Source: Lentinus brumalis (taxonomy: Eukaryota; Basidiomycota; Agaricomycetes; Polyporales; Polyporaceae). From it: a DNA stretch of 64,000 nucleotides. A program made the translations under genes and the position numbers. The stretch's first letter is position 1, and each line of letters opens with the position of its first letter. Where the stretch lies: NCBI GenBank assembly GCA_001792895.1, contig MARA01000005.1, positions 1,364,001 through 1,428,000 on the forward strand, read 5' to 3'. Below the pieces are notes generated by a model, which did no database searches, had not been told where the DNA came from, and was given only the letters and a program-made list of their open reading frames with translations. Shown here piece after piece: positions 1 to 64,000 of the stretch.

Positions 1-2
1 TG

Positions 3-973
3 AGCCTGTACATCTACTCAGTACTCGGCCTTGTTGCTCTGGTGTGGGGTCTGAAAGCTATCTTACACGTATGCGGCGTTTTCTACCGGCCCTTGCTTTG
101 CGACAGCTAATGTGCAATGTAGGAGGATCCCAAGCAGTCGCTCTACTTTGCCCATCTCTTCTTCGCCGACCACATCATCTCAACAGCGTGGCTTGTGTTC
201 TTTGCAGTAATGTGGTGGTTCTACACTCCCCACGATGGTCGTGTCCAGGTCAACTCCGCGGCGCAGAAGGAAGTCATGGAGAGTGGTGCCGGGCACAACA
301 TGACGGCCGAGGAGCGTGCAACAGCGGCGATGACCATCTGGAATGCGGAGAAAGGGATCGCAACGTCCATGATTGTCATGGGATGGCTTGTCAAGGTGCG
401 TGCTGCATACGTTTCCATGCGATGGGACTGACATACGACGTCATTTTGGGCCTCCAGATCTACTTCGCAGTTTTGCTGTACTCCTACGCCATCCACCTGC
501 GTAAAGGCTCATACCGCTCTCTCCCTTACTCTCGATCGTATGTCCCGAACGGCGCCGCGAACGGCTCTGCTTACGCGGCGTCTGGGCTTCCTGACGGCGA
601 AGATGATGATATCGAAGAGTTCTACCGCCTACCTGTGCGCACGCCGACCTCGCAGTCACAACCGCCGGCGAACGGCAGCGCTCGTGGCGGACACACACCC
701 TCGTCCTCGCATTCGAGTTTCACCGACTTCGTCAGCGCTCCGGGTCGGTCACGGCGCAGCAAGCCAGGCAAGTCGAACCTGAGCATCAGCATCAGTGCCA
801 ACGGTGGCGCAGGCGCAGACGACGCCGAGGTCCTTTTCGACGAGGACTTGTCCGACAGTGCTGGTGCTGGAGGAAGCAGGGATGGACGGCCGGAGGACCG
901 GCTGCCGCTGATGGGTGGCTCAAAGTCGGCTTCATCCCCACATAGCAGGAGGGCGAGCAGAAGCAGAGACTAG
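3..973 (+). CDS. kei1: Kei1, inositol phosphorylceramide synthase regulatory subunit (5' end outside window)
   Basis: Golgi membrane protein that in yeast partners Aur1 to form active inositol phosphorylceramide synthase, an essential step of fungal sphingolipid synthesis. The first exon here is already mid-protein, in a hydrophobic helix. Introns read as 69-122 and 396-457, both GT-AG. Exon 2 carries the family signature FFADHIISTAWLVFFAVMWW followed by YTPHDGR, then an amphipathic stretch and a helix ending GWLVK. Exon 3 opens with a last membrane helix (IYFAVLLYSYAIHLRKGSY). It continues with a cytosolic tail of about 150 residues, low complexity and rich in Ser, Gly and Arg, that holds the acidic patch GEDDDIEEFYRLP. 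The stop is TAG at 971-973. The start codon lies upstream of the window. The family call rests on the FADH..TAW..F...WW.YTPHDGR block and is firm; the tail is poorly conserved in the family. Confidence 0.85.
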   Translation, partial: PVHLLSTRPCCSGVGSESYLTRMRRFLPALALRQLMCNVGGSQAVALLCPSLLRRPHHLNSVACVLCSNVVVLHSPRWSCPGQLRGAEGSHGEWCRAQHDGRGACNSGDDHLECGERDRNVHDCHGMACQGACCIRFHAMGLTYDVILGLQIYFAVLLYSYAIHLRKGSYRSLPYSRSYVPNGAANGSAYAASGLPDGEDDDIEEFYRLPVRTPTSQSQPPANGSARGGHTPSSSHSSFTDFVSAPGRSRRSKPGKSNLSISISANGGAGADDAEVLFDEDLSDSAGAGGSRDGRPEDRLPLMGGSKSASSPHSRRASRSRD

Positions 974-1816
974 GGCGGTCGACGAGTAGGGTCCTCGCCC
1001 GAGTCCGCCGATGTACTAGCTCTCTTTGTGGGTGCGGGTCCTTGGCTTCGATGATTGTGCGTCTGGACGATTCGGGCTCATGCCTTGTACTGCGGCCGTC
1101 GTCAAGGCGGGCTCGCGAAGTCTCATCTACACGTACAGTCTACACTGAACATGATGTCCCATAGATACCTTCCTTCGTGTTGCGACACGCTTCCCTTCTG
1201 GTCATTGCGTTGGATAATAGGACGCATGGGTGATGACGCGGACGCTGGATACCCGCCAGTCAGCACACACAATAGTAGTCTTTTGGCGATATCTGGACAA
1301 CATCCATCGACATCTCGGTTGCTGTGGTACGTGGCTGAGCGGTACTGTATGGGCGCATTGGGGCGCATCCCCATTTCTCCCATCATACGGCCGGTTCTCT
1401 GTCGGGGAAGTCGCAAGGATGCTAGTGCACCTCGAGAAGAGCCATGCTGTTGCTGTATGAGGGTGGGCCGTGGCCAAAACGAAAGCGAAAGCGGTGGTAT
1501 TGTGCGACATAAGCGAGGGTGGTTGTGCGGCACGAAGCGCGGGCGCCTCGCATTGGCCGGGGCGGATGAGCCTTTTCGTGAGCGGCAATCGCCACAACGT
1601 GTCCTGCAATGTTCAGCTCTCTCGCAGCGCAACCTCCTACTGCCAGCTGTCCGTATAAATGGTCTTGTTTCAGCCTGGCTCTCTCGTCTGACCTTCTTCC
1701 TCTGAGCCCCCGATCCCAACGCTGACCTCGCTCCGTGCTCTTGGACACGCACAAGCCAGTGACAGCCAGTGACCAGCAAGTGCCACCATCGCGCCCATCT
1801 TGCTTCATGCACGCCG
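974..1816. other. intergenic region with probable promoter of the PPTase gene
   Basis: No convincing coding exon. Open frames on both strands are rich in Arg and Cys and show no splice logic, as expected for GC-rich spacer. A TATA-like element (tataaat) sits at 1654-1660, about 160 bases before the proposed PPTase start, and is followed by a pyrimidine-rich stretch (tctcgtctgaccttcttcctct), a common arrangement upstream of fungal start sites. Confidence 0.4.
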
Positions 1817-3460
1817 ATGGACTGCCCTATTCTAGTATGGATGCTTTTCACCAACCGCGAGATGACTCCAGAAGTGAGTACATTCAAATGTTATCTCTAG
1901 TGCGCATACGAGGCTCACTTGCGCGTTGCAGGAGTATCAGAAGTGTTACACAGTCTTACGTGAATGCGTGCCCAGTGCCCCAGTTCGCAATGCTCCGAAT
2001 GACCCAGAGACGATGCGTGAGTGCTCATTATTTATGCGCTTGCACCTCGAGAGCGATGGGCAGTGGGTTTGCCCGCCGCCGGCTCTATCGTCGCCGCCTC
2101 ATAGTCTCTCGGCTCTCCCAAACGTACAACCGTAGCACTTGAAGGCATCTCCACCTTGCTCTTCCCTTCCACCACCGTGGTGCCCAAACGTTTGATCGCC
2201 CACCGTCCGCCAGCCAAGACCGTCGACCCTATGACTTCCAACGGCATACCTGTGTCTCCTTCCCACTCAATTCGCTACGCACATCAGCATCGTTCTGCTA
2301 TGCGGACGTCGATTGAATGCTGGGCACACTGTGTTGTCGCGTAAGCAATAATTGGGGGCCACTTGTGCGCCTTGTCTCTCGGCGGTACCCCACATGAGCC
2401 ATCACCGCGAGGGCATCTTGGTGTACACTCCTCCGTGTCGTCAGAAAGTGTTTAGCGAACTCTCGGGAGAAACCTCGGTGCTGATTGCGAACCAACTCCC
2501 ACGCGCTGCCCCTCTTCATCTGCCCAGATACGCCTTCTATCTTCCCATCTCTCAAATAACGCTTTCCTTGTATTCTGTGCTGATCATTTCTATGCAGGAC
2601 AAATGGTTGCGTTCCTTCTTCCGCTTCTCATGATGCGACACCGACGGGTACCTCGGTCAAGGTGGCGAGACAACATTACCTCTGTCGGGAAACATTGGAT
2701 TGAACAGGCGCGTACATCTGTAGCTTGCCACTATACGCTCAGGAACCCATTGCAGACCAACGTCGCCGTGTTTGTTGCATCTGCAGGTACACAACATAGA
2801 GAACGACAATCCTGTCGCTGCCGCAAGCAGAGCCCGCTCAATCATCGGATACCATACGTCGTATGACCACAATCTAGTTGGAATGGCGATGACCCAAGGT
2901 CGAAGGGAGGACGTCGTCAACATTGGCGTTGGAATCAAGGAGATTGTCTCGCCGCCGGGAATGAGCGCGAACGACTTTGCCATCTCGCTCTACCACAAGG
3001 TAAGTGGTGATCAACCTCTGCGTACATTGGTCTGACATTGGGATACGCGCAGTTGACGCCGTTAGAACAAAGTTTCATCGCTCCCGAACTTGGCGACGAG
3101 GTCGTCATGCGCCGGCTCTGTGTTCTGCTCGCGCTCAAACAAGCCTATATCAAAGCGATCGGCCAACCAATGGGTTTCGACTGGTCCCGCCTCGAGTTCA
3201 ACATCCCACAGAAGACCGCGAGTGGAGACGGCCGTCCGCTTCACGGCTGGGAGTTCCGCGTGTGGACGTCCGAGCTCGGCTTCCCTATCCCGCAGAGTGA
3301 AGGTCACGTCCGGCAAACGTACCAGTGCGCGGTGGCTTTCTTTCGACGCACGCGCGACACGCGTTTCGTGTGGCAGTCGGAGGCGAAGGACCTCGAGTCG
3401 TGGGTCCAGTTCATCACCCTCGATCAGCTATTGAACGTCGCCGACAAACTTGTGGAGTAA
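1817..3460 (+). CDS. 4'-phosphopantetheinyl transferase (Lys5/AASDHPPT-type), multi-exon
   Basis: Transfers the phosphopantetheine arm of CoA to a serine on carrier proteins; in fungi the Lys5-type enzyme activates aminoadipate reductase and often polyketide and peptide synthetases. The last exon (3053-3460) is diagnostic: it has the family WxxKEAxxK-like helix as LALKQAYIKAIGQPMGFDWS, followed by RLEFNIPQ and HGWEFRVW. The preceding exon (about 2787-2999) holds GYHTSYDHNLVGMAM, equivalent to the nucleotide-binding G(Y/W)N.SH. box, and VGIKEIVSP, equivalent to the metal-binding GxDxx, where K replaces the usual D. An exon near 2601-2715 carries LLPLLMMRHRRVPRSRW, matching the family LLP segment. 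The proposed start at 1817 (MDCPILVWMLFTNREMTPE) gives a 19-codon first exon with an intron at 1874-1931. The exons between about 2010 and 2600 are not resolved. The apparent replacement of the metal-ligand Asp and of the HD pattern deserves checking before calling it active. Confidence 0.75.
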
Positions 3461-5125
3461 CGGTCACGGAGAAGACGCCCCGGATCGACCCTGTGGCGAG
3501 TTGGGCGAAGTTGCGAGCCCTTGCTGTCGTTGTCCCGGTCCCTCAGTGCTTCTCGTTCTTGTTTTCGCCTAGAACTCTTGTCGTTCGCACGACTCCACGG
3601 GTTAAGGCTGATATCTTCCTATATGTCATACCAATCCTCTTCCTTAGATGTTACCGTCTGACTCATCTGCTCCGTTGTATTGAATCGTCTGCTGCTCCGC
3701 GTCTCCAAATGCTGTTCCACACCAAGTGCGCACGCTTGGACTGTATTCCGTTGCTCTCGTCTCCAGTTATTTCATCCATCGGCCGGACGCCGCTTCCCTC
3801 CACCATTCTCAACTTCTCTCTACCCCACTCCCTTACCAGGCGTGCGATTCACATCCACATCTGCGCTGTTCCCAAAGAGCTCCACTGTACGATATTGTCC
3901 GTATTCCCAAGCCTTGTAGTCTGAAGCTGCTATCAAATATCCTCAATGAATATTTTGCTGGGCAACCAAAGCAAGGTGGCGGTACCTCGTGGCTACTTGC
4001 CGCCAACTTGCCGACCGCGGCGAGATCGCGCGTGGTTTGTGCGTATGGACGGGGCGCGATCCACTGAGCGTGATTTGCCCCGCGTCTTCCTCCTAGAGTC
4101 ATCGGCATACCGACAACCTCCGTGGCCACGTACGTATGCAGGTACGCGCGTCGAGGAGTCCAGCAGGTGACTTGCATTCATCACCGATCATTAGCAGTAC
4201 TTTACATACTGAGGACACAAATCGATGCAACGGACACCATCAGTCGCGATGCTTACGGCTACGAGCAACAGCTGCGGAGACAAGGACACACAGCAGAAGA
4301 TTTCGCGGGCCCCTCGACGCGTCTGTGGCTCTTGGTGTGTCCGAAAGAGGCAGGCGTCACAGGGGCTAGGCTGTGACCGATCACAGATTGCGTCATGTGA
4401 TCTAGAACGCCGGGCCCGCTACCGTGCTCTCTCCCAGTGGTGTGGTATATGTACGGAGCACGCAGCAGTCGGACTAAAGTCCTCCTGCAGCGTGCCCTCT
4501 GCAGGAAGGAGGAGAGGAAGGTCGAGAGTCGAGACCAGCATGGATTCTATCACGTGGTTTCGCACGTGATCGATGTCAGGCACTGATGGCGGAGTCGATC
4601 GTCTGCAGAGACCCACTACCTTGGTCGGTAGCGGGGATTCCGAGGGTCCGACCACTTGTGGTCGGAACTGGTCCTACAGACCACTTTGAACCTAACCCTA
4701 CGAGCCAGATAGACGCCCGATCAATGGCCCTCTCGCGGGCACGAAAACGAGATAAGATGAAAGATTGTTCAAGCCGACCCGGAGCGACCCTGGGTAGGAT
4801 TTTAGCGCCCCAGAAGCGCCGGGCGGCCCGCCTACGGCGGGATCGACCCTGGGAATGACCACCTTGCCCAGCGAAAGGGAGACTTGACGTACGCTGTGAT
4901 TCGCAGAGGATTCTCGATGCACTCCGCATTCAAACTTAAGCCCACTGCGGCCGCACCGTTCCTGCGTTCCTACCACCACCATCCCCCACGTCGCCCCGCG
5001 CACCCACCGCACCTCCAGCGACCGCCGAGCCCAATCCTCCCGCTGCCCCGGTACGTCTTACCCGTCTGCCATCGATCGCAACATACTCAAGGACATCCCC
5101 GGCGCAGTGCCTACACTAATCCAGG
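3461..5125. other. intergenic region, 1.66 kb, upstream of the gene at 5126
   Basis: I find no exon with recognisable protein content. The segment 4380-4860 contains several short inverted repeats, for example an arm pair ccgaccac/gtggtcgg at 4648-4664, and the paired CACGTG sites listed separately. The last 200 bases are pyrimidine-rich (cccccacgtcgccccgcgcaccc), typical of a basidiomycete 5' leader. Confidence 0.4.
4549..4570. promoter_or_regulatory. paired E-box (CACGTG) in inverted repeat
   Basis: ATCACGTG, six bases, then CACGTGAT: a perfect 8-base inverted repeat containing two CACGTG cores, about 560 bases before the start at 5126. CACGTG is the canonical binding site of bHLH regulators such as Pho4, Cbf1 and the SREBP-like family in fungi. 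A related tcatgtgatc lies at 4394. The role is inferred from the motif alone. Confidence 0.35.
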
Positions 5126-6790
5126 ATGAGCGCCCTCTCCACCGCCGAACTCAGCCCAACGCTTAGCCCCAATACGCGCGCGCGTAGACTCTCCGCCCGC
5201 CGAGGGTCTATCGCAGCCGGCGACCCATGGGGCGCCTACAACGACGTGAACATGAACCCTGCCCGCTCCCTCACGAGCCGCCTCACAATCGTCCGGGTCC
5301 CACAGACCGACGTCGAAGAGTCCCCGAGACGGCACAGACGGCACGGTAGCAATGCCTCCATCAACTCCACATCCTCAGGGAAGGGCGAGGGAGGCCCGGG
5401 CGGACGGATGAGCTTCGCCTTCAGCTCCTTCTCCGGCGGGCAAGGCGGAGGGCCCGGCGGTCGTCCCGCAAGTCCTTCTGGTCCTTCTGGTTCCCCGCGT
5501 ATGCGCCCTTCTTCTCCCAGCAACTCCCGCTTCCCCCCTACCCTGCAGTCTCACAACAAGCTCTCCCCGGAGCAGATTGTAGACATCGCCCGTTCATCGG
5601 TGAATCCGCGCAGCCCCCTCCCTTCACCCCATGGCCCACTCGCGGCTGCCTCCTCTCACACTCCATCTCCCGCCTCGTTCACTGCATTGCCAGACTCCGT
5701 TTATCTACCATTTATCGACCGGCCCGCAGAAGTTGATGCACTCATTCACTCCCAGCCGAATGCACGACTCTTCGCGCTTCTCCAGCAAACGTTCCCACCC
5801 GACGCACGTGCCCCGCTGGGCTCCGAGTACGAGGCGTCCACGGCTTCGCCTGAACCGAAGGAGTGGACGTATGCCGACCTCCAGTACTGGCTGACCAAGG
5901 TTGATCGGGACGTCGCGGACGACGTGGAATGGATCCGCAAGATTCGCCGCTGCATCATGAGCCATAGCGAGCTTATCTGGGAGCGCGTGAAGGGCGCGCT
6001 GGGCGTACCGCCAGAGCTTGACGTGGAGGATGAAGGGCTGGAGCTGCCGCAAGAGGAGTCGGAGGTCCCTCTGTCGACGGCGTCCATTGATGCGAACGTG
6101 TTCGAGCCAGACTCACCCATCGTACCCAATCGGAACGTTCCTGAAGTGGAAGTCAGTGACGAAGATGAGTTCACCATCGAGCCTGTGTTCGCGAACCAGA
6201 CGCCACCTCAGGACCCATTGTCTTCATCGCTAGGCGACCTGCGTGAGGAGGATGAGAACGAGAACGCAGAGAAGGACGTACAGGAGGACAAGGAGGTTCA
6301 TGGTCTGCGCATCATGACTTCGCCGAGTGCGCCATCGTTCGTCCACGATCAACCATTCGCGATGTCTCCCATGGCAGGTGGGCTGGGAAGTCCTGTCGTC
6401 CGGGCGAAGTTCGCTGCACCCGGATCTGACGACAAGGATGCTCCTTACGACGTGACCCGAGAGCGCGGTCCCGGACACCCGCTCTTCCCGAGCAACTTTG
6501 CGCAGCTCAGTCTGTCGCCCACTCTACGGCCAAGGCAAGTGTTCCAGTTGCCCATGCGGCCGGTCTGAAGCTGAAGTTATCCCGAATACAGCAAACGCGC
6601 GCAGAGTATGTCCTACCCGCCTCGACCTGCGTACCTGAGCCCACATTCCATCCGTGGGGGCCGAGCGCCATCCATCGACGCAGGCGCGGGTCGGGCGGCC
6701 AACATGGCTCGGCCAGAGTGGGCACGCAATTGGGACCCGAGCAAGCACGAGTACGCGGTAACGACTGCGAGTGCGAGCAGCTTCGAGTGA
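5126..6790 (+). CDS. uncharacterised Ser/Pro-rich protein, 535 aa, with a GC-AG intron
   Basis: I do not recognise a named family. Residues 1-190 are low complexity, basic and Ser/Pro/Gly-rich with repeated SPR/SPS motifs suggestive of proline-directed phosphorylation. A folded segment of about 130 residues follows, from LSPEQIVDIARSSV through PFIDRPAEVDALIHSQP and W.YADLQYWLTKVDRDVADD to CIMSHSELIWERVKGALG, which looks helical. An acidic region and a Pro/Ser tail come next. Read unspliced, the frame stops at 6566-6568. A 57-base GC-AG intron (6535-6591, donor AAG|GCAAGT, acceptor ATACAG) restores phase exactly and adds a final exon ending PEWARNWDPSKHEYAVTTA and SSFE, stop 6788-6790. The donor is the classic GC-AG consensus and the intron length is normal here, so I prefer the spliced form. 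The start ATG is preceded by CAGG and a pyrimidine-rich leader. No membrane segments or signal peptide are seen. Confidence 0.7.
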
Positions 6791-7181
6791 ATGTGGGTCT
6801 GGCAGCTGCAGATGGCTGACGAGAAGCTTTCTGGTTCAAAAGGAGGCGAAATGCGAAAGTCTACCTTCGTGAATGGTCTAATGTACTTGTGCACTCGGTA
6901 TTGCTCTGTGTTGTCGCGCCCCTAGATACCTAACATATGGACTGGTTGTTGTATGCATATAGCAAGGAAACACACAATCGCTTGCCATACATGCCACATG
7001 GGATGTTGTAAGATGGTGTCCCTCTGAGGCGTCGTGCAAGCGCTCGTGATTCGCTTCCACTGAGTCAGCTCCTGTGTCATTTGCAAAGACTTGAAAGAGC
7101 CATGCCCTTCGGAGCTTCGTATATGTAGCTGCAGAGGAAGCTGCGGAAGCCCAGGATCGCCTGCTCCTCGAATACGAGCTC
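6791..7181. other. intergenic region
   Basis: About 390 bases holding the 3' end of the previous gene and the leader of the PQ-loop gene. I see no gene or clear signal. Confidence 0.4.
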
Positions 7182-8386
7182 ATGCCAGCGAACCCCGTGG
7201 CAGAGAATGTGCTCGGTACCATCGGTGAGCACTGCGCAGCGGGACCTCTGTCCACCCTTCTTCGCGCGAACGATAGCTTCTTACACCTTTGTCCTGTATG
7301 TAGGGACTATACTCTGGACTGTCCAGTTAATTCCCCAAGTATGGAAGACCTGGCGCACGAAGAGCGTCGAAGGCCTCTCTGAATATCTCATGTGCGCCGT
7401 GCACTATTCAATTGTCATCAATGTAGCGCTTCTGACATGCAACATTTCTTAAGGCTTCTGTGGGGTGTATCGGGGGTATTCTTCGGTGTCTATGCGATCG
7501 TGCAGGACTTGAATATACCCCTGATCGTGCAGCCGCAGCTGCTCTCCACCCTGTCCTACCTGTCCTGGGCTCAGGTATACTTATACTTATGTTCGCCGCA
7601 GCCGGACGGACGTATCCTGACTACTGTGTTCTATAGTGCCAGTATTATGGGAGGAAACGGTCGAGGACGACAGCCGTTCTCTTGTATTCCGCTGTAATTG
7701 CGGTATCTGCCGGCTTCGAGGTTGGCATGGTTTACGCAGTGCGGGTACGTTTACATGCCCCTGGAGTATATTGGCTGAAGTTCATGATGTCGGGCTCTAG
7801 CCAGCGTACAACCGCGGTAACGACAGACCGGTGCAGTTCTTCGGTGCCTTCAGCACTGTGCTGCTATCGACTGCGCTGCTGTGCGTGTGGTTATTTTTCG
7901 CGCTTGTCCGACCTGACATGGGATCTGATCACGAAGACCACAATACTACGAGATCTACAAGTATAGGGAGGTCATCGGCATCTCTATTCTGTTCATGGCG
8001 GTCGACATGATGGGAGGCGTGTTCAGCGACCTCTCGCTCGCTTTCAAGGAGAGTTTCGACATCGTTGCCGGGGTCACGTACTCGCTAGTGGTGGTATGTC
8101 CGCCATCTTGTCTTGCATCGTCCTTCAGGATCCAGCAGGCTAACATTCCCATGAGGTGCTGGACGGGGTCGTGCTTCTGTGCGCCATCATACTGAATCCC
8201 CGAGCTGCACGTCGGCGAAAGCGCCTTCAGGCCGTCAGCGGAGAAACGGGTGACCATGGGCAGCACGCTCAGAACGGCGAGGCCCAGCCTCATTATACGC
8301 TGTCGGGTTCGGATAGTCCTACAAGTTCGACTCAAGAGGCCGATCGCGCTCAAGGCAGCGCACTGCAAGTGCTGAGCTCGAGGTAA
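7182..8386 (+). CDS. PQ-loop repeat membrane protein (seven-helix, vacuolar/lysosomal transporter-like)
   Basis: PQ-loop (MtN3/cystinosin-type) proteins are seven-helix carriers; fungal members act mainly at the vacuole or Golgi, often on basic amino acids or lipids. The start MPANPVAENVLGTIG is joined by an intron at 7225-7303 to TILWTVQLIPQVWKTWR, the first PQ motif with its typical following K/R-rich turn. A second intron (about 7392-7453) leads to LLWGVSGVFFGVYAIVQ and NLNIPLIVQPQ-like sequence (DLNIPLIVQPQLLSTLSYLS). Later exons give the fourth helix (VIAVSAGFEVGMVYAVR), PAYNRGNDRPVQFFG, the second half with YYEIYKYREVIGISILFMA, GGVFSDLSLAFKESFDIVAG, and a last helix VLDGVVLLCAIILNPRAA. 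A basic, polar cytosolic tail ends at 8384-8386. At least six introns are required, so exact exon edges after 7570 are approximate. The family call is firm; the substrate cannot be read from sequence. Confidence 0.85.
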
Positions 8387-9053
8387 TGTCGCGGAGCGTG
8401 CCCGAGGCTCAGCGGATGTAGAGAAGCTCGGAGTAATTTAGAATACTGTACTCTACACCCACAGATACCGAAGCCTAAAATACTGTATACCACTCACTAC
8501 TCAGTACTACTCACCGGCGTGCCAGCACAAGCGCAAGCGTACAAATCAGCATGACACTTCGGACAGAGCTGGTATGTATGCAAAGACTCTAAACAGATAT
8601 ATTGTCAAGCTACGTTCACTACGCACAGATGTAGAGATGTTCCGTTCCTTCAAAACATCCGCCCTGTGAAGGACAGGAGGACGGATGATCTGCAGTACGA
8701 GCGAACACAAAGCATTCGCGATCAATTTTGCCGTATCGTTTAACGCCAGAGCGGTGGAGGAAGTCCCGCGTAAGACGTAGATATATACGGCAGAGTGAAA
8801 CGGAAACGTATCACGCACGCACAAATGGTTGTGAAGGGTGTTGTATTGGCCATGAGAGCAAGAGACAAGGTCAAAGAGCCATACAATTCCACGAGTCGTG
8901 GAAGTTTATATGCGGGCCCTGATGTTACGTAATATTGATGGGATGCCAATCCCGGACAACAAGCCTGCGGGAGGCTGAAGAGGGCTGAAGTGCAAGAGAA
9001 GTACGAACTTGACTTGCAAGACGTGCGACACCTCTGCTTCATTTATCTGAACA
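8387..9053. other. intergenic region
   Basis: About 670 bases of lower GC content than the flanks, with AT-rich stretches around 8430-8600. I see no exon, RNA gene or strong repeat. It must hold the 3' end of the PQ-loop gene and the promoter of the Clr2-like gene. Confidence 0.4.
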
Positions 9054-11851
9054 ATGTCTAGGCGACATCCTGGCAACCACACTATTCCAGACAACCCGCA
9101 CTGGATCGAGTTCCCTCGGACGGACGGGAGCACAGCGCATCTTCCCAAGAATACCACGAAGATTGTAGACAGCGAGGGCCAAGTCAACTACATGCGTCCG
9201 GTTGCCATGGACGAGAGTCTAGCGATTATGTGGAGGGTAGCTGTTGGGACTGCTATGGCTGCACGCATGAACATGCCTAGTGAGTTATTGTCCGTTGGGT
9301 GCCCCTCGCCATCCCTAATGTCATCGAAAGAGGGACCAAATTATGTCCTTAAATCTTTCCCCAAGGGCTACCAACTGTACGACCACAATAAAGGCCCCGT
9401 GAACGCTCCCAGGCATGACCCATATCTCTGCGGTACGTCTAGTCGCTTCCAACTTTTCAGCAGTTGTCTGACGTGCATGAAGGTTCTATCAATGTCAACC
9501 GGTTTCGCTCGACGAACGAGTTCATACCGCATGCTATATGGCTCATGACCGACGACAGTCTGAACCGCGCGAACTGTCAATGCAAGTACTGTACGAAGCA
9601 GCCGCAGCGCATCATTTCCGACACCATGGGTCTTAGCGCACGGCGGTCCGCCTCTGCTGCGGGAGGGCTTCCGTCGACTGTCTCCCGTGCGCCTCGTAAG
9701 CCCCGCGAGCGGCGACAGGATCGCGTTGCGACCAAGCCCTTCGCCGCGGTACGTCGAGCACCGAAGCCTCTGCCGGTAGGACCGCAGCAGTATATCGCCC
9801 CGGAGCGCGACCTCGACGTTCGTTCTTCGTTCGCTCTTGAAGAGGGTCATCGGCCTCGGAGGTATCGGAAAGGCGAGCTGCTGTGGTACCACCTTGACCC
9901 ACCAATACGAGGACGGAGTCCCGAGGAGGACATCACCTACTGGCCTGGGATTGTCGACGAGGCTCATATCAAGACCAATGCTCTACCTACCGGTTCTGCA
10001 GACGGTGACGTGGATATGACCCCGCTCTACGCTGAGGCTGCCGACGCCGACAGCGTACCGTCAGGGCCGAACGAGATCCCTTTGGAAGCACCCGGGTCTG
10101 TTCCATGGAGAATCGAGCAGTGGTACATTTACAAGGTAAAACTCCTCGGCGCGGCCTGCAGCGTCTTCGTCGCGGAGGAGCAAGTTCTACCGTACCTGGC
10201 GTACGCGCCGTCGGACCAGGTCATCACGCACGTGCAGGAGGAGCTCGCGAATCACCTCCAGACCGTCTCGATAGACGAGATGGACAGGGACATCGAGAGC
10301 CACATGTTCTCCTACGACCCAATGCAGCCGGAACCTGCTGGTGACGCCTACTACGAGAAGTACAAGCGTGCTGTTGCACCCTACACTTTGGCCATCCAGA
10401 TCGCGTCGAATGTAGCGCACTATTGGCTCCCCACGGATGAGTGGGACTGCAAGTTCCAAGTGCCCCCGCGTTCTCCCGTCGCCTCAACGTCTTCCGACCC
10501 ACCGCCTCAGCCCCAGCCCCAGTCTCAGTCGCAGCCTCAAAATGCTACTTTGCACTCTGTCATCGAACAATCGTTGACCAAGAACGCGATATCGCCTGCT
10601 TCGATCGCTGGTCCGAACGGCTCTGTGACGGAGCCGGAGAGTATCAGCATGCTCGGTCGAGTGTCGCGCTCGGCGCTTCCACAAACCGTCGTACAAACGC
10701 GCTTCCAGGGGTTGTGGTGGGGCACGGAACGGATATGGACGGGCGAGCTGGTACGACTCAAAATTGCGCGGGCGCAGTTCGCGCCAAAAGGCACGGACAT
10801 CATCTACCCTCCCGCAGGGCCGTCCGCAAGGACGCTGGAGTGGTACAAGCAGAACCATCCGGATATGCTGGAGGGAGGCGAGGACAGTATCGGAGCTGGG
10901 CAGCGAGGTCTCTTCCTGCGGTTGGAGGGGCTTGTCGTGGTGGATGTACCCACTCCTGACGGATCCTCCACTAAGGAGTGCCGTGCGAGCGGTATGCTGT
11001 ATGAAGTTGTCGACGAAGATTGGGAAGACCCGCGGACAAGTCAGGCCGTCCCAGCTGACGCGAAGGGCAAAGGCAAGGCACGCGAGTCTCCCGATGGTGA
11101 GTCCGGTGCGTTGAACGTGCTCGAGCTGTGATGTTGATGCTTTCTTCCAGTAACGATGACAGACTCCATCTCGCAAGGTCCTCACGGGTCCTCCTTCATG
11201 TCTCAACCGTCCCCATTGAAACCTCCGCCCCTACCTAACCCCGATCCGACAGTGCCCATCTCCGAGACAGCGTCTTCTATCCTCTCGCAAACCTCGCCCG
11301 CTGCTGCTGCTGCGACCGAGGCTGCAGCTGCAGCGACCGAACAGAAATCTCGTCTACCCTCTCATCCCGTCCTCTTCACGCCGTACCCACTCCCGCCCGC
11401 CTCCACCTCATACAAGTTCCGCCAGATTCTGCCAGATGGCTACGAAGTTGTGATTTCCCTGTCACTCATCAGCGGACGATACTATCCTGGTCTCCTGCGT
11501 CATCCCCTCCTAGAGTCGACCATCAAGCAGGCCCTGGCGACTAAAGACGAACTTTCACATCGACATCTATGGGCACTCGATGGCCTGTCTCCGGGGGTTC
11601 ACCAGTCTATGGATCCTAGATACTGGAAGGGCTCGAGATTGGTCATGTTCCAGGACGCGGACAAGGAAGCGCGGGATAGGTTCAAGGAGCTTTGGGAGGA
11701 GACGAAGATGGCGCGGCTGCACTCGCAGCGGGAGCCCAGCGAGGGTGCGCGGGAACGACTCAACGAGCTGTGGGAGGAGGCGAAGATCGCGCAGGTGCAC
11801 CCGCACCCGGAGTCTAGCGAGGGTGCGCATGCTGCCATGGAAGTCGATTAG
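9054..11851 (+). CDS. Clr2-like transcriptional silencing protein (SHREC complex)
   Basis: In fission yeast Clr2 is a subunit of SHREC, the Snf2/HDAC complex that silences heterochromatin. Four exons read cleanly: 9054-9279, 9331-9432, 9483-11096 and 11151-11851, giving about 880 aa with phases that match at each GT-AG junction. The N-terminal Clr2 domain is seen as NPHWIEFPRTDGST, MRPVAMDESLAIMWRVAVG, KGYQLYDHNKGP and, at the exon 3 start, a cysteine pair NCQCKYC typical of this domain. The middle contains the Clr2 core: RRYRKGELLWYHLD, YWPGIVDE, WYIYKVKLLGA, and RFQGLWWGTERIWTGELVRLK with a following YP. The last exon carries the conserved end, YKFRQILPDGYEVVISLSLI and SGRYYPGLL. A Gln/Pro/Ser linker and an Ala-rich stretch separate these blocks. 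The C-terminus has two imperfect copies of a 34-residue unit (F/N-ELWEE.K.A..H.). Ordinary codon usage, no sign of transfer. Confidence 0.8.
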
Positions 11852-12383
11852 ATCTTCTGTGGCCGCTGTGCCCTTATTGTCGACTTGTTGTTCGTGCTGC
11901 GTATGTGACTATCCAGGTTGCTCCCCGGCTTCGCCGCGCCACTTTAATATTGCATGATAAGAATTCATTGTTACCGAGTAAACCAGCCTCATAAGGAACA
12001 ACTGATTTGGCTATAATCCGTCATTAGTCGGGTAAGTCTCAGTAATTAAGGGCGGTCGCGTTGGACTCCGATGTCGGACGGCCGGGTTTGGGTCATTGCT
12101 CATCTTCCCGCACGACCACCACCGCCGAAATCCTTTTGTCCTCTGAAGCGCTGCTGGTCGTTGACGAGCAGAGGATCCGTCGCGTCTCTCCCCGCAACTT
12201 GTTGCCTATACCCCCTCTGGTTCACCTGCGACACTAGTTCGACTCGGCGGATCCTCTGAGGCGCGAATCTCGTTCTCGATTCTCTGCCGTCACTTCATTA
12301 TTCCCTCTCCAATACCACCGCCTGACTCGCCTTCAAGCTCTCTGGTCCATCGCTCTCGCTATCGCACTGTCTCGCTCCTTGTT
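11852..12383. other. intergenic region and leader of the KAR9-like gene
   Basis: About 530 bases. The first 200 are AT-richer, with the likely 3' end of the Clr2-like gene. From 12260 the plus strand turns strongly pyrimidine-rich (tctcgttctcgattctctgccg) as in a 5' leader. No gene is seen. Confidence 0.4.
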
Positions 12384-15300
12384 ATGGTCTCGCTTACTCT
12401 CACGTCTTCTCGGTCTAGCATACTCTCGTCTTCATCCAAGAACAGTATCTCTCATGCACCTTCGTTACACTCGCCTTCCGCCCCATCCTCGCCCGCCCCT
12501 TCGGACTCTGCCATGTCTAGTTCCAGCTCTTCCAGTGGTAGTGTGGGTAGAGCCGACGATGGTATGTCCGAAGCATGTATCGCCTCATGCCCGTGGTTGA
12601 TCAGTCTTCACAACCTAGAGGACCACACTATCACCGTGAAACGCGCATCCATGTTCTCCTTCATGTCCAGGGCAAAGGAGAAGAGCTATGAGTAAGTCCG
12701 TCATCCGATCGCTGTATCACGACGAGCAGCCCGAGCCGGGAGTGCGGCTGAGATAGTTCCCTCATAACCCTATTGGTCTTTCACCCTAAATGGATTCAGA
12801 GACACATCGCGCGTGTCACTCAACAGCTGTCGAGTGTGACCTTGTGTCGGCCATCACGTCCCCGAGCAGCGCGAATAAGACCGCGACATATCCCCGCCGC
12901 AAGCAGTGTCCATCGGAGCGCGTTCGTGGTGAAGGCACGGCCGAAGTGTCAGCGCTTCGTTACGAGGCTGTTGCTCGTCGTGTGTACCTTCTGGGTCTCC
13001 ATTTCTGACCAACTTTCAGTGATTTGCGTTTCGTCGCCGTTCCGGCTCAAATGACAGAGCTCTCCTACACGATCTCGGATATTCAGACTCGCATCTTCGG
13101 TGAGTTGATCGACGCTGTCGGGAAGCCATGTGAATTTGGTTGTGGCTTACCTCGCGCTCCACTCCGTTTTCGCTTTCAGAAATTCAGGAATTACGGCACA
13201 AGTCTCAATCTTCCAGCGATGGAAGAAATACTACAAGTAATATTGATGAATCGCTGGTTAGTCTGGACGAGCGCGTAGAAGTTGTGTCCAAGGGCATCAA
13301 GGCTGTCAATGAAGCCCTGGAGCCCCTCTTGAGCCGCGCAACACGAACTCCCACGTTGGCCCGCTCAAACTCGGAAGAGGAAGCAGCATTGCTGCGTAAA
13401 CATTCGGCACTTGTGGCCGAATGGGAGGCCGTTCAGAAAGAGATCCAGGTTCTCAGAGAAGAGCTGAAGGAAGACAAGTGGTTGACCGTGTTCCGCACCG
13501 TGACGGACCAAGCAGACGGCATGATGTCCAGCCTCGAGAAAGCTGTCAATCGATGTCAGGTATGGCCTGAAAATATTTGTTGCTGTCTCGCCGCTCATGA
13601 TACGGCCGCAGGACTTCATGTGGCAAGTGCAGAAGCGAGGTCTAGATGAGGCAGTCTCCCCATCAACCTCCTCGACTTCAGGGCGTTCCGACAAGACGCC
13701 TCTGACTTGGGAGACGTTCGTGTCGCTCTCGGACTCGTTTGAAGCCAAGAAGAAGTATGTTTCGGTGATCATTCGTTCACGCGTCCCCTGACCGAATACT
13801 AGGCACTACATGCCGGCCACCACGAAAGTCCTCTCGATCATAGACAAAGGAGTCCAAGACCGTGTGACCAAGAACGGCGAATGTTTACGGAGACATGCGG
13901 AGTGCACGCAGCGTTGGCGCAATCTCAAGGACCGCATAGCGAGGACGGACGCCGACATGGACAATCTACGGCGAGTCTTCCTGCAGGGGAGCGATGCCGC
14001 TCTGAGTTCAGGAGGTTCAAGCCAGTCAGCCACGACATCGGTGTCCAAAAACGGATTTCTTGCGACTCCTCCCAGCGGCGAGAAGCAAGGCCGTTCGCCC
14101 AGTGGATCAGGCGCTATCTCGCGTTCCATCTCACCATTCCGCAAGATTGCCCAGAAACTCAAGGCGGCTGGATCGGGGACGAAGTCGCCTGCCCCGCGCA
14201 CCTTCACTCCCCTTCCCAGCAAGAGTCCTGCGCTCTCGCGAATGCCTTCATCCGAGCCTACGCGCACCCTCCGTCACAGGTCTTCCATGTTTCATTTCCT
14301 TCAAAGCGGTCAACCCCCTACGCCGACCACTCCCGACCGAGTGTCCCACAGATATAGTAGCAGTGTCACACCTGACCCGTCTCCATCCAGGAAGACTGAT
14401 GCGAACTCCACGCTCAAGCTCTATCGACCAGCGTGGAACAGCTCAACAAGGGTCGAGAATGAAGAACGTGGTGGCACGATCAAGCAGTCCCCTCGGCGAC
14501 CGTCTGTCTCTGGTCGTCCGCGATACTCGGAAGACGATATACCCCCAGTCCCCCCGCTGTACAAACGGAGTCTATCGCGAAGCTCGATGGCCTCTTCTCG
14601 GCCGTGGTCCCCTGTAACATCCTCTTCTACTGCTCAGTCCTCGACTACGCCGTTTTCTATGTACCGGCCACCCTCTCGTTCACACACGCCCGCTGGCCTA
14701 CCTTTGACCAGCACGACCCCAGGACACACATCACCTCCTCGTACGCGTCCGAAGACTCCTAGCCACATACCCGCCCCTTCCAAGCACCTGCGATCGCTGT
14801 CTTACGAAGACGGCGAGACCAGCCCCACGTCACTCTTGCAGCGTGCTCTGTCCCCGACCATGTCTGTGTCCGGGAGTCTGAATAACTTCCCCCCTCGGCC
14901 TCCCAGCCGCTCAATGATACCCATCCCGAGCGTCCATGTCTCTTCAGCATCGCGGCCGGGCACAGCTATGTCCTACCGACCTGACAGCGCAATGTCCTTC
15001 CGTGGGTCCGCGGCCCGCGCGCAGACCCCGGAAGGTTTCATGCGAACACCTCGACTAAGTCGCGCGCCTCCCTCAAGCTTCAAGGATGGTGTTAGTCCTC
15101 GCACTCCAGGCTCCCGCCCTGGATCTCGGGCCGGTGCAGAGACCCCGGACGAGTTCCTTGGCGAGCCCGAGCATTTCTACGCCCCGTCAAACTACAGGGA
15201 CCCTCTTGACGTGGAGGTGGCCAACATCGTCAACTCTATTCCACACAGCATGGTCGTGGAGCGTGTTGACCCTCCCCTGAAGAACATTCCCAAGGAGGGC

Positions 15301-15540
15301 GAGGAGCTTCGCGCCTCATATGCGTTCTCGAATGCGCTGAGCAAGAAGATCATTGCGTGTAAGCTAACGACGATGGCGCGTACGGGGAGGGCTCCGACCA
15401 AGAAGGTCATGTGTCGTGTAGGTGGAGGTACGTCCTTCTGCTCTCTCCCTCATATCCCTATGTATCAACGCAGACACTGACGTACTTTTGTAGGCTGGCA
15501 GGATCTCCGAGTTTATGTTATGTCCCGTCAATCTGCATGA
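12384..15540 (+). CDS. KAR9/GAS2-domain cortical protein linking microtubules and actin
   Basis: Yeast Kar9 guides the spindle by tying microtubule plus ends to myosin V; basidiomycete relatives end in a GAS2 (GAR) microtubule-binding domain. Exon 1 (12384-about 12691) is Ser-rich, then SCPWLISLHNLEDHTITVKR. Helical exons follow with MTELSYTISDIQTRIF, EIQELRHKSQSS, LDERVEVVSKGIKAVNEALE and KEDKWLTVFRTVTDQADGMM. After introns near 13561-13612 and 13755-13802 come HYMPATTKVLSIIDKGVQDR and a disordered tail of about 400 residues rich in S, P, T and R with many SPxR/TP sites. The GAS2 block is last: IVNSIPHSMVVERVDPPLKN, ASYAFSNALSKKIIACKLTT, TKKVMCRVGGGWQDLRVYVM. The final intron is about 15427-15493; stop 15538-15540. 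Around 12985-13020 the coding frame meets a TGA, so a short intron (about 36-40 bases ending ctgaccaactttcag) is needed. That junction is not certain. Confidence 0.75.
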
Positions 15541-15789
15541 ACTATATTGGAGGGGGTATCAGAAGAGGTGGAACTGGGAGCTCTGGATCATATGGATCGA
15601 AGGACAGTAATCACGACACTAAACTACCACGATCTTCCATCGTAATCTCTTGGCGTATGTCCATCTCCAACGTTCGTTATGCATTATGCCTTCTGCGATG
15701 TACATTTCGAGACCAGGGGGAAACTGAGAACTTGTACAACCGCGATATGCTGGTACGCGGGATTCGGAAGGAGTATTCAACCAGGTTGA

Positions 15790-18676
15790 CTAGCTTGTCG
15801 GCATCTTGAGGCACGTTGTGCGCAGACCATCTCCGGCCCATTTTGCGACTTCGATGAGGAGGGCTCTTTTCTTGTCCATCCCTGCGGCTGATTTCAGCTC
15901 GTACAGCGTCGCTGATTGATGCCATACATTAGCGATCATAGGAGGGGAGGAGAAACGGCCTAATACACGTACAGAGGTTGAATAGGAATGGCTCCGCTGT
16001 GACGATCGCAGAGGGTGAGGTTCGGAGTGCCGTCTCCAGGACCTCGATGCCCTACGGAAGAGGTCAGAATGCACGTCACTTCGCCGCGACGTCGTGAGAT
16101 ACCACATACCTCTTGCAGCCGCCCTTGGTTGAGCAGCGCAACTGCGAGGTTGTTCACCGCGACGAAGTTCTCCGGGTCAGCGGCGAGAATCTTCTGGAGC
16201 TCGGTCGTCGCACGCTGCCAGTCACCCTCTGCGGACGCGAACAGCGCAGCGTTCATGATCTTCTGGACCGGGTCTGCCGTCGGGTCCTCTGCGACAACGG
16301 CGAAGTGCTTCGCCGCCATTACGACATATCCGCCTTGCAAGTACACACGGGCAACCGCGGAGCGGAGGGTGGGCGACGTGTTGTTGCCGTTCTGGACGCA
16401 GAGCGGTTCCAGGATCTTCGCGGCGGCGGCATAGTCCTGTCAATGGACGTCGTGGTTAGGACTGATGAATGGCGGGCAGCAACGGGGGAATACATGACAT
16501 GCTTTCATTTCAATTAGCTGGGATGCAATAATGAGGGACACCCGCGACCCTCGCTCTGTCCACATCGCGGCCGCGGCCGGGTCTAATTTCGTCGCGCGGG
16601 CCTTGGTCTTGCACCGGTGCAGGAGGGCGGCGAGGGCGTCGAGGTAGCCCATGTGGTCGCCCGCCCAATACTTGAGCTTCGCATAGAGGACCTCGAGTTC
16701 GAACGGAAGGACACGATCGAAGAGGAACGCCCGCTTCTCAGGGGCCTCGATGGCGTGCAGGACGGTGAATAGGTTCGTGCATTCTGCGGACGTCTGGTTG
16801 AACAGACGCATGCGGGCCAGCGACGACAGCCGGAGGTACCATAGCTACGAAAAAACCGCACTTAGCAGGGGCTGCTTCGATCATTCAGGAATCGGAGGAG
16901 ACGTACGGAGAGTATGTACGAGACATCTTCTGGGTCGGCCTCGACGATGCGGTCTCGCGCCTGCCTTGCGACGGCACGCCAGCTGTTCGTCATCTGCACA
17001 GTGCATCGTCAACCCAGCTCAGACGCAGAACGCCGCAGTTCACTCACAACCAGCGGATGAATTTCACCACCTGACCGCGCATAATCACCGGTCAAGTCTC
17101 GCGGAGGTCGTTTCTCAGGCGGGATGTATTTCGTCAAAAGCGTACTCAATGGGTCTGTCTATCGATACACGGAGGATGGTTGGGCATAATTTACAGCACT
17201 CTTAGACAACCACCATGTCAACGAGGAAAAAAGAGGGGCGCGCACATTGGGAATGGGCAGGAACATCGTAGGCAACGTGAGACCGGGCAAATACAGTTCG
17301 GGAACGTCTTCTTCGTCTTCATCATCACTGGGAGCCGTGGCCACGACTGGATTCGCTGGTACGGGCTTATTGAGGTTGGGCGAGCGAGGTATCGGAACTG
17401 TCGCCGGAGGCGCGAGAACGATCTCGGCGGAGTGGGTCATGCCCTCTTGAGAGTCGGCAGACGACTCGTCCGAAGACGTCGCGTCCGGGTCCTCAATAAA
17501 GGGGTTCGGGATCTCGGGCTCGCCCACGGGCGCCGGAGGAGACACTAGAGGGACCTCCCGTGGTACCTCCATCGAAGCGGAGAGCTGCGAATCGAGGGTG
17601 GAAGTCAACAGCTCGCCTGATGCCACACCCTCGACTCCGCCAGCTGCCAATTCGGACTGATATACACCAAACGGATCCATGGGTAGGATGCGTGGGGACT
17701 GGGGGGTAGAGGTTTCGCACTTAAACTCTTCCTCTGTATCGAAAGGAAGCACGAGATCTTCTTCAGATGGGGGAACGTCCCAAAGCTGAAATGTTGCAGC
17801 TGATGAAATCTGATACGAGTCCGCAACACCTTGCTCAAGGCCCGAAGTGACCGCAAGGACACTGAGGGAAAGGGGGACGGCTGAGACGACCGGAAGCTCA
17901 AGATCCTCGTCCTCTTGTTGTCCTGGGAGAGGGATATCGCAAGCTTCCAGCGGAGGGAGCGAAACCTCGCCGGGTTCAATCGGAGGTAGAGGAATCTCCC
18001 AAGGCTCAAGTACGGGGAGGGGGATCTTCCAAGGATAACGCGCTTCCTCAATGCAATTCGAAAATGACGAGGTGTGGTCGAGCTCAGCGAGTAAAAGAGT
18101 CTCGAGGGGAGGTGTGAGAGACTCGAGCGACGGCCTGAGCGACGAGTCCTCGGGCGGAGCGATGAGTGATTTGAGTGGGGCACGGCGAGTAGACGATTCC
18201 CCGACGCTGCACTGATCCTCTTGTAGAGATGGGATCCTCCCGTGCGATGAAGGTTGCGATGAGGACTCTACCTGGTGTTCCGCCTCCGGACTGTGCTCCG
18301 AGTCCGTGCTCGACGACCGAGTGTGGCTCGAACTTGATGAGCTGCTGTCCTCCGAGTCGCTGTAGTGCTTGCCAAGGCCACCCGCAGGAATTCTCCTGGG
18401 GAGTGTGTCGACGCTGTGAGGATGGGGAGAGAGGGGGAGGGGGAGATCGTCGGGGACGACGTCGAGGAGGAAGGGAGAGATGCGGGCGTCTTCCTCCTCT
18501 TCGGAGACACTGCGACGATGTCCGCGTAAGGAAATGTGGCTGATCCGCCGCTTCAGCCCGCTAACGATCCGCTTGACTCCTTTCGGCGACGTGTGTTTCG
18601 ACGCCGTCGTCGCTGTTGTCGTCGACACCGTGGACGGGCGACGCGGTGAGGGAGGTGTCTTATGAAGGAAAGGCAT
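15790..18676 (-). CDS. TRAPPC12-like trafficking protein particle complex subunit (TPR repeats)
   Basis: TRAPPC12 belongs to the metazoan/fungal TRAPPIII complex, which activates Rab1/Ypt1 in ER-Golgi traffic and autophagy. The start MPFLHKTPPSPRRPSTV at 18676 opens an N-terminal region of about 470 residues, disordered and rich in Ser, Pro and Glu. The conserved entry LYLPGLTLPTMFLPIPN is followed by an intron (about 17162-17248) and TDPLSTLLTKYIPPEKRPPR, which is the characteristic junction of this family. Then come LWYLRLSSLARMRLFNQTSA, ECTNLFTVLHAI, PFELEVLYAKLKYWAGDHMG, and TPR helices (GGYVVMAAKHFAVVAED, GDWQRATTELQKILAADPEN, NNLAVALLNQGRLQE). The C-terminus is TLYELKSAAGMDKKRALLIE and ends at a stop at 15790-15792. 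On the minus strand a TATATAA lies about 50 bases before the ATG. An open frame continues upstream to 19111 but its residues are unlike the family and I exclude them. Confidence 0.8.
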
Positions 18677-20891
18677 GGTGTGGTGTTCACATTTGTTAGG
18701 AGAGCAAGCGGCGGGGGAGGCAAGCGTTATATACCCGCGTCCAGGCGCAAAATGAATTCCGCACGCCACGCTCGCCCGTCGGGCGTGGCCTCTGCGCCGG
18801 GAGCGATCTGGACAGGCAGCTGCACGGGTGGCATCGGGCGGATGTACTGCATTGTTGCCGTTTCCGTCAGTATCAATGCTATCATCTGGCCCGGACACGA
18901 CTACTCCACACCCCTCGGATGTTAACACATGTGTGATGCGTGTCTTGCATATTTCTGTTATTCTGATCAATTCGCCCACATGCTGCTGGACATGTAGAAC
19001 CTGTGCACTATGTGCGACGAAGAGGAGGGGGAATACCGCACGGGTTTGGATTGTCTGGGACCGTTCCAGGCGGCTAGACCGCCAGTGCGAGACTAGTCGA
19101 AATGAAGACATGTCCAGTTGATGTCCAGTTGATCTATGTACATAACAATATGTCGCGCCTTATGAAAGCAAACGCGGTGAAAGTCGTGAGACTGGTTGGC
19201 CGTCTTGAACGATCATATAGGTTGATAGCGATTCGACCATGCAAGTGGTCGCATCGGGGCTGCCCTGGGATATCTTCAACGACGCCGGTTGAACCGTTGA
19301 ACATTGATTCCCAGTGAGAATCGGACCTATTACGAACGATTACCGTGTATTATAAGCTATGCTGAGCACTTGAATAGCCCATAATAGATCTGCATAGACG
19401 ACAATACAAAATTGTCCCGGTTTTATAGACCTCCCTATATGATTCCAACCGGCTCCACATGAGCAGATCTATTACGGTCTACTCAACGCTACTGGTGTGT
19501 AGGAAGAATTGGAATAATATATTGACACATATCGTCATATACACGTATAGCTATGCTCATACTTAACCCGCCCTCCAGGTACCCAGCCCACCCCTCCAGT
19601 GCACCAAAAACTGGCACTCACCGTGCTTGCGAGGTGCTCCGCCACGCCGGAGTGTCGTGCTCGCGACGTCCATCGCCGCGCCCAAGCGTCGTCTGCGCTG
19701 TGCCCCAGTGCCGCGCTCGCAATGTCCGTTGCCGCGTCCGAGTACCACGCTCGCGATGTCCGTCCCCGGGAAGGCTGTGAGTGCGACGTTCAGCTGAGTA
19801 TCCGTCAGAGCTACGAAAGCCTCACCTGCAATCCCACTGCCTGCACGTCCAACCCAATTCCTCCACGTCAACAACGCCGGACCTCCAGAGACTCTGGGCG
19901 ACTCACCAAGCGTTCTCCCATAGGGATGGGGCCACTCATACGGTGTCCCTATATGCGCGCGGTGACGTCAGCGACATCACAAGGGCATCCGGACTACTTA
20001 CTTAAGTACTTGCTTCAATTTCTATGGCTGTCTGTTGGCAAGACCTCGCGAGCGCGACGGGAGAACGTGAGGAGGAGGCAAGGCGCAGATACACAGGCAG
20101 AGATGATGGTGGTGAGAGAGAGGAACACTGCAGGCGAGGGCCCGAACAGTGGAACTTGACCAGATCATGGCGCTTACATAACAGAGGGACTGACGTCTGT
20201 TCAGAGGGCAGTTGCAATTTATCAACGCGTCGGTTGTGCGAATGCGCACTCGATGGGCGAAACTTGTGCACATCGCGACGTGCAGTTGCGGAAAGTGGAC
20301 AAGGTCGTCTTGAGTTCGTGCTCCAAAAGTAGGCAACACGAAGCCTAGAATGGAAGGAGCTGTCAGTCTATGCGGTCTTCCGACGAGCAGCCCAGATAAA
20401 CCTAGCTTACCCTATATCCTCCTAGCTTGAAATTGAACAGAATAGGGACGGTTCTCACTGGGATTGATTGGGGGCAACAAAGGGCAACAATCGGAAGGCC
20501 AGTTGGAACCTCTCTGCTTCTTCTGGAAGGTTCATACATTAAGTACGGATGGCGGCGGATAACACTGCATGTGAGTCACCGATCCCGTCCGCGTCATGAC
20601 GTCGACGTCGACTTCACTGCCCTGCTACCTCCGCGCTGGCATCTCGGCCTGTCCGTGCGGTCGTCCATGGTTTTCGGAGATCCTGCGTTCCTGTCACAAC
20701 GATGACGGATCGGCGATTCCGCGGCGGGTGCTCAACAACAGCTGTGTGTTCAGGCCACCTTCGATAGCGGAGGCACACGCGGCGGCGAGGACGTCCCCGA
20801 GGCGGCTAACACCAACGCGTTGTAGGAAGCCAAAATAAATTTCTGGCATATCACCTAGAGGAGGGACGAACCTCAACGACGAACGATGAAC
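18677..20891. other. gene-poor region, 2.2 kb
   Basis: I find no exon with recognisable content on either strand. Around 19320-19560 the sequence is AT-rich; from 19570 to 20340 it is GC-rich with a short local repeat (listed separately). Several short open frames around 20020-20340 and 20430-20840 lack start context and splice signals. This gap lies between the last conserved housekeeping gene and the tandem element array, so it may hold decayed transposon sequence, but nothing in it matches the element by eye. Confidence 0.4.
19650..19775 (+). repeat. short degenerate tandem repeat
   Basis: A unit reading roughly gtgccgcgctcgcaatgtccgt and followed by tgccgcg recurs about three times with substitutions: tgtcgtgctcgcgacgtcc, tgccgcgctcgcaatgtcc, taccacgctcgcgatgtcc. 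The spacing alternates, so it is a decayed minisatellite rather than a precise array. No coding role is evident. Confidence 0.5.
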
Positions 20892-21674
20892 TCATAGGAA
20901 GTGCTTGAAGGCCTCGAAACACGACAGAATGATCCGGCGGTTGTCCAACGGCTGCATCCCCTCGTCATAACGGCGAGCGGCTCTCGGCACCGCAGGAATA
21001 TGAGCGTAGACGACCGTCTCCTGTTGCGGGTATTCGCCCAGTTGAACAGCACGGACAAGGTCCGCAGTGACCGGTATCTTGTAGAAAGTAGGCATCGTGC
21101 CCTTCATCGTGATCCCGGGCATAACGGTGCTGGTAGGGCCAGGCAAGCCGTACCCTCGGACGCGCGTCATATAGTTCCTGTGGAAGGCGGCGATCGCCTG
21201 TGCGATGAGCTGCGGTTCCGGATCAGAGCGGTGGAGGTGCCGCTTGTCTTCTTGGACGACTAGGAGGATGTCCGGGGTCTCGTCGATGATGCAGACGTCT
21301 GTCTTTGCGTGTCGTTCCTCGCCACATACCCAAAAGCGGAGGTCCTTCCGCGTCCTCGTAATGCGTCCATCGTGCCTACCCGTATAACGTAGAGTTCTGA
21401 ACAGTGCGACGAGGAAGTCGGTGACGGCGGACTCCTGGCCATGTGCGGTGGCCTGCGCAAGCTCCAGGGTACGGAGGAGGGCGTAGCTGTCGTCGTGCTG
21501 CGTCGTAGCGGCGTTTTGAGCCACAAGGATTTCATCGTCGACTTGTGGATGGGGGAGATCCGTTATCCCGAAGAAAGAAGCGGAGTCTTGGTATACCACA
21601 CGTATATTGTAGGCAAACAGATCGGTGGGGGTCCAGTCATTTCCCGACTTGGGTGAACGTTTGATAGTGGACAT
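20892..21674 (-). CDS. Agaricomycete orphan-family protein with PD-(D/E)xK-like core, 260 aa
   Basis: Single-exon reading from MSTIKRSPKSGNDWTPTDLF to FEAFKHFL. I recognise the pattern from a family of uncharacterised proteins, multi-copy in Agaricomycete genomes (DLxAYNIRVV...FFG...LP, DDxYxLLRxxxLA, ESAVxDFxVxLxRxLxY, RxxRTRKDxxxxxCGExRHAKTDVCI, LLVxQEDKRH...DPEPQLIAQAIAAF, MPGIxxKGTxPTFYKIPVTxxLxxAV). The central AKTDVCIIDETPDILLVVQ followed by EDKR has the spacing of the PD-(D/E)xK nuclease core: Asp on one strand, then an E-x-K on the next. A following helix with DPEPQLIAQAI fits the fold. Nuclease activity is inference only. The gene ends 167 bases from the first inverted repeat of the tandem element. 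No intron or membrane segment is needed. Confidence 0.6.
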   Translation of the reverse strand: MSTIKRSPKSGNDWTPTDLFAYNIRVVYQDSASFFGITDLPHPQVDDEILVAQNAATTQHDDSYALLRTLELAQATAHGQESAVTDFLVALFRTLRYTGRHDGRITRTRKDLRFWVCGEERHAKTDVCIIDETPDILLVVQEDKRHLHRSDPEPQLIAQAIAAFHRNYMTRVRGYGLPGPTSTVMPGITMKGTMPTFYKIPVTADLVRAVQLGEYPQQETVVYAHIPAVPRAARRYDEGMQPLDNRRIILSCFEAFKHFL

Positions 21675-21840
21675 CCTCCTCCATGCGCATGTCAGCGAGA
21701 GGTTATAATGCTCCCCAGCTGCACTCACGAAAGGGTCTGTGCTATGAGTTGATGATCTACATGAGGAGAGGGTGGAGCAAGCAGTGACGAAAGCATTGTA
21801 CCTAGTAGCACCGCCACACTATACTCTTGGTATTAACTAT

Positions 21841-21860
21841 TGCAACAGGGAATGCTCAGC
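21841..21860 (+). repeat. left terminal inverted repeat, copy 1
   Basis: TGCAACAGGGAATGCTCAGC. Its reverse complement matches 38889-38908 at 19 of 20 positions. The 8 bases outside (ttaactat) match the inter-copy spacer gtacctat at 6 of 8. Just inside, CTCAGC at 21855-21860 can pair with GCTGAG at 21869-21874, giving a small terminal hairpin. Confidence 0.85.
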
Positions 21861-22118
21861 TTCGTAGCGCTGAGAAATATGTCCATATAAGGATATTGTT
21901 TGGCGCTGCCGCACACGGCACGGTCCAGGACCCCGGAAACCCACATAGCGGTGCACTTATATACATTGTTACATCAGAAGCTAATGGTCAATAGTCACTG
22001 TTTACAAATGCGACCTAATCAACACGTTCAACCTTGCCTTCCTCGTGAGCTATCTTCACGTTGTCGATGGCTGACTTTGTAACCATCGGGAGCGACTGAC
22101 GAACTTCTACGGCAAGAT

Positions 22119-22343
22119 GTGAGTGCCTCTATTGTCACTTGAACTCAATACTTACCAACTTCATTCCGAATAGTGTCTTTCAAATCGCAATGGCGCGAAC
22201 CAAACACACCCAAATCGTCCTTTGAACCGGACGGACGATCCTCTGACGTCCCATCCGGATTCTTCTGGGCAAGATCTCCTGCTAGACGGTAAGTATCACT
22301 GCATATAAGTGATAGAATACTAACCATTGTTGCCAATATTCAG
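22119..22343 (+). other. short spliced transcript-like segment at the element's left end
   Basis: Two textbook fungal introns flank a 115-base exon. The first (22119-22173) has donor GTGAGT and acceptor TAG. The second (22289-22343) has donor GTAAGT, a perfect TACTAAC branch site and acceptor CAG. Joined across the first intron, one frame reads DELLRQDCLSNRNGANQTHP and on through SSGQDLLLD before a stop just past the second intron, so any protein is about 50 residues or the frame is broken. The segment is kept in all three copies with one base change (22250). It may be a small gene, a leader of a longer transcript, or a relic. Confidence 0.4.
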
Positions 22344-22435
22344 CTGTACGGTAGGGAAAGCGTGTGACATTGTTGGTGCGGTGATATGGCACGCACTACT
22401 GACTATATATGTTCAGGCCCACACTCTCCCTCTTC

Positions 22436-23260
22436 CGCCCTGCTCCCGCGCTGCCCGCGCTCCCGCTCCTGCTCCCGCTCCCGCTCCCGCTCCCGCGCCC
22501 GCTCCTGCTCCCGCTCCCGCTCCCGCGCCCGCGCCCGTGCCCGCTCCCGCTCCCGCGCCCGCGCCCGTGCCCGCTCCCGCTCCCGCGCCCGTGCCCGCTC
22601 CCGCTCCCGCGCCCGTGCCCGCTCCCGCTCCTGCTCCCACTCCCGCTCCCGCTTCCGCCCCTGCTCCTGCTTGCTCTCCCGCCATCTGTACCACATGGTC
22701 GCCATCTGCCGCCCCTGTAGGCTCCACCTTCCACCTTGTCTCCCGTCTCTCGTCTCCCGTCTCCCATCTCCCGCCTCTCGTCTCCCGTCTCCCATCGCCC
22801 GTCCCCTTCTGTCTCCCGTCTCCCGTCTCCTGTCTCCAGTCTCCCGTCTCCCGTCGCCCGTGTCCCGTGTCCCGTGTCCCGTCTCCCGTCTCCCGTCTCC
22901 CGTCTCCCGTCTCCCGTCTCCTGTCTCCCGTCTCCGTCTCCCGTCTCCGTCTCCCGTCTCCCGTCTCCTCGTCTGCCTGTCTGCCTCGTCTGCCCATCTC
23001 CCGTCTCCCGTCTCCCGTCTCCCGTCTCCTGTCTCCTGTCTCCCTCGCCCGCCCATCGCCCGTCCCCTTCTGTCTCCCGTCTCCCGTCTCCTGTCTCCAG
23101 TCTCCCGTCTCCCGTCGCCCGTGTCCCGTGTCCCGTCTCCCGTCTCCCGTCTCCTGTCTCCCGTCTCCGTCTCCCGTCTCCGTCTCCCGTCTCGTGTCTC
23201 CCTCGTCCGCCCGTCGCCCGTCTTCCGTCTCCCGTCGCCCGTCGCCCGCCCGTCGCCTAA
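22436..23260. repeat. compound minisatellite: CCCGCT hexamers then CCCGTCT heptamers, copy 1
   Basis: The first part (about 22440-22670) is built of 6-base units CCCGCT, CCCGTG and CCCGCG. After a 70-base non-repeat linker comes a longer part (about 22735-23250) of 7-base units CCCGTCT with CCTGTCT and CCCGTGT variants. A decayed tail with related words runs to about 23560. Length differs among the three copies, as expected of slippage. Because 6-base units keep all frames open, long Ala-Pro, Arg-Ser and Gly-Ala frames appear on both strands; these are by-products of composition. Confidence 0.9.
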
Positions 23261-23744
23261 CTCCTTGTCTTCCTGACAACTTCTCCACCGTTCCCCATGG
23301 CCTGTTCTCGAGCTCCTCGTCTACCTGTCTGCTCTGGCTCGCCGGTTTGCCGTTGTCTGTTTTCCGTCGCCCGCCTCCTGGTCTCCCTCTCGGCCATCTC
23401 GTCTGCCTGTCTTCTGTCTTCCGTCCCAGTCTGCCCTCTCCTCGTCTGCCGTTGCCCTGTCTGCTTGCCTGTCTGCCACCTCCTGACTTTGATCTACTGT
23501 TACCGTTGCCCACCTCCCGTTCTCCTCCTGCTGCTCCCCCTGTTGCCCGTTGCCCATGTACTATGCATGTTGGCACAGTGAAGGAGTCTTCTTTGGTGTT
23601 CACGAAGTAGGTGGTCACGAGGAGTGGCTACGTCATCGTATACTATCTTGTGGCGTTGAAGGTACAGTTGAATTAACGAGCCATATGTACTTATATGCGT
23701 ATGTAACATGGCATCATAGGCGGGCAATAGCATCGGTGTACGTA

Positions 23745-26700
23745 TCACGGATCAGACGGCCGGACGACAGGTTCTAGCCGGAAGTGACGGCAGAAGTGGT
23801 TGCAGACATGTCTCTGGACGAAGACATCGTAGCCAGAATTGCCCATTGCAAACAACTGGTCCCCGAGTCGTCTGATTGTGAGTCTATTAGCACATGAATG
23901 CCATGCAAATAGAATCAAACGCACGGATGTGTGACAATTTGCGGGTCCGTCAAGTATTTCCCCGAGCCTAGGTACACCGTCAGCATTAAACATATATGCA
24001 CGTAATGGCCGCAGGCTTGTACCTTGGTAGTCGGTGACAAACACCATGCCCTCCGTGAGGATAAACTGGACATGCTGCGTAAAGGACAGAAACTCGGCAA
24101 TGGCATAGATAGCCTCGCCATCCTTGAGGTCTTCTTTGGGCCGTAGAGGCATTGGCGAGTCGTTGTTGATGTACTTGACAAACCGTCCTTCAATTGTGCG
24201 CTCAACAAGGTATACGTTGCCCGTGGGGTCCTTGCACAACCCCGCCTCTACGAAGTCAAGGTCCCATGGTATCTTGAATGCTGGCTCGCCAACCTCCTTC
24301 ACGAGTTCGTCAAGGTATACATACACCTCCTGCAGTAAGGCCCTGGCCCAGACCAAACAGCGGGCCTCTGTATGCAGCAACCGTGCCTGCTTTGTGCCCG
24401 TGTGAGGGATGCGTCTCTGGGGGTCTGCTGGCGTGGCGTACACCGTTTGCTTGGCACAGACATCTAGCACTTCTCCGGCCGGTGCACCGAGGATGCCATC
24501 GGTGCGTGATGAGATTGTTCCAAACCAGGCCTTTTTAAACGTCCCCAGCTTCGCATTCTTGTTCGTCTTCTTCAGTCGCAGTGTGGCAGGGACCTGTGCG
24601 AGGATTATCTCGAGCCCGCTGTCCCCAGGTCGGCATAGGTCTGCGTATGGGAGCGCTGCGACGGGATGGAACTCGACTGTAATGGCATCCAGAGACACTG
24701 GACGTATTGAACGTAATTCATCAGGTTTTGGTCATTCGAGGTGCCAGCGTGTCATGTATACGTACATATGTCTTCGATTGCACTTGCCGAGTGTGCATTC
24801 AGGGCCTTGAGGGCCGCTGTCAAAGTGGCACGTGGAACAGACGAGGCAGCTGCACCCCTGGCACGAGAGGCTAGGATGACATTCCCCACATGGGCTGAGG
24901 CAGCCAGGTGGTCGGGGTTGGGCAGGCTGTCGATGGGACTACTGCGTGAGGCGCCGGCGTGGTCGTCTAGTGGTTTTGTCTGGAGAGACCTCGAAGACAT
25001 CACCCGTCCCGGAGACCTGGTCGCACCCTGTCCGTCGACCTGGTTCGGAACGCATAAGCACAGCCGGCATCCCTAGATCGCATCTGGAACGCACCGTATT
25101 GTTCACGCTGGGCCCACTGCGCTTTTGTGTCGGAGTACGATGAGTCGAGAACGGACGGGGTGTCGCCTTGCGAGGAGTCGTACGGGCTAGTGTGGTGTTC
25201 TTCTTAGACTCGGAGACCTCGGAGTCGCTGTCCGACAATTCGTACACCGTCGGTAACTGCATATGTAGAACTGTAAGCATTCCAACTCCTGCAAACGTGC
25301 CAGTTTTACCTTTGCATGCTTATCATGTCCCGTTTTGCGTAGCTTGGCAGGCTTGGTAGGTGACGCAACATGGAGTCGCTAATTCGCAGTGTACAAAATC
25401 AATACACGAGTCACACGGGTGAGATTATATGTTTCATACCTTTTTGTTTTTCCCGGCATTCGGGTCAAGAACGAGCTCCGCGATTTTGCCATAGCCCAGG
25501 GGGCTAATAGCAAGCTGGCGGGTCTCGATCTCTTCGATATGTGCTTCCACTTGCGCGAGTTTATCTGGCTCCAGCTCAAGTTGGACTACCCACGGGTTCT
25601 TGGGTGCCTTGAACGCAACTGAGACAACACCCTTCCGTCGCGACTTGACTAGGAATCGCTCGTAGATCACATCGTATTGGACAGCCGCCATGCCACCTCC
25701 TGCCAGTTTGGCCCAACCAGAGTCACGAAGCACAAAGAATGCGGCAGGGTCGTCAACTGGGAAGCCACAGGTACGTTTGTGCCACTTCTCCCGGAGGCTC
25801 TCAAACCCCAAGTTGGCCAGCTGAACGGACCCGATGTGGGCGTCGACACCATGAACACCCTCGAAAAGGTTCTATAGCCCATGATCATGATCAGTTCAAG
25901 CTGCCAATACATGGATGCGATCAGTGGCAAACGCACCCCCCACATCTCTCCTTTCTTTTTACCCTCGGGCTGTGTGACGATCTCGAACTGAAGGGGCACG
26001 AGTTCACGGAGGGAGCTATGCATGGAATTGCTGACCATTCGGGCGCGATGTGCACCATACTGCAGGTGATTGGGTGTATATCCCTGGAGGTTGAGCCCCG
26101 ATATTGCTGACAAGGCCCCGGTCTGGGTTACCACCGGCTGAACGTGTTTGGGCGCTAGGTCAAGTGTAAGGACCGGCAAATTTCAAGGACAGAGCTTGAC
26201 TACATACCTGGCAGGTGTACCACATTATGCGGGGCAGTGTTAAGGAGAGGGGAACGTGCATACGGATCCATCTGCGCGACTTGCATGTGCGGAACAGATG
26301 GCCCAAATGTCTGCGAAGTGGGGCGTCCACCAGGAATAGCGACAATAGGGCCAGGGCCTGTAAGCCAGATTTATTAATTGCAAACATTAGTGTAGTAAAT
26401 GTGCACACTCACCGACAGCCTGCACTGGTGTTGTCGGTACTAACAAAGCTCGCTCAGCCCCAGTTAAAAATTTCAGCATATGTCACCGCTCACCTCCACG
26501 CATGCCGTCCGAGACTTGCTGCATGCGGCCTGCAGCTGCACTTGCTGAAGTAAGAGGAAGCACTTGGCCATAATGACTTTGTTCTACATCTGCCAGCGTG
26601 AGGCTCAATATCTTCCCCACGGCACGAGCGAAGCGAGGAGGCTGTCTACCCCATCAGAAAATGATGTGCGCTGCGTACCTTCCCGCCTTTTGCTGCTGCC

Positions 26701-26904
26701 CTTTAACTTGTAGTAATCATAACATCCCTTGCATAACAACCGCCCCTCTCCATTCCCAGCACGCTTGTCCTCCACGAAGAATAGTTCGTCCTTGCGGAAT
26801 GGTCCTTTGCGACAGCGTGGGCAGGGATTGGCATGCCCAGTGTCCTTGGTAAACGAAGCAGCCCAAACTGAATTCGCTTGAGGACCTGCCCTGTTAGCGT
26901 CCAT
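23745..26904 (-). CDS. alpha-kinase domain protein with N-terminal zinc-finger-like segment, copy 1
   Basis: Alpha-kinases are atypical Ser/Thr kinases (eEF2K, MHCK type), strongly expanded in Agaricomycetes. The proposed start MDANRAGPQANSVWAASF is followed by a four-cysteine segment, CPRCRKGPF ... LLCKGCYDYY, a likely zinc ribbon. A middle region with PVDDPAAFFVLRDSGWAKLA is not recognised; a basic/acidic linker (YELSDSDSEVSESKKNT) comes next. The C-terminal kinase shows LGTFKKAWFG (glycine-rich entry), VYLVERTIEGRFVKYINN, AIAEFLSFTQHVQF and VTDYQG. An intron then leads to KYLTDPQIVTHP, another intron (about 23882-23935) to RLGDQLFAM, and the end is VCNHFCRHFRLEP, matching the family H.CN.FC..L.L zinc site. 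About ten exons; edges before 25400 are approximate. It is transcribed away from the integrase gene, 203 bases apart. Copy 1 has Lys where copies 2 and 3 have Glu (codon at 25646). Confidence 0.85.
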
Positions 26905-27107
26905 TTTGGTGATCCCAGAAACCAGCAGCACCGAAGCGAGCAATAGAGTGCGAGGAATAGAAGAGCTCGGTTGAGCATTGACTCGCAGCGGCAGGTATGC
27001 AAGCATTAATAACAATTATTTTAGTGATCTAGCCCCAACTAGATTGCGACTCACCTTCAGGTTGCGATCCACCATCCAACCTTCCTGCAGACACCTCCCA
27101 GTCAATA
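26905..27107. promoter_or_regulatory. divergent promoter between alpha-kinase and integrase
   Basis: The two proposed start codons face away from each other across 203 bases, so both genes must be driven from this interval. It includes an AT-rich patch (27004-27026, taataacaattattttag). Any coordinate control of kinase and transposase would act here. If an extra upstream exon exists for the kinase, the interval would be shorter. Confidence 0.45.
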
Positions 27108-29030
27108 ATGTCTGCAGTGAAGGCTGTTCGACGGGGAAATCAGCACAAGCCAAATCGTACGTGATCTACAGTGTGTGGTCGTAATGTGCATAATGGTAAT
27201 GTGTGGTCACTAGCCCCGGATGAAGAGTTGCGCCCACTGGTGGAGTATTACTGGAGTCTGGGTCTCAATGGAAAGGATATCGTCAGTCAGGTGTGCGATG
27301 AAATTGATCTAGAGCAGTATGGCTTCAGGTATGTAGACCTACTACCTAGCCGACCGTTCACCATGATGATAACTCACAGGACATTTTTCCAACCCCAGCT
27401 ATGCCAGCTTCCGCAGGCGCAAGGATGAATGGGGCCTGCAGGGCGTGCGCCGACAAGGCCATACCATCGAAACCATCCAGGCAGCTGTAAAGGAAGTCCG
27501 TATGCGCTTTCCGACCATGGGCGCACGTGCAATGGTCGCCCACCTCCGAACGCACTATAATGACATGCGCGTCCCTGAGTGAGTCGCCTAGTATTCTCAG
27601 GTGCATATTGAGTTTGACGAAGTCCACAGGAAAGTGCTTCTGAAGTACTTCCGTATGGTAGAGCCGCAGGCCGTTCTGGAACGCAAGTTTCGCCGGTTCA
27701 AACGTCGCCTGTTCTGGGTCGCTGGCGTTAACGACTTGTGGTGCTTTGATCAGCACGACAAGCTCAGACGTTTCGGTCTGTTTCTGCACGCTGGCTATGA
27801 GCCTGGTGCGGGTCGTATTGTCTGGATGAAGATCTGGTGGACGAACCGTAATCCTCGCTTGGTGACTTCATATTACCTCGAGGCTGCACGGAAGATTCAA
27901 GGTGGGTTGTTGCGGCGATTGTAATGTGCATTTGCATAATCATTGTATCTTGGACAGGCATACCTCTCCTCACCCAGAGCGACCCAGGGACCGAGAATGT
28001 TGGCATTGCCAATTGCCACACGAACATCCGTCATGAGCTCGATCCCTCCCTTGCAGAGACCAGGCAGCACCGGTGGATGCGGATGAAGGCCAACATCAAA
28101 CCTGAGATTGTGTGGTCTATTCTCCGTCGCATGTGGTCGCCTGGCTTTGAAAATTGTCTGCAGGAAGGCCTCGGTGTATATTACGATCCGGAGGATCCCA
28201 TGGAGAGGTACGTCAACAAGCGATGATTTGCCGACCAACCTACAACTCACAGTCATGTAGATTGTTATTTCTGTGGCTTGCAGTGCCATGGCTTCAGGCT
28301 GAACTCGACAGTTGGGTGGCCCAGTTCAACAGTACCCAGCGTCGTAAAGACAAGCACAAGATTCTCCCGCAGGGCATCCCAGACCTTGTAACCCGCAAGC
28401 CGGAACGCTACCAGATGCTCGACTTTAAGGTTCGTGGTGTTCACTTTCCCGGTGTCTTACCCGCACATCAAATGTTTGAATACTCCACATTAGGTCACAG
28501 TTCAGCCTGAGCTGTTCGATCGCATGGAGGCAGCATGGGCCCCGCCCGATCATGCAGTTTTCCAGCTCGTCCCACCCGAGTTCGGGAACATCATGACCAA
28601 TTTGTACCAAAATCTCGGGTCGCCGGTGGTGCAGCGCGAGACGTTCTGGCCTGTCTACAACGCCATGCATGACGCGATGGCCCAGGCAGTGGCAGCAGAA
28701 CAATTTCAGGAGGATATCCACACCCGTGAGCGGGTGGAAGAGGAGGAGGTTGAGCCTTTGCCGGGCTTGCGGGAGATGCGTCTGGGCGGACAGGGACCTC
28801 ATGGGTTGTATGCCGGCGGAGCAGCTGCGCCTGCCGTACCTGCGTCATTTGAGAAGTGGTACAAGGCTAACCATGCGCCCGAGGATGTCCATGATGATGG
28901 GACTGATGGGGAGGAAGACGGTGACGAGGATGAAGGGGACGAGTCAGATGACGAGTACCGTGTCCAGGCAGAGTTCTCGGACGACGAGGATTACGACCCT
29001 GTGGCAGCGTCTTTTACTGCTTGCTCCTAA
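27108..29030 (+). CDS. DDE integrase-core transposase with N-terminal helix-turn-helix, copy 1
   Basis: Probable mobility enzyme of the element. Exons join in phase: 27108-27156; 27214 onward (PPDEELRPLVEYYWSLGLNG); YASFRRRKDEWGLQGVRRQG to YNDMRVPE; KVLLKYFRMVEPQAVLERK through the catalytic region; and later exons to a TAA at 29028-29030. The N-terminus looks like a helix-turn-helix (KDIVSQVCDEIDLEQYGFSY). The core has three candidate catalytic acids: Asp in NDLWCFDQHDKLRRFGLFLH, Asp in LLTQSDPGTENVGIAN, and Glu in NIKPEIVWSILRR. It is followed by LLFLWLAVPWLQAELDSWVA and QFNSTQRRKDKHK, the layout of the eukaryotic integrase-core family also seen in fish elements. The C-terminus is strongly acidic (DGEEDGDEDEGDESDDEYRV). 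Intron retention in any copy would break it. Integrase-type chemistry fits the TG...CA element ends. Confidence 0.8.
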
Positions 29031-29668
29031 TGTAATCGCCGTTACTACTCATGTGCATACTACATGTGGTGGGATGTTTATACTGCAATTAGGGATGCAG
29101 ATGTGCGCGCCAACCTCCGTGTTGCGTCTGAGGCGAACGAGTCAGCTTATTGTCACAGGGGCATTTCCAGAAGGATTTTGAGTAACATGAGAGATATGCC
29201 ACACATACCATGGCACGAGTACAACAGTGACTGAATCCCGATGGCACGCATCAGCGCTGCTCCCGCCCGGCTGATGCAAGAGAGTGAGATGGGATGACAT
29301 GGAACATGAAGGTGTTGACCGACCCAATCGTGAGATATCATTCCGGAGCCGTGATCAACATTTTTTGAGTCCATGTGATGCGACGGTATGACCACACCAA
29401 GGCCACCGCACTGGGTGTATGCATGTTCACTCGTGGAGGTTTTGATAACCGTCTGAATTGGGATCGGATTCGCGACCAGAGCAGTTCAGAGGAATAATTT
29501 TGGGATGGGTTACGAGGGGCCGATGAGAGAGACATAACTAGATGTGGGTAGTTTGAGGATGAGCGTTGCAAAAAGCCTGAAATCAATACTATGGGCGCCT
29601 CCCCATCGAAGATGCATTGGCCAGTCTCGGTCTGTCTCGGTGTAAGACGGTGTAACTACAACATCATG
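29031..29668. other. convergent intergenic segment, copy 1
   Basis: The integrase gene and the unrecognised gene end towards each other here. About 640 bases; short open frames on the minus strand show no family and no splice logic. Likely 3' untranslated sequence of both. Confidence 0.4.
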
Positions 29669-31824
29669 TCAAGTATGTATAAGCGCATGCCCCTTATTGT
29701 ATTTGCACAGTATATGCTCCAATGCGATCTCGTCAAACCCAATAGCCGACTTGACAACTGAGGACAATCTCTGGTCAAGAAACTCGTACACACGTATAAA
29801 CCCTGCGACAACCTCTTCTACAGATGCATTCATCCCAGAAATTTGATTGCTGGTAATCAAGCCCTTGAATGATCCCTTCTTGTTTTTGTGCACCACACGA
29901 GCCACCTCCGCGCAACTGGGACGTTCTACTATGCCGGCGTAGTACATATCACCAGCAAGCAAAAAGGCAGTCAATCCCCCTAGGATGGGGAACCGACCTC
30001 CAGCATGATGTTCTCCTGTCTCCGGATGGATCCAACCCACTCGCGCGTGCATCCAGTTCAAGAAGGCGGCAAACGGCACTGGTTGATCACCATGATGATG
30101 ACGAAGTTGTACATATTCATGCTCCTTGTCAAAGTACACTCGGGCGAAGATGTGGCCGCGATCGCGACGATCCACCTGAGGATTCCCATATGCTTTCTGA
30201 TTGAAGAAGATATCTCGAGAGTTCACATCGTCTTTGTTGAATCCGTGCGTCCGTAAGAATGCCTCCCACGCTGCCAGGTCTGCATAATATCCATTGGACA
30301 ACGTCAAGGCTCGCGAATGGAACGTCAGTCCACGGAATATTGCGCAACTAGGAAACGACCCTGGTTGTCCCTGTTGCAGCTGTGTGTATGGACCATGAGA
30401 TCCACGAATGTGTGTTCTGGAAGGAGCGTGCTCGCGCAGAGGACTGTAGCGATCCAAGTCTTTCATGACAAAGGCTTGTAGCGGGGAGGGTTGTTCGGGA
30501 CGTGCCTCATGAGCTAAGGCTGCCACGTCTTCGAGATATTTCAAGACTGAGTGCAAACCGCTGTCCTCCTGGGAGATTGATCGAGGTACCACTGCGCTTT
30601 GAGAACCTTTGGCATGATGGCGTTGCGGCAGGGACCTTTCCACAAATGAGGGAGGGGTCGGCGGACCACCGTGCAAGACAGTCTCGACGAATGTCTGTAC
30701 CTCTTTGTGCAATGTGGGATCGCACCGCTTCAAAGCAGCTGAGATGTCTTTCAGCGTACGAGCTTCATGGGACAGAGGGTCTGCCAAAGGGAGAGACCGA
30801 AGGTTTGCAACGAATAGATCCAGATCATTGATCCTGAGACTGGACGCCTTCTTTTTACGGCAGCCAAGGACGGAGGTCTTGATGGTCCGATAGGTCTTCC
30901 AAACCCCATGAAGAAGCAACACCGATGCCTCCAAGTCGAACGTATGTAGGACGTGTATGACGTAGTATGACGAAAGAAGTTCGGTGTTCGATGGGAAGGA
31001 TAACCATGTGCGAAGGACGTTCACCACACGAGTGCATACGGCTTCGGCGATTGTGACTCCTGATTTGCCTTCCGAAGATATCATGAACGATGGGCATGAA
31101 CTGTCAAGGGGTAGGGGAAGATAATCTCCCGCGTTGACAGTGACCTGGCTGCGGGTGGTGACGGCGCGATATATCTCATGAACCAACTTGGTTAGCCATT
31201 CGCCTGACCCTTCAGCCCATCCACCATGGCGGGGCTCATCCAAATTCCCGGCCTCCAGCTCCTGCACGACCGCTACCACATGATTGACGCAGTCGTGTAT
31301 TAACCAATGCCAGGCGCATACACTGCTCAACATTATATCTCATTGCCGGTGCCGCAGAGACAGTTCTGAAACCTGTGTTCTCATGATACGGCTTTCGTGT
31401 TGAGGCCACATGCGAGAGAATATGGTAGCAAATTGCGAGGTGGTACGATCATTGGTAAGGATCGTTCGAAGGAAGGACATGTCATCCCCACTGGCCTGCA
31501 TGCCATCAATGGAATGGGAGTGCGTGATTGTTTGAGCCATTTGCTCGAAGAAGTCCCACTCTGAGGCCAGATTGCTGCGACCAAAACATTCGAGAGCTTT
31601 CAGGAAAACTTGGGGCAGTTCAGGATCAACAATGATGGCGCAAATGTATAATTACAGACCTGGGGGAGACGAAGACGGTGGCGTGTTTTCTACTCCAGAG
31701 CTACCATGTGCATTCAAAGGCAACATCTCTACAGGGCAATGAGATACTGAACACACAACATTTTGACTGCGTCACGTACCAATTTGATCAGACAATCCGA
31801 CCGAGCCAGAAGCGCGAGGTTCAT
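29669..31824 (-). CDS. unrecognised element protein (>550 aa), copy 1
   Basis: I do not recognise this protein. The main exon (29669-31333) encodes about 550 residues from SVCAWHWLIHDCVNHVVAVV to ALEHILCKYNKGHALIHT. Helical blocks include YYVIHVLHTFDLEASVLLLH and PFAAFLNWMHARVGWIHPET, and the best-ordered segment is GGRFPILGGLTAFLLAGDMY; the middle is polar. Upstream exons plausibly start at 31824 (MNLALLARSDCLIKL), then MLPLNAHGSSGVENTPPSSS, VFLKALECFGRSNLASEWDF and DMSFLRTILTNDRTTSQFAT, giving over 600 residues. The splice between MRTQ (about 31380) and the main exon is unresolved: the frame is shared but a TGA lies between, and the obvious GT-AG pair shifts phase. It sits 91 bases after the stop of the dioxygenase gene in the same direction, close enough for linked transcription. 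No signal peptide or clear membrane span. Confidence 0.6.
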
Positions 31825-31915
31825 TGTTGCGAGGTTGATGAAGCGACGCAGTGGACACTAATATAGTCGTTATTCAATTTTTCTGCTGTTCTGCCGTCGA
31901 GCAATATATATACTA

Positions 31916-34315
31916 CTAACGTTGCGCATTGTAGGGACGATTGCCCGACACATTATCCGCCCATTCCTGTCCCTCTGATGCATCGTTTTCTGCGCCTGCA
32001 ATGATCTGGTCCACCTCAAGCTCACTGCCAGATTCATTGTCTGTTGCAGTATTGGCAGTCAGTCAGCATAGCGGCAACTCTGGTATGAATATTTCTCCGA
32101 CCTTCGTCACATTCACGGTCTCGCGTATCGCTCTCTTCATGGAACAAATGTTTGATCAAAGCTGAATGCACAGATTATCATTGAACATTCGTCTGAAAAG
32201 ATGTCTGCAGCCGAACATACCTTCTTCGTCCTCATCCTCTGATTCAACCCCAAGCGTGTTTGAAGTGTCAGCAGTGCACTCGGAACGTGCCTTTTTGCGT
32301 GCCGAACCTAATGAATTTTCGGGTGAATTCAGACGTACAACGGGCCGTTATGAGATCCCAATCCCACCTGAAGATTCAAGCGGTGCATGCTTGCGCTTCG
32401 AAGGTTTCGAATGTGATACTAACACAACCACTGCTATTAATGACAGATAGATATGGGGACAAAGGCAAACATACCTCCTCCAAGTGCAGGCAAGAACGCA
32501 GATTGCTTGGTGATATGAGCTTGCCACGTACGCTCCGACTGTGCTCTTGTCTTGAAAAACTCTTTGGATTCAGGTCGGTGGCGCCATGTCTGAGGATAGA
32601 TACGGTGGCCGGCCTCATCCTCTACAGAGATGCACTTGCGCATGGCATCAAGGTCAATCTGAGGCTTCAGATGTGCTGGTATTTGCTTCATGAAGAAGGC
32701 AAATTTGGCCGCAGCACCCTGATACACCCATTGCAGATAAGCCTCCCGTGACGTCAACCATGGCCCAGCTGACAACCAGTTTGCGTTATTGGTCCACGCA
32801 ACCTCCTCATCATGGCTGTTGAAATTGAGTCTCCGGTTGCATGAGACTGAGGAATTGATGACACTTACGAACTGTGTATCATCTCCGGAGTCAGGCTGAA
32901 CAATTGGTCCTGAGGCATAGCGCCGTAACTGATCAGGGACTCCCCATTCAACATCGCGTTGGACGGGTAAGCCACGAAAACAAGGCGATACGACCACGGC
33001 TTGGGCTTCTGACCGACAGGCGCGGTAGGAGGAGAGCCACCGTGCAAGCGACGACCATTGAAGCAAACGGCCTTCAAACCATCTTGCACTATGGACCATG
33101 TGTGTGACACGTAAGTCTCATGCATGAATATTTGACACTGGCACTGGCAACTCACGAATGGCAGCTCCGACTTCGGCAAGCATGAACCAACCTGGATGGT
33201 CATCTTGATCCAGATCACTGAACGTAATCATGCAAGTATATCCGCCAGGAGAGTCGTGTTCATCTACATGCATGCCAGCGAGGGGGCCAAGGTCGTCTTG
33301 AAATTCGCTCGCTGACAAAACATCAGCAAATATCCAGAAAATAGATGGACATGATACCCACCAGCATTCTCGGTAGCCTCTTTTGTAGACGCGATATTGA
33401 GTTGAACCGTGGGGAATGCGCAGTTCTTGACACAGCCAATGCGAGGTAAATTCACAGCATCGGCTTGTTGCTCCAACGTCTCAGAAATGTACGTTGGACC
33501 CGCCTGGAGGGCCGTCATAGCCAGAGGGGCAACTGCCTGCAATGGCGTAAGATAATGAGTAATTAGAATAGATATGAACGTACCTGAAGAGCCTCCAAGC
33601 GGATGTCATGATGAGTTGTTGCGCCAGCTTTCGGAATCTTCGCCCCGACCGTAGGTCCGACAAGATTGCGTGGAACTTGCACGCTTTGAGCCAGCGTATG
33701 ACACCGTTCAGACTTGTCAATGTGCTTCGCGTGTTCGCTGCATTCATACTGAGTACCGCCGTGCCACTCGCCATTAACAAAGCGAGGCTTGAGACCGTCC
33801 CGATCTTTCCGTTCGCCAAGAATGGAGAGCCGCGCTTTCGTCATGCTCTTAATAATGTCGGCTTCTATCAAGTGTCTAATCGAACTATCAGCATGCCGAT
33901 ACCATGCTCCTGTCGAGAGATATACGCACTCGGGCAACACCCATGCTTGAATATTGTCATCGAGTGGATCGCCAGATCCAAAGACGTCCCGTGCGAATAA
34001 GAAATCGCCCGCTACCATGCGAAAAAAGCCTGCAGACATGGTTAACAACAGCTGTGCACTGCTGGGCTTGCACAAATGACACAAACCTGCATCTTTCACG
34101 CCTTTGTCCGTACCCGAAGGGAGTTTGAGAACGTCTTTGATGTAGCGATAGAACGCGCGACTGAAAGACGATTCGGTATTGTGCATGTAGATAAGAACAC
34201 GGCCGACATCCCCTGAGAGATGCGACAGCAACGGATGACTATTGCATTCCCAAATCATTGGCAACACTGGGTCGCGCCCGGGCAAATCCAATAGACGACC
34301 CTGCGGAGGCGGCAA
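31916..34315 (-). CDS. TET/JBP-family 2-oxoglutarate/Fe(II) dioxygenase, copy 1
   Basis: TET/JBP enzymes hydroxylate 5-methylcytosine or thymine in DNA; Agaricomycetes have expanded sets. After MIWECNSHPLLSHLSGDVGR the exons join in phase: KDAG|FFRMVAGDFLFARD; HHDIRLEALQ|AVAPLAMTALQAGPTYIS; then GMHVDEHDSPGGYTCMITFS (iron ligands His and Asp of HxD, DNA near 33253-33276), HPGWFMLAEVGAAI|LQDGLKAVCFNGRRLHGG (distal iron-ligand His near 33040) and PWSYRLVFVAYP (Arg for 2-oxoglutarate near 32985). The order HxD, PG.F.L..(G), F.G.R.HGG.PP..P.G, W.YR matches the fungal TET/JBP pattern. The C-terminus is HDEEVAWTNNANWLSAGPWL, a basic nuclear-signal-like stretch (SKPSKRKHAP, SARKKARSE) and an acidic tail ending at TAG 31916-31918. 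About 590 aa. The start is uncertain: an extra N-terminal exon is possible. Copy 1 has Pro and copies 2 and 3 Leu at the codon containing 32382. Confidence 0.8.
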
Positions 34316-34904
34316 AGGAGCACGAGCTGGGCCGCCGAATCCTGGTCAGTTCAACATACCACCTACAGAGGTGTGCAACATACGTGGAGCCGGGGGAGAC
34401 GTGTTGCCCTTCCGCGCAGTACGTGGATGTCGCGGCGGCATCTATATGTACGATCAGAATATTCCCGGACACCAACAGATGTAGACAACGCGCCTTGGTA
34501 ACGCGATGAAGGAAGAGGGAGAACCTGAGGTGGTACAACCACCGTCAAGCGTGGAATGGTGATGTGAATATAGGGGTGGTCGTAGACGTGCGAGCGTACA
34601 ACCAATGTTGGTGTACGAACTTTGGTTGAACAGCTGTGGATGAGAATCAGACTGATGCGTGCATGAAGCATGACATGGCATGAAGCAAGACATACCAACG
34701 TCGACTGTGAGATGGGGAGGTGCGAGACGAGGCGGGCGCAGTGAAAGTATGGGGAAGAGGTGGGCGAGCTGAAGGCATCCATGAGCTTATATAGCTGCAA
34801 CATCGAGCGGAAACGCCGCAAATGGTGTGATGCAGCCATCAGACAGGGGCCCGGGGACGGAATCACAGGCCCATGCACCGGGTCATGTGGGTACTGGACA
34901 GGGG

Positions 34905-34959
34905 CAGAACTCCCGCCGGAGGCGACACAGATCTGTGTCGCCCTCCGGCGGGAGTTCTG
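34905..34959. repeat. long palindrome, copy 1 (one base short of perfect)
   Basis: Arms begin CAGAACTCCCGCCGGAGG and meet at ACAGATCTGT. In copy 2 the two 28-base arms are perfectly complementary with no loop; in copy 1 one G is missing from the left arm (ggaggcg rather than ggagggcg), leaving a single bulge. Confidence 0.9.
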
Positions 34960-34994
34960 ACATAGGGGGTGCCTTGTGTGTCGCCAACGAGCAG

Positions 34995-35035
34995 CTGAAG
35001 ACGTGCAGGATGGTGACACACCTGCAGGTCTTCAG
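34995..35035. repeat. second stem-loop, copy 1
   Basis: CTGAAGACGTGCAGG and CCTGCAGGTCTTCAG form a 15-base stem with one mismatch around an 11-base loop, starting 35 bases after the long palindrome. Present unchanged in copy 2. Confidence 0.8.
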
Positions 35036-35968
35036 TGTTTGCAGGGGGTGCGAGTCGCATGCCGGTGGTTGGAATATGACGGCCTGCCGCTACGAGCCGG
35101 CAGGGGCTGCCAATGCCCATAGGATGGCAACATATTCGACGCACGAAACTGATACGCACCTGGGATGTTCCGACGCGACGCGGTGCGCATGTTGCCGTCC
35201 GGGTTCCTCACGGTGCTCTTGAATGCACGGGCCGCTCACCACCGCCTCGACAGTCCTCCTTGCGCCCCCAGCATCCCAGCGCAAACAGCGCCATCCGGTG
35301 TTGGTGGTGTTCGTCTTGCCGCCGTCTGCAGATCAGAGGTACGCGGTGTCGTGATCGGATGCGGGATTGGACGGTGTCCGCGCGAGGCTACGCATAGCAA
35401 GCATCGTGTGAGATAGGCAGCGTAGAGGAGGGAGGGAGGACTCACCTGAGTGTCACTGCGGGCAGCTGTGACGATGCTGGAGCTTGCGCGCCGCCGAGAC
35501 GACATCAGGGCAAGTGAGCATGTCGTGCTCAACGTCTCGCACAGAATCGGCAGGTATGATGAGGGAGTGTGTGAGAAGGGAGTGTTCGAGCCGGTGGCAG
35601 CATGGATGAGCGAACGCACGTGCAGCAGCAGGCGCCCAAACCTTATTCCCGGTTTGGAAACCAAAACATATGTCAGCTGGACTTTGATTGACTTGCTACA
35701 GCCCACCACCATCGCACGAACTTCTGAAGATCCACCCTCGGCGTGAGTGCGCTCTGGCTTCATACGGCGCAACGGTACTCACAGAAGCGTAATCACCAGG
35801 GGATATCATATTGCGTGTACGCCGGTGGACCGACCCCTGAGGATCGCACGTCGGCTGGCAAGGGTTGTACCCTTCTAGCGCACGCAGACGTCCAGTAGCT
35901 TCAGACACGCGCGTAACTCATCAAAACCGCTCCGAAGACTCGTGCAGTACGCCTCCGGCATCGCTACC

Positions 35969-38706
35969 ATGTCAGCCTCACAGGACTGGTACGTCTTTAC
36001 ATTGTGAACCGAGGCGGTATCTGACGAGTTTTGCGACAGGCGCAGGACTGCATATACGTTGGTCGACCATCGCGGACGGGTCTTTACGACCACCAATGTC
36101 CCCGCCGCAATCCACTTGCCGCAGTCGGCCGATCCAAACCCAGAACTCAACAAGAACCTTCGCGAGCTTCAAAGGCCGCAATTCATGATTCCACGGTTCC
36201 CTGAGATGCCCTTCCTCATGAACATCACACCTCTTGATGACCCGCTTCTCTCGCGTCTCGCCGTGCACGACGCATCCCTCCGCGCACACGAGTATGCCTC
36301 AGGATGGGCGCTGCAAGATGATATCAGACATTCATGGACGCGCCTGGAGAAAGGCCTTTGCTATATTTCAGACGTGCTTTTCGAGGCCTTACACTCGCCG
36401 GAATCACAGGCCGTCCGCAACAGAGAGAACTGGGAGACCCCGAGTGACTGCGGATACCGTGGAATGTTCAGCTCCGAGTATCGGGCGACTCGTGCAGCCC
36501 GGCGCGCTCACGTTGCGTTCCTGTTCCTCGCCGCACGATGCTCTTTGGCAGTAGCGGTGTGGCAGATGGCAGATCCGCCCGTCACCGGGACAGTGCCCGC
36601 ATGGTACCGCTTCCTCATAGACCGGAATGTTCCCGTCAGCTGGGCCGACACCCTGCGACGCTCTGCTGTAACGGACTTCAATATAGGCATGCGCGTAGGG
36701 GCCGGTATCGATCTTTCCACCTGTCCGTGGCCCACATTGATTCCCACCCTCCGTGCTGCCCGTGTACCCTTGTATATGTACTGGGGTGGTGACGACGCTG
36801 AATTAATCCTCATGCGCGCATGGCAGGACTTTCCGAACTTGCGCGATCTCATGCCAACACGCACAGATCTGGCCTGCGCACGCACTCATGCATCCGGGAG
36901 GCTAGTATTTCACCTATACAAGGATTCAATATCGCGCGACCATCCAGACCCAGCAGGAAATCTGACGACTCCCCCGTTTGGTCCGTTCCAGTACCCCGGA
37001 GAAACACGGGCTCAATTCTTCGCGCGGACAGAGAGATCCCAGCAGTCTCTGCGTCTGCGGGAGAAACCCGACGGCCTGGCCTTGCGAACCGCTCGCGAGA
37101 AGCATGTGACGGAAAGCCCTCTCCCTGATCGTCGCACACGAGTCTACATATGGACACGAGCTGGCAACATCTACCCAGACGCTCCGCTGAAGTGGCATGA
37201 GCAAGACTACAGGCTGGCCGTACCACCAAGCGCAGTTCCGAATCTATTCAAAGTCCACCCGCAGGCGTACCGCCGATACAACTCGTTCTTCAACGAATGG
37301 GATCTGTGGTTTCCGGCATCTGTGAACCAAGCTGATCTGCTCACTCCCGAGGCGGGCTGGGACACCAATGTATGCACGCCAATTGATCATGCGTTGGAGC
37401 TTGCCCCAACACCGGACGCACACAAAGCACTGTCCAAGGTCACCCGTACGGACGCCGAGCTGGCCCTGCGTGAAGATGTTCAAGCTCTCTACCCTTCGAC
37501 ATGCACGGCACGCGGGGTTGAAGTCTTGTTCGTGGAAGGCTTTGTCGATATGTGGTATGGTGTACGTCCGAGCTCCGAGGACTTCTCCACGGTTCCCTGT
37601 GACGCGTACATCAAGGACGTGCACAGAATCCTCGGAATAATGGAGAAGGACGTGCCCTCAGACCCGGGGATGCGTCGTTCAATGGCTGCTTGGATCTGGG
37701 CGATGCTTCAGGAGGATCCCGATGCTCGCATCCTGACTGCGACAGGCGACCTGTCCGTCAACTCACCACACTCCCTATGCGCGGAAGCGATGCGCATCCG
37801 TCGTCGTATCAGTGTGCATGCATACGACGCTGAAGACGGCGATGGGACGGCCTGGAAGTTTGTTGTGCAATATGCCAAGGATCCCATTGACCAGGCATGG
37901 ATACTGTGCACGAACGCGTGCGCGGTCCTCTTCCTCGTTCGTCATCCCGATCTTGAGACGAGTCAGGATGCTGCCCGGCACCTCGTCCTGTGCGGTGTAC
38001 CTTTCAATACTGTCATCAAGAACCGTGCAGTTTCGACGTGGTCCTCCGCAGATGCACCGTCACGATACATTCCAGGCTCAATACCATCCGCGTACACGGC
38101 TGGCGCAGACGATTACCGGACATACACGGCGCGGGTAGGAGAGTTGCTGCACCGCCCGCGGGTGCGTGCGGCGTTCTTGCAAGGGGGCATCGTCTGGCGG
38201 CTTGTGTTGGAGGCCGTTGGCGCAGACGAGGATCTACGTGAGCGGTTCTTCGACGGAGTATGTGATGGACCTTCCGCGACGGGACTTGATTGTGTCGCCT
38301 CGACAGAGGATGAGCGGTGGTTTGATGACAGCCTTTCTATGTGGGAGCTGGATACAATTTGTGGGGTTTACACGGTATATACAGGTGCGCACGCCGGTGC
38401 TGGACACCATATTTGCCTCACGCTGACAGTTGCTTAGGCTCTGGTACACAGACCGCAAATCTATCCTGGTGGCCACCGCACACGGTTTGGAAGGTGTCGG
38501 GTATGTGGTCGGGAATATGGACTCCGTGGAATGAGGAATGGTTCGGGACGCGCCTTGCAGCGATTCAGAGTGGGAAGGCAGGGCCGAAGAACTACAGCAC
38601 CTGGAAAGACTCGTTGAAGTCACACAAGCAGGCCAGGAAATTGAATCGGCAAGTGAGCGAACGTAGCGTACAGTTTGTGAGGGACTTCCTTGTACAACAA
38701 AGCTAG
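35969..38706 (+). CDS. Agaricomycete orphan-family protein, 877 aa, copy 1
   Basis: Function unknown. Three exons join in phase: 35969-35988 (MSASQD), 36040-38384 and 38438-38706, with 51- and 53-base GT-AG introns. The joined start reads MSASQDWRRTAYTLVDHRGR and VFTTTNVPAAIHLPQ. Recognisable blocks of this multi-copy Agaricomycete family are a helical stretch around AHVAFLFLAARCSLAVAVWQ, MYWGGDDAELI, a long middle with NSFFNEWDLWFPASVNQADL, HLVLCGVPFNTV, AAFLQGGIVWRLVLEAVG, ELDTICGVYTVYTGSGTQTA and NLSWWPPHTVWKVSGMWSGI. The end has EEWFGTRLAAIQSGKAGPKN, then W and a basic tail. I know the end block (SWWP...W..SG...G.W....E.WF..RL..I..G) from many uncharacterised basidiomycete proteins. No catalytic motif is evident. 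It reads towards the right inverted repeat, about 180 bases away. Its presence inside a mobile unit offers one route for the family's expansion. Confidence 0.7.
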
Positions 38707-38888
38707 CAATAGTAGCGCATACTCAATGTGGTGCATATAGTATGTGGCTGATGTTGATACGATAATAATAAGGCGGTAAGAAATGTGTTGATTACATGTT
38801 GTAAGGGATGGGATTAACTGAAGGAGAGGAGGTGTCAGGAGTGACCGGGGTCTCAAGGCGGCTATCATCGGCTATCACATTGTTTGTA

Positions 38889-38908
38889 GCTGAGCACTCC
38901 CTGTTGCA
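38889..38908 (-). repeat. right terminal inverted repeat, copy 1
   Basis: GCTGAGCACTCCCTGTTGCA, the reverse complement of the left repeat except for one base. Immediately before it, CGGCTATCA occurs twice (38859-38867 and 38869-38877) as a 10-base-period direct repeat. Confidence 0.85.
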
Positions 38909-38916
38909 GTACCTAT
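38909..38916. other. 8-bp inter-copy junction 1
   Basis: gtacctat lies between the right repeat of copy 1 and the left repeat of copy 2. The same 8 bases occur at junction 2. They could be a target duplication, a coupling sequence of a circular form, or four terminal bases from each end. Confidence 0.7.
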
Positions 38917-38936
38917 TGCAACAGGGAATGCTCAGC
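38917..38936 (+). repeat. left terminal inverted repeat, copy 2
   Basis: Identical to the left repeat of copy 1, including the adjacent CTCAGC/GCTGAG hairpin. Confidence 0.85.
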
Positions 38937-39194
38937 TTCGTAGCGCTGAGAAATATGTCCATATAAGGATATTGTTTGGCGCTGCCGCACACGGCACGGT
39001 CCAGGACCCCGGAAACCCACATAGCGGTGCACTTATATACATTGTTACATCAGAAGCTAATGGTCAATAGTCACTGTTTACAAATGCGACCTAATCAACA
39101 CGTTCAACCTTGCCTTCCTCGTGAGCTATCTTCACGTTGTCGATGGCTGACTTTGTAACCATCGGGAGCGACTGACGAACTTCTACGGCAAGAT

Positions 39195-39419
39195 GTGAGT
39201 GCCTCTATTGTCACTTGAACTCAATACTTACCAACTTCATTCCGAATAGTGTCTTTCAAATCGCAATGGCGCGAACCAAACACACCCAAATCGTCCTTTG
39301 AACCGGACGGACGATCCTCTGACGTTCCATCCGGATTCTTCTGGGCAAGATCTCCTGCTAGACGGTAAGTATCACTGCATATAAGTGATAGAATACTAAC
39401 CATTGTTGCCAATATTCAG
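39195..39419 (+). other. short spliced transcript-like segment, copy 2
   Basis: Same two intron-like sequences with GTGAGT and GTAAGT donors and a TACTAAC branch site. Carries T at 39326 where copy 1 has C, changing Ser to Phe in the longest joined frame. Confidence 0.4.
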
Positions 39420-39511
39420 CTGTACGGTAGGGAAAGCGTGTGACATTGTTGGTGCGGTGATATGGCACGCACTACTGACTATATATGTTCAGGCCCACAC
39501 TCTCCCTCTTC

Positions 39512-40308
39512 CGCCCTGCTCCCGCGCTGCCCGCGCTCCCGCTCCTGCTCCCGCTCCCGCTCCCGCTCCCGCGCCCGCTCCTGCTCCCGCTCCCGCTCCC
39601 GCGCCCGCGCCCGTGCCCGCTCCCGCTCCCGCGCCCGCGCCCGTGCCCGCTCCCGCTCCCGCGCCCGTGCCCGCTCCCGCTCCCGCGCCCGTGCCCGCTC
39701 CCGCTCCTGCTCCCACTCCCGCTCCCGCTTCCGCCCCTGCTCCTGCTTGCTCTCCCGCCATCTGTACCACATGGTCGCCATCTGCCGCCCCTGTAGGCTC
39801 CACCTTCCACCTTGTCTCCCGTCTCTCGTCTCCCGTCTCCCATCTCCCGCCTCTCGTCTCCCGTCTCCCATCGCCCGTCCCCTTCTGTCTCCCGTCTCCC
39901 GTCTCCTGTCTCCAGTCTCCCGTCTCCCGTCGCCCGTGTCCCGTGTCCCGTGTCCCGTCTCCGTCTCCCGTCTCCGTCTCCCGTCTCCCGTCTCCTCGTC
40001 TGCCTGTCTGCCTCGTCTGCCCGTCTCCCGTCTCCCGTCTCCCGTCTCCCGTCTCCCGTCTCCCGTCTCCCGTCTCCTGTCTCCTGTCTCCCTCGCCCGC
40101 CCATCGCCCGTCCCCTTCTGTCTCCCGTCTCCCGTCTCCTGTCTCCAGTCTCCCGTCTCCCGTCGCCCGTGTCCCGTGTCCCGTCTCCCGTCTCCCGTCT
40201 CCTGTCTCCCGTCTCCGTCTCCCGTCTCCGTCTCCCGTCTCGTGTCTCCCTCGTCCGCCCGTCGCCCGTCTTCCGTCTCCCGTCGCCCGTCGCCCGCCCG
40301 TCGCCTAA
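39512..40308. repeat. compound minisatellite, copy 2
   Basis: The hexamer part matches copy 1. The heptamer part is 28 bases shorter overall: one block of CCCGTCT units is missing after the CCCGTGT run, and a run of seven uninterrupted units is present near 40020-40070. Confidence 0.9.
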
Positions 40309-40792
40309 CTCCTTGTCTTCCTGACAACTTCTCCACCGTTCCCCATGGCCTGTTCTCGAGCTCCTCGTCTACCTGTCTGCTCTGGCTCGCCGGTTTGCCG
40401 TTGTCTGTTTTCCGTCGCCCGCCTCCTGGTCTCCCTCTCGGCCATCTCGTCTGCCTGTCTTCTGTCTTCCGTCCCAGTCTGCCCTCTCCTCGTCTGCCGT
40501 TGCCCTGTCTGCTTGCCTGTCTGCCACCTCCTGACTTTGATCTACTGTTACCGTTGCCCACCTCCCGTTCTCCTCCTGCTGCTCCCCCTGTTGCCCGTTG
40601 CCCATGTACTATGCATGTTGGCACAGTGAAGGAGTCTTCTTTGGTGTTCACGAAGTAGGTGGTCACGAGGAGTGGCTACGTCATCGTATACTATCTTGTG
40701 GCGTTGAAGGTACAGTTGAATTAACGAGCCATATGTACTTATATGCGTATGTAACATGGCATCATAGGCGGGCAATAGCATCGGTGTACGTA

Positions 40793-43700
40793 TCACGGAT
40801 CAGACGGCCGGACGACAGGTTCTAGCCGGAAGTGACGGCAGAAGTGGTTGCAGACATGTCTCTGGACGAAGACATCGTAGCCAGAATTGCCCATTGCAAA
40901 CAACTGGTCCCCGAGTCGTCTGATTGTGAGTCTATTAGCACATGAATGCCATGCAAATAGAATCAAACGCACGGATGTGTGACAATTTGCGGGTCCGTCA
41001 AGTATTTCCCCGAGCCTAGGTACACCGTCAGCATTAAACATATATGCACGTAATGGCCGCAGGCTTGTACCTTGGTAGTCGGTGACAAACACCATGCCCT
41101 CCGTGAGGATAAACTGGACATGCTGCGTAAAGGACAGAAACTCGGCAATGGCATAGATAGCCTCGCCATCCTTGAGGTCTTCTTTGGGCCGTAGAGGCAT
41201 TGGCGAGTCGTTGTTGATGTACTTGACAAACCGTCCTTCAATTGTGCGCTCAACAAGGTATACGTTGCCCGTGGGGTCCTTGCACAACCCCGCCTCTACG
41301 AAGTCAAGGTCCCATGGTATCTTGAATGCTGGCTCGCCAACCTCCTTCACGAGTTCGTCAAGGTATACATACACCTCCTGCAGTAAGGCCCTGGCCCAGA
41401 CCAAACAGCGGGCCTCTGTATGCAGCAACCGTGCCTGCTTTGTGCCCGTGTGAGGGATGCGTCTCTGGGGGTCTGCTGGCGTGGCGTACACCGTTTGCTT
41501 GGCACAGACATCTAGCACTTCTCCGGCCGGTGCACCGAGGATGCCATCGGTGCGTGATGAGATTGTTCCAAACCAGGCCTTTTTAAACGTCCCCAGCTTC
41601 GCATTCTTGTTCGTCTTCTTCAGTCGCAGTGTGGCAGGGACCTGTGCGAGGATTATCTCGAGCCCGCTGTCCCCAGGTCGGCATAGGTCTGCGTATGGGA
41701 GCGCTGCGACGGGATGGAACTCGACTGTAATGGCATCCAGAGACACTGGACGTATTGAACGTAATTCATCAGGTTTTGGTCATTCGAGGTGCCAGCGTGT
41801 CATGTATACGTACATATGTCTTCGATTGCACTTGCCGAGTGTGCATTCAGGGCCTTGAGGGCCGCTGTCAAAGTGGCACGTGGAACAGACGAGGCAGCTG
41901 CACCCCTGGCACGAGAGGCTAGGATGACATTCCCCACATGGGCTGAGGCAGCCAGGTGGTCGGGGTTGGGCAGGCTGTCGATGGGACTACTGCGTGAGGC
42001 GCCGGCGTGGTCGTCTAGTGGTTTTGTCTGGAGAGACCTCGAAGACATCACCCGTCCCGGAGACCTGGTCGCACCCTGTCCGTCGACCTGGTTCGGAACG
42101 CATAAGCACAGCCGGCATCCCTAGATCGCATCTGGAACGCACCGTATTGTTCACGCTGGGCCCACTGCGCTTTTGTGTCGGAGTACGATGAGTCGAGAAC
42201 GGACGGGGTGTCGCCTTGCGAGGAGTCGTACGGGCTAGTGTGGTGTTCTTCTTAGACTCGGAGACCTCGGAGTCGCTGTCCGACAATTCGTACACCGTCG
42301 GTAACTGCATATGTAGAACTGTAAGCATTCCAACTCCTGCAAACGTGCCAGTTTTACCTTTGCATGCTTATCATGTCCCGTTTTGCGTAGCTTGGCAGGC
42401 TTGGTAGGTGACGCAACATGGAGTCGCTAATTCGCAGTGTACAAAATCAATACACGAGTCACACGGGTGAGATTATATGTTTCATACCTTTTTGTTTTTC
42501 CCGGCATTCGGGTCAAGAACGAGCTCCGCGATTTTGCCATAGCCCAGGGGGCTAATAGCAAGCTGGCGGGTCTCGATCTCTTCGATATGTGCTTCCACTT
42601 GCGCGAGTTTATCTGGCTCCAGCTCAAGTTGGACTACCCACGGGTTCTTGGGTGCCTTGAACGCAACTGAGACAACACCCTTCCGTCGCGACTCGACTAG
42701 GAATCGCTCGTAGATCACATCGTATTGGACAGCCGCCATGCCACCTCCTGCCAGTTTGGCCCAACCAGAGTCACGAAGCACAAAGAATGCGGCAGGGTCG
42801 TCAACTGGGAAGCCACAGGTACGTTTGTGCCACTTCTCCCGGAGGCTCTCAAACCCCAAGTTGGCCAGCTGAACGGACCCGATGTGGGCGTCGACACCAT
42901 GAACACCCTCGAAAAGGTTCTATAGCCCATGATCATGATCAGTTCAAGCTGCCAATACATGGATGCGATCAGTGGCAAACGCACCCCCCACATCTCTCCT
43001 TTCTTTTTACCCTCGGGCTGTGTGACGATCTCGAACTGAAGGGGCACGAGTTCACGGAGGGAGCTATGCATGGAATTGCTGACCATTCGGGCGCGATGTG
43101 CACCATACTGCAGGTGATTGGGTGTATATCCCTGGAGGTTGAGCCCCGATATTGCTGACAAGGCCCCGGTCTGGGTTACCACCGGCTGAACGTGTTTGGG
43201 CGCTAGGTCAAGTGTAAGGACCGGCAAATTTCAAGGACAGAGCTTGACTACATACCTGGCAGGTGTACCACATTATGCGGGGCAGTGTTAAGGAGAGGGG
43301 AACGTGCATACGGATCCATCTGCGCGACTTGCATGTGCGGAACAGATGGCCCAAATGTCTGCGAAGTGGGGCGTCCACCAGGAATAGCGACAATAGGGCC
43401 AGGGCCTGTAAGCCAGATTTATTAATTGCAAACATTAGTGTAGTAAATGTGCACACTCACCGACAGCCTGCACTGGTGTTGTCGGTACTAACAAAGCTCG
43501 CTCAGCCCCAGTTAAAAATTTCAGCATATGTCACCGCTCACCTCCACGCATGCCGTCCGAGACTTGCTGCATGCGGCCTGCAGCTGCACTTGCTGAAGTA
43601 AGAGGAAGCACTTGGCCATAATGACTTTGTTCTACATCTGCCAGCGTGAGGCTCAATATCTTCCCCACGGCACGAGCGAAGCGAGGAGGCTGTCTACCCC

Positions 43701-43952
43701 ATCAGAAAATGATGTGCGCTGCGTACCTTCCCGCCTTTTGCTGCTGCCCTTTAACTTGTAGTAATCATAACATCCCTTGCATAACAACCGCCCCTCTCCA
43801 TTCCCAGCACGCTTGTCCTCCACGAAGAATAGTTCGTCCTTGCGGAATGGTCCTTTGCGACAGCGTGGGCAGGGATTGGCATGCCCAGTGTCCTTGGTAA
43901 ACGAAGCAGCCCAAACTGAATTCGCTTGAGGACCTGCCCTGTTAGCGTCCAT
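40793..43952 (-). CDS. alpha-kinase domain protein, copy 2
   Basis: Same exon layout as the copy 1 gene: cysteine pair segment CPRCRKGPF...LLCKGCYDYY at the start, and kinase blocks LGTFKKAWFG, VYLVERTIEGRFVKYINN, VTDYQG, LTDPQIVTHP and VCNHFCRHFRLEP. The only coding change I noticed is Glu for Lys in YERFLVESRRKG. All splice sites are retained, so this copy should also be functional. Confidence 0.85.
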
Positions 43953-44155
43953 TTTGGTGATCCCAGAAACCAGCAGCACCGAAGCGAGCAATAGAGTGCG
44001 AGGAATAGAAGAGCTCGGTTGAGCATTGACTCGCAGCGGCAGGTATGCAAGCATTAATAACAATTATTTTAGTGATCTAGCCCCAACTAGATTGCGACTC
44101 ACCTTCAGGTTGCGATCCACCATCCAACCTTCCTGCAGACACCTCCCAGTCAATA
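43953..44155. promoter_or_regulatory. divergent promoter between alpha-kinase and integrase, copy 2
   Basis: 203 bases, apparently identical to the copy 1 interval, between two diverging start codons. Confidence 0.45.
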
Positions 44156-46078
44156 ATGTCTGCAGTGAAGGCTGTTCGACGGGGAAATCAGCACAAGCCA
44201 AATCGTACGTGATCTACAGTGTGTGGTCGTAATGTGCATAATGGTAATGTGTGGTCACTAGCCCCGGATGAAGAGTTGCGCCCACTGGTGGAGTATTACT
44301 GGAGTCTGGGTCTCAATGGAAAGGATATCGTCAGTCAGGTGTGCGATGAAATTGATCTAGAGCAGTATGGCTTCAGGTATGTAGACCTACTACCTAGCCG
44401 ACCGTTCACCATGATGATAACTCACAGGACATTTTTCCAACCCCAGCTATGCCAGCTTCCGCAGGCGCAAGGATGAATGGGGCCTGCAGGGCGTGCGCCG
44501 ACAAGGCCATACCATCGAAACCATCCAGGCAGCTGTAAAGGAAGTCCGTATGCGCTTTCCGACCATGGGCGCACGTGCAATGGTCGCCCACCTCCGAACG
44601 CACTATAATGACATGCGCGTCCCTGAGTGAGTCGCCTAGTATTCTCAGGTGCATATTGAGTTTGACGAAGTCCACAGGAAAGTGCTTCTGAAGTACTTCC
44701 GTATGGTAGAGCCGCAGGCCGTTCTGGAACGCAAGTTTCGCCGGTTCAAACGTCGCCTGTTCTGGGTCGCTGGCGTTAACGACTTGTGGTGCTTTGATCA
44801 GCACGACAAGCTCAGACGTTTCGGTCTGTTTCTGCACGCTGGCTATGAGCCTGGTGCGGGTCGTATTGTCTGGATGAAGATCTGGTGGACGAACCGTAAT
44901 CCTCGCTTGGTGACTTCATATTACCTCGAGGCTGCACGGAAGATTCAAGGTGGGTTGTTGCGGCGATTGTAATGTGCATTTGCATAATCATTGTATCTTG
45001 GACAGGCATACCTCTCCTCACCCAGAGCGACCCAGGGACCGAGAATGTTGGCATTGCCAATTGCCACACGAACATCCGTCATGAGCTCGATCCCTCCCTT
45101 GCAGAGACCAGGCAGCACCGGTGGATGCGGATGAAGGCCAACATCAAACCTGAGATTGTGTGGTCTATTCTCCGTCGCATGTGGTCGCCTGGCTTTGAAA
45201 ATTGTCTGCAGGAAGGCCTCGGTGTATATTACGATCCGGAGGATCCCATGGAGAGGTACGTCAACAAGCGATGATTTGCCGACCAACCTACAACTCACAG
45301 TCATGTAGATTGTTATTTCTGTGGCTTGCAGTGCCATGGCTTCAGGCTGAACTCGACAGTTGGGTGGCCCAGTTCAACAGTACCCAGCGTCGTAAAGACA
45401 AGCACAAGATTCTCCCGCAGGGCATCCCAGACCTTGTAACCCGCAAGCCGGAACGCTACCAGATGCTCGACTTTAAGGTTCGTGGTGTTCACTTTCCCGG
45501 TGTCTTACCCGCACATCAAATGTTTGAATACTCCACATTAGGTCACAGTTCAGCCTGAGCTGTTCGATCGCATGGAGGCAGCATGGGCCCCGCCCGATCA
45601 TGCAGTTTTCCAGCTCGTCCCACCCGAGTTCGGGAACATCATGACCAATTTGTACCAAAATCTCGGGTCGCCGGTGGTGCAGCGCGAGACGTTCTGGCCT
45701 GTCTACAACGCCATGCATGACGCGATGGCCCAGGCAGTGGCAGCAGAACAATTTCAGGAGGATATCCACACCCGTGAGCGGGTGGAAGAGGAGGAGGTTG
45801 AGCCTTTGCCGGGCTTGCGGGAGATGCGTCTGGGCGGACAGGGACCTCATGGGTTGTATGCCGGCGGAGCAGCTGCGCCTGCCGTACCTGCGTCATTTGA
45901 GAAGTGGTACAAGGCTAACCATGCGCCCGAGGATGTCCATGATGATGGGACTGATGGGGAGGAAGACGGTGACGAGGATGAAGGGGACGAGTCAGATGAC
46001 GAGTACCGTGTCCAGGCAGAGTTCTCGGACGACGAGGATTACGACCCTGTGGCAGCGTCTTTTACTGCTTGCTCCTAA
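44156..46078 (+). CDS. DDE integrase-core transposase, copy 2
   Basis: Same exons and residues as copy 1: helix-turn-helix N-terminus, the three candidate catalytic acids (NDLWCFDQHD, TQSDPGTENV, IKPEIVW), the segment LFLWLAVPWLQAELDSWVAQ and the acidic tail. I saw no difference in coding sequence, so it should be as active as copy 1. Confidence 0.8.
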
Positions 46079-46716
46079 TGTAATCGCCGTTACTACTCAT
46101 GTGCATACTACATGTGGTGGGATGTTTATACTGCAATTAGGGATGCAGATGTGCGCGCCAACCTCCGTGTTGCGTCTGAGGCGAACGAGTCAGCTTATTG
46201 TCACAGGGGCATTTCCAGAAGGATTTTGAGTAACATGAGAGATATGCCACACATACCATGGCACGAGTACAACAGTGACTGAATCCCGATGGCACGCATC
46301 AGCGCTGCTCCCGCCCGGCTGATGCAAGAGAGTGAGATGGGATGACATGGAACATGAAGGTGTTGACCGACCCAATCGTGAGATATCATTCCGGAGCCGT
46401 GATCAACATTTTTTGAGTCCATGTGATGCGACGGTATGACCACACCAAGGCCACCGCACTGGGTGTATGCATGTTCACTCGTGGAGGTTTTGATAACCGT
46501 CTGAATTGGGATCGGATTCGCGACCAGAGCAGTTCAGAGGAATAATTTTGGGATGGGTTACGAGGGGCCGATGAGAGAGACATAACTAGATGTGGGTAGT
46601 TTGAGGATGAGCGTTGCAAAAAGCCTGAAATCAATACTATGGGCGCCTCCCCATCGAAGATGCATTGGCCAGTCTCGGTCTGTCTCGGTGTAAGACGGTG
46701 TAACTACAACATCATG
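46079..46716. other. convergent intergenic segment, copy 2
   Basis: Same as the copy 1 interval; nothing recognisable, probably 3' untranslated sequence of both flanking genes. Confidence 0.4.
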
Positions 46717-48872
46717 TCAAGTATGTATAAGCGCATGCCCCTTATTGTATTTGCACAGTATATGCTCCAATGCGATCTCGTCAAACCCAATAGCCGACTT
46801 GACAACTGAGGACAATCTCTGGTCAAGAAACTCGTACACACGTATAAACCCTGCGACAACCTCTTCTACAGATGCATTCATCCCAGAAATTTGATTGCTG
46901 GTAATCAAGCCCTTGAATGATCCCTTCTTGTTTTTGTGCACCACACGAGCCACCTCCGCGCAACTGGGACGTTCTACTATGCCGGCGTAGTACATATCAC
47001 CAGCAAGCAAAAAGGCAGTCAATCCCCCTAGGATGGGGAACCGACCTCCAGCATGATGTTCTCCTGTCTCCGGATGGATCCAACCCACTCGCGCGTGCAT
47101 CCAGTTCAAGAAGGCGGCAAACGGCACTGGTTGATCACCATGATGATGACGAAGTTGTACATATTCATGCTCCTTGTCAAAGTACACTCGGGCGAAGATG
47201 TGGCCGCGATCGCGACGATCCACCTGAGGATTCCCATATGCTTTCTGATTGAAGAAGATATCTCGAGAGTTCACATCGTCTTTGTTGAATCCGTGCGTCC
47301 GTAAGAATGCCTCCCACGCTGCCAGGTCTGCATAATATCCATTGGACAACGTCAAGGCTCGCGAATGGAACGTCAGTCCACGGAATATTGCGCAACTAGG
47401 AAACGACCCTGGTTGTCCCTGTTGCAGCTGTGTGTATGGACCATGAGATCCACGAATGTGTGTTCTGGAAGGAGCGTGCTCGCGCAGAGGACTGTAGCGA
47501 TCCAAGTCTTTCATGACAAAGGCTTGTAGCGGGGAGGGTTGTTCGGGACGTGCCTCATGAGCTAAGGCTGCCACGTCTTCGAGATATTTCAAGACTGAGT
47601 GCAAACCGCTGTCCTCCTGGGAGATTGATCGAGGTACCACTGCGCTTTGAGAACCTTTGGCATGATGGCGTTGCGGCAGGGACCTTTCCACAAATGAGGG
47701 AGGGGTCGGCGGACCACCGTGCAAGACAGTCTCGACGAATGTCTGTACCTCTTTGTGCAATGTGGGATCGCACCGCTTCAAAGCAGCTGAGATGTCTTTC
47801 AGCGTACGAGCTTCATGGGACAGAGGGTCTGCCAAAGGGAGAGACCGAAGGTTTGCAACGAATAGATCCAGATCATTGATCCTGAGACTGGACGCCTTCT
47901 TTTTACGGCAGCCAAGGACGGAGGTCTTGATGGTCCGATAGGTCTTCCAAACCCCATGAAGAAGCAACACCGATGCCTCCAAGTCGAACGTATGTAGGAC
48001 GTGTATGACGTAGTATGACGAAAGAAGTTCGGTGTTCGATGGGAAGGATAACCATGTGCGAAGGACGTTCACCACACGAGTGCATACGGCTTCGGCGATT
48101 GTGACTCCTGATTTGCCTTCCGAAGATATCATGAACGATGGGCATGAACTGTCAAGGGGTAGGGGAAGATAATCTCCCGCGTTGACAGTGACCTGGCTGC
48201 GGGTGGTGACGGCGCGATATATCTCATGAACCAACTTGGTTAGCCATTCGCCTGACCCTTCAGCCCATCCACCATGGCGGGGCTCATCCAAATTCCCGGC
48301 CTCCAGCTCCTGCACGACCGCTACCACATGATTGACGCAGTCGTGTATTAACCAATGCCAGGCGCATACACTGCTCAACATTATATCTCATTGCCGGTGC
48401 CGCAGAGACAGTTCTGAAACCTGTGTTCTCATGATACGGCTTTCGTGTTGAGGCCACATGCGAGAGAATATGGTAGCAAATTGCGAGGTGGTACGATCAT
48501 TGGTAAGGATCGTTCGAAGGAAGGACATGTCATCCCCACTGGCCTGCATGCCATCAATGGAATGGGAGTGCGTGATTGTTTGAGCCATTTGCTCGAAGAA
48601 GTCCCACTCTGAGGCCAGATTGCTGCGACCAAAACATTCGAGAGCTTTCAGGAAAACTTGGGGCAGTTCAGGATCAACAATGATGGCGCAAATGTATAAT
48701 TACAGACCTGGGGGAGACGAAGACGGTGGCGTGTTTTCTACTCCAGAGCTACCATGTGCATTCAAAGGCAACATCTCTACAGGGCAATGAGATACTGAAC
48801 ACACAACATTTTGACTGCGTCACGTACCAATTTGATCAGACAATCCGACCGAGCCAGAAGCGCGAGGTTCAT
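46717..48872 (-). CDS. unrecognised element protein (>550 aa), copy 2
   Basis: Same layout as copy 1, with the 46717-48381 main exon and upstream exons from MNLALLARSDCLIKL. The unresolved junction and in-frame TGA near the start of the main exon are identical here, so they are ancestral to the array and not a copy-specific break or base-calling slip. Confidence 0.6.
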
Positions 48873-48963
48873 TGTTGCGAGGTTGATGAAGCGACGCAGT
48901 GGACACTAATATAGTCGTTATTCAATTTTTCTGCTGTTCTGCCGTCGAGCAATATATATACTA

Positions 48964-51363
48964 CTAACGTTGCGCATTGTAGGGACGATTGCCCGACACA
49001 TTATCCGCCCATTCCTGTCCCTCTGATGCATCGTTTTCTGCGCCTGCAATGATCTGGTCCACCTCAAGCTCACTGCCAGATTCATTGTCTGTTGCAGTAT
49101 TGGCAGTCAGTCAGCATAGCGGCAACTCTGGTATGAATATTTCTCCGACCTTCGTCACATTCACGGTCTCGCGTATCGCTCTCTTCATGGAACAAATGTT
49201 TGATCAAAGCTGAATGCACAGATTATCATTGAACATTCGTCTGAAAAGATGTCTGCAGCCGAACATACCTTCTTCGTCCTCATCCTCTGATTCAACCCCA
49301 AGCGTGTTTGAAGTGTCAGCAGTGCACTCGGAACGTGCCTTTTTGCGTGCCGAACCTAATGAATTTTCGGGTGAATTCAGACGTACAACGGGCCGTTATG
49401 AGATCCCAATCCCACCTGAAGATTCAAGCAGTGCATGCTTGCGCTTCGAAGGTTTCGAATGTGATACTAACACAACCACTGCTATTAATGACAGATAGAT
49501 ATGGGGACAAAGGCAAACATACCTCCTCCAAGTGCAGGCAAGAACGCAGATTGCTTGGTGATATGAGCTTGCCACGTACGCTCCGACTGTGCTCTTGTCT
49601 TGAAAAACTCTTTGGATTCAGGTCGGTGGCGCCATGTCTGAGGATAGATACGGTGGCCGGCCTCATCCTCTACAGAGATGCACTTGCGCATGGCATCAAG
49701 GTCAATCTGAGGCTTCAGATGTGCTGGTATTTGCTTCATGAAGAAGGCAAATTTGGCCGCAGCACCCTGATACACCCATTGCAGATAAGCCTCCCGTGAC
49801 GTCAACCATGGCCCAGCTGACAACCAGTTTGCGTTATTGGTCCACGCAACCTCCTCATCATGGCTGTTGAAATTGAGTCTCCGGTTGCATGAGACTGAGG
49901 AATTGATGACACTTACGAACTGTGTATCATCTCCGGAGTCAGGCTGAACAATTGGTCCTGAGGCATAGCGCCGTAACTGATCAGGGACTCCCCATTCAAC
50001 ATCGCGTTGGACGGGTAAGCCACGAAAACAAGGCGATACGACCACGGCTTGGGCTTCTGACCGACAGGCGCGGTAGGAGGAGAGCCACCGTGCAAGCGAC
50101 GACCATTGAAGCAAACGGCCTTCAAACCATCTTGCACTATGGACCATGTGTGTGACACGTAAGTCTCATGCATGAATATTTGACACTGGCACTGGCAACT
50201 CACGAATGGCAGCTCCGACTTCGGCAAGCATGAACCAACCTGGATGGTCATCTTGATCCAGATCACTGAACGTAATCATGCAAGTATATCCGCCAGGAGA
50301 GTCGTGTTCATCTACATGCATGCCAGCGAGGGGGCCAAGGTCGTCTTGAAATTCGCTCGCTGACAAAACATCAGCAAATATCCAGAAAATAGATGGACAT
50401 GATACCCACCAGCATTCTCGGTAGCCTCTTTTGTAGACGCGATATTGAGTTGAACCGTGGGGAATGCGCAGTTCTTGACACAGCCAATGCGAGGTAAATT
50501 CACAGCATCGGCTTGTTGCTCCAACGTCTCAGAAATGTACGTTGGACCCGCCTGGAGGGCCGTCATAGCCAGAGGGGCAACTGCCTGCAATGGCGTAAGA
50601 TAATGAGTAATTAGAATAGATATGAACGTACCTGAAGAGCCTCCAAGCGGATGTCATGATGAGTTGTTGCGCCAGCTTTCGGAATCTTCGCCCCGACCGT
50701 AGGTCCGACAAGATTGCGTGGAACTTGCACGCTTTGAGCCAGCGTATGACACCGTTCAGACTTGTCAATGTGCTTCGCGTGTTCGCTGCATTCATACTGA
50801 GTACCGCCGTGCCACTCGCCATTAACAAAGCGAGGCTTGAGACCGTCCCGATCTTTCCGTTCGCCAAGAATGGAGAGCCGCGCTTTCGTCATGCTCTTAA
50901 TAATGTCGGCTTCTATCAAGTGTCTAATCGAACTATCAGCATGCCGATACCATGCTCCTGTCGAGAGATATACGCACTCGGGCAACACCCATGCTTGAAT
51001 ATTGTCATCGAGTGGATCGCCAGATCCAAAGACGTCCCGTGCGAATAAGAAATCGCCCGCTACCATGCGAAAAAAGCCTGCAGACATGGTTAACAACAGC
51101 TGTGCACTGCTGGGCTTGCACAAATGACACAAACCTGCATCTTTCACGCCTTTGTCCGTACCCGAAGGGAGTTTGAGAACGTCTTTGATGTAGCGATAGA
51201 ACGCGCGACTGAAAGACGATTCGGTATTGTGCATGTAGATAAGAACACGGCCGACATCCCCTGAGAGATGCGACAGCAACGGATGACTATTGCATTCCCA
51301 AATCATTGGCAACACTGGGTCGCGCCCGGGCAAATCCAATAGACGACCCTGCGGAGGCGGCAA
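48964..51363 (-). CDS. TET/JBP-family dioxygenase, copy 2
   Basis: Same exons as copy 1 with the HxD motif in GMHVDEHDS, the distal His in GRRLHGGSPP and the 2-oxoglutarate Arg in WSYRLVFVAYP all kept. The C-terminal tail differs by Leu for Pro in KHALLESS (base 49430). The start is uncertain, as in copy 1. Confidence 0.8.
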
Positions 51364-53020
51364 AGGAGCACGAGCTGGGCCGCCGAATCCTGGTCAGTTC
51401 AACATACCACCTACAGAGGTGTGCAACATACGTGGAGCCGGGGGAGACGTGTTGCCCTTCCGCGCAGTACGTGGATGTCGCGGCGGCATCTATATGTACG
51501 ATCAGAATATTCCCGGACACCAACAGATGTAGACAACGCGCCTTGGTAACGCGATGAAGGAAGAGGGAGAACCTGAGGTGGTACAACCACCGTCAAGCGT
51601 GGAATGGTGATGTGAATATAGGGGTGGTCGTAGACGTGCGAGCGTACAACCAATGTTGGTGTACGAACTTTGGTTGAACAGCTGTGGATGAGAATCAGAC
51701 TGATGCGTGCATGAAGCATGACATGGCATGAAGCAAGACATACCAACGTCGACTGTGAGATGGGGAGGTGCGAGACGAGGCGGGCGCAGTGAAAGTATGG
51801 GGAAGAGGTGGGGCGAGGCTGAAGGCATCCATGAGCTTATATAGCTGCAACATCGAGCGGAAACGCCGCAAATGGTGTGATGCAGCCATCAGACAGGGGC
51901 CCGGGACGGAATCACAGGCCCATGCACCGGGTCATGTGGGTACTGGACAGGGGCAGAACTCCCGCCGGAGGGCGACACAGATCTGTGTCGCCCTCCGGCG
52001 GGAGTTCTGACATAGGGGGTGCCTTGTGTGTCGCCAACGAGCAGCTGAAGACGTGCAGGATGGTGACACACCTGCAGGTCTTCAGTGTTTGCAGGGGGTG
52101 CGAGTCGCATGCCGGTGGTTGGAATATGACGGCCTGCCGCTACGAGCCGGCAGGGGCTGCCAATGCCCATAGGATGGCAACATATTCGACGCACGAAACT
52201 GATACGCACCTGGGATGTTCCGACGCGACGCGGTGCGCATGTTGCCGTCCGGGTTCCTCACGGTGCTCTTGAATGCACGGGCCGCTCACCACCGCCTCGA
52301 CAGTCCTCCTTGCGCCCCCAGCATCCCAGCGCAAACAGCGCCATCCGGTGTTGGTGGTGTTCGTCTTGCCGCCGTCTGCAGATCAGAGGTACGCGGTGTC
52401 GTGATCGGATGCGGGATTGGACGGTGTCCGCGCGAGGCTACGCATAGCAAGCATCGTGTGAGATAGGCAGCGTAGAGGAGGGAGGGAGGACTCACCTGAG
52501 TGTCACTGCGGGCAGCTGTGACGATGCTGGAGCTTGCGCGCACCGCCGAGACGACATCAGGGCAAGTGAGCATGTCGTGCTCAACGTCTCGCACAGAATC
52601 GGCAGGTATGATGAGGGAGTGTGTGAGAAGGGAGCGTTCGAGCCGGTGGCAGCATGGATGAGCGAACGCACGTGCAGCAGCAGGCGCCCAAACCTTATTC
52701 CCGGTTTGGAAACCAAAACATATGTCAGCTGGACTTTGATTGACTTGCTACAGCCCACCACCATCGCACGAACTTCTGAAGATCCACCCTCGGCGTGAGT
52801 GCGCTCTGGCTTCATACGGCGCAACGGTACTCACAGAAGCGTAATCACCAGGGGATATCATATTGCGTGTACGCCGGTGGACCGACCCCTGAGGATCGCA
52901 CGTCGGCTGGCAAGGGTTGTACCCTTCTAGCGCACGCAGACGTCCAGTAGCTTCAGACACGCGCGTAACTCATCAAAACCGCTCCGAAGACTCGTGCAGT
53001 ACGCCTCCGGCATCGCTACC
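51364..53020. other. non-coding segment between divergent genes, copy 2
   Basis: Counterpart of 34316-35968, four bases longer in total. Holds the perfect form of the long palindrome and the second stem-loop (52045-52085). Confidence 0.45.
51954..52009. repeat. perfect 56-bp palindrome, copy 2
   Basis: Two 28-base arms, CAGAACTCCCGCCGGAGG through GCGACACAGA and its exact complement, with no spacer; centre AGATCT. As single strand it would fold to a very stable GC-rich hairpin. Confidence 0.95.
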
Positions 53021-55758
53021 ATGTCAGCCTCACAGGACTGGTACGTCTTTACATTGTGAACCGAGGCGGTATCTGACGAGTTTTGCGACAGGCGCAGGAC
53101 TGCATATACGTTGGTCGACCATCGCGGACGGGTCTTTACGACCACCAATGTCCCCGCCGCAATCCACTTGCCGCAGTCGGCCGATCCAAACCCAGAACTC
53201 AACAAGAACCTTCGCGAGCTTCAAAGGCCGCAATTCATGATTCCACGGTTCCCTGAGATGCCCTTCCTCATGAACATCACACCTCTTGATGACCCGCTTC
53301 TCTCGCGTCTCGCCGTGCACGACGCATCCCTCCGCGCACACGAGTATGCCTCAGGATGGGCGCTGCAAGATGATATCAGACATTCATGGACGCGCCTGGA
53401 GAAAGGCCTTTGCTATATTTCAGACGTGCTTTTCGAGGCCTTACACTCGCCGGAATCACAGGCCGTCCGCAACAGAGAGAACTGGGAGACCCCGAGTGAC
53501 TGCGGATACCGTGGAATGTTCAGCTCCGAGTATCGGGCGACTCGTGCAGCCCGGCGCGCTCACGTTGCGTTCCTGTTCCTCGCCGCACGATGCTCTTTGG
53601 CAGTAGCGGTGTGGCAGATGGCAGATCCGCCCGTCACCGGGACAGTGCCCGCATGGTACCGCTTCCTCATAGACCGGAATGTTCCCGTCAGCTGGGCCGA
53701 CACCCTGCGACGCTCTGCTGTAACGGACTTCAATATAGGCATGCGCGTAGGGGCCGGTATCGATCTTTCCACCTGTCCGTGGCCCACATTGATTCCCACC
53801 CTCCGTGCTGCCCGTGTACCCTTGTATATGTACTGGGGTGGTGACGACGCTGAATTAATCCTCATGCGCGCATGGCAGGACTTTCCGAACTTGCGCGATC
53901 TCATGCCAACACGCACAGATCTGGCCTGCGCACGCACTCATGCATCCGGGAGGCTAGTATTTCACCTATACAAGGATTCAATATCGCGCGACCATCCAGA
54001 CCCAGCAGGAAATCTGACGACTCCCCCGTTTGGTCCGTTCCAGTACCCCGGAGAAACACGGGCTCAATTCTTCGCGCGGACAGAGAGATCCCAGCAGTCT
54101 CTGCGTCTGCGGGAGAAACCCGACGGCCTGGCCTTGCGAACCGCTCGCGAGAAGCATGTGACGGAAAGCCCTCTCCCTGATCGTCGCACACGAGTCTACA
54201 TATGGACACGAGCTGGCAACATCTACCCAGACGCTCCGCTGAAGTGGCATGAGCAAGACTACAGGCTGGCCGTACCACCAAGCGCAGTTCCGAATCTATT
54301 CAAAGTCCACCCGCAGGCGTACCGCCGATACAACTCGTTCTTCAACGAATGGGATCTGTGGTTTCCGGCATCTGTGAACCAAGCTGATCTGCTCACTCCC
54401 GAGGCGGGCTGGGACACCAATGTATGCACGCCAATTGATCATGCGTTGGAGCTTGCCCCAACACCGGACGCACACAAAGCACTGTCCAAGGTCACCCGTA
54501 CGGACGCCGAGCTGGCCCTGCGTGAAGATGTTCAAGCTCTCTACCCTTCGACATGCACGGCACGCGGGGTTGAAGTCTTGTTCGTGGAAGGCTTTGTCGA
54601 TATGTGGTATGGTGTACGTCCGAGCTCCGAGGACTTCTCCACGGTTCCCTGTGACGCGTACATCAAGGACGTGCACAGAATCCTCGGAATAATGGAGAAG
54701 GACGTGCCCTCAGACCCGGGGATGCGTCGTTCAATGGCTGCTTGGATCTGGGCGATGCTTCAGGAGGATCCCGATGCTCGCATCCTGACTGCGACAGGCG
54801 ACCTGTCCGTCAACTCACCACACTCCCTATGCGCGGAAGCGATGCGCATCCGTCGTCGTATCAGTGTGCATGCATACGACGCTGAAGACGGCGATGGGAC
54901 GGCCTGGAAGTTTGTTGTGCAATATGCCAAGGATCCCATTGACCAGGCATGGATACTGTGCACGAACGCGTGCGCGGTCCTCTTCCTCGTTCGTCATCCC
55001 GATCTTGAGACGAGTCAGGATGCTGCCCGGCACCTCGTCCTGTGCGGTGTACCTTTCAATACTGTCATCAAGAACCGTGCAGTTTCGACGTGGTCCTCCG
55101 CAGATGCACCGTCACGATACATTCCAGGCTCAATACCATCCGCGTACACGGCTGGCGCAGACGATTACCGGACATACACGGCGCGGGTAGGAGAGTTGCT
55201 GCACCGCCCGCGGGTGCGTGCGGCGTTCTTGCAAGGGGGCATCGTCTGGCGGCTTGTGTTGGAGGCCGTTGGCGCAGACGAGGATCTACGTGAGCGGTTC
55301 TTCGACGGAGTATGTGATGGACCTTCCGCGACGGGACTTGATTGTGTCGCCTCGACAGAGGATGAGCGGTGGTTTGATGACAGCCTTTCTATGTGGGAGC
55401 TGGATACAATTTGTGGGGTTTACACGGTATATACAGGTGCGCACGCCGGTGCTGGACACCATATTTGCCTCACGCTGACAGTTGCTTAGGCTCTGGTACA
55501 CAGACCGCAAATCTATCCTGGTGGCCACCGCACACGGTTTGGAAGGTGTCGGGTATGTGGTCGGGAATATGGACTCCGTGGAATGAGGAATGGTTCGGGA
55601 CGCGCCTTGCAGCGATTCAGAGTGGGAAGGCAGGGCCGAAGAACTACAGCACCTGGAAAGACTCGTTGAAGTCACACAAGCAGGCCAGGAAATTGAATCG
55701 GCAAGTGAGCGAACGTAGCGTACAGTTTGTGAGGGACTTCCTTGTACAACAAAGCTAG
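53021..55758 (+). CDS. Agaricomycete orphan-family protein, 877 aa, copy 2
   Basis: Same three exons and residues as the copy 1 gene, beginning MSASQDWRRTAYTLVDHRGR and ending in the NLSWWPPHTVWKVSG block and basic tail. Function unknown; reads towards the right inverted repeat of copy 2. Confidence 0.7.
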
Positions 55759-55940
55759 CAATAGTAGCGCATACTCAATGTGGTGCATATAGTATGTGGC
55801 TGATGTTGATACGATAATAATAAGGCGGTAAGAAATGTGTTGATTACATGTTGTAAGGGATGGGATTAACTGAAGGAGAGGAGGTGTCAGGAGTGACCGG
55901 GGTCTCAAGGCGGCTATCATCGGCTATCACATTGTTTGTA

Positions 55941-55960
55941 GCTGAGCACTCCCTGTTGCA
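55941..55960 (-). repeat. right terminal inverted repeat, copy 2
   Basis: Identical to the right repeat of copy 1, with the same CGGCTATCA direct repeats before it. Confidence 0.85.
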
Positions 55961-55968
55961 GTACCTAT
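55961..55968. other. 8-bp inter-copy junction 2
   Basis: gtacctat, identical to junction 1. Identity of both junctions means they arose by duplicating one event or are dictated by the element ends. Confidence 0.7.
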
Positions 55969-55988
55969 TGCAACAGGGAATGCTCAGC
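55969..55988 (+). repeat. left terminal inverted repeat, copy 3
   Basis: Identical to the left repeats of copies 1 and 2. Confidence 0.85.
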
Positions 55989-56246
55989 TTCGTAGCGCTG
56001 AGAAATATGTCCATATAAGGATATTGTTTGGCGCTGCCGCACACGGCACGGTCCAGGACCCCGGAAACCCACATAGCGGTGCACTTATATACATTGTTAC
56101 ATCAGAAGCTAATGGTCAATAGTCACTGTTTACAAATGCGACCTAATCAACACGTTCAACCTTGCCTTCCTCGTGAGCTATCTTCACGTTGTCGATGGCT
56201 GACTTTGTAACCATCGGGAGCGACTGACGAACTTCTACGGCAAGAT

Positions 56247-56471
56247 GTGAGTGCCTCTATTGTCACTTGAACTCAATACTTACCAACTTCATTCCGAATA
56301 GTGTCTTTCAAATCGCAATGGCGCGAACCAAACACACCCAAATCGTCCTTTGAACCGGACGGACGATCCTCTGACGTTCCATCCGGATTCTTCTGGGCAA
56401 GATCTCCTGCTAGACGGTAAGTATCACTGCATATAAGTGATAGAATACTAACCATTGTTGCCAATATTCAG
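56247..56471 (+). other. short spliced transcript-like segment, copy 3
   Basis: Same intron-like pair as in copies 1 and 2, with the copy 2 base at the variant site. Confidence 0.4.
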
Positions 56472-56563
56472 CTGTACGGTAGGGAAAGCGTGTGACATTG
56501 TTGGTGCGGTGATATGGCACGCACTACTGACTATATATGTTCAGGCCCACACTCTCCCTCTTC

Positions 56564-57362
56564 CGCCCTGCTCCCGCGCTGCCCGCGCTCCCGCTCCTGC
56601 TCCCGCTCCCGCTCCCGCTCCCGCGCCCGCTCCTGCTCCGCTCCCGCTCCCGCGCCCGCGCGCCCCCCGCCCGTCCGCTCCCGCGCCCGCGCCCGTGCCC
56701 GCTCCCGCTCCCGCGCCCGCCGTGCCCGCTCCCGCTCCCGCGCCCGTGCCCGCTCCCGCTCCTGCTCCCACTCCCGCTCCCGCTTCCGCCCCTGCTCCTG
56801 CTTGCTCTCCCGCCATCTGTACCACATGGTCGCCATCTGCCGCCCCTGTAGGCTCCACCTTCCACCTTGTCTCCCGTCTCTCGTCTCCCGTCTCCCATCT
56901 CCCGCCTCTCGTCTCCCGTCTCCCATCGCCCGTCCCCTTCTGTCTCCCGTCTCCCGTCTCCTGTCTCCAGTCTCCCGTCTCCCGTCGCCCGTGTCCCGTG
57001 TCCCGTGTCCCGTCTCCGTCTCCCGTCTCCGTCTCCCGTCTCCCGTCTCCTCGTCTGCCTGTCTGCCTCGTCTGCCCGTCTCCCGTCTCCCGTCTCCCGT
57101 CTCCCGTCTCCCGTCTCCCGTCTCCCGTCTCCTGTCTCCTGTCTCCCTCGCCCGCCCATCGCCCGTCCCCTTCTGTCTCCCGTCTCCCGTCTCCTGTCTC
57201 CAGTCTCCCGTCTCCCGTCGCCCGTGTCCCGTGTCCCGTCTCCCGTCTCCCGTCTCCTGTCTCCCGTCTCCGTCTCCCGTCTCCGTCTCCGTCTCGTGTC
57301 TCCCTCGTCCGCCCGTCGCCCGTCTTCCGTCTCCCGTCGCCCGTCGCCCGCCCGTCGCCTAA
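56564..57362. repeat. compound minisatellite, copy 3
   Basis: The hexamer part is rearranged relative to copies 1 and 2 around 56635-56725 (single-base losses and a run of C near 56663), and one CCCGTCT-type unit is altered near 57285. These could be real slippage events or consensus errors in a hard-to-sequence GC repeat. Confidence 0.85.
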
Positions 57363-57846
57363 CTCCTTGTCTTCCTGACAACTTCTCCACCGTTCCCCAT
57401 GGCCTGTTCTCGAGCTCCTCGTCTACCTGTCTGCTCTGGCTCGCCGGTTTGCCGTTGTCTGTTTTCCGTCGCCCGCCTCCTGGTCTCCCTCTCGGCCATC
57501 TCGTCTGCCTGTCTTCTGTCTTCCGTCCCAGTCTGCCCTCTCCTCGTCTGCCGTTGCCCTGTCTGCTTGCCTGTCTGCCACCTCCTGACTTTGATCTACT
57601 GTTACCGTTGCCCACCTCCCGTTCTCCTCCTGCTGCTCCCCCTGTTGCCCGTTGCCCATGTACTATGCATGTTGGCACAGTGAAGGAGTCTTCTTTGGTG
57701 TTCACGAAGTAGGTGGTCACGAGGAGTGGCTACGTCATCGTATACTATCTTGTGGCGTTGAAGGTACAGTTGAATTAACGAGCCATATGTACTTATATGC
57801 GTATGTAACATGGCATCATAGGCGGGCAATAGCATCGGTGTACGTA

Positions 57847-60800
57847 TCACGGATCAGACGGCCGGACGACAGGTTCTAGCCGGAAGTGACGGCAGAAGTG
57901 GTTGCAGACATGTCTCTGGACGAAGACATCGTAGCCAGAATTGCCCATTGCAAACAACTGGTCCCCGAGTCGTCTGATTGTGAGTCTATTAGCACATGAA
58001 TGCCATGCAAATAGAATCAAACGCACGGATGTGTGACAATTTGCGGGTCCGTCAAGTATTTCCCCGAGCCTAGGTACACCGTCAGCATTAAACATATATG
58101 CACGTAATGGCCGCAGGCTTGTACCTTGGTAGTCGGTGACAAACACCATGCCCTCCGTGAGGATAAACTGGACATGCTGCGTAAAGGACAGAAACTCGGC
58201 AATGGCATAGATAGCCTCGCCATCCTTGAGGTCTTCTTTGGGCCGTAGAGGCATTGGCGAGTCGTTGTTGATGTACTTGACAAACCGTCCTTCAATTGTG
58301 CGCTCAACAAGGTATACGTTGCCCGTGGGGTCCTTGCACAACCCCGCCTCTACGAAGTCAAGGTCCCATGGTATCTTGAATGCTGGCTCGCCAACCTCCT
58401 TCACGAGTTCGTCAAGGTATACATACACCTCCTGCAGTAAGGCCCTGGCCCAGACCAAACAGCGGGCCTCTGTATGCAGCAACCGTGCCTGCTTTGTGCC
58501 CGTGTGAGGGATGCGTCTCTGGGGGTCTGCTGGCGTGGCGTACACCGTTTGCTTGGCACAGACATCTAGCACTTCTCCGGCCGGTGCACCGAGGATGCCA
58601 TCGGTGCGTGATGAGATTGTTCCAAACCAGGCCTTTTTAAACGTCCCCAGCTTCGCATTCTTGTTCGTCTTCTTCAGTCGCAGTGTGGCAGGGACCTGTG
58701 CGAGGATTATCTCGAGCCCGCTGTCCCCAGGTCGGCATAGGTCTGCGTATGGGAGCGCTGCGACGGGATGGAACTCGACTGTAATGGCATCCAGAGACAC
58801 TGGACGTATTGAACGTAATTCATCAGGTTTTGGTCATTCGAGGTGCCAGCGTGTCATGTATACGTACATATGTCTTCGATTGCACTTGCCGAGTGTGCAT
58901 TCAGGGCCTTGAGGGCCGCTGTCAAAGTGGCACGTGGAACAGACGAGGCAGCTGCACCCCTGGCACGAGAGGCTAGGATGACATTCCCCACATGGGCTGA
59001 GGCAGCCAGGTGGTCGGGGTTGGGCAGGCTGTCGATGGGACTACTGCGTGAGGCGCCGGCGTGGTCGTCTAGTGGTTTTGTCTGGAGAGACCTCGAAGAC
59101 ATCACCCGTCCCGGAGACCTGGTCGCACCCTGTCCGTCGACCTGGTTCGGAACGCATAAGCACAGCCGGCATCCCTAGATCGCATCTGGAACGCACCGTA
59201 TTGTTCACGCTGGGCCCACTGCGCTTTTGTGTCGGAGTACGATGAGTCGAGAACGGACGGGGTGTCGCCTTGCGAGGAGTCGTACGGGCTAGTGTGGTGT
59301 TCTTCTTAGACTCGGAGACCTCGGAGTCGCTGTCCGACAATTCGTACACCGTCGGTAACTGCATATGTAGAACTGTAAGCATTCCAACTCCTGCAAACGT
59401 GCCAGTTTTACCTTTGCATGCTTATCATGTCCCGTTTTGCGTAGCTTGGCAGGCTTGGTAGGTGACGCAACATGGAGTCGCTAATTCGCAGTGTACAAAA
59501 TCAATACACGAGTCACACGGGTGAGATTATATGTTTCATACCTTTTTGTTTTTCCCGGCATTCGGGTCAAGAACGAGCTCCGCGATTTTGCCATAGCCCA
59601 GGGGGCTAATAGCAAGCTGGCGGGTCTCGATCTCTTCGATATGTGCTTCCACTTGCGCGAGTTTATCTGGCTCCAGCTCAAGTTGGACTACCCACGGGTT
59701 CTTGGGTGCCTTGAACGCAACTGAGACAACACCCTTCCGTCGCGACTCGACTAGGAATCGCTCGTAGATCACATCGTATTGGACAGCCGCCATGCCACCT
59801 CCTGCCAGTTTGGCCCAACCAGAGTCACGAAGCACAAAGAATGCGGCAGGGTCGTCAACTGGGAAGCCACAGGTACGTTTGTGCCACTTCTCCCGGAGGC
59901 TCTCAAACCCCAAGTTGGCCAGCTGAACGGACCCGATGTGGGCGTCGACACCATGAACACCCTCGAAAAGGTTCTATAGCCCATGATCATGATCAGTTCA
60001 AGCTGCCAATACATGGATGCGATCAGTGGCAAACGCACCCCCCACATCTCTCCTTTCTTTTTACCCTCGGGCTGTGTGACGATCTCGAACTGAAGGGGCA
60101 CGAGTTCACGGAGGGAGCTATGCATGGAATTGCTGACCATTCGGGCGCGATGTGCACCATACTGCAGGTGATTGGGTGTATATCCCTGGAGGTTGAGCCC
60201 CGATATTGCTGACAAGGCCCCGGTCTGGGTTACCACCGGCTGAACGTGTTTGGGCGCTAGGTCAAGTGTAAGGACCGGCAAATTTCAAGGACAGAGCTTG
60301 ACTACATACCTGGCAGGTGTACCACATTATGCGGGGCAGTGTTAAGGAGAGGGGAACGTGCATACGGATCCATCTGCGCGACTTGCATGTGCGGAACAGA
60401 TGGCCCAAATGTCTGCGAAGTGGGGCGTCCACCAGGAATAGCGACAATAGGGCCAGGGCCTGTAAGCCAGATTTATTAATTGCAAACATTAGTGTAGTAA
60501 ATGTGCACACTCACCGACAGCCTGCACTGGTGTTGTCGGTACTAACAAAGCTCGCTCAGCCCCAGTTAAAAATTTCAGCATATGTCACCGCTCACCTCCA
60601 CGCATGCCGTCCGAGACTTGCTGCATGCGGCCTGCAGCTGCACTTGCTGAAGTAAGAGGAAGCACTTGGCCATAATGACTTTGTTCTACATCTGCCAGCG
60701 TGAGGCTCAATATCTTCCCCACGGCACGAGCGAAGCGAGGAGGCTGTCTACCCCATCAGAAAATGATGTGCGCTGCGTACCTTCCCGCCTTTTGCTGCTG

Positions 60801-61006
60801 CCCTTTAACTTGTAGTAATCATAACATCCCTTGCATAACAACCGCCCCTCTCCATTCCCAGCACGCTTGTCCTCCACGAAGAATAGTTCGTCCTTGCGGA
60901 ATGGTCCTTTGCGACAGCGTGGGCAGGGATTGGCATGCCCAGTGTCCTTGGTAAACGAAGCAGCCCAAACTGAATTCGCTTGAGGACCTGCCCTGTTAGC
61001 GTCCAT
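57847..61006 (-). CDS. alpha-kinase domain protein, copy 3
   Basis: Complete copy with the same exons; carries the Glu variant of copy 2 (FLVESRRKG). Kinase motifs and the C-terminal zinc-site HVCNHFCRH are intact. Confidence 0.85.
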
Positions 61007-61209
61007 TTTGGTGATCCCAGAAACCAGCAGCACCGAAGCGAGCAATAGAGTGCGAGGAATAGAAGAGCTCGGTTGAGCATTGACTCGCAGCGGCAGGTAT
61101 GCAAGCATTAATAACAATTATTTTAGTGATCTAGCCCCAACTAGATTGCGACTCACCTTCAGGTTGCGATCCACCATCCAACCTTCCTGCAGACACCTCC
61201 CAGTCAATA
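61007..61209. promoter_or_regulatory. divergent promoter between alpha-kinase and integrase, copy 3
   Basis: Same 203-base interval between diverging starts as in copies 1 and 2. Confidence 0.45.
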
Positions 61210-63132
61210 ATGTCTGCAGTGAAGGCTGTTCGACGGGGAAATCAGCACAAGCCAAATCGTACGTGATCTACAGTGTGTGGTCGTAATGTGCATAATGGTA
61301 ATGTGTGGTCACTAGCCCCGGATGAAGAGTTGCGCCCACTGGTGGAGTATTACTGGAGTCTGGGTCTCAATGGAAAGGATATCGTCAGTCAGGTGTGCGA
61401 TGAAATTGATCTAGAGCAGTATGGCTTCAGGTATGTAGACCTACTACCTAGCCGACCGTTCACCATGATGATAACTCACAGGACATTTTTCCAACCCCAG
61501 CTATGCCAGCTTCCGCAGGCGCAAGGATGAATGGGGCCTGCAGGGCGTGCGCCGACAAGGCCATACCATCGAAACCATCCAGGCAGCTGTAAAGGAAGTC
61601 CGTATGCGCTTTCCGACCATGGGCGCACGTGCAATGGTCGCCCACCTCCGAACGCACTATAATGACATGCGCGTCCCTGAGTGAGTCGCCTAGTATTCTC
61701 AGGTGCATATTGAGTTTGACGAAGTCCACAGGAAAGTGCTTCTGAAGTACTTCCGTATGGTAGAGCCGCAGGCCGTTCTGGAACGCAAGTTTCGCCGGTT
61801 CAAACGTCGCCTGTTCTGGGTCGCTGGCGTTAACGACTTGTGGTGCTTTGATCAGCACGACAAGCTCAGACGTTTCGGTCTGTTTCTGCACGCTGGCTAT
61901 GAGCCTGGTGCGGGTCGTATTGTCTGGATGAAGATCTGGTGGACGAACCGTAATCCTCGCTTGGTGACTTCATATTACCTCGAGGCTGCACGGAAGATTC
62001 AAGGTGGGTTGTTGCGGCGATTGTAATGTGCATTTGCATAATCATTGTATCTTGGACAGGCATACCTCTCCTCACCCAGAGCGACCCAGGGACCGAGAAT
62101 GTTGGCATTGCCAATTGCCACACGAACATCCGTCATGAGCTCGATCCCTCCCTTGCAGAGACCAGGCAGCACCGGTGGATGCGGATGAAGGCCAACATCA
62201 AACCTGAGATTGTGTGGTCTATTCTCCGTCGCATGTGGTCGCCTGGCTTTGAAAATTGTCTGCAGGAAGGCCTCGGTGTATATTACGATCCGGAGGATCC
62301 CATGGAGAGGTACGTCAACAAGCGATGATTTGCCGACCAACCTACAACTCACAGTCATGTAGATTGTTATTTCTGTGGCTTGCAGTGCCATGGCTTCAGG
62401 CTGAACTCGACAGTTGGGTGGCCCAGTTCAACAGTACCCAGCGTCGTAAAGACAAGCACAAGATTCTCCCGCAGGGCATCCCAGACCTTGTAACCCGCAA
62501 GCCGGAACGCTACCAGATGCTCGACTTTAAGGTTCGTGGTGTTCACTTTCCCGGTGTCTTACCCGCACATCAAATGTTTGAATACTCCACATTAGGTCAC
62601 AGTTCAGCCTGAGCTGTTCGATCGCATGGAGGCAGCATGGGCCCCGCCCGATCATGCAGTTTTCCAGCTCGTCCCACCCGAGTTCGGGAACATCATGACC
62701 AATTTGTACCAAAATCTCGGGTCGCCGGTGGTGCAGCGCGAGACGTTCTGGCCTGTCTACAACGCCATGCATGACGCGATGGCCCAGGCAGTGGCAGCAG
62801 AACAATTTCAGGAGGATATCCACACCCGTGAGCGGGTGGAAGAGGAGGAGGTTGAGCCTTTGCCGGGCTTGCGGGAGATGCGTCTGGGCGGACAGGGACC
62901 TCATGGGTTGTATGCCGGCGGAGCAGCTGCGCCTGCCGTACCTGCGTCATTTGAGAAGTGGTACAAGGCTAACCATGCGCCCGAGGATGTCCATGATGAT
63001 GGGACTGATGGGGAGGAAGACGGTGACGAGGATGAAGGGGACGAGTCAGATGACGAGTACCGTGTCCAGGCAGAGTTCTCGGACGACGAGGATTACGACC
63101 CTGTGGCAGCGTCTTTTACTGCTTGCTCCTAA
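61210..63132 (+). CDS. DDE integrase-core transposase, copy 3
   Basis: Complete and apparently identical in coding sequence to copies 1 and 2, including the candidate catalytic acids and acidic tail. Confidence 0.8.
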
Positions 63133-63770
63133 TGTAATCGCCGTTACTACTCATGTGCATACTACATGTGGTGGGATGTTTATACTGCAATTAGGGATGC
63201 AGATGTGCGCGCCAACCTCCGTGTTGCGTCTGAGGCGAACGAGTCAGCTTATTGTCACAGGGGCATTTCCAGAAGGATTTTGAGTAACATGAGAGATATG
63301 CCACACATACCATGGCACGAGTACAACAGTGACTGAATCCCGATGGCACGCATCAGCGCTGCTCCCGCCCGGCTGATGCAAGAGAGTGAGATGGGATGAC
63401 ATGGAACATGAAGGTGTTGACCGACCCAATCGTGAGATATCATTCCGGAGCCGTGATCAACATTTTTTGAGTCCATGTGATGCGACGGTATGACCACACC
63501 AAGGCCACCGCACTGGGTGTATGCATGTTCACTCGTGGAGGTTTTGATAACCGTCTGAATTGGGATCGGATTCGCGACCAGAGCAGTTCAGAGGAATAAT
63601 TTTGGGATGGGTTACGAGGGGCCGATGAGAGAGACATAACTAGATGTGGGTAGTTTGAGGATGAGCGTTGCAAAAAGCCTGAAATCAATACTATGGGCGC
63701 CTCCCCATCGAAGATGCATTGGCCAGTCTCGGTCTGTCTCGGTGTAAGACGGTGTAACTACAACATCATG
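63133..63770. other. convergent intergenic segment, copy 3
   Basis: Same content as the corresponding interval of the other copies; no gene seen. Confidence 0.4.
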
Positions 63771-64000
63771 TCAAGTATGTATAAGCGCATGCCCCTTATT
63801 GTATTTGCACAGTATATGCTCCAATGCGATCTCGTCAAACCCAATAGCCGACTTGACAACTGAGGACAATCTCTGGTCAAGAAACTCGTACACACGTATA
63901 AACCCTGCGACAACCTCTTCTACAGATGCATTCATCCCAGAAATTTGATTGCTGGTAATCAAGCCCTTGAATGATCCCTTCTTGTTTTTGTGCACCACAC
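63771..64000 (-). CDS. unrecognised element protein, copy 3 (C-terminal part only)
   Basis: Only the last 75 codons are inside the window (VHKNKKGSFKGLITSNQISG to the stop). The N-terminal part lies beyond the right edge, cut by the window and not by a break in the gene. Confidence 0.6.
   Translation of the reverse strand, partial: VVHKNKKGSFKGLITSNQISGMNASVEEVVAGFIRVYEFLDQRLSSVVKSAIGFDEIALEHILCKYNKGHALIHT

Follow-up and report, generated by a model that had tools for sequence, protein, structure and literature searches.

The locus described here raises the question of how a multi-gene DNA transposon comes to stand three times in a row at a single site of a fungal genome. The window, that is, the whole stretch of 64,000 nucleotides of Lentinus brumalis that was analysed (contig MARA01000005.1, C82 below, positions 1,364,001 to 1,428,000), had been described from its letters as containing a head-to-tail tandem array of a ~17-kb multi-gene element with terminal inverted repeats (TIRs), and sequence comparison upheld this description: three near-identical units follow one another head to tail from window position 21838 to 78603. 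The preliminary description had counted two complete units and part of a third; the two are indeed complete, but so is the third, which ends at window position 78603 (C82:1442603), beyond the 64-kb window, on a contig of 2.5 Mb. What is unusual is the concatemer, with its abutted ends, 2-bp spacer and single outer duplication.

How elements of the IS3EU superfamily, which this element fits, move is an unsettled question; for the related Styx element, retention of donor copies has been reported and repair and replication-linked routes have been discussed (PMC10853768). Transposition through a circle or dimer would be expected to leave just this arrangement in the genome, with a short spacer separating abutted ends and a single 6-bp duplication around the whole. 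That route is established for bacterial elements; elsewhere, in the literature searched, it is a matter of discussion for one animal lineage, KolobokP (PMC9587614).

Structure of the array

Unit 1 (21838..38911, plus strand, 17,074 bp, TAT...GTA) and unit 2 (38914..55963, plus strand, 17,050 bp) are separated by a CC dinucleotide (38912..38913), and a second CC (55964..55965) separates unit 2 from unit 3, of which 55966..64000 lies in the window (plus strand; 22,638 bp for the whole unit, including an LTR insertion of ~5.58 kb). Both internal junctions (2/2) are identical and read GTA-CC-TAT, i.e., two complete element ends and a 2-bp spacer; in genomic DNA this is the TIR-TIR junction with a short spacer that is a feature of copy-out/paste-in elements. 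A single 6-bp target duplication, ATTAAC, encloses the whole array (left copy, 21832..21837; right copy, window positions 78604-78609, outside the window), and there is no target duplication between neighbouring units, only CC being present at either junction. No empty allele of the array site was found in this assembly.

The true ends of the element are TAYTGCAACAGGG...CCCTGTTGCARTA, 3 bp outside those originally proposed (TAT on the left, GTA on the right). The inverted repeats, put at ~20 bp before, are present, but they start 3 bp further out and comprise 24 bp (TAYTGCAACAGGGARTGCTCAGCT; 22/24 positions matched); in unit 1 they occupy 21838..21861 (plus) and 38888..38911 (minus). The 10-mers TGCAACAGGG/CCCTGTTGCA lie at the unit borders (21841/38908, 38917/55960 and 55969/78600), and 8 bp do separate CCCTGTTGCA from TGCAACAGGG, as had been stated, but the junction proper consists of 6 bp of element ends and the 2-bp CC. 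Ends at TGCAACAGGG with 8-bp spacers were ruled out because TAY/RTA is constant at three insertions and the 6-bp duplications begin directly outside TAY/RTA. The hAT elements have CAGGG ends and 8-bp target duplications, and a hAT reading was dropped, as no 8-bp duplication is present at the CAGGG-type borders.

As had been claimed, the copies are nearly identical and yet carry distinct small differences, namely private substitutions and the LTR insertion, which unit 3 alone contains (at ~71420). Identity is 99.75% between units 1 and 2 (17,073 columns) and, between units 1 and 3, 99.65% over 15,483 columns plus 99.94% over 1,601 columns. The main source of differences is a GC-rich short-repeat tract (22420..23490 in unit 1), in which 84 columns differ between units. 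Outside this tract, with unit positions 580-1650 and one three-state column (unit position 13014) left out of the count, unit 1 has seven private substitutions, three of which derive from one shifted indel, and five gap columns; unit 3 has two private substitutions and unit 2 no private differences. Private variants include positions 25646 and 35583 in unit 1 and, in unit 3, the counterparts of 35391 and 37393. One derived base (22250, polarised by contig C65) is common to units 2 and 3.

Transposase and cargo genes

The transposase gene of unit 1 (27108..29030, plus strand) has seven exons and encodes 523 aa with D155-D214-E255; the reading frame is open and identical in 3/3 units (unit 2, 44156..46078; unit 3, 61210..63132; both plus strand). 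The protein is an integrase-core enzyme (Pfam rva_4, DD58D40E), the DDE core of which is recognised both by this Pfam family and by the predicted fold. Among the structural matches listed, the top match of the model is IstA of IS21, at 11% sequence identity; IS3, IS30 and hAT transposases are absent from the 50 matches listed, which excludes none of these, and a shared fold shows no mechanism. A PDB sequence search gave no significant match (best E 0.77). The Pfam domain HTH_21 was not found in the element's own transposase; it is present in 5/36 of the homologues and in 3/3 IS3-family transposases. Comparison with IS3 by hhalign gave a weak match (probability 2.7%, score 26.1; comparison scores were 23.0 for IS30, 22.0 for IS5 and 17.3-17.9 for shuffled sequences).

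The transposase gene adjoins, in opposite orientation, an alpha-kinase gene, the catalytic-domain part of which lies at 23745..24731 on the minus strand (PF02816, 4.1e-17 on the spliced gene end), with further upstream exons to ~27015 in a by-eye model. An open frame of 556 aa without a Pfam match follows at 29669..31339 (minus). The next gene (32438..34345, minus, spliced by eye) shows by eye the HxD...H motif of 2-oxoglutarate dioxygenases, without family-search support; it has no Pfam Tet_JBP match, a genome-wide search placed no Tet_JBP at the array, and a PDB sequence search with part of the gene yielded no match. The last open frame (36008..38437, plus, 809 aa from stop to stop) has six homologues with 32-34% identity; in unit 3 the LTR insertion interrupts it, and its predicted fold is unusable (pLDDT 42). 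A PHROGs search with a homologue as query found no match.

Classification of the element

The element had been thought to match no known giant element of fungi, which holds insofar as it is not recognisable as a Starship or a Polinton. Starships carry a tyrosine recombinase as their captain gene, and no such domain was detected in the nine open frames and three spliced models scanned, which are part of the unit's frames; inverted ends with a 6-bp target duplication and a DDE gene speak against a Starship. Nor did the frames scanned, again part of the unit's frames, have a Pfam match to the protein-primed DNA polymerase B or the capsid genes of Polinton/Maverick elements, with which the element has the 6-bp length of its target duplications in common, a likeness insufficient for membership.

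A known superfamily does fit, however. The TA..TA ends, 6-bp duplications, integrase-core transposase and oppositely oriented alpha-kinase gene make this large (17-kb) DNA transposon fit IS3EU, which is present in fungi: IS3EU elements are described as having TA..TA termini and usually 6-bp target duplications (PMC10045372), fungal families as encoding a transposase and an alpha-kinase in opposite orientation (PMC12730594), and all four features are common to these families and the array element. It differs from them in its length of 17 kb and in forming a tandem trimer. In the published TET+ IS3EU elements of rust fungi, the TIRs are >30 bp long and end in TAYGG, and a TET/JBP gene separates the transposase gene from the kinase gene (PMC12730594), whereas the L. 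brumalis element has 24-bp TIRs beginning with TAYTG and its kinase and transposase genes are neighbours. Possession of a TET/JBP gene characterises a subgroup of IS3EU and not the superfamily as a whole. Styx of Zymoseptoria is likewise a multi-gene fungal element with an IS3EU-like transposase, 6-bp target duplications and tandem duplications, but it is ~7.9 kb long, has 36-bp TIRs and carries other genes, and what is duplicated in tandem takes in neighbouring host genes, without directly abutted ends (PMC10853768). The literature searched, which covered few subscription papers and the accessible text of the sources, contained no description of abutted IS3EU arrays or IS3EU circles, and none of a transposon with alpha-kinase and integrase in Basidiomycota.

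Other copies in the genome

Queries of ~0.5 kb from the element ends detected five left and five right ends genome-wide, three of each within the array; the 10-mer alone is non-specific (115 genome matches versus 153 for a control pattern). Target duplications, which the preliminary description had proposed to look for at other insertions, were found at two: CGAAAC (contigs C65/C51) and CTTTTG (C73). Thus, 6-bp duplications of differing sequence are present at 3/3 insertions, all with TAY on the left and RTA on the right. The other large copy is split across the ends of C65 and C51 and has many small deletions in the transposase gene; at the C51 end, ~6 kb match the array units before the sequence switches to the C65 type. 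At C76 there is a second family, 44-61% identical in its main pieces and 32% in one piece; within 25001-45000, TAY ends bordered by an exact 6-bp duplication were not found.

Tandem arrays are not usual, as 30 other rva_4 loci include no pair within 60 kb. A genome pattern search for abutted ends (GCARTAN{0,14}TAYTGC) gave 132 sites, fewer than the control (159), and found no abutted junction of the family outside the array, 15 places chosen among 50 listed sites having no longer inverted repeat by eye. On small contigs, some of the pattern sites are regularly spaced and resemble repeats of another kind. The CC spacer matches 0/6 of the dinucleotides flanking the three insertions, and therefore has no visible donor, which may have been lost.

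Origin of the array

The explanation that we prefer, and to which we give about an even chance, is that two element ends were first joined to each other, as they are in the circles or dimers of bacterial copy-out/paste-in elements, and that amplification or insertion followed; circularisation is inferred from the abutted junctions. The right end of one element would have been joined to a left end via a 2-bp spacer, yielding a transposon circle or tandem dimer, as in the IS3, IS30, IS21 and IS256 families. The junction-bearing DNA would then have been multiplied: a concatemer might have been inserted by its outermost ends, CC-bearing circles might have recombined into a single unit already in place, or further units might have been gained by unequal exchange. 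Any of these routes would result in junctions of the same sequence and a single outer duplication. Joining and insertion would be the work of the transposase, with the alpha-kinase and other genes as passengers or helpers.

In circles and dimers of IS30 and IS2, 1-2 bp lie between the abutted right and left ends, and the tandem dimers of IS30 have a 2-bp spacer, but these are small bacterial elements with an experimentally proven mechanism, whereas the array is a genomic trace (PMC9333248, PMC3299598). IstA of IS21, the top structural match, acts on single and tandem elements, but IS21 requires the ATPase IstB (PMC10122671). The KolobokP multimers belong to a eukaryotic DDE transposon, are usually flanked by target duplications, and a circular intermediate is discussed by the authors, who name IS3EU in a list of superfamilies; however, neighbouring KolobokP copies have a long terminal direct repeat in common and their duplications are TTAA, in contrast to ends abutted with CC and 6-bp duplications (PMC9587614). 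Membership in KolobokP was rejected, as the 6-bp duplications vary in sequence and abutted neighbouring units share nothing.

Several observations speak against the junction-first explanation: the spacer has 2 bp and the target duplication 6 bp, the spacer is of the C/G type and has no visible donor, HTH_21 was not found in the transposase, the match to the IS3 profile is weak, and the lack of close pairs among 30 other rva_4 loci makes tandem arrays unusual. IS2, with a spacer of 1-2 bp versus a duplication of 5 bp, is an exception to the equality of the two lengths. According to the KolobokP authors, spacers of this kind typically match the target duplication in length (PMC9587614), and in ISCth4 C/G spacers were integrated less well than A/T spacers (PMC7780238). 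It is possible, rather than probable, that IS3EU elements of fungi transpose by copy-out/paste-in like bacterial IS3, via circles or tandem dimers joined through 2 bp, and that a 17-kb multi-gene trimer was inserted whole by its outermost ends. If so, whole cargo cassettes could be multiplied in a single step. The array also illustrates how a multi-gene cassette can come to be present three times at a single site of a fungal genome.

The same array sequence would be predicted if the element had been excised by cut-and-paste and joined head to tail by host end-joining, with homologous recombination then inserting or amplifying the circle or concatemer. In this case no circles would be made by the transposase itself, and CC would be filler or leftover flank. 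A CC that matches no known family flank and a spacer that differs in length from the target duplication agree with this. End-joining often trims ends, however, while neither junction has lost a single base from either element end, and the outer 6-bp duplication would still need insertion by the transposase; overall, we regard this route as rather unlikely. Duplication of a single unit in place, whether through a second insertion directly beside it or through an error of replication or repair with breakpoints at the element ends, followed by unequal exchange, appears improbable: a double insertion should leave a target duplication or flanking DNA between units, where only CC is present, and breakpoints placed at random would scarcely lie within 0-2 bp of both ends. 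Nevertheless, the derived base at 22250, albeit a single site, is what successive addition of units would produce, and the tandem duplications of the IS3EU-like Styx, though they include flanking genes, offer a precedent (PMC10853768). An assembly artefact in unit number or junction is likewise improbable. Assembly does struggle with this family, because the C65/C51 copy is split over contig ends and carries deletions, and its C51 end is mixed, with a switch of type; but the array units have distinct fixed differences and an LTR insertion confined to unit 3 within a 2.5-Mb contig, and even a miscounted array would need a real GTA-CC-TAT junction.

Organization of the array and of other family members

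Three head-to-tail units span positions 21838-78603, with the end of unit 3 located 14.6 kb beyond the window, which covers C82:1364001-1428000; from their coordinates, unit 1 has a length of 17,074 bp, unit 2 of 17,050 bp, and unit 3 of 22,638 bp, including an insertion of about 5.58 kb. The preliminary description located the ends at TGCAACAGGG, but the element reaches 3 bp further on each side: its outermost three bases are TAT on the left and GTA on the right, in the array as well as in the copies on contigs C65/C51 and C73 of the same assembly. Directly outside the array ends lies a 6-bp duplication, ATTAAC. A search of the genome (53.4 Mb, 136 contigs) with the two array flanks joined matched only the two array sides, which overlap by exactly ATTAAC, and retrieved no empty site of the array in the assembly. 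The unit-unit junction reads ...CCCTGTTGCAGTA-CC-TATTGCAACAGGG... identically at both places, and no target duplication is present between the units at either junction. End searches of the genome found five left and five right ends: three of each from the array units, and one of each from the copies at C65/C51 and at C73. Counted in this way, the family has its two abutted junctions in the array.

Further insertions were found at C65/C51 and C73, with 6 bp duplicated at each (six bases would match by chance at about one locus in 4,096). CGAAAC adjoins the C65 copy on its left side and the C51 copy on its right side, and these are therefore two halves of one insertion (C65:434764-contig end and C51:712863-contig end; 18-kb overlap at 98.3% identity). 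The C51 end is of the array-unit type for about 6 kb (the last 6 kb of the contig) and of the C65 type elsewhere, reflecting a chimeric assembly, a second array not separated in the assembly, or a real recombinant, and this switch is a warning on the assembly of the family. Between unit positions 14381 and 14387, the C51 copy also contains about 4.5 kb of inserted DNA with CACTA-like inverted ends. At C73:251990-255980 (loci L030 and L031), only the family ends are kept (95 + 63 bp matched), with unrelated DNA inside; this 3,991-bp copy, flanked by the duplication CTTTTG, is a non-autonomous relative.

Transposase and classification

The transposase gene (27108-29030; seven exons, 523 aa) matches the Pfam family rva_4 (6.7e-9, over the cut-off), and D155, D214 and E255 are invariant across 30 aligned sequences. 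There are 291 homologues in total; among the best 120 of them, the nearest relatives share 57% identity (a protein of Trametes sanguinea) and 54% (Cubamyces), which points to a polypore-like basidiomycete as the likely source, and the named homologues are basidiomycete proteins. The 2.1-kb gene region of units 2 and 3 is 100% identical to that of unit 1, and their coding sequence has no indels and no stop but the final one. The C65 and C51 genes, both near contig ends, carry many short deletions, which represent either sequencing error or decay, the two being indistinguishable there.

By its TA..TA ends, 6-bp target site duplications (TSDs), integrase-type DDE enzyme and an alpha-kinase gene on the strand opposite to the transposase, the element fits the IS3EU superfamily as set out in excerpts of PMC10045372 and PMC12730594. 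In the published TET+ IS3EU families described there, transposase and kinase are separated by a TET/JBP gene, and rust TET+ families have TIRs >30 bp that start with TAYGG; in contrast to the families so described, the array element has neither. Among the matches listed, seven of the 29 to Tet_JBP have one of 30 rva_4 loci no more than 20 kb away (expected 0.65; binomial p 3e-6, with independence assumed, while some loci may be related copies), and other rva_4 elements in the genome may carry TET/JBP genes.

Gene E of the unit looks dioxygenase-like by eye only; it has no Pfam match and one homologue (297 aa). Open frame D has no Pfam match either, and open frame F has six homologues (32-34% identity). 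Left of the array, 9443-11128 and 13792-15477 are likely host genes (Clr2-like, Clr2_transil 4.4e-12; KAR9-like, 1.2e-10).

Formation of the array

The abutted intact ends, the constant 2-bp spacer and the single outer duplication together require a joining event between the right end of one element and the left end of another. Bacterial copy-out/paste-in elements make such joins, and we regard this route, to which we give about an even chance, as the most likely single one. In excerpts of the respective reports, IS30 has a 2-bp spacer and also forms tandem dimers (PMC9333248), IS2 has a spacer of 1-2 bp (PMC3299598), ISCth4 one of 6-8 bp in vitro (PMC7780238), and IstA of IS21 works on single and tandem elements (PMC10122671); for multimers of the eukaryotic KolobokP, a circle is discussed by the authors, who also state that spacers typically have the length of the TSD (excerpts of PMC9587614). 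Against a copy-out/paste-in route, the array has a 2-bp spacer and a 6-bp TSD, CC matches none of the six dinucleotides adjoining the three insertions, and the end searches found no abutted case of the family elsewhere in the assembly. End-joining followed by recombination would result in the same sequence. Also against the copy-out/paste-in route, no pairs within 60 kb exist among the 30 other rva_4 loci (56 matches merged, among the matches listed), in a search that missed the array's own exon-split gene and is therefore limited in reach.

Divergence of the units

Private substitutions outside a GC-rich short-repeat tract number seven in unit 1, three of which come from a single shifted indel, and two in unit 3; unit 2 has none. 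The tract itself, at 22420-23490 in unit 1 and at the corresponding places in the other two units, contains most inter-unit differences (84 differing columns). Comparison with the C65/C51 copy at six sites polarised three; at another site the copy has a third base, and the remaining two sites have no match. The derived base is held by unit 1 at 25646 and by unit 3 at 37393, and is common to units 2 and 3 at 22250, so that, on this one site, these two units may have been the last to separate. The insertion in unit 3 is an LTR element of about 5.58 kb within open frame F (C82:1435420-1441000 of the array's contig, corresponding to 71420-77000, outside the window), with a 5-bp GGTTT duplication; its LTRs have no mismatch and three gaps in 747 aligned columns, and this insertion is therefore young, too.
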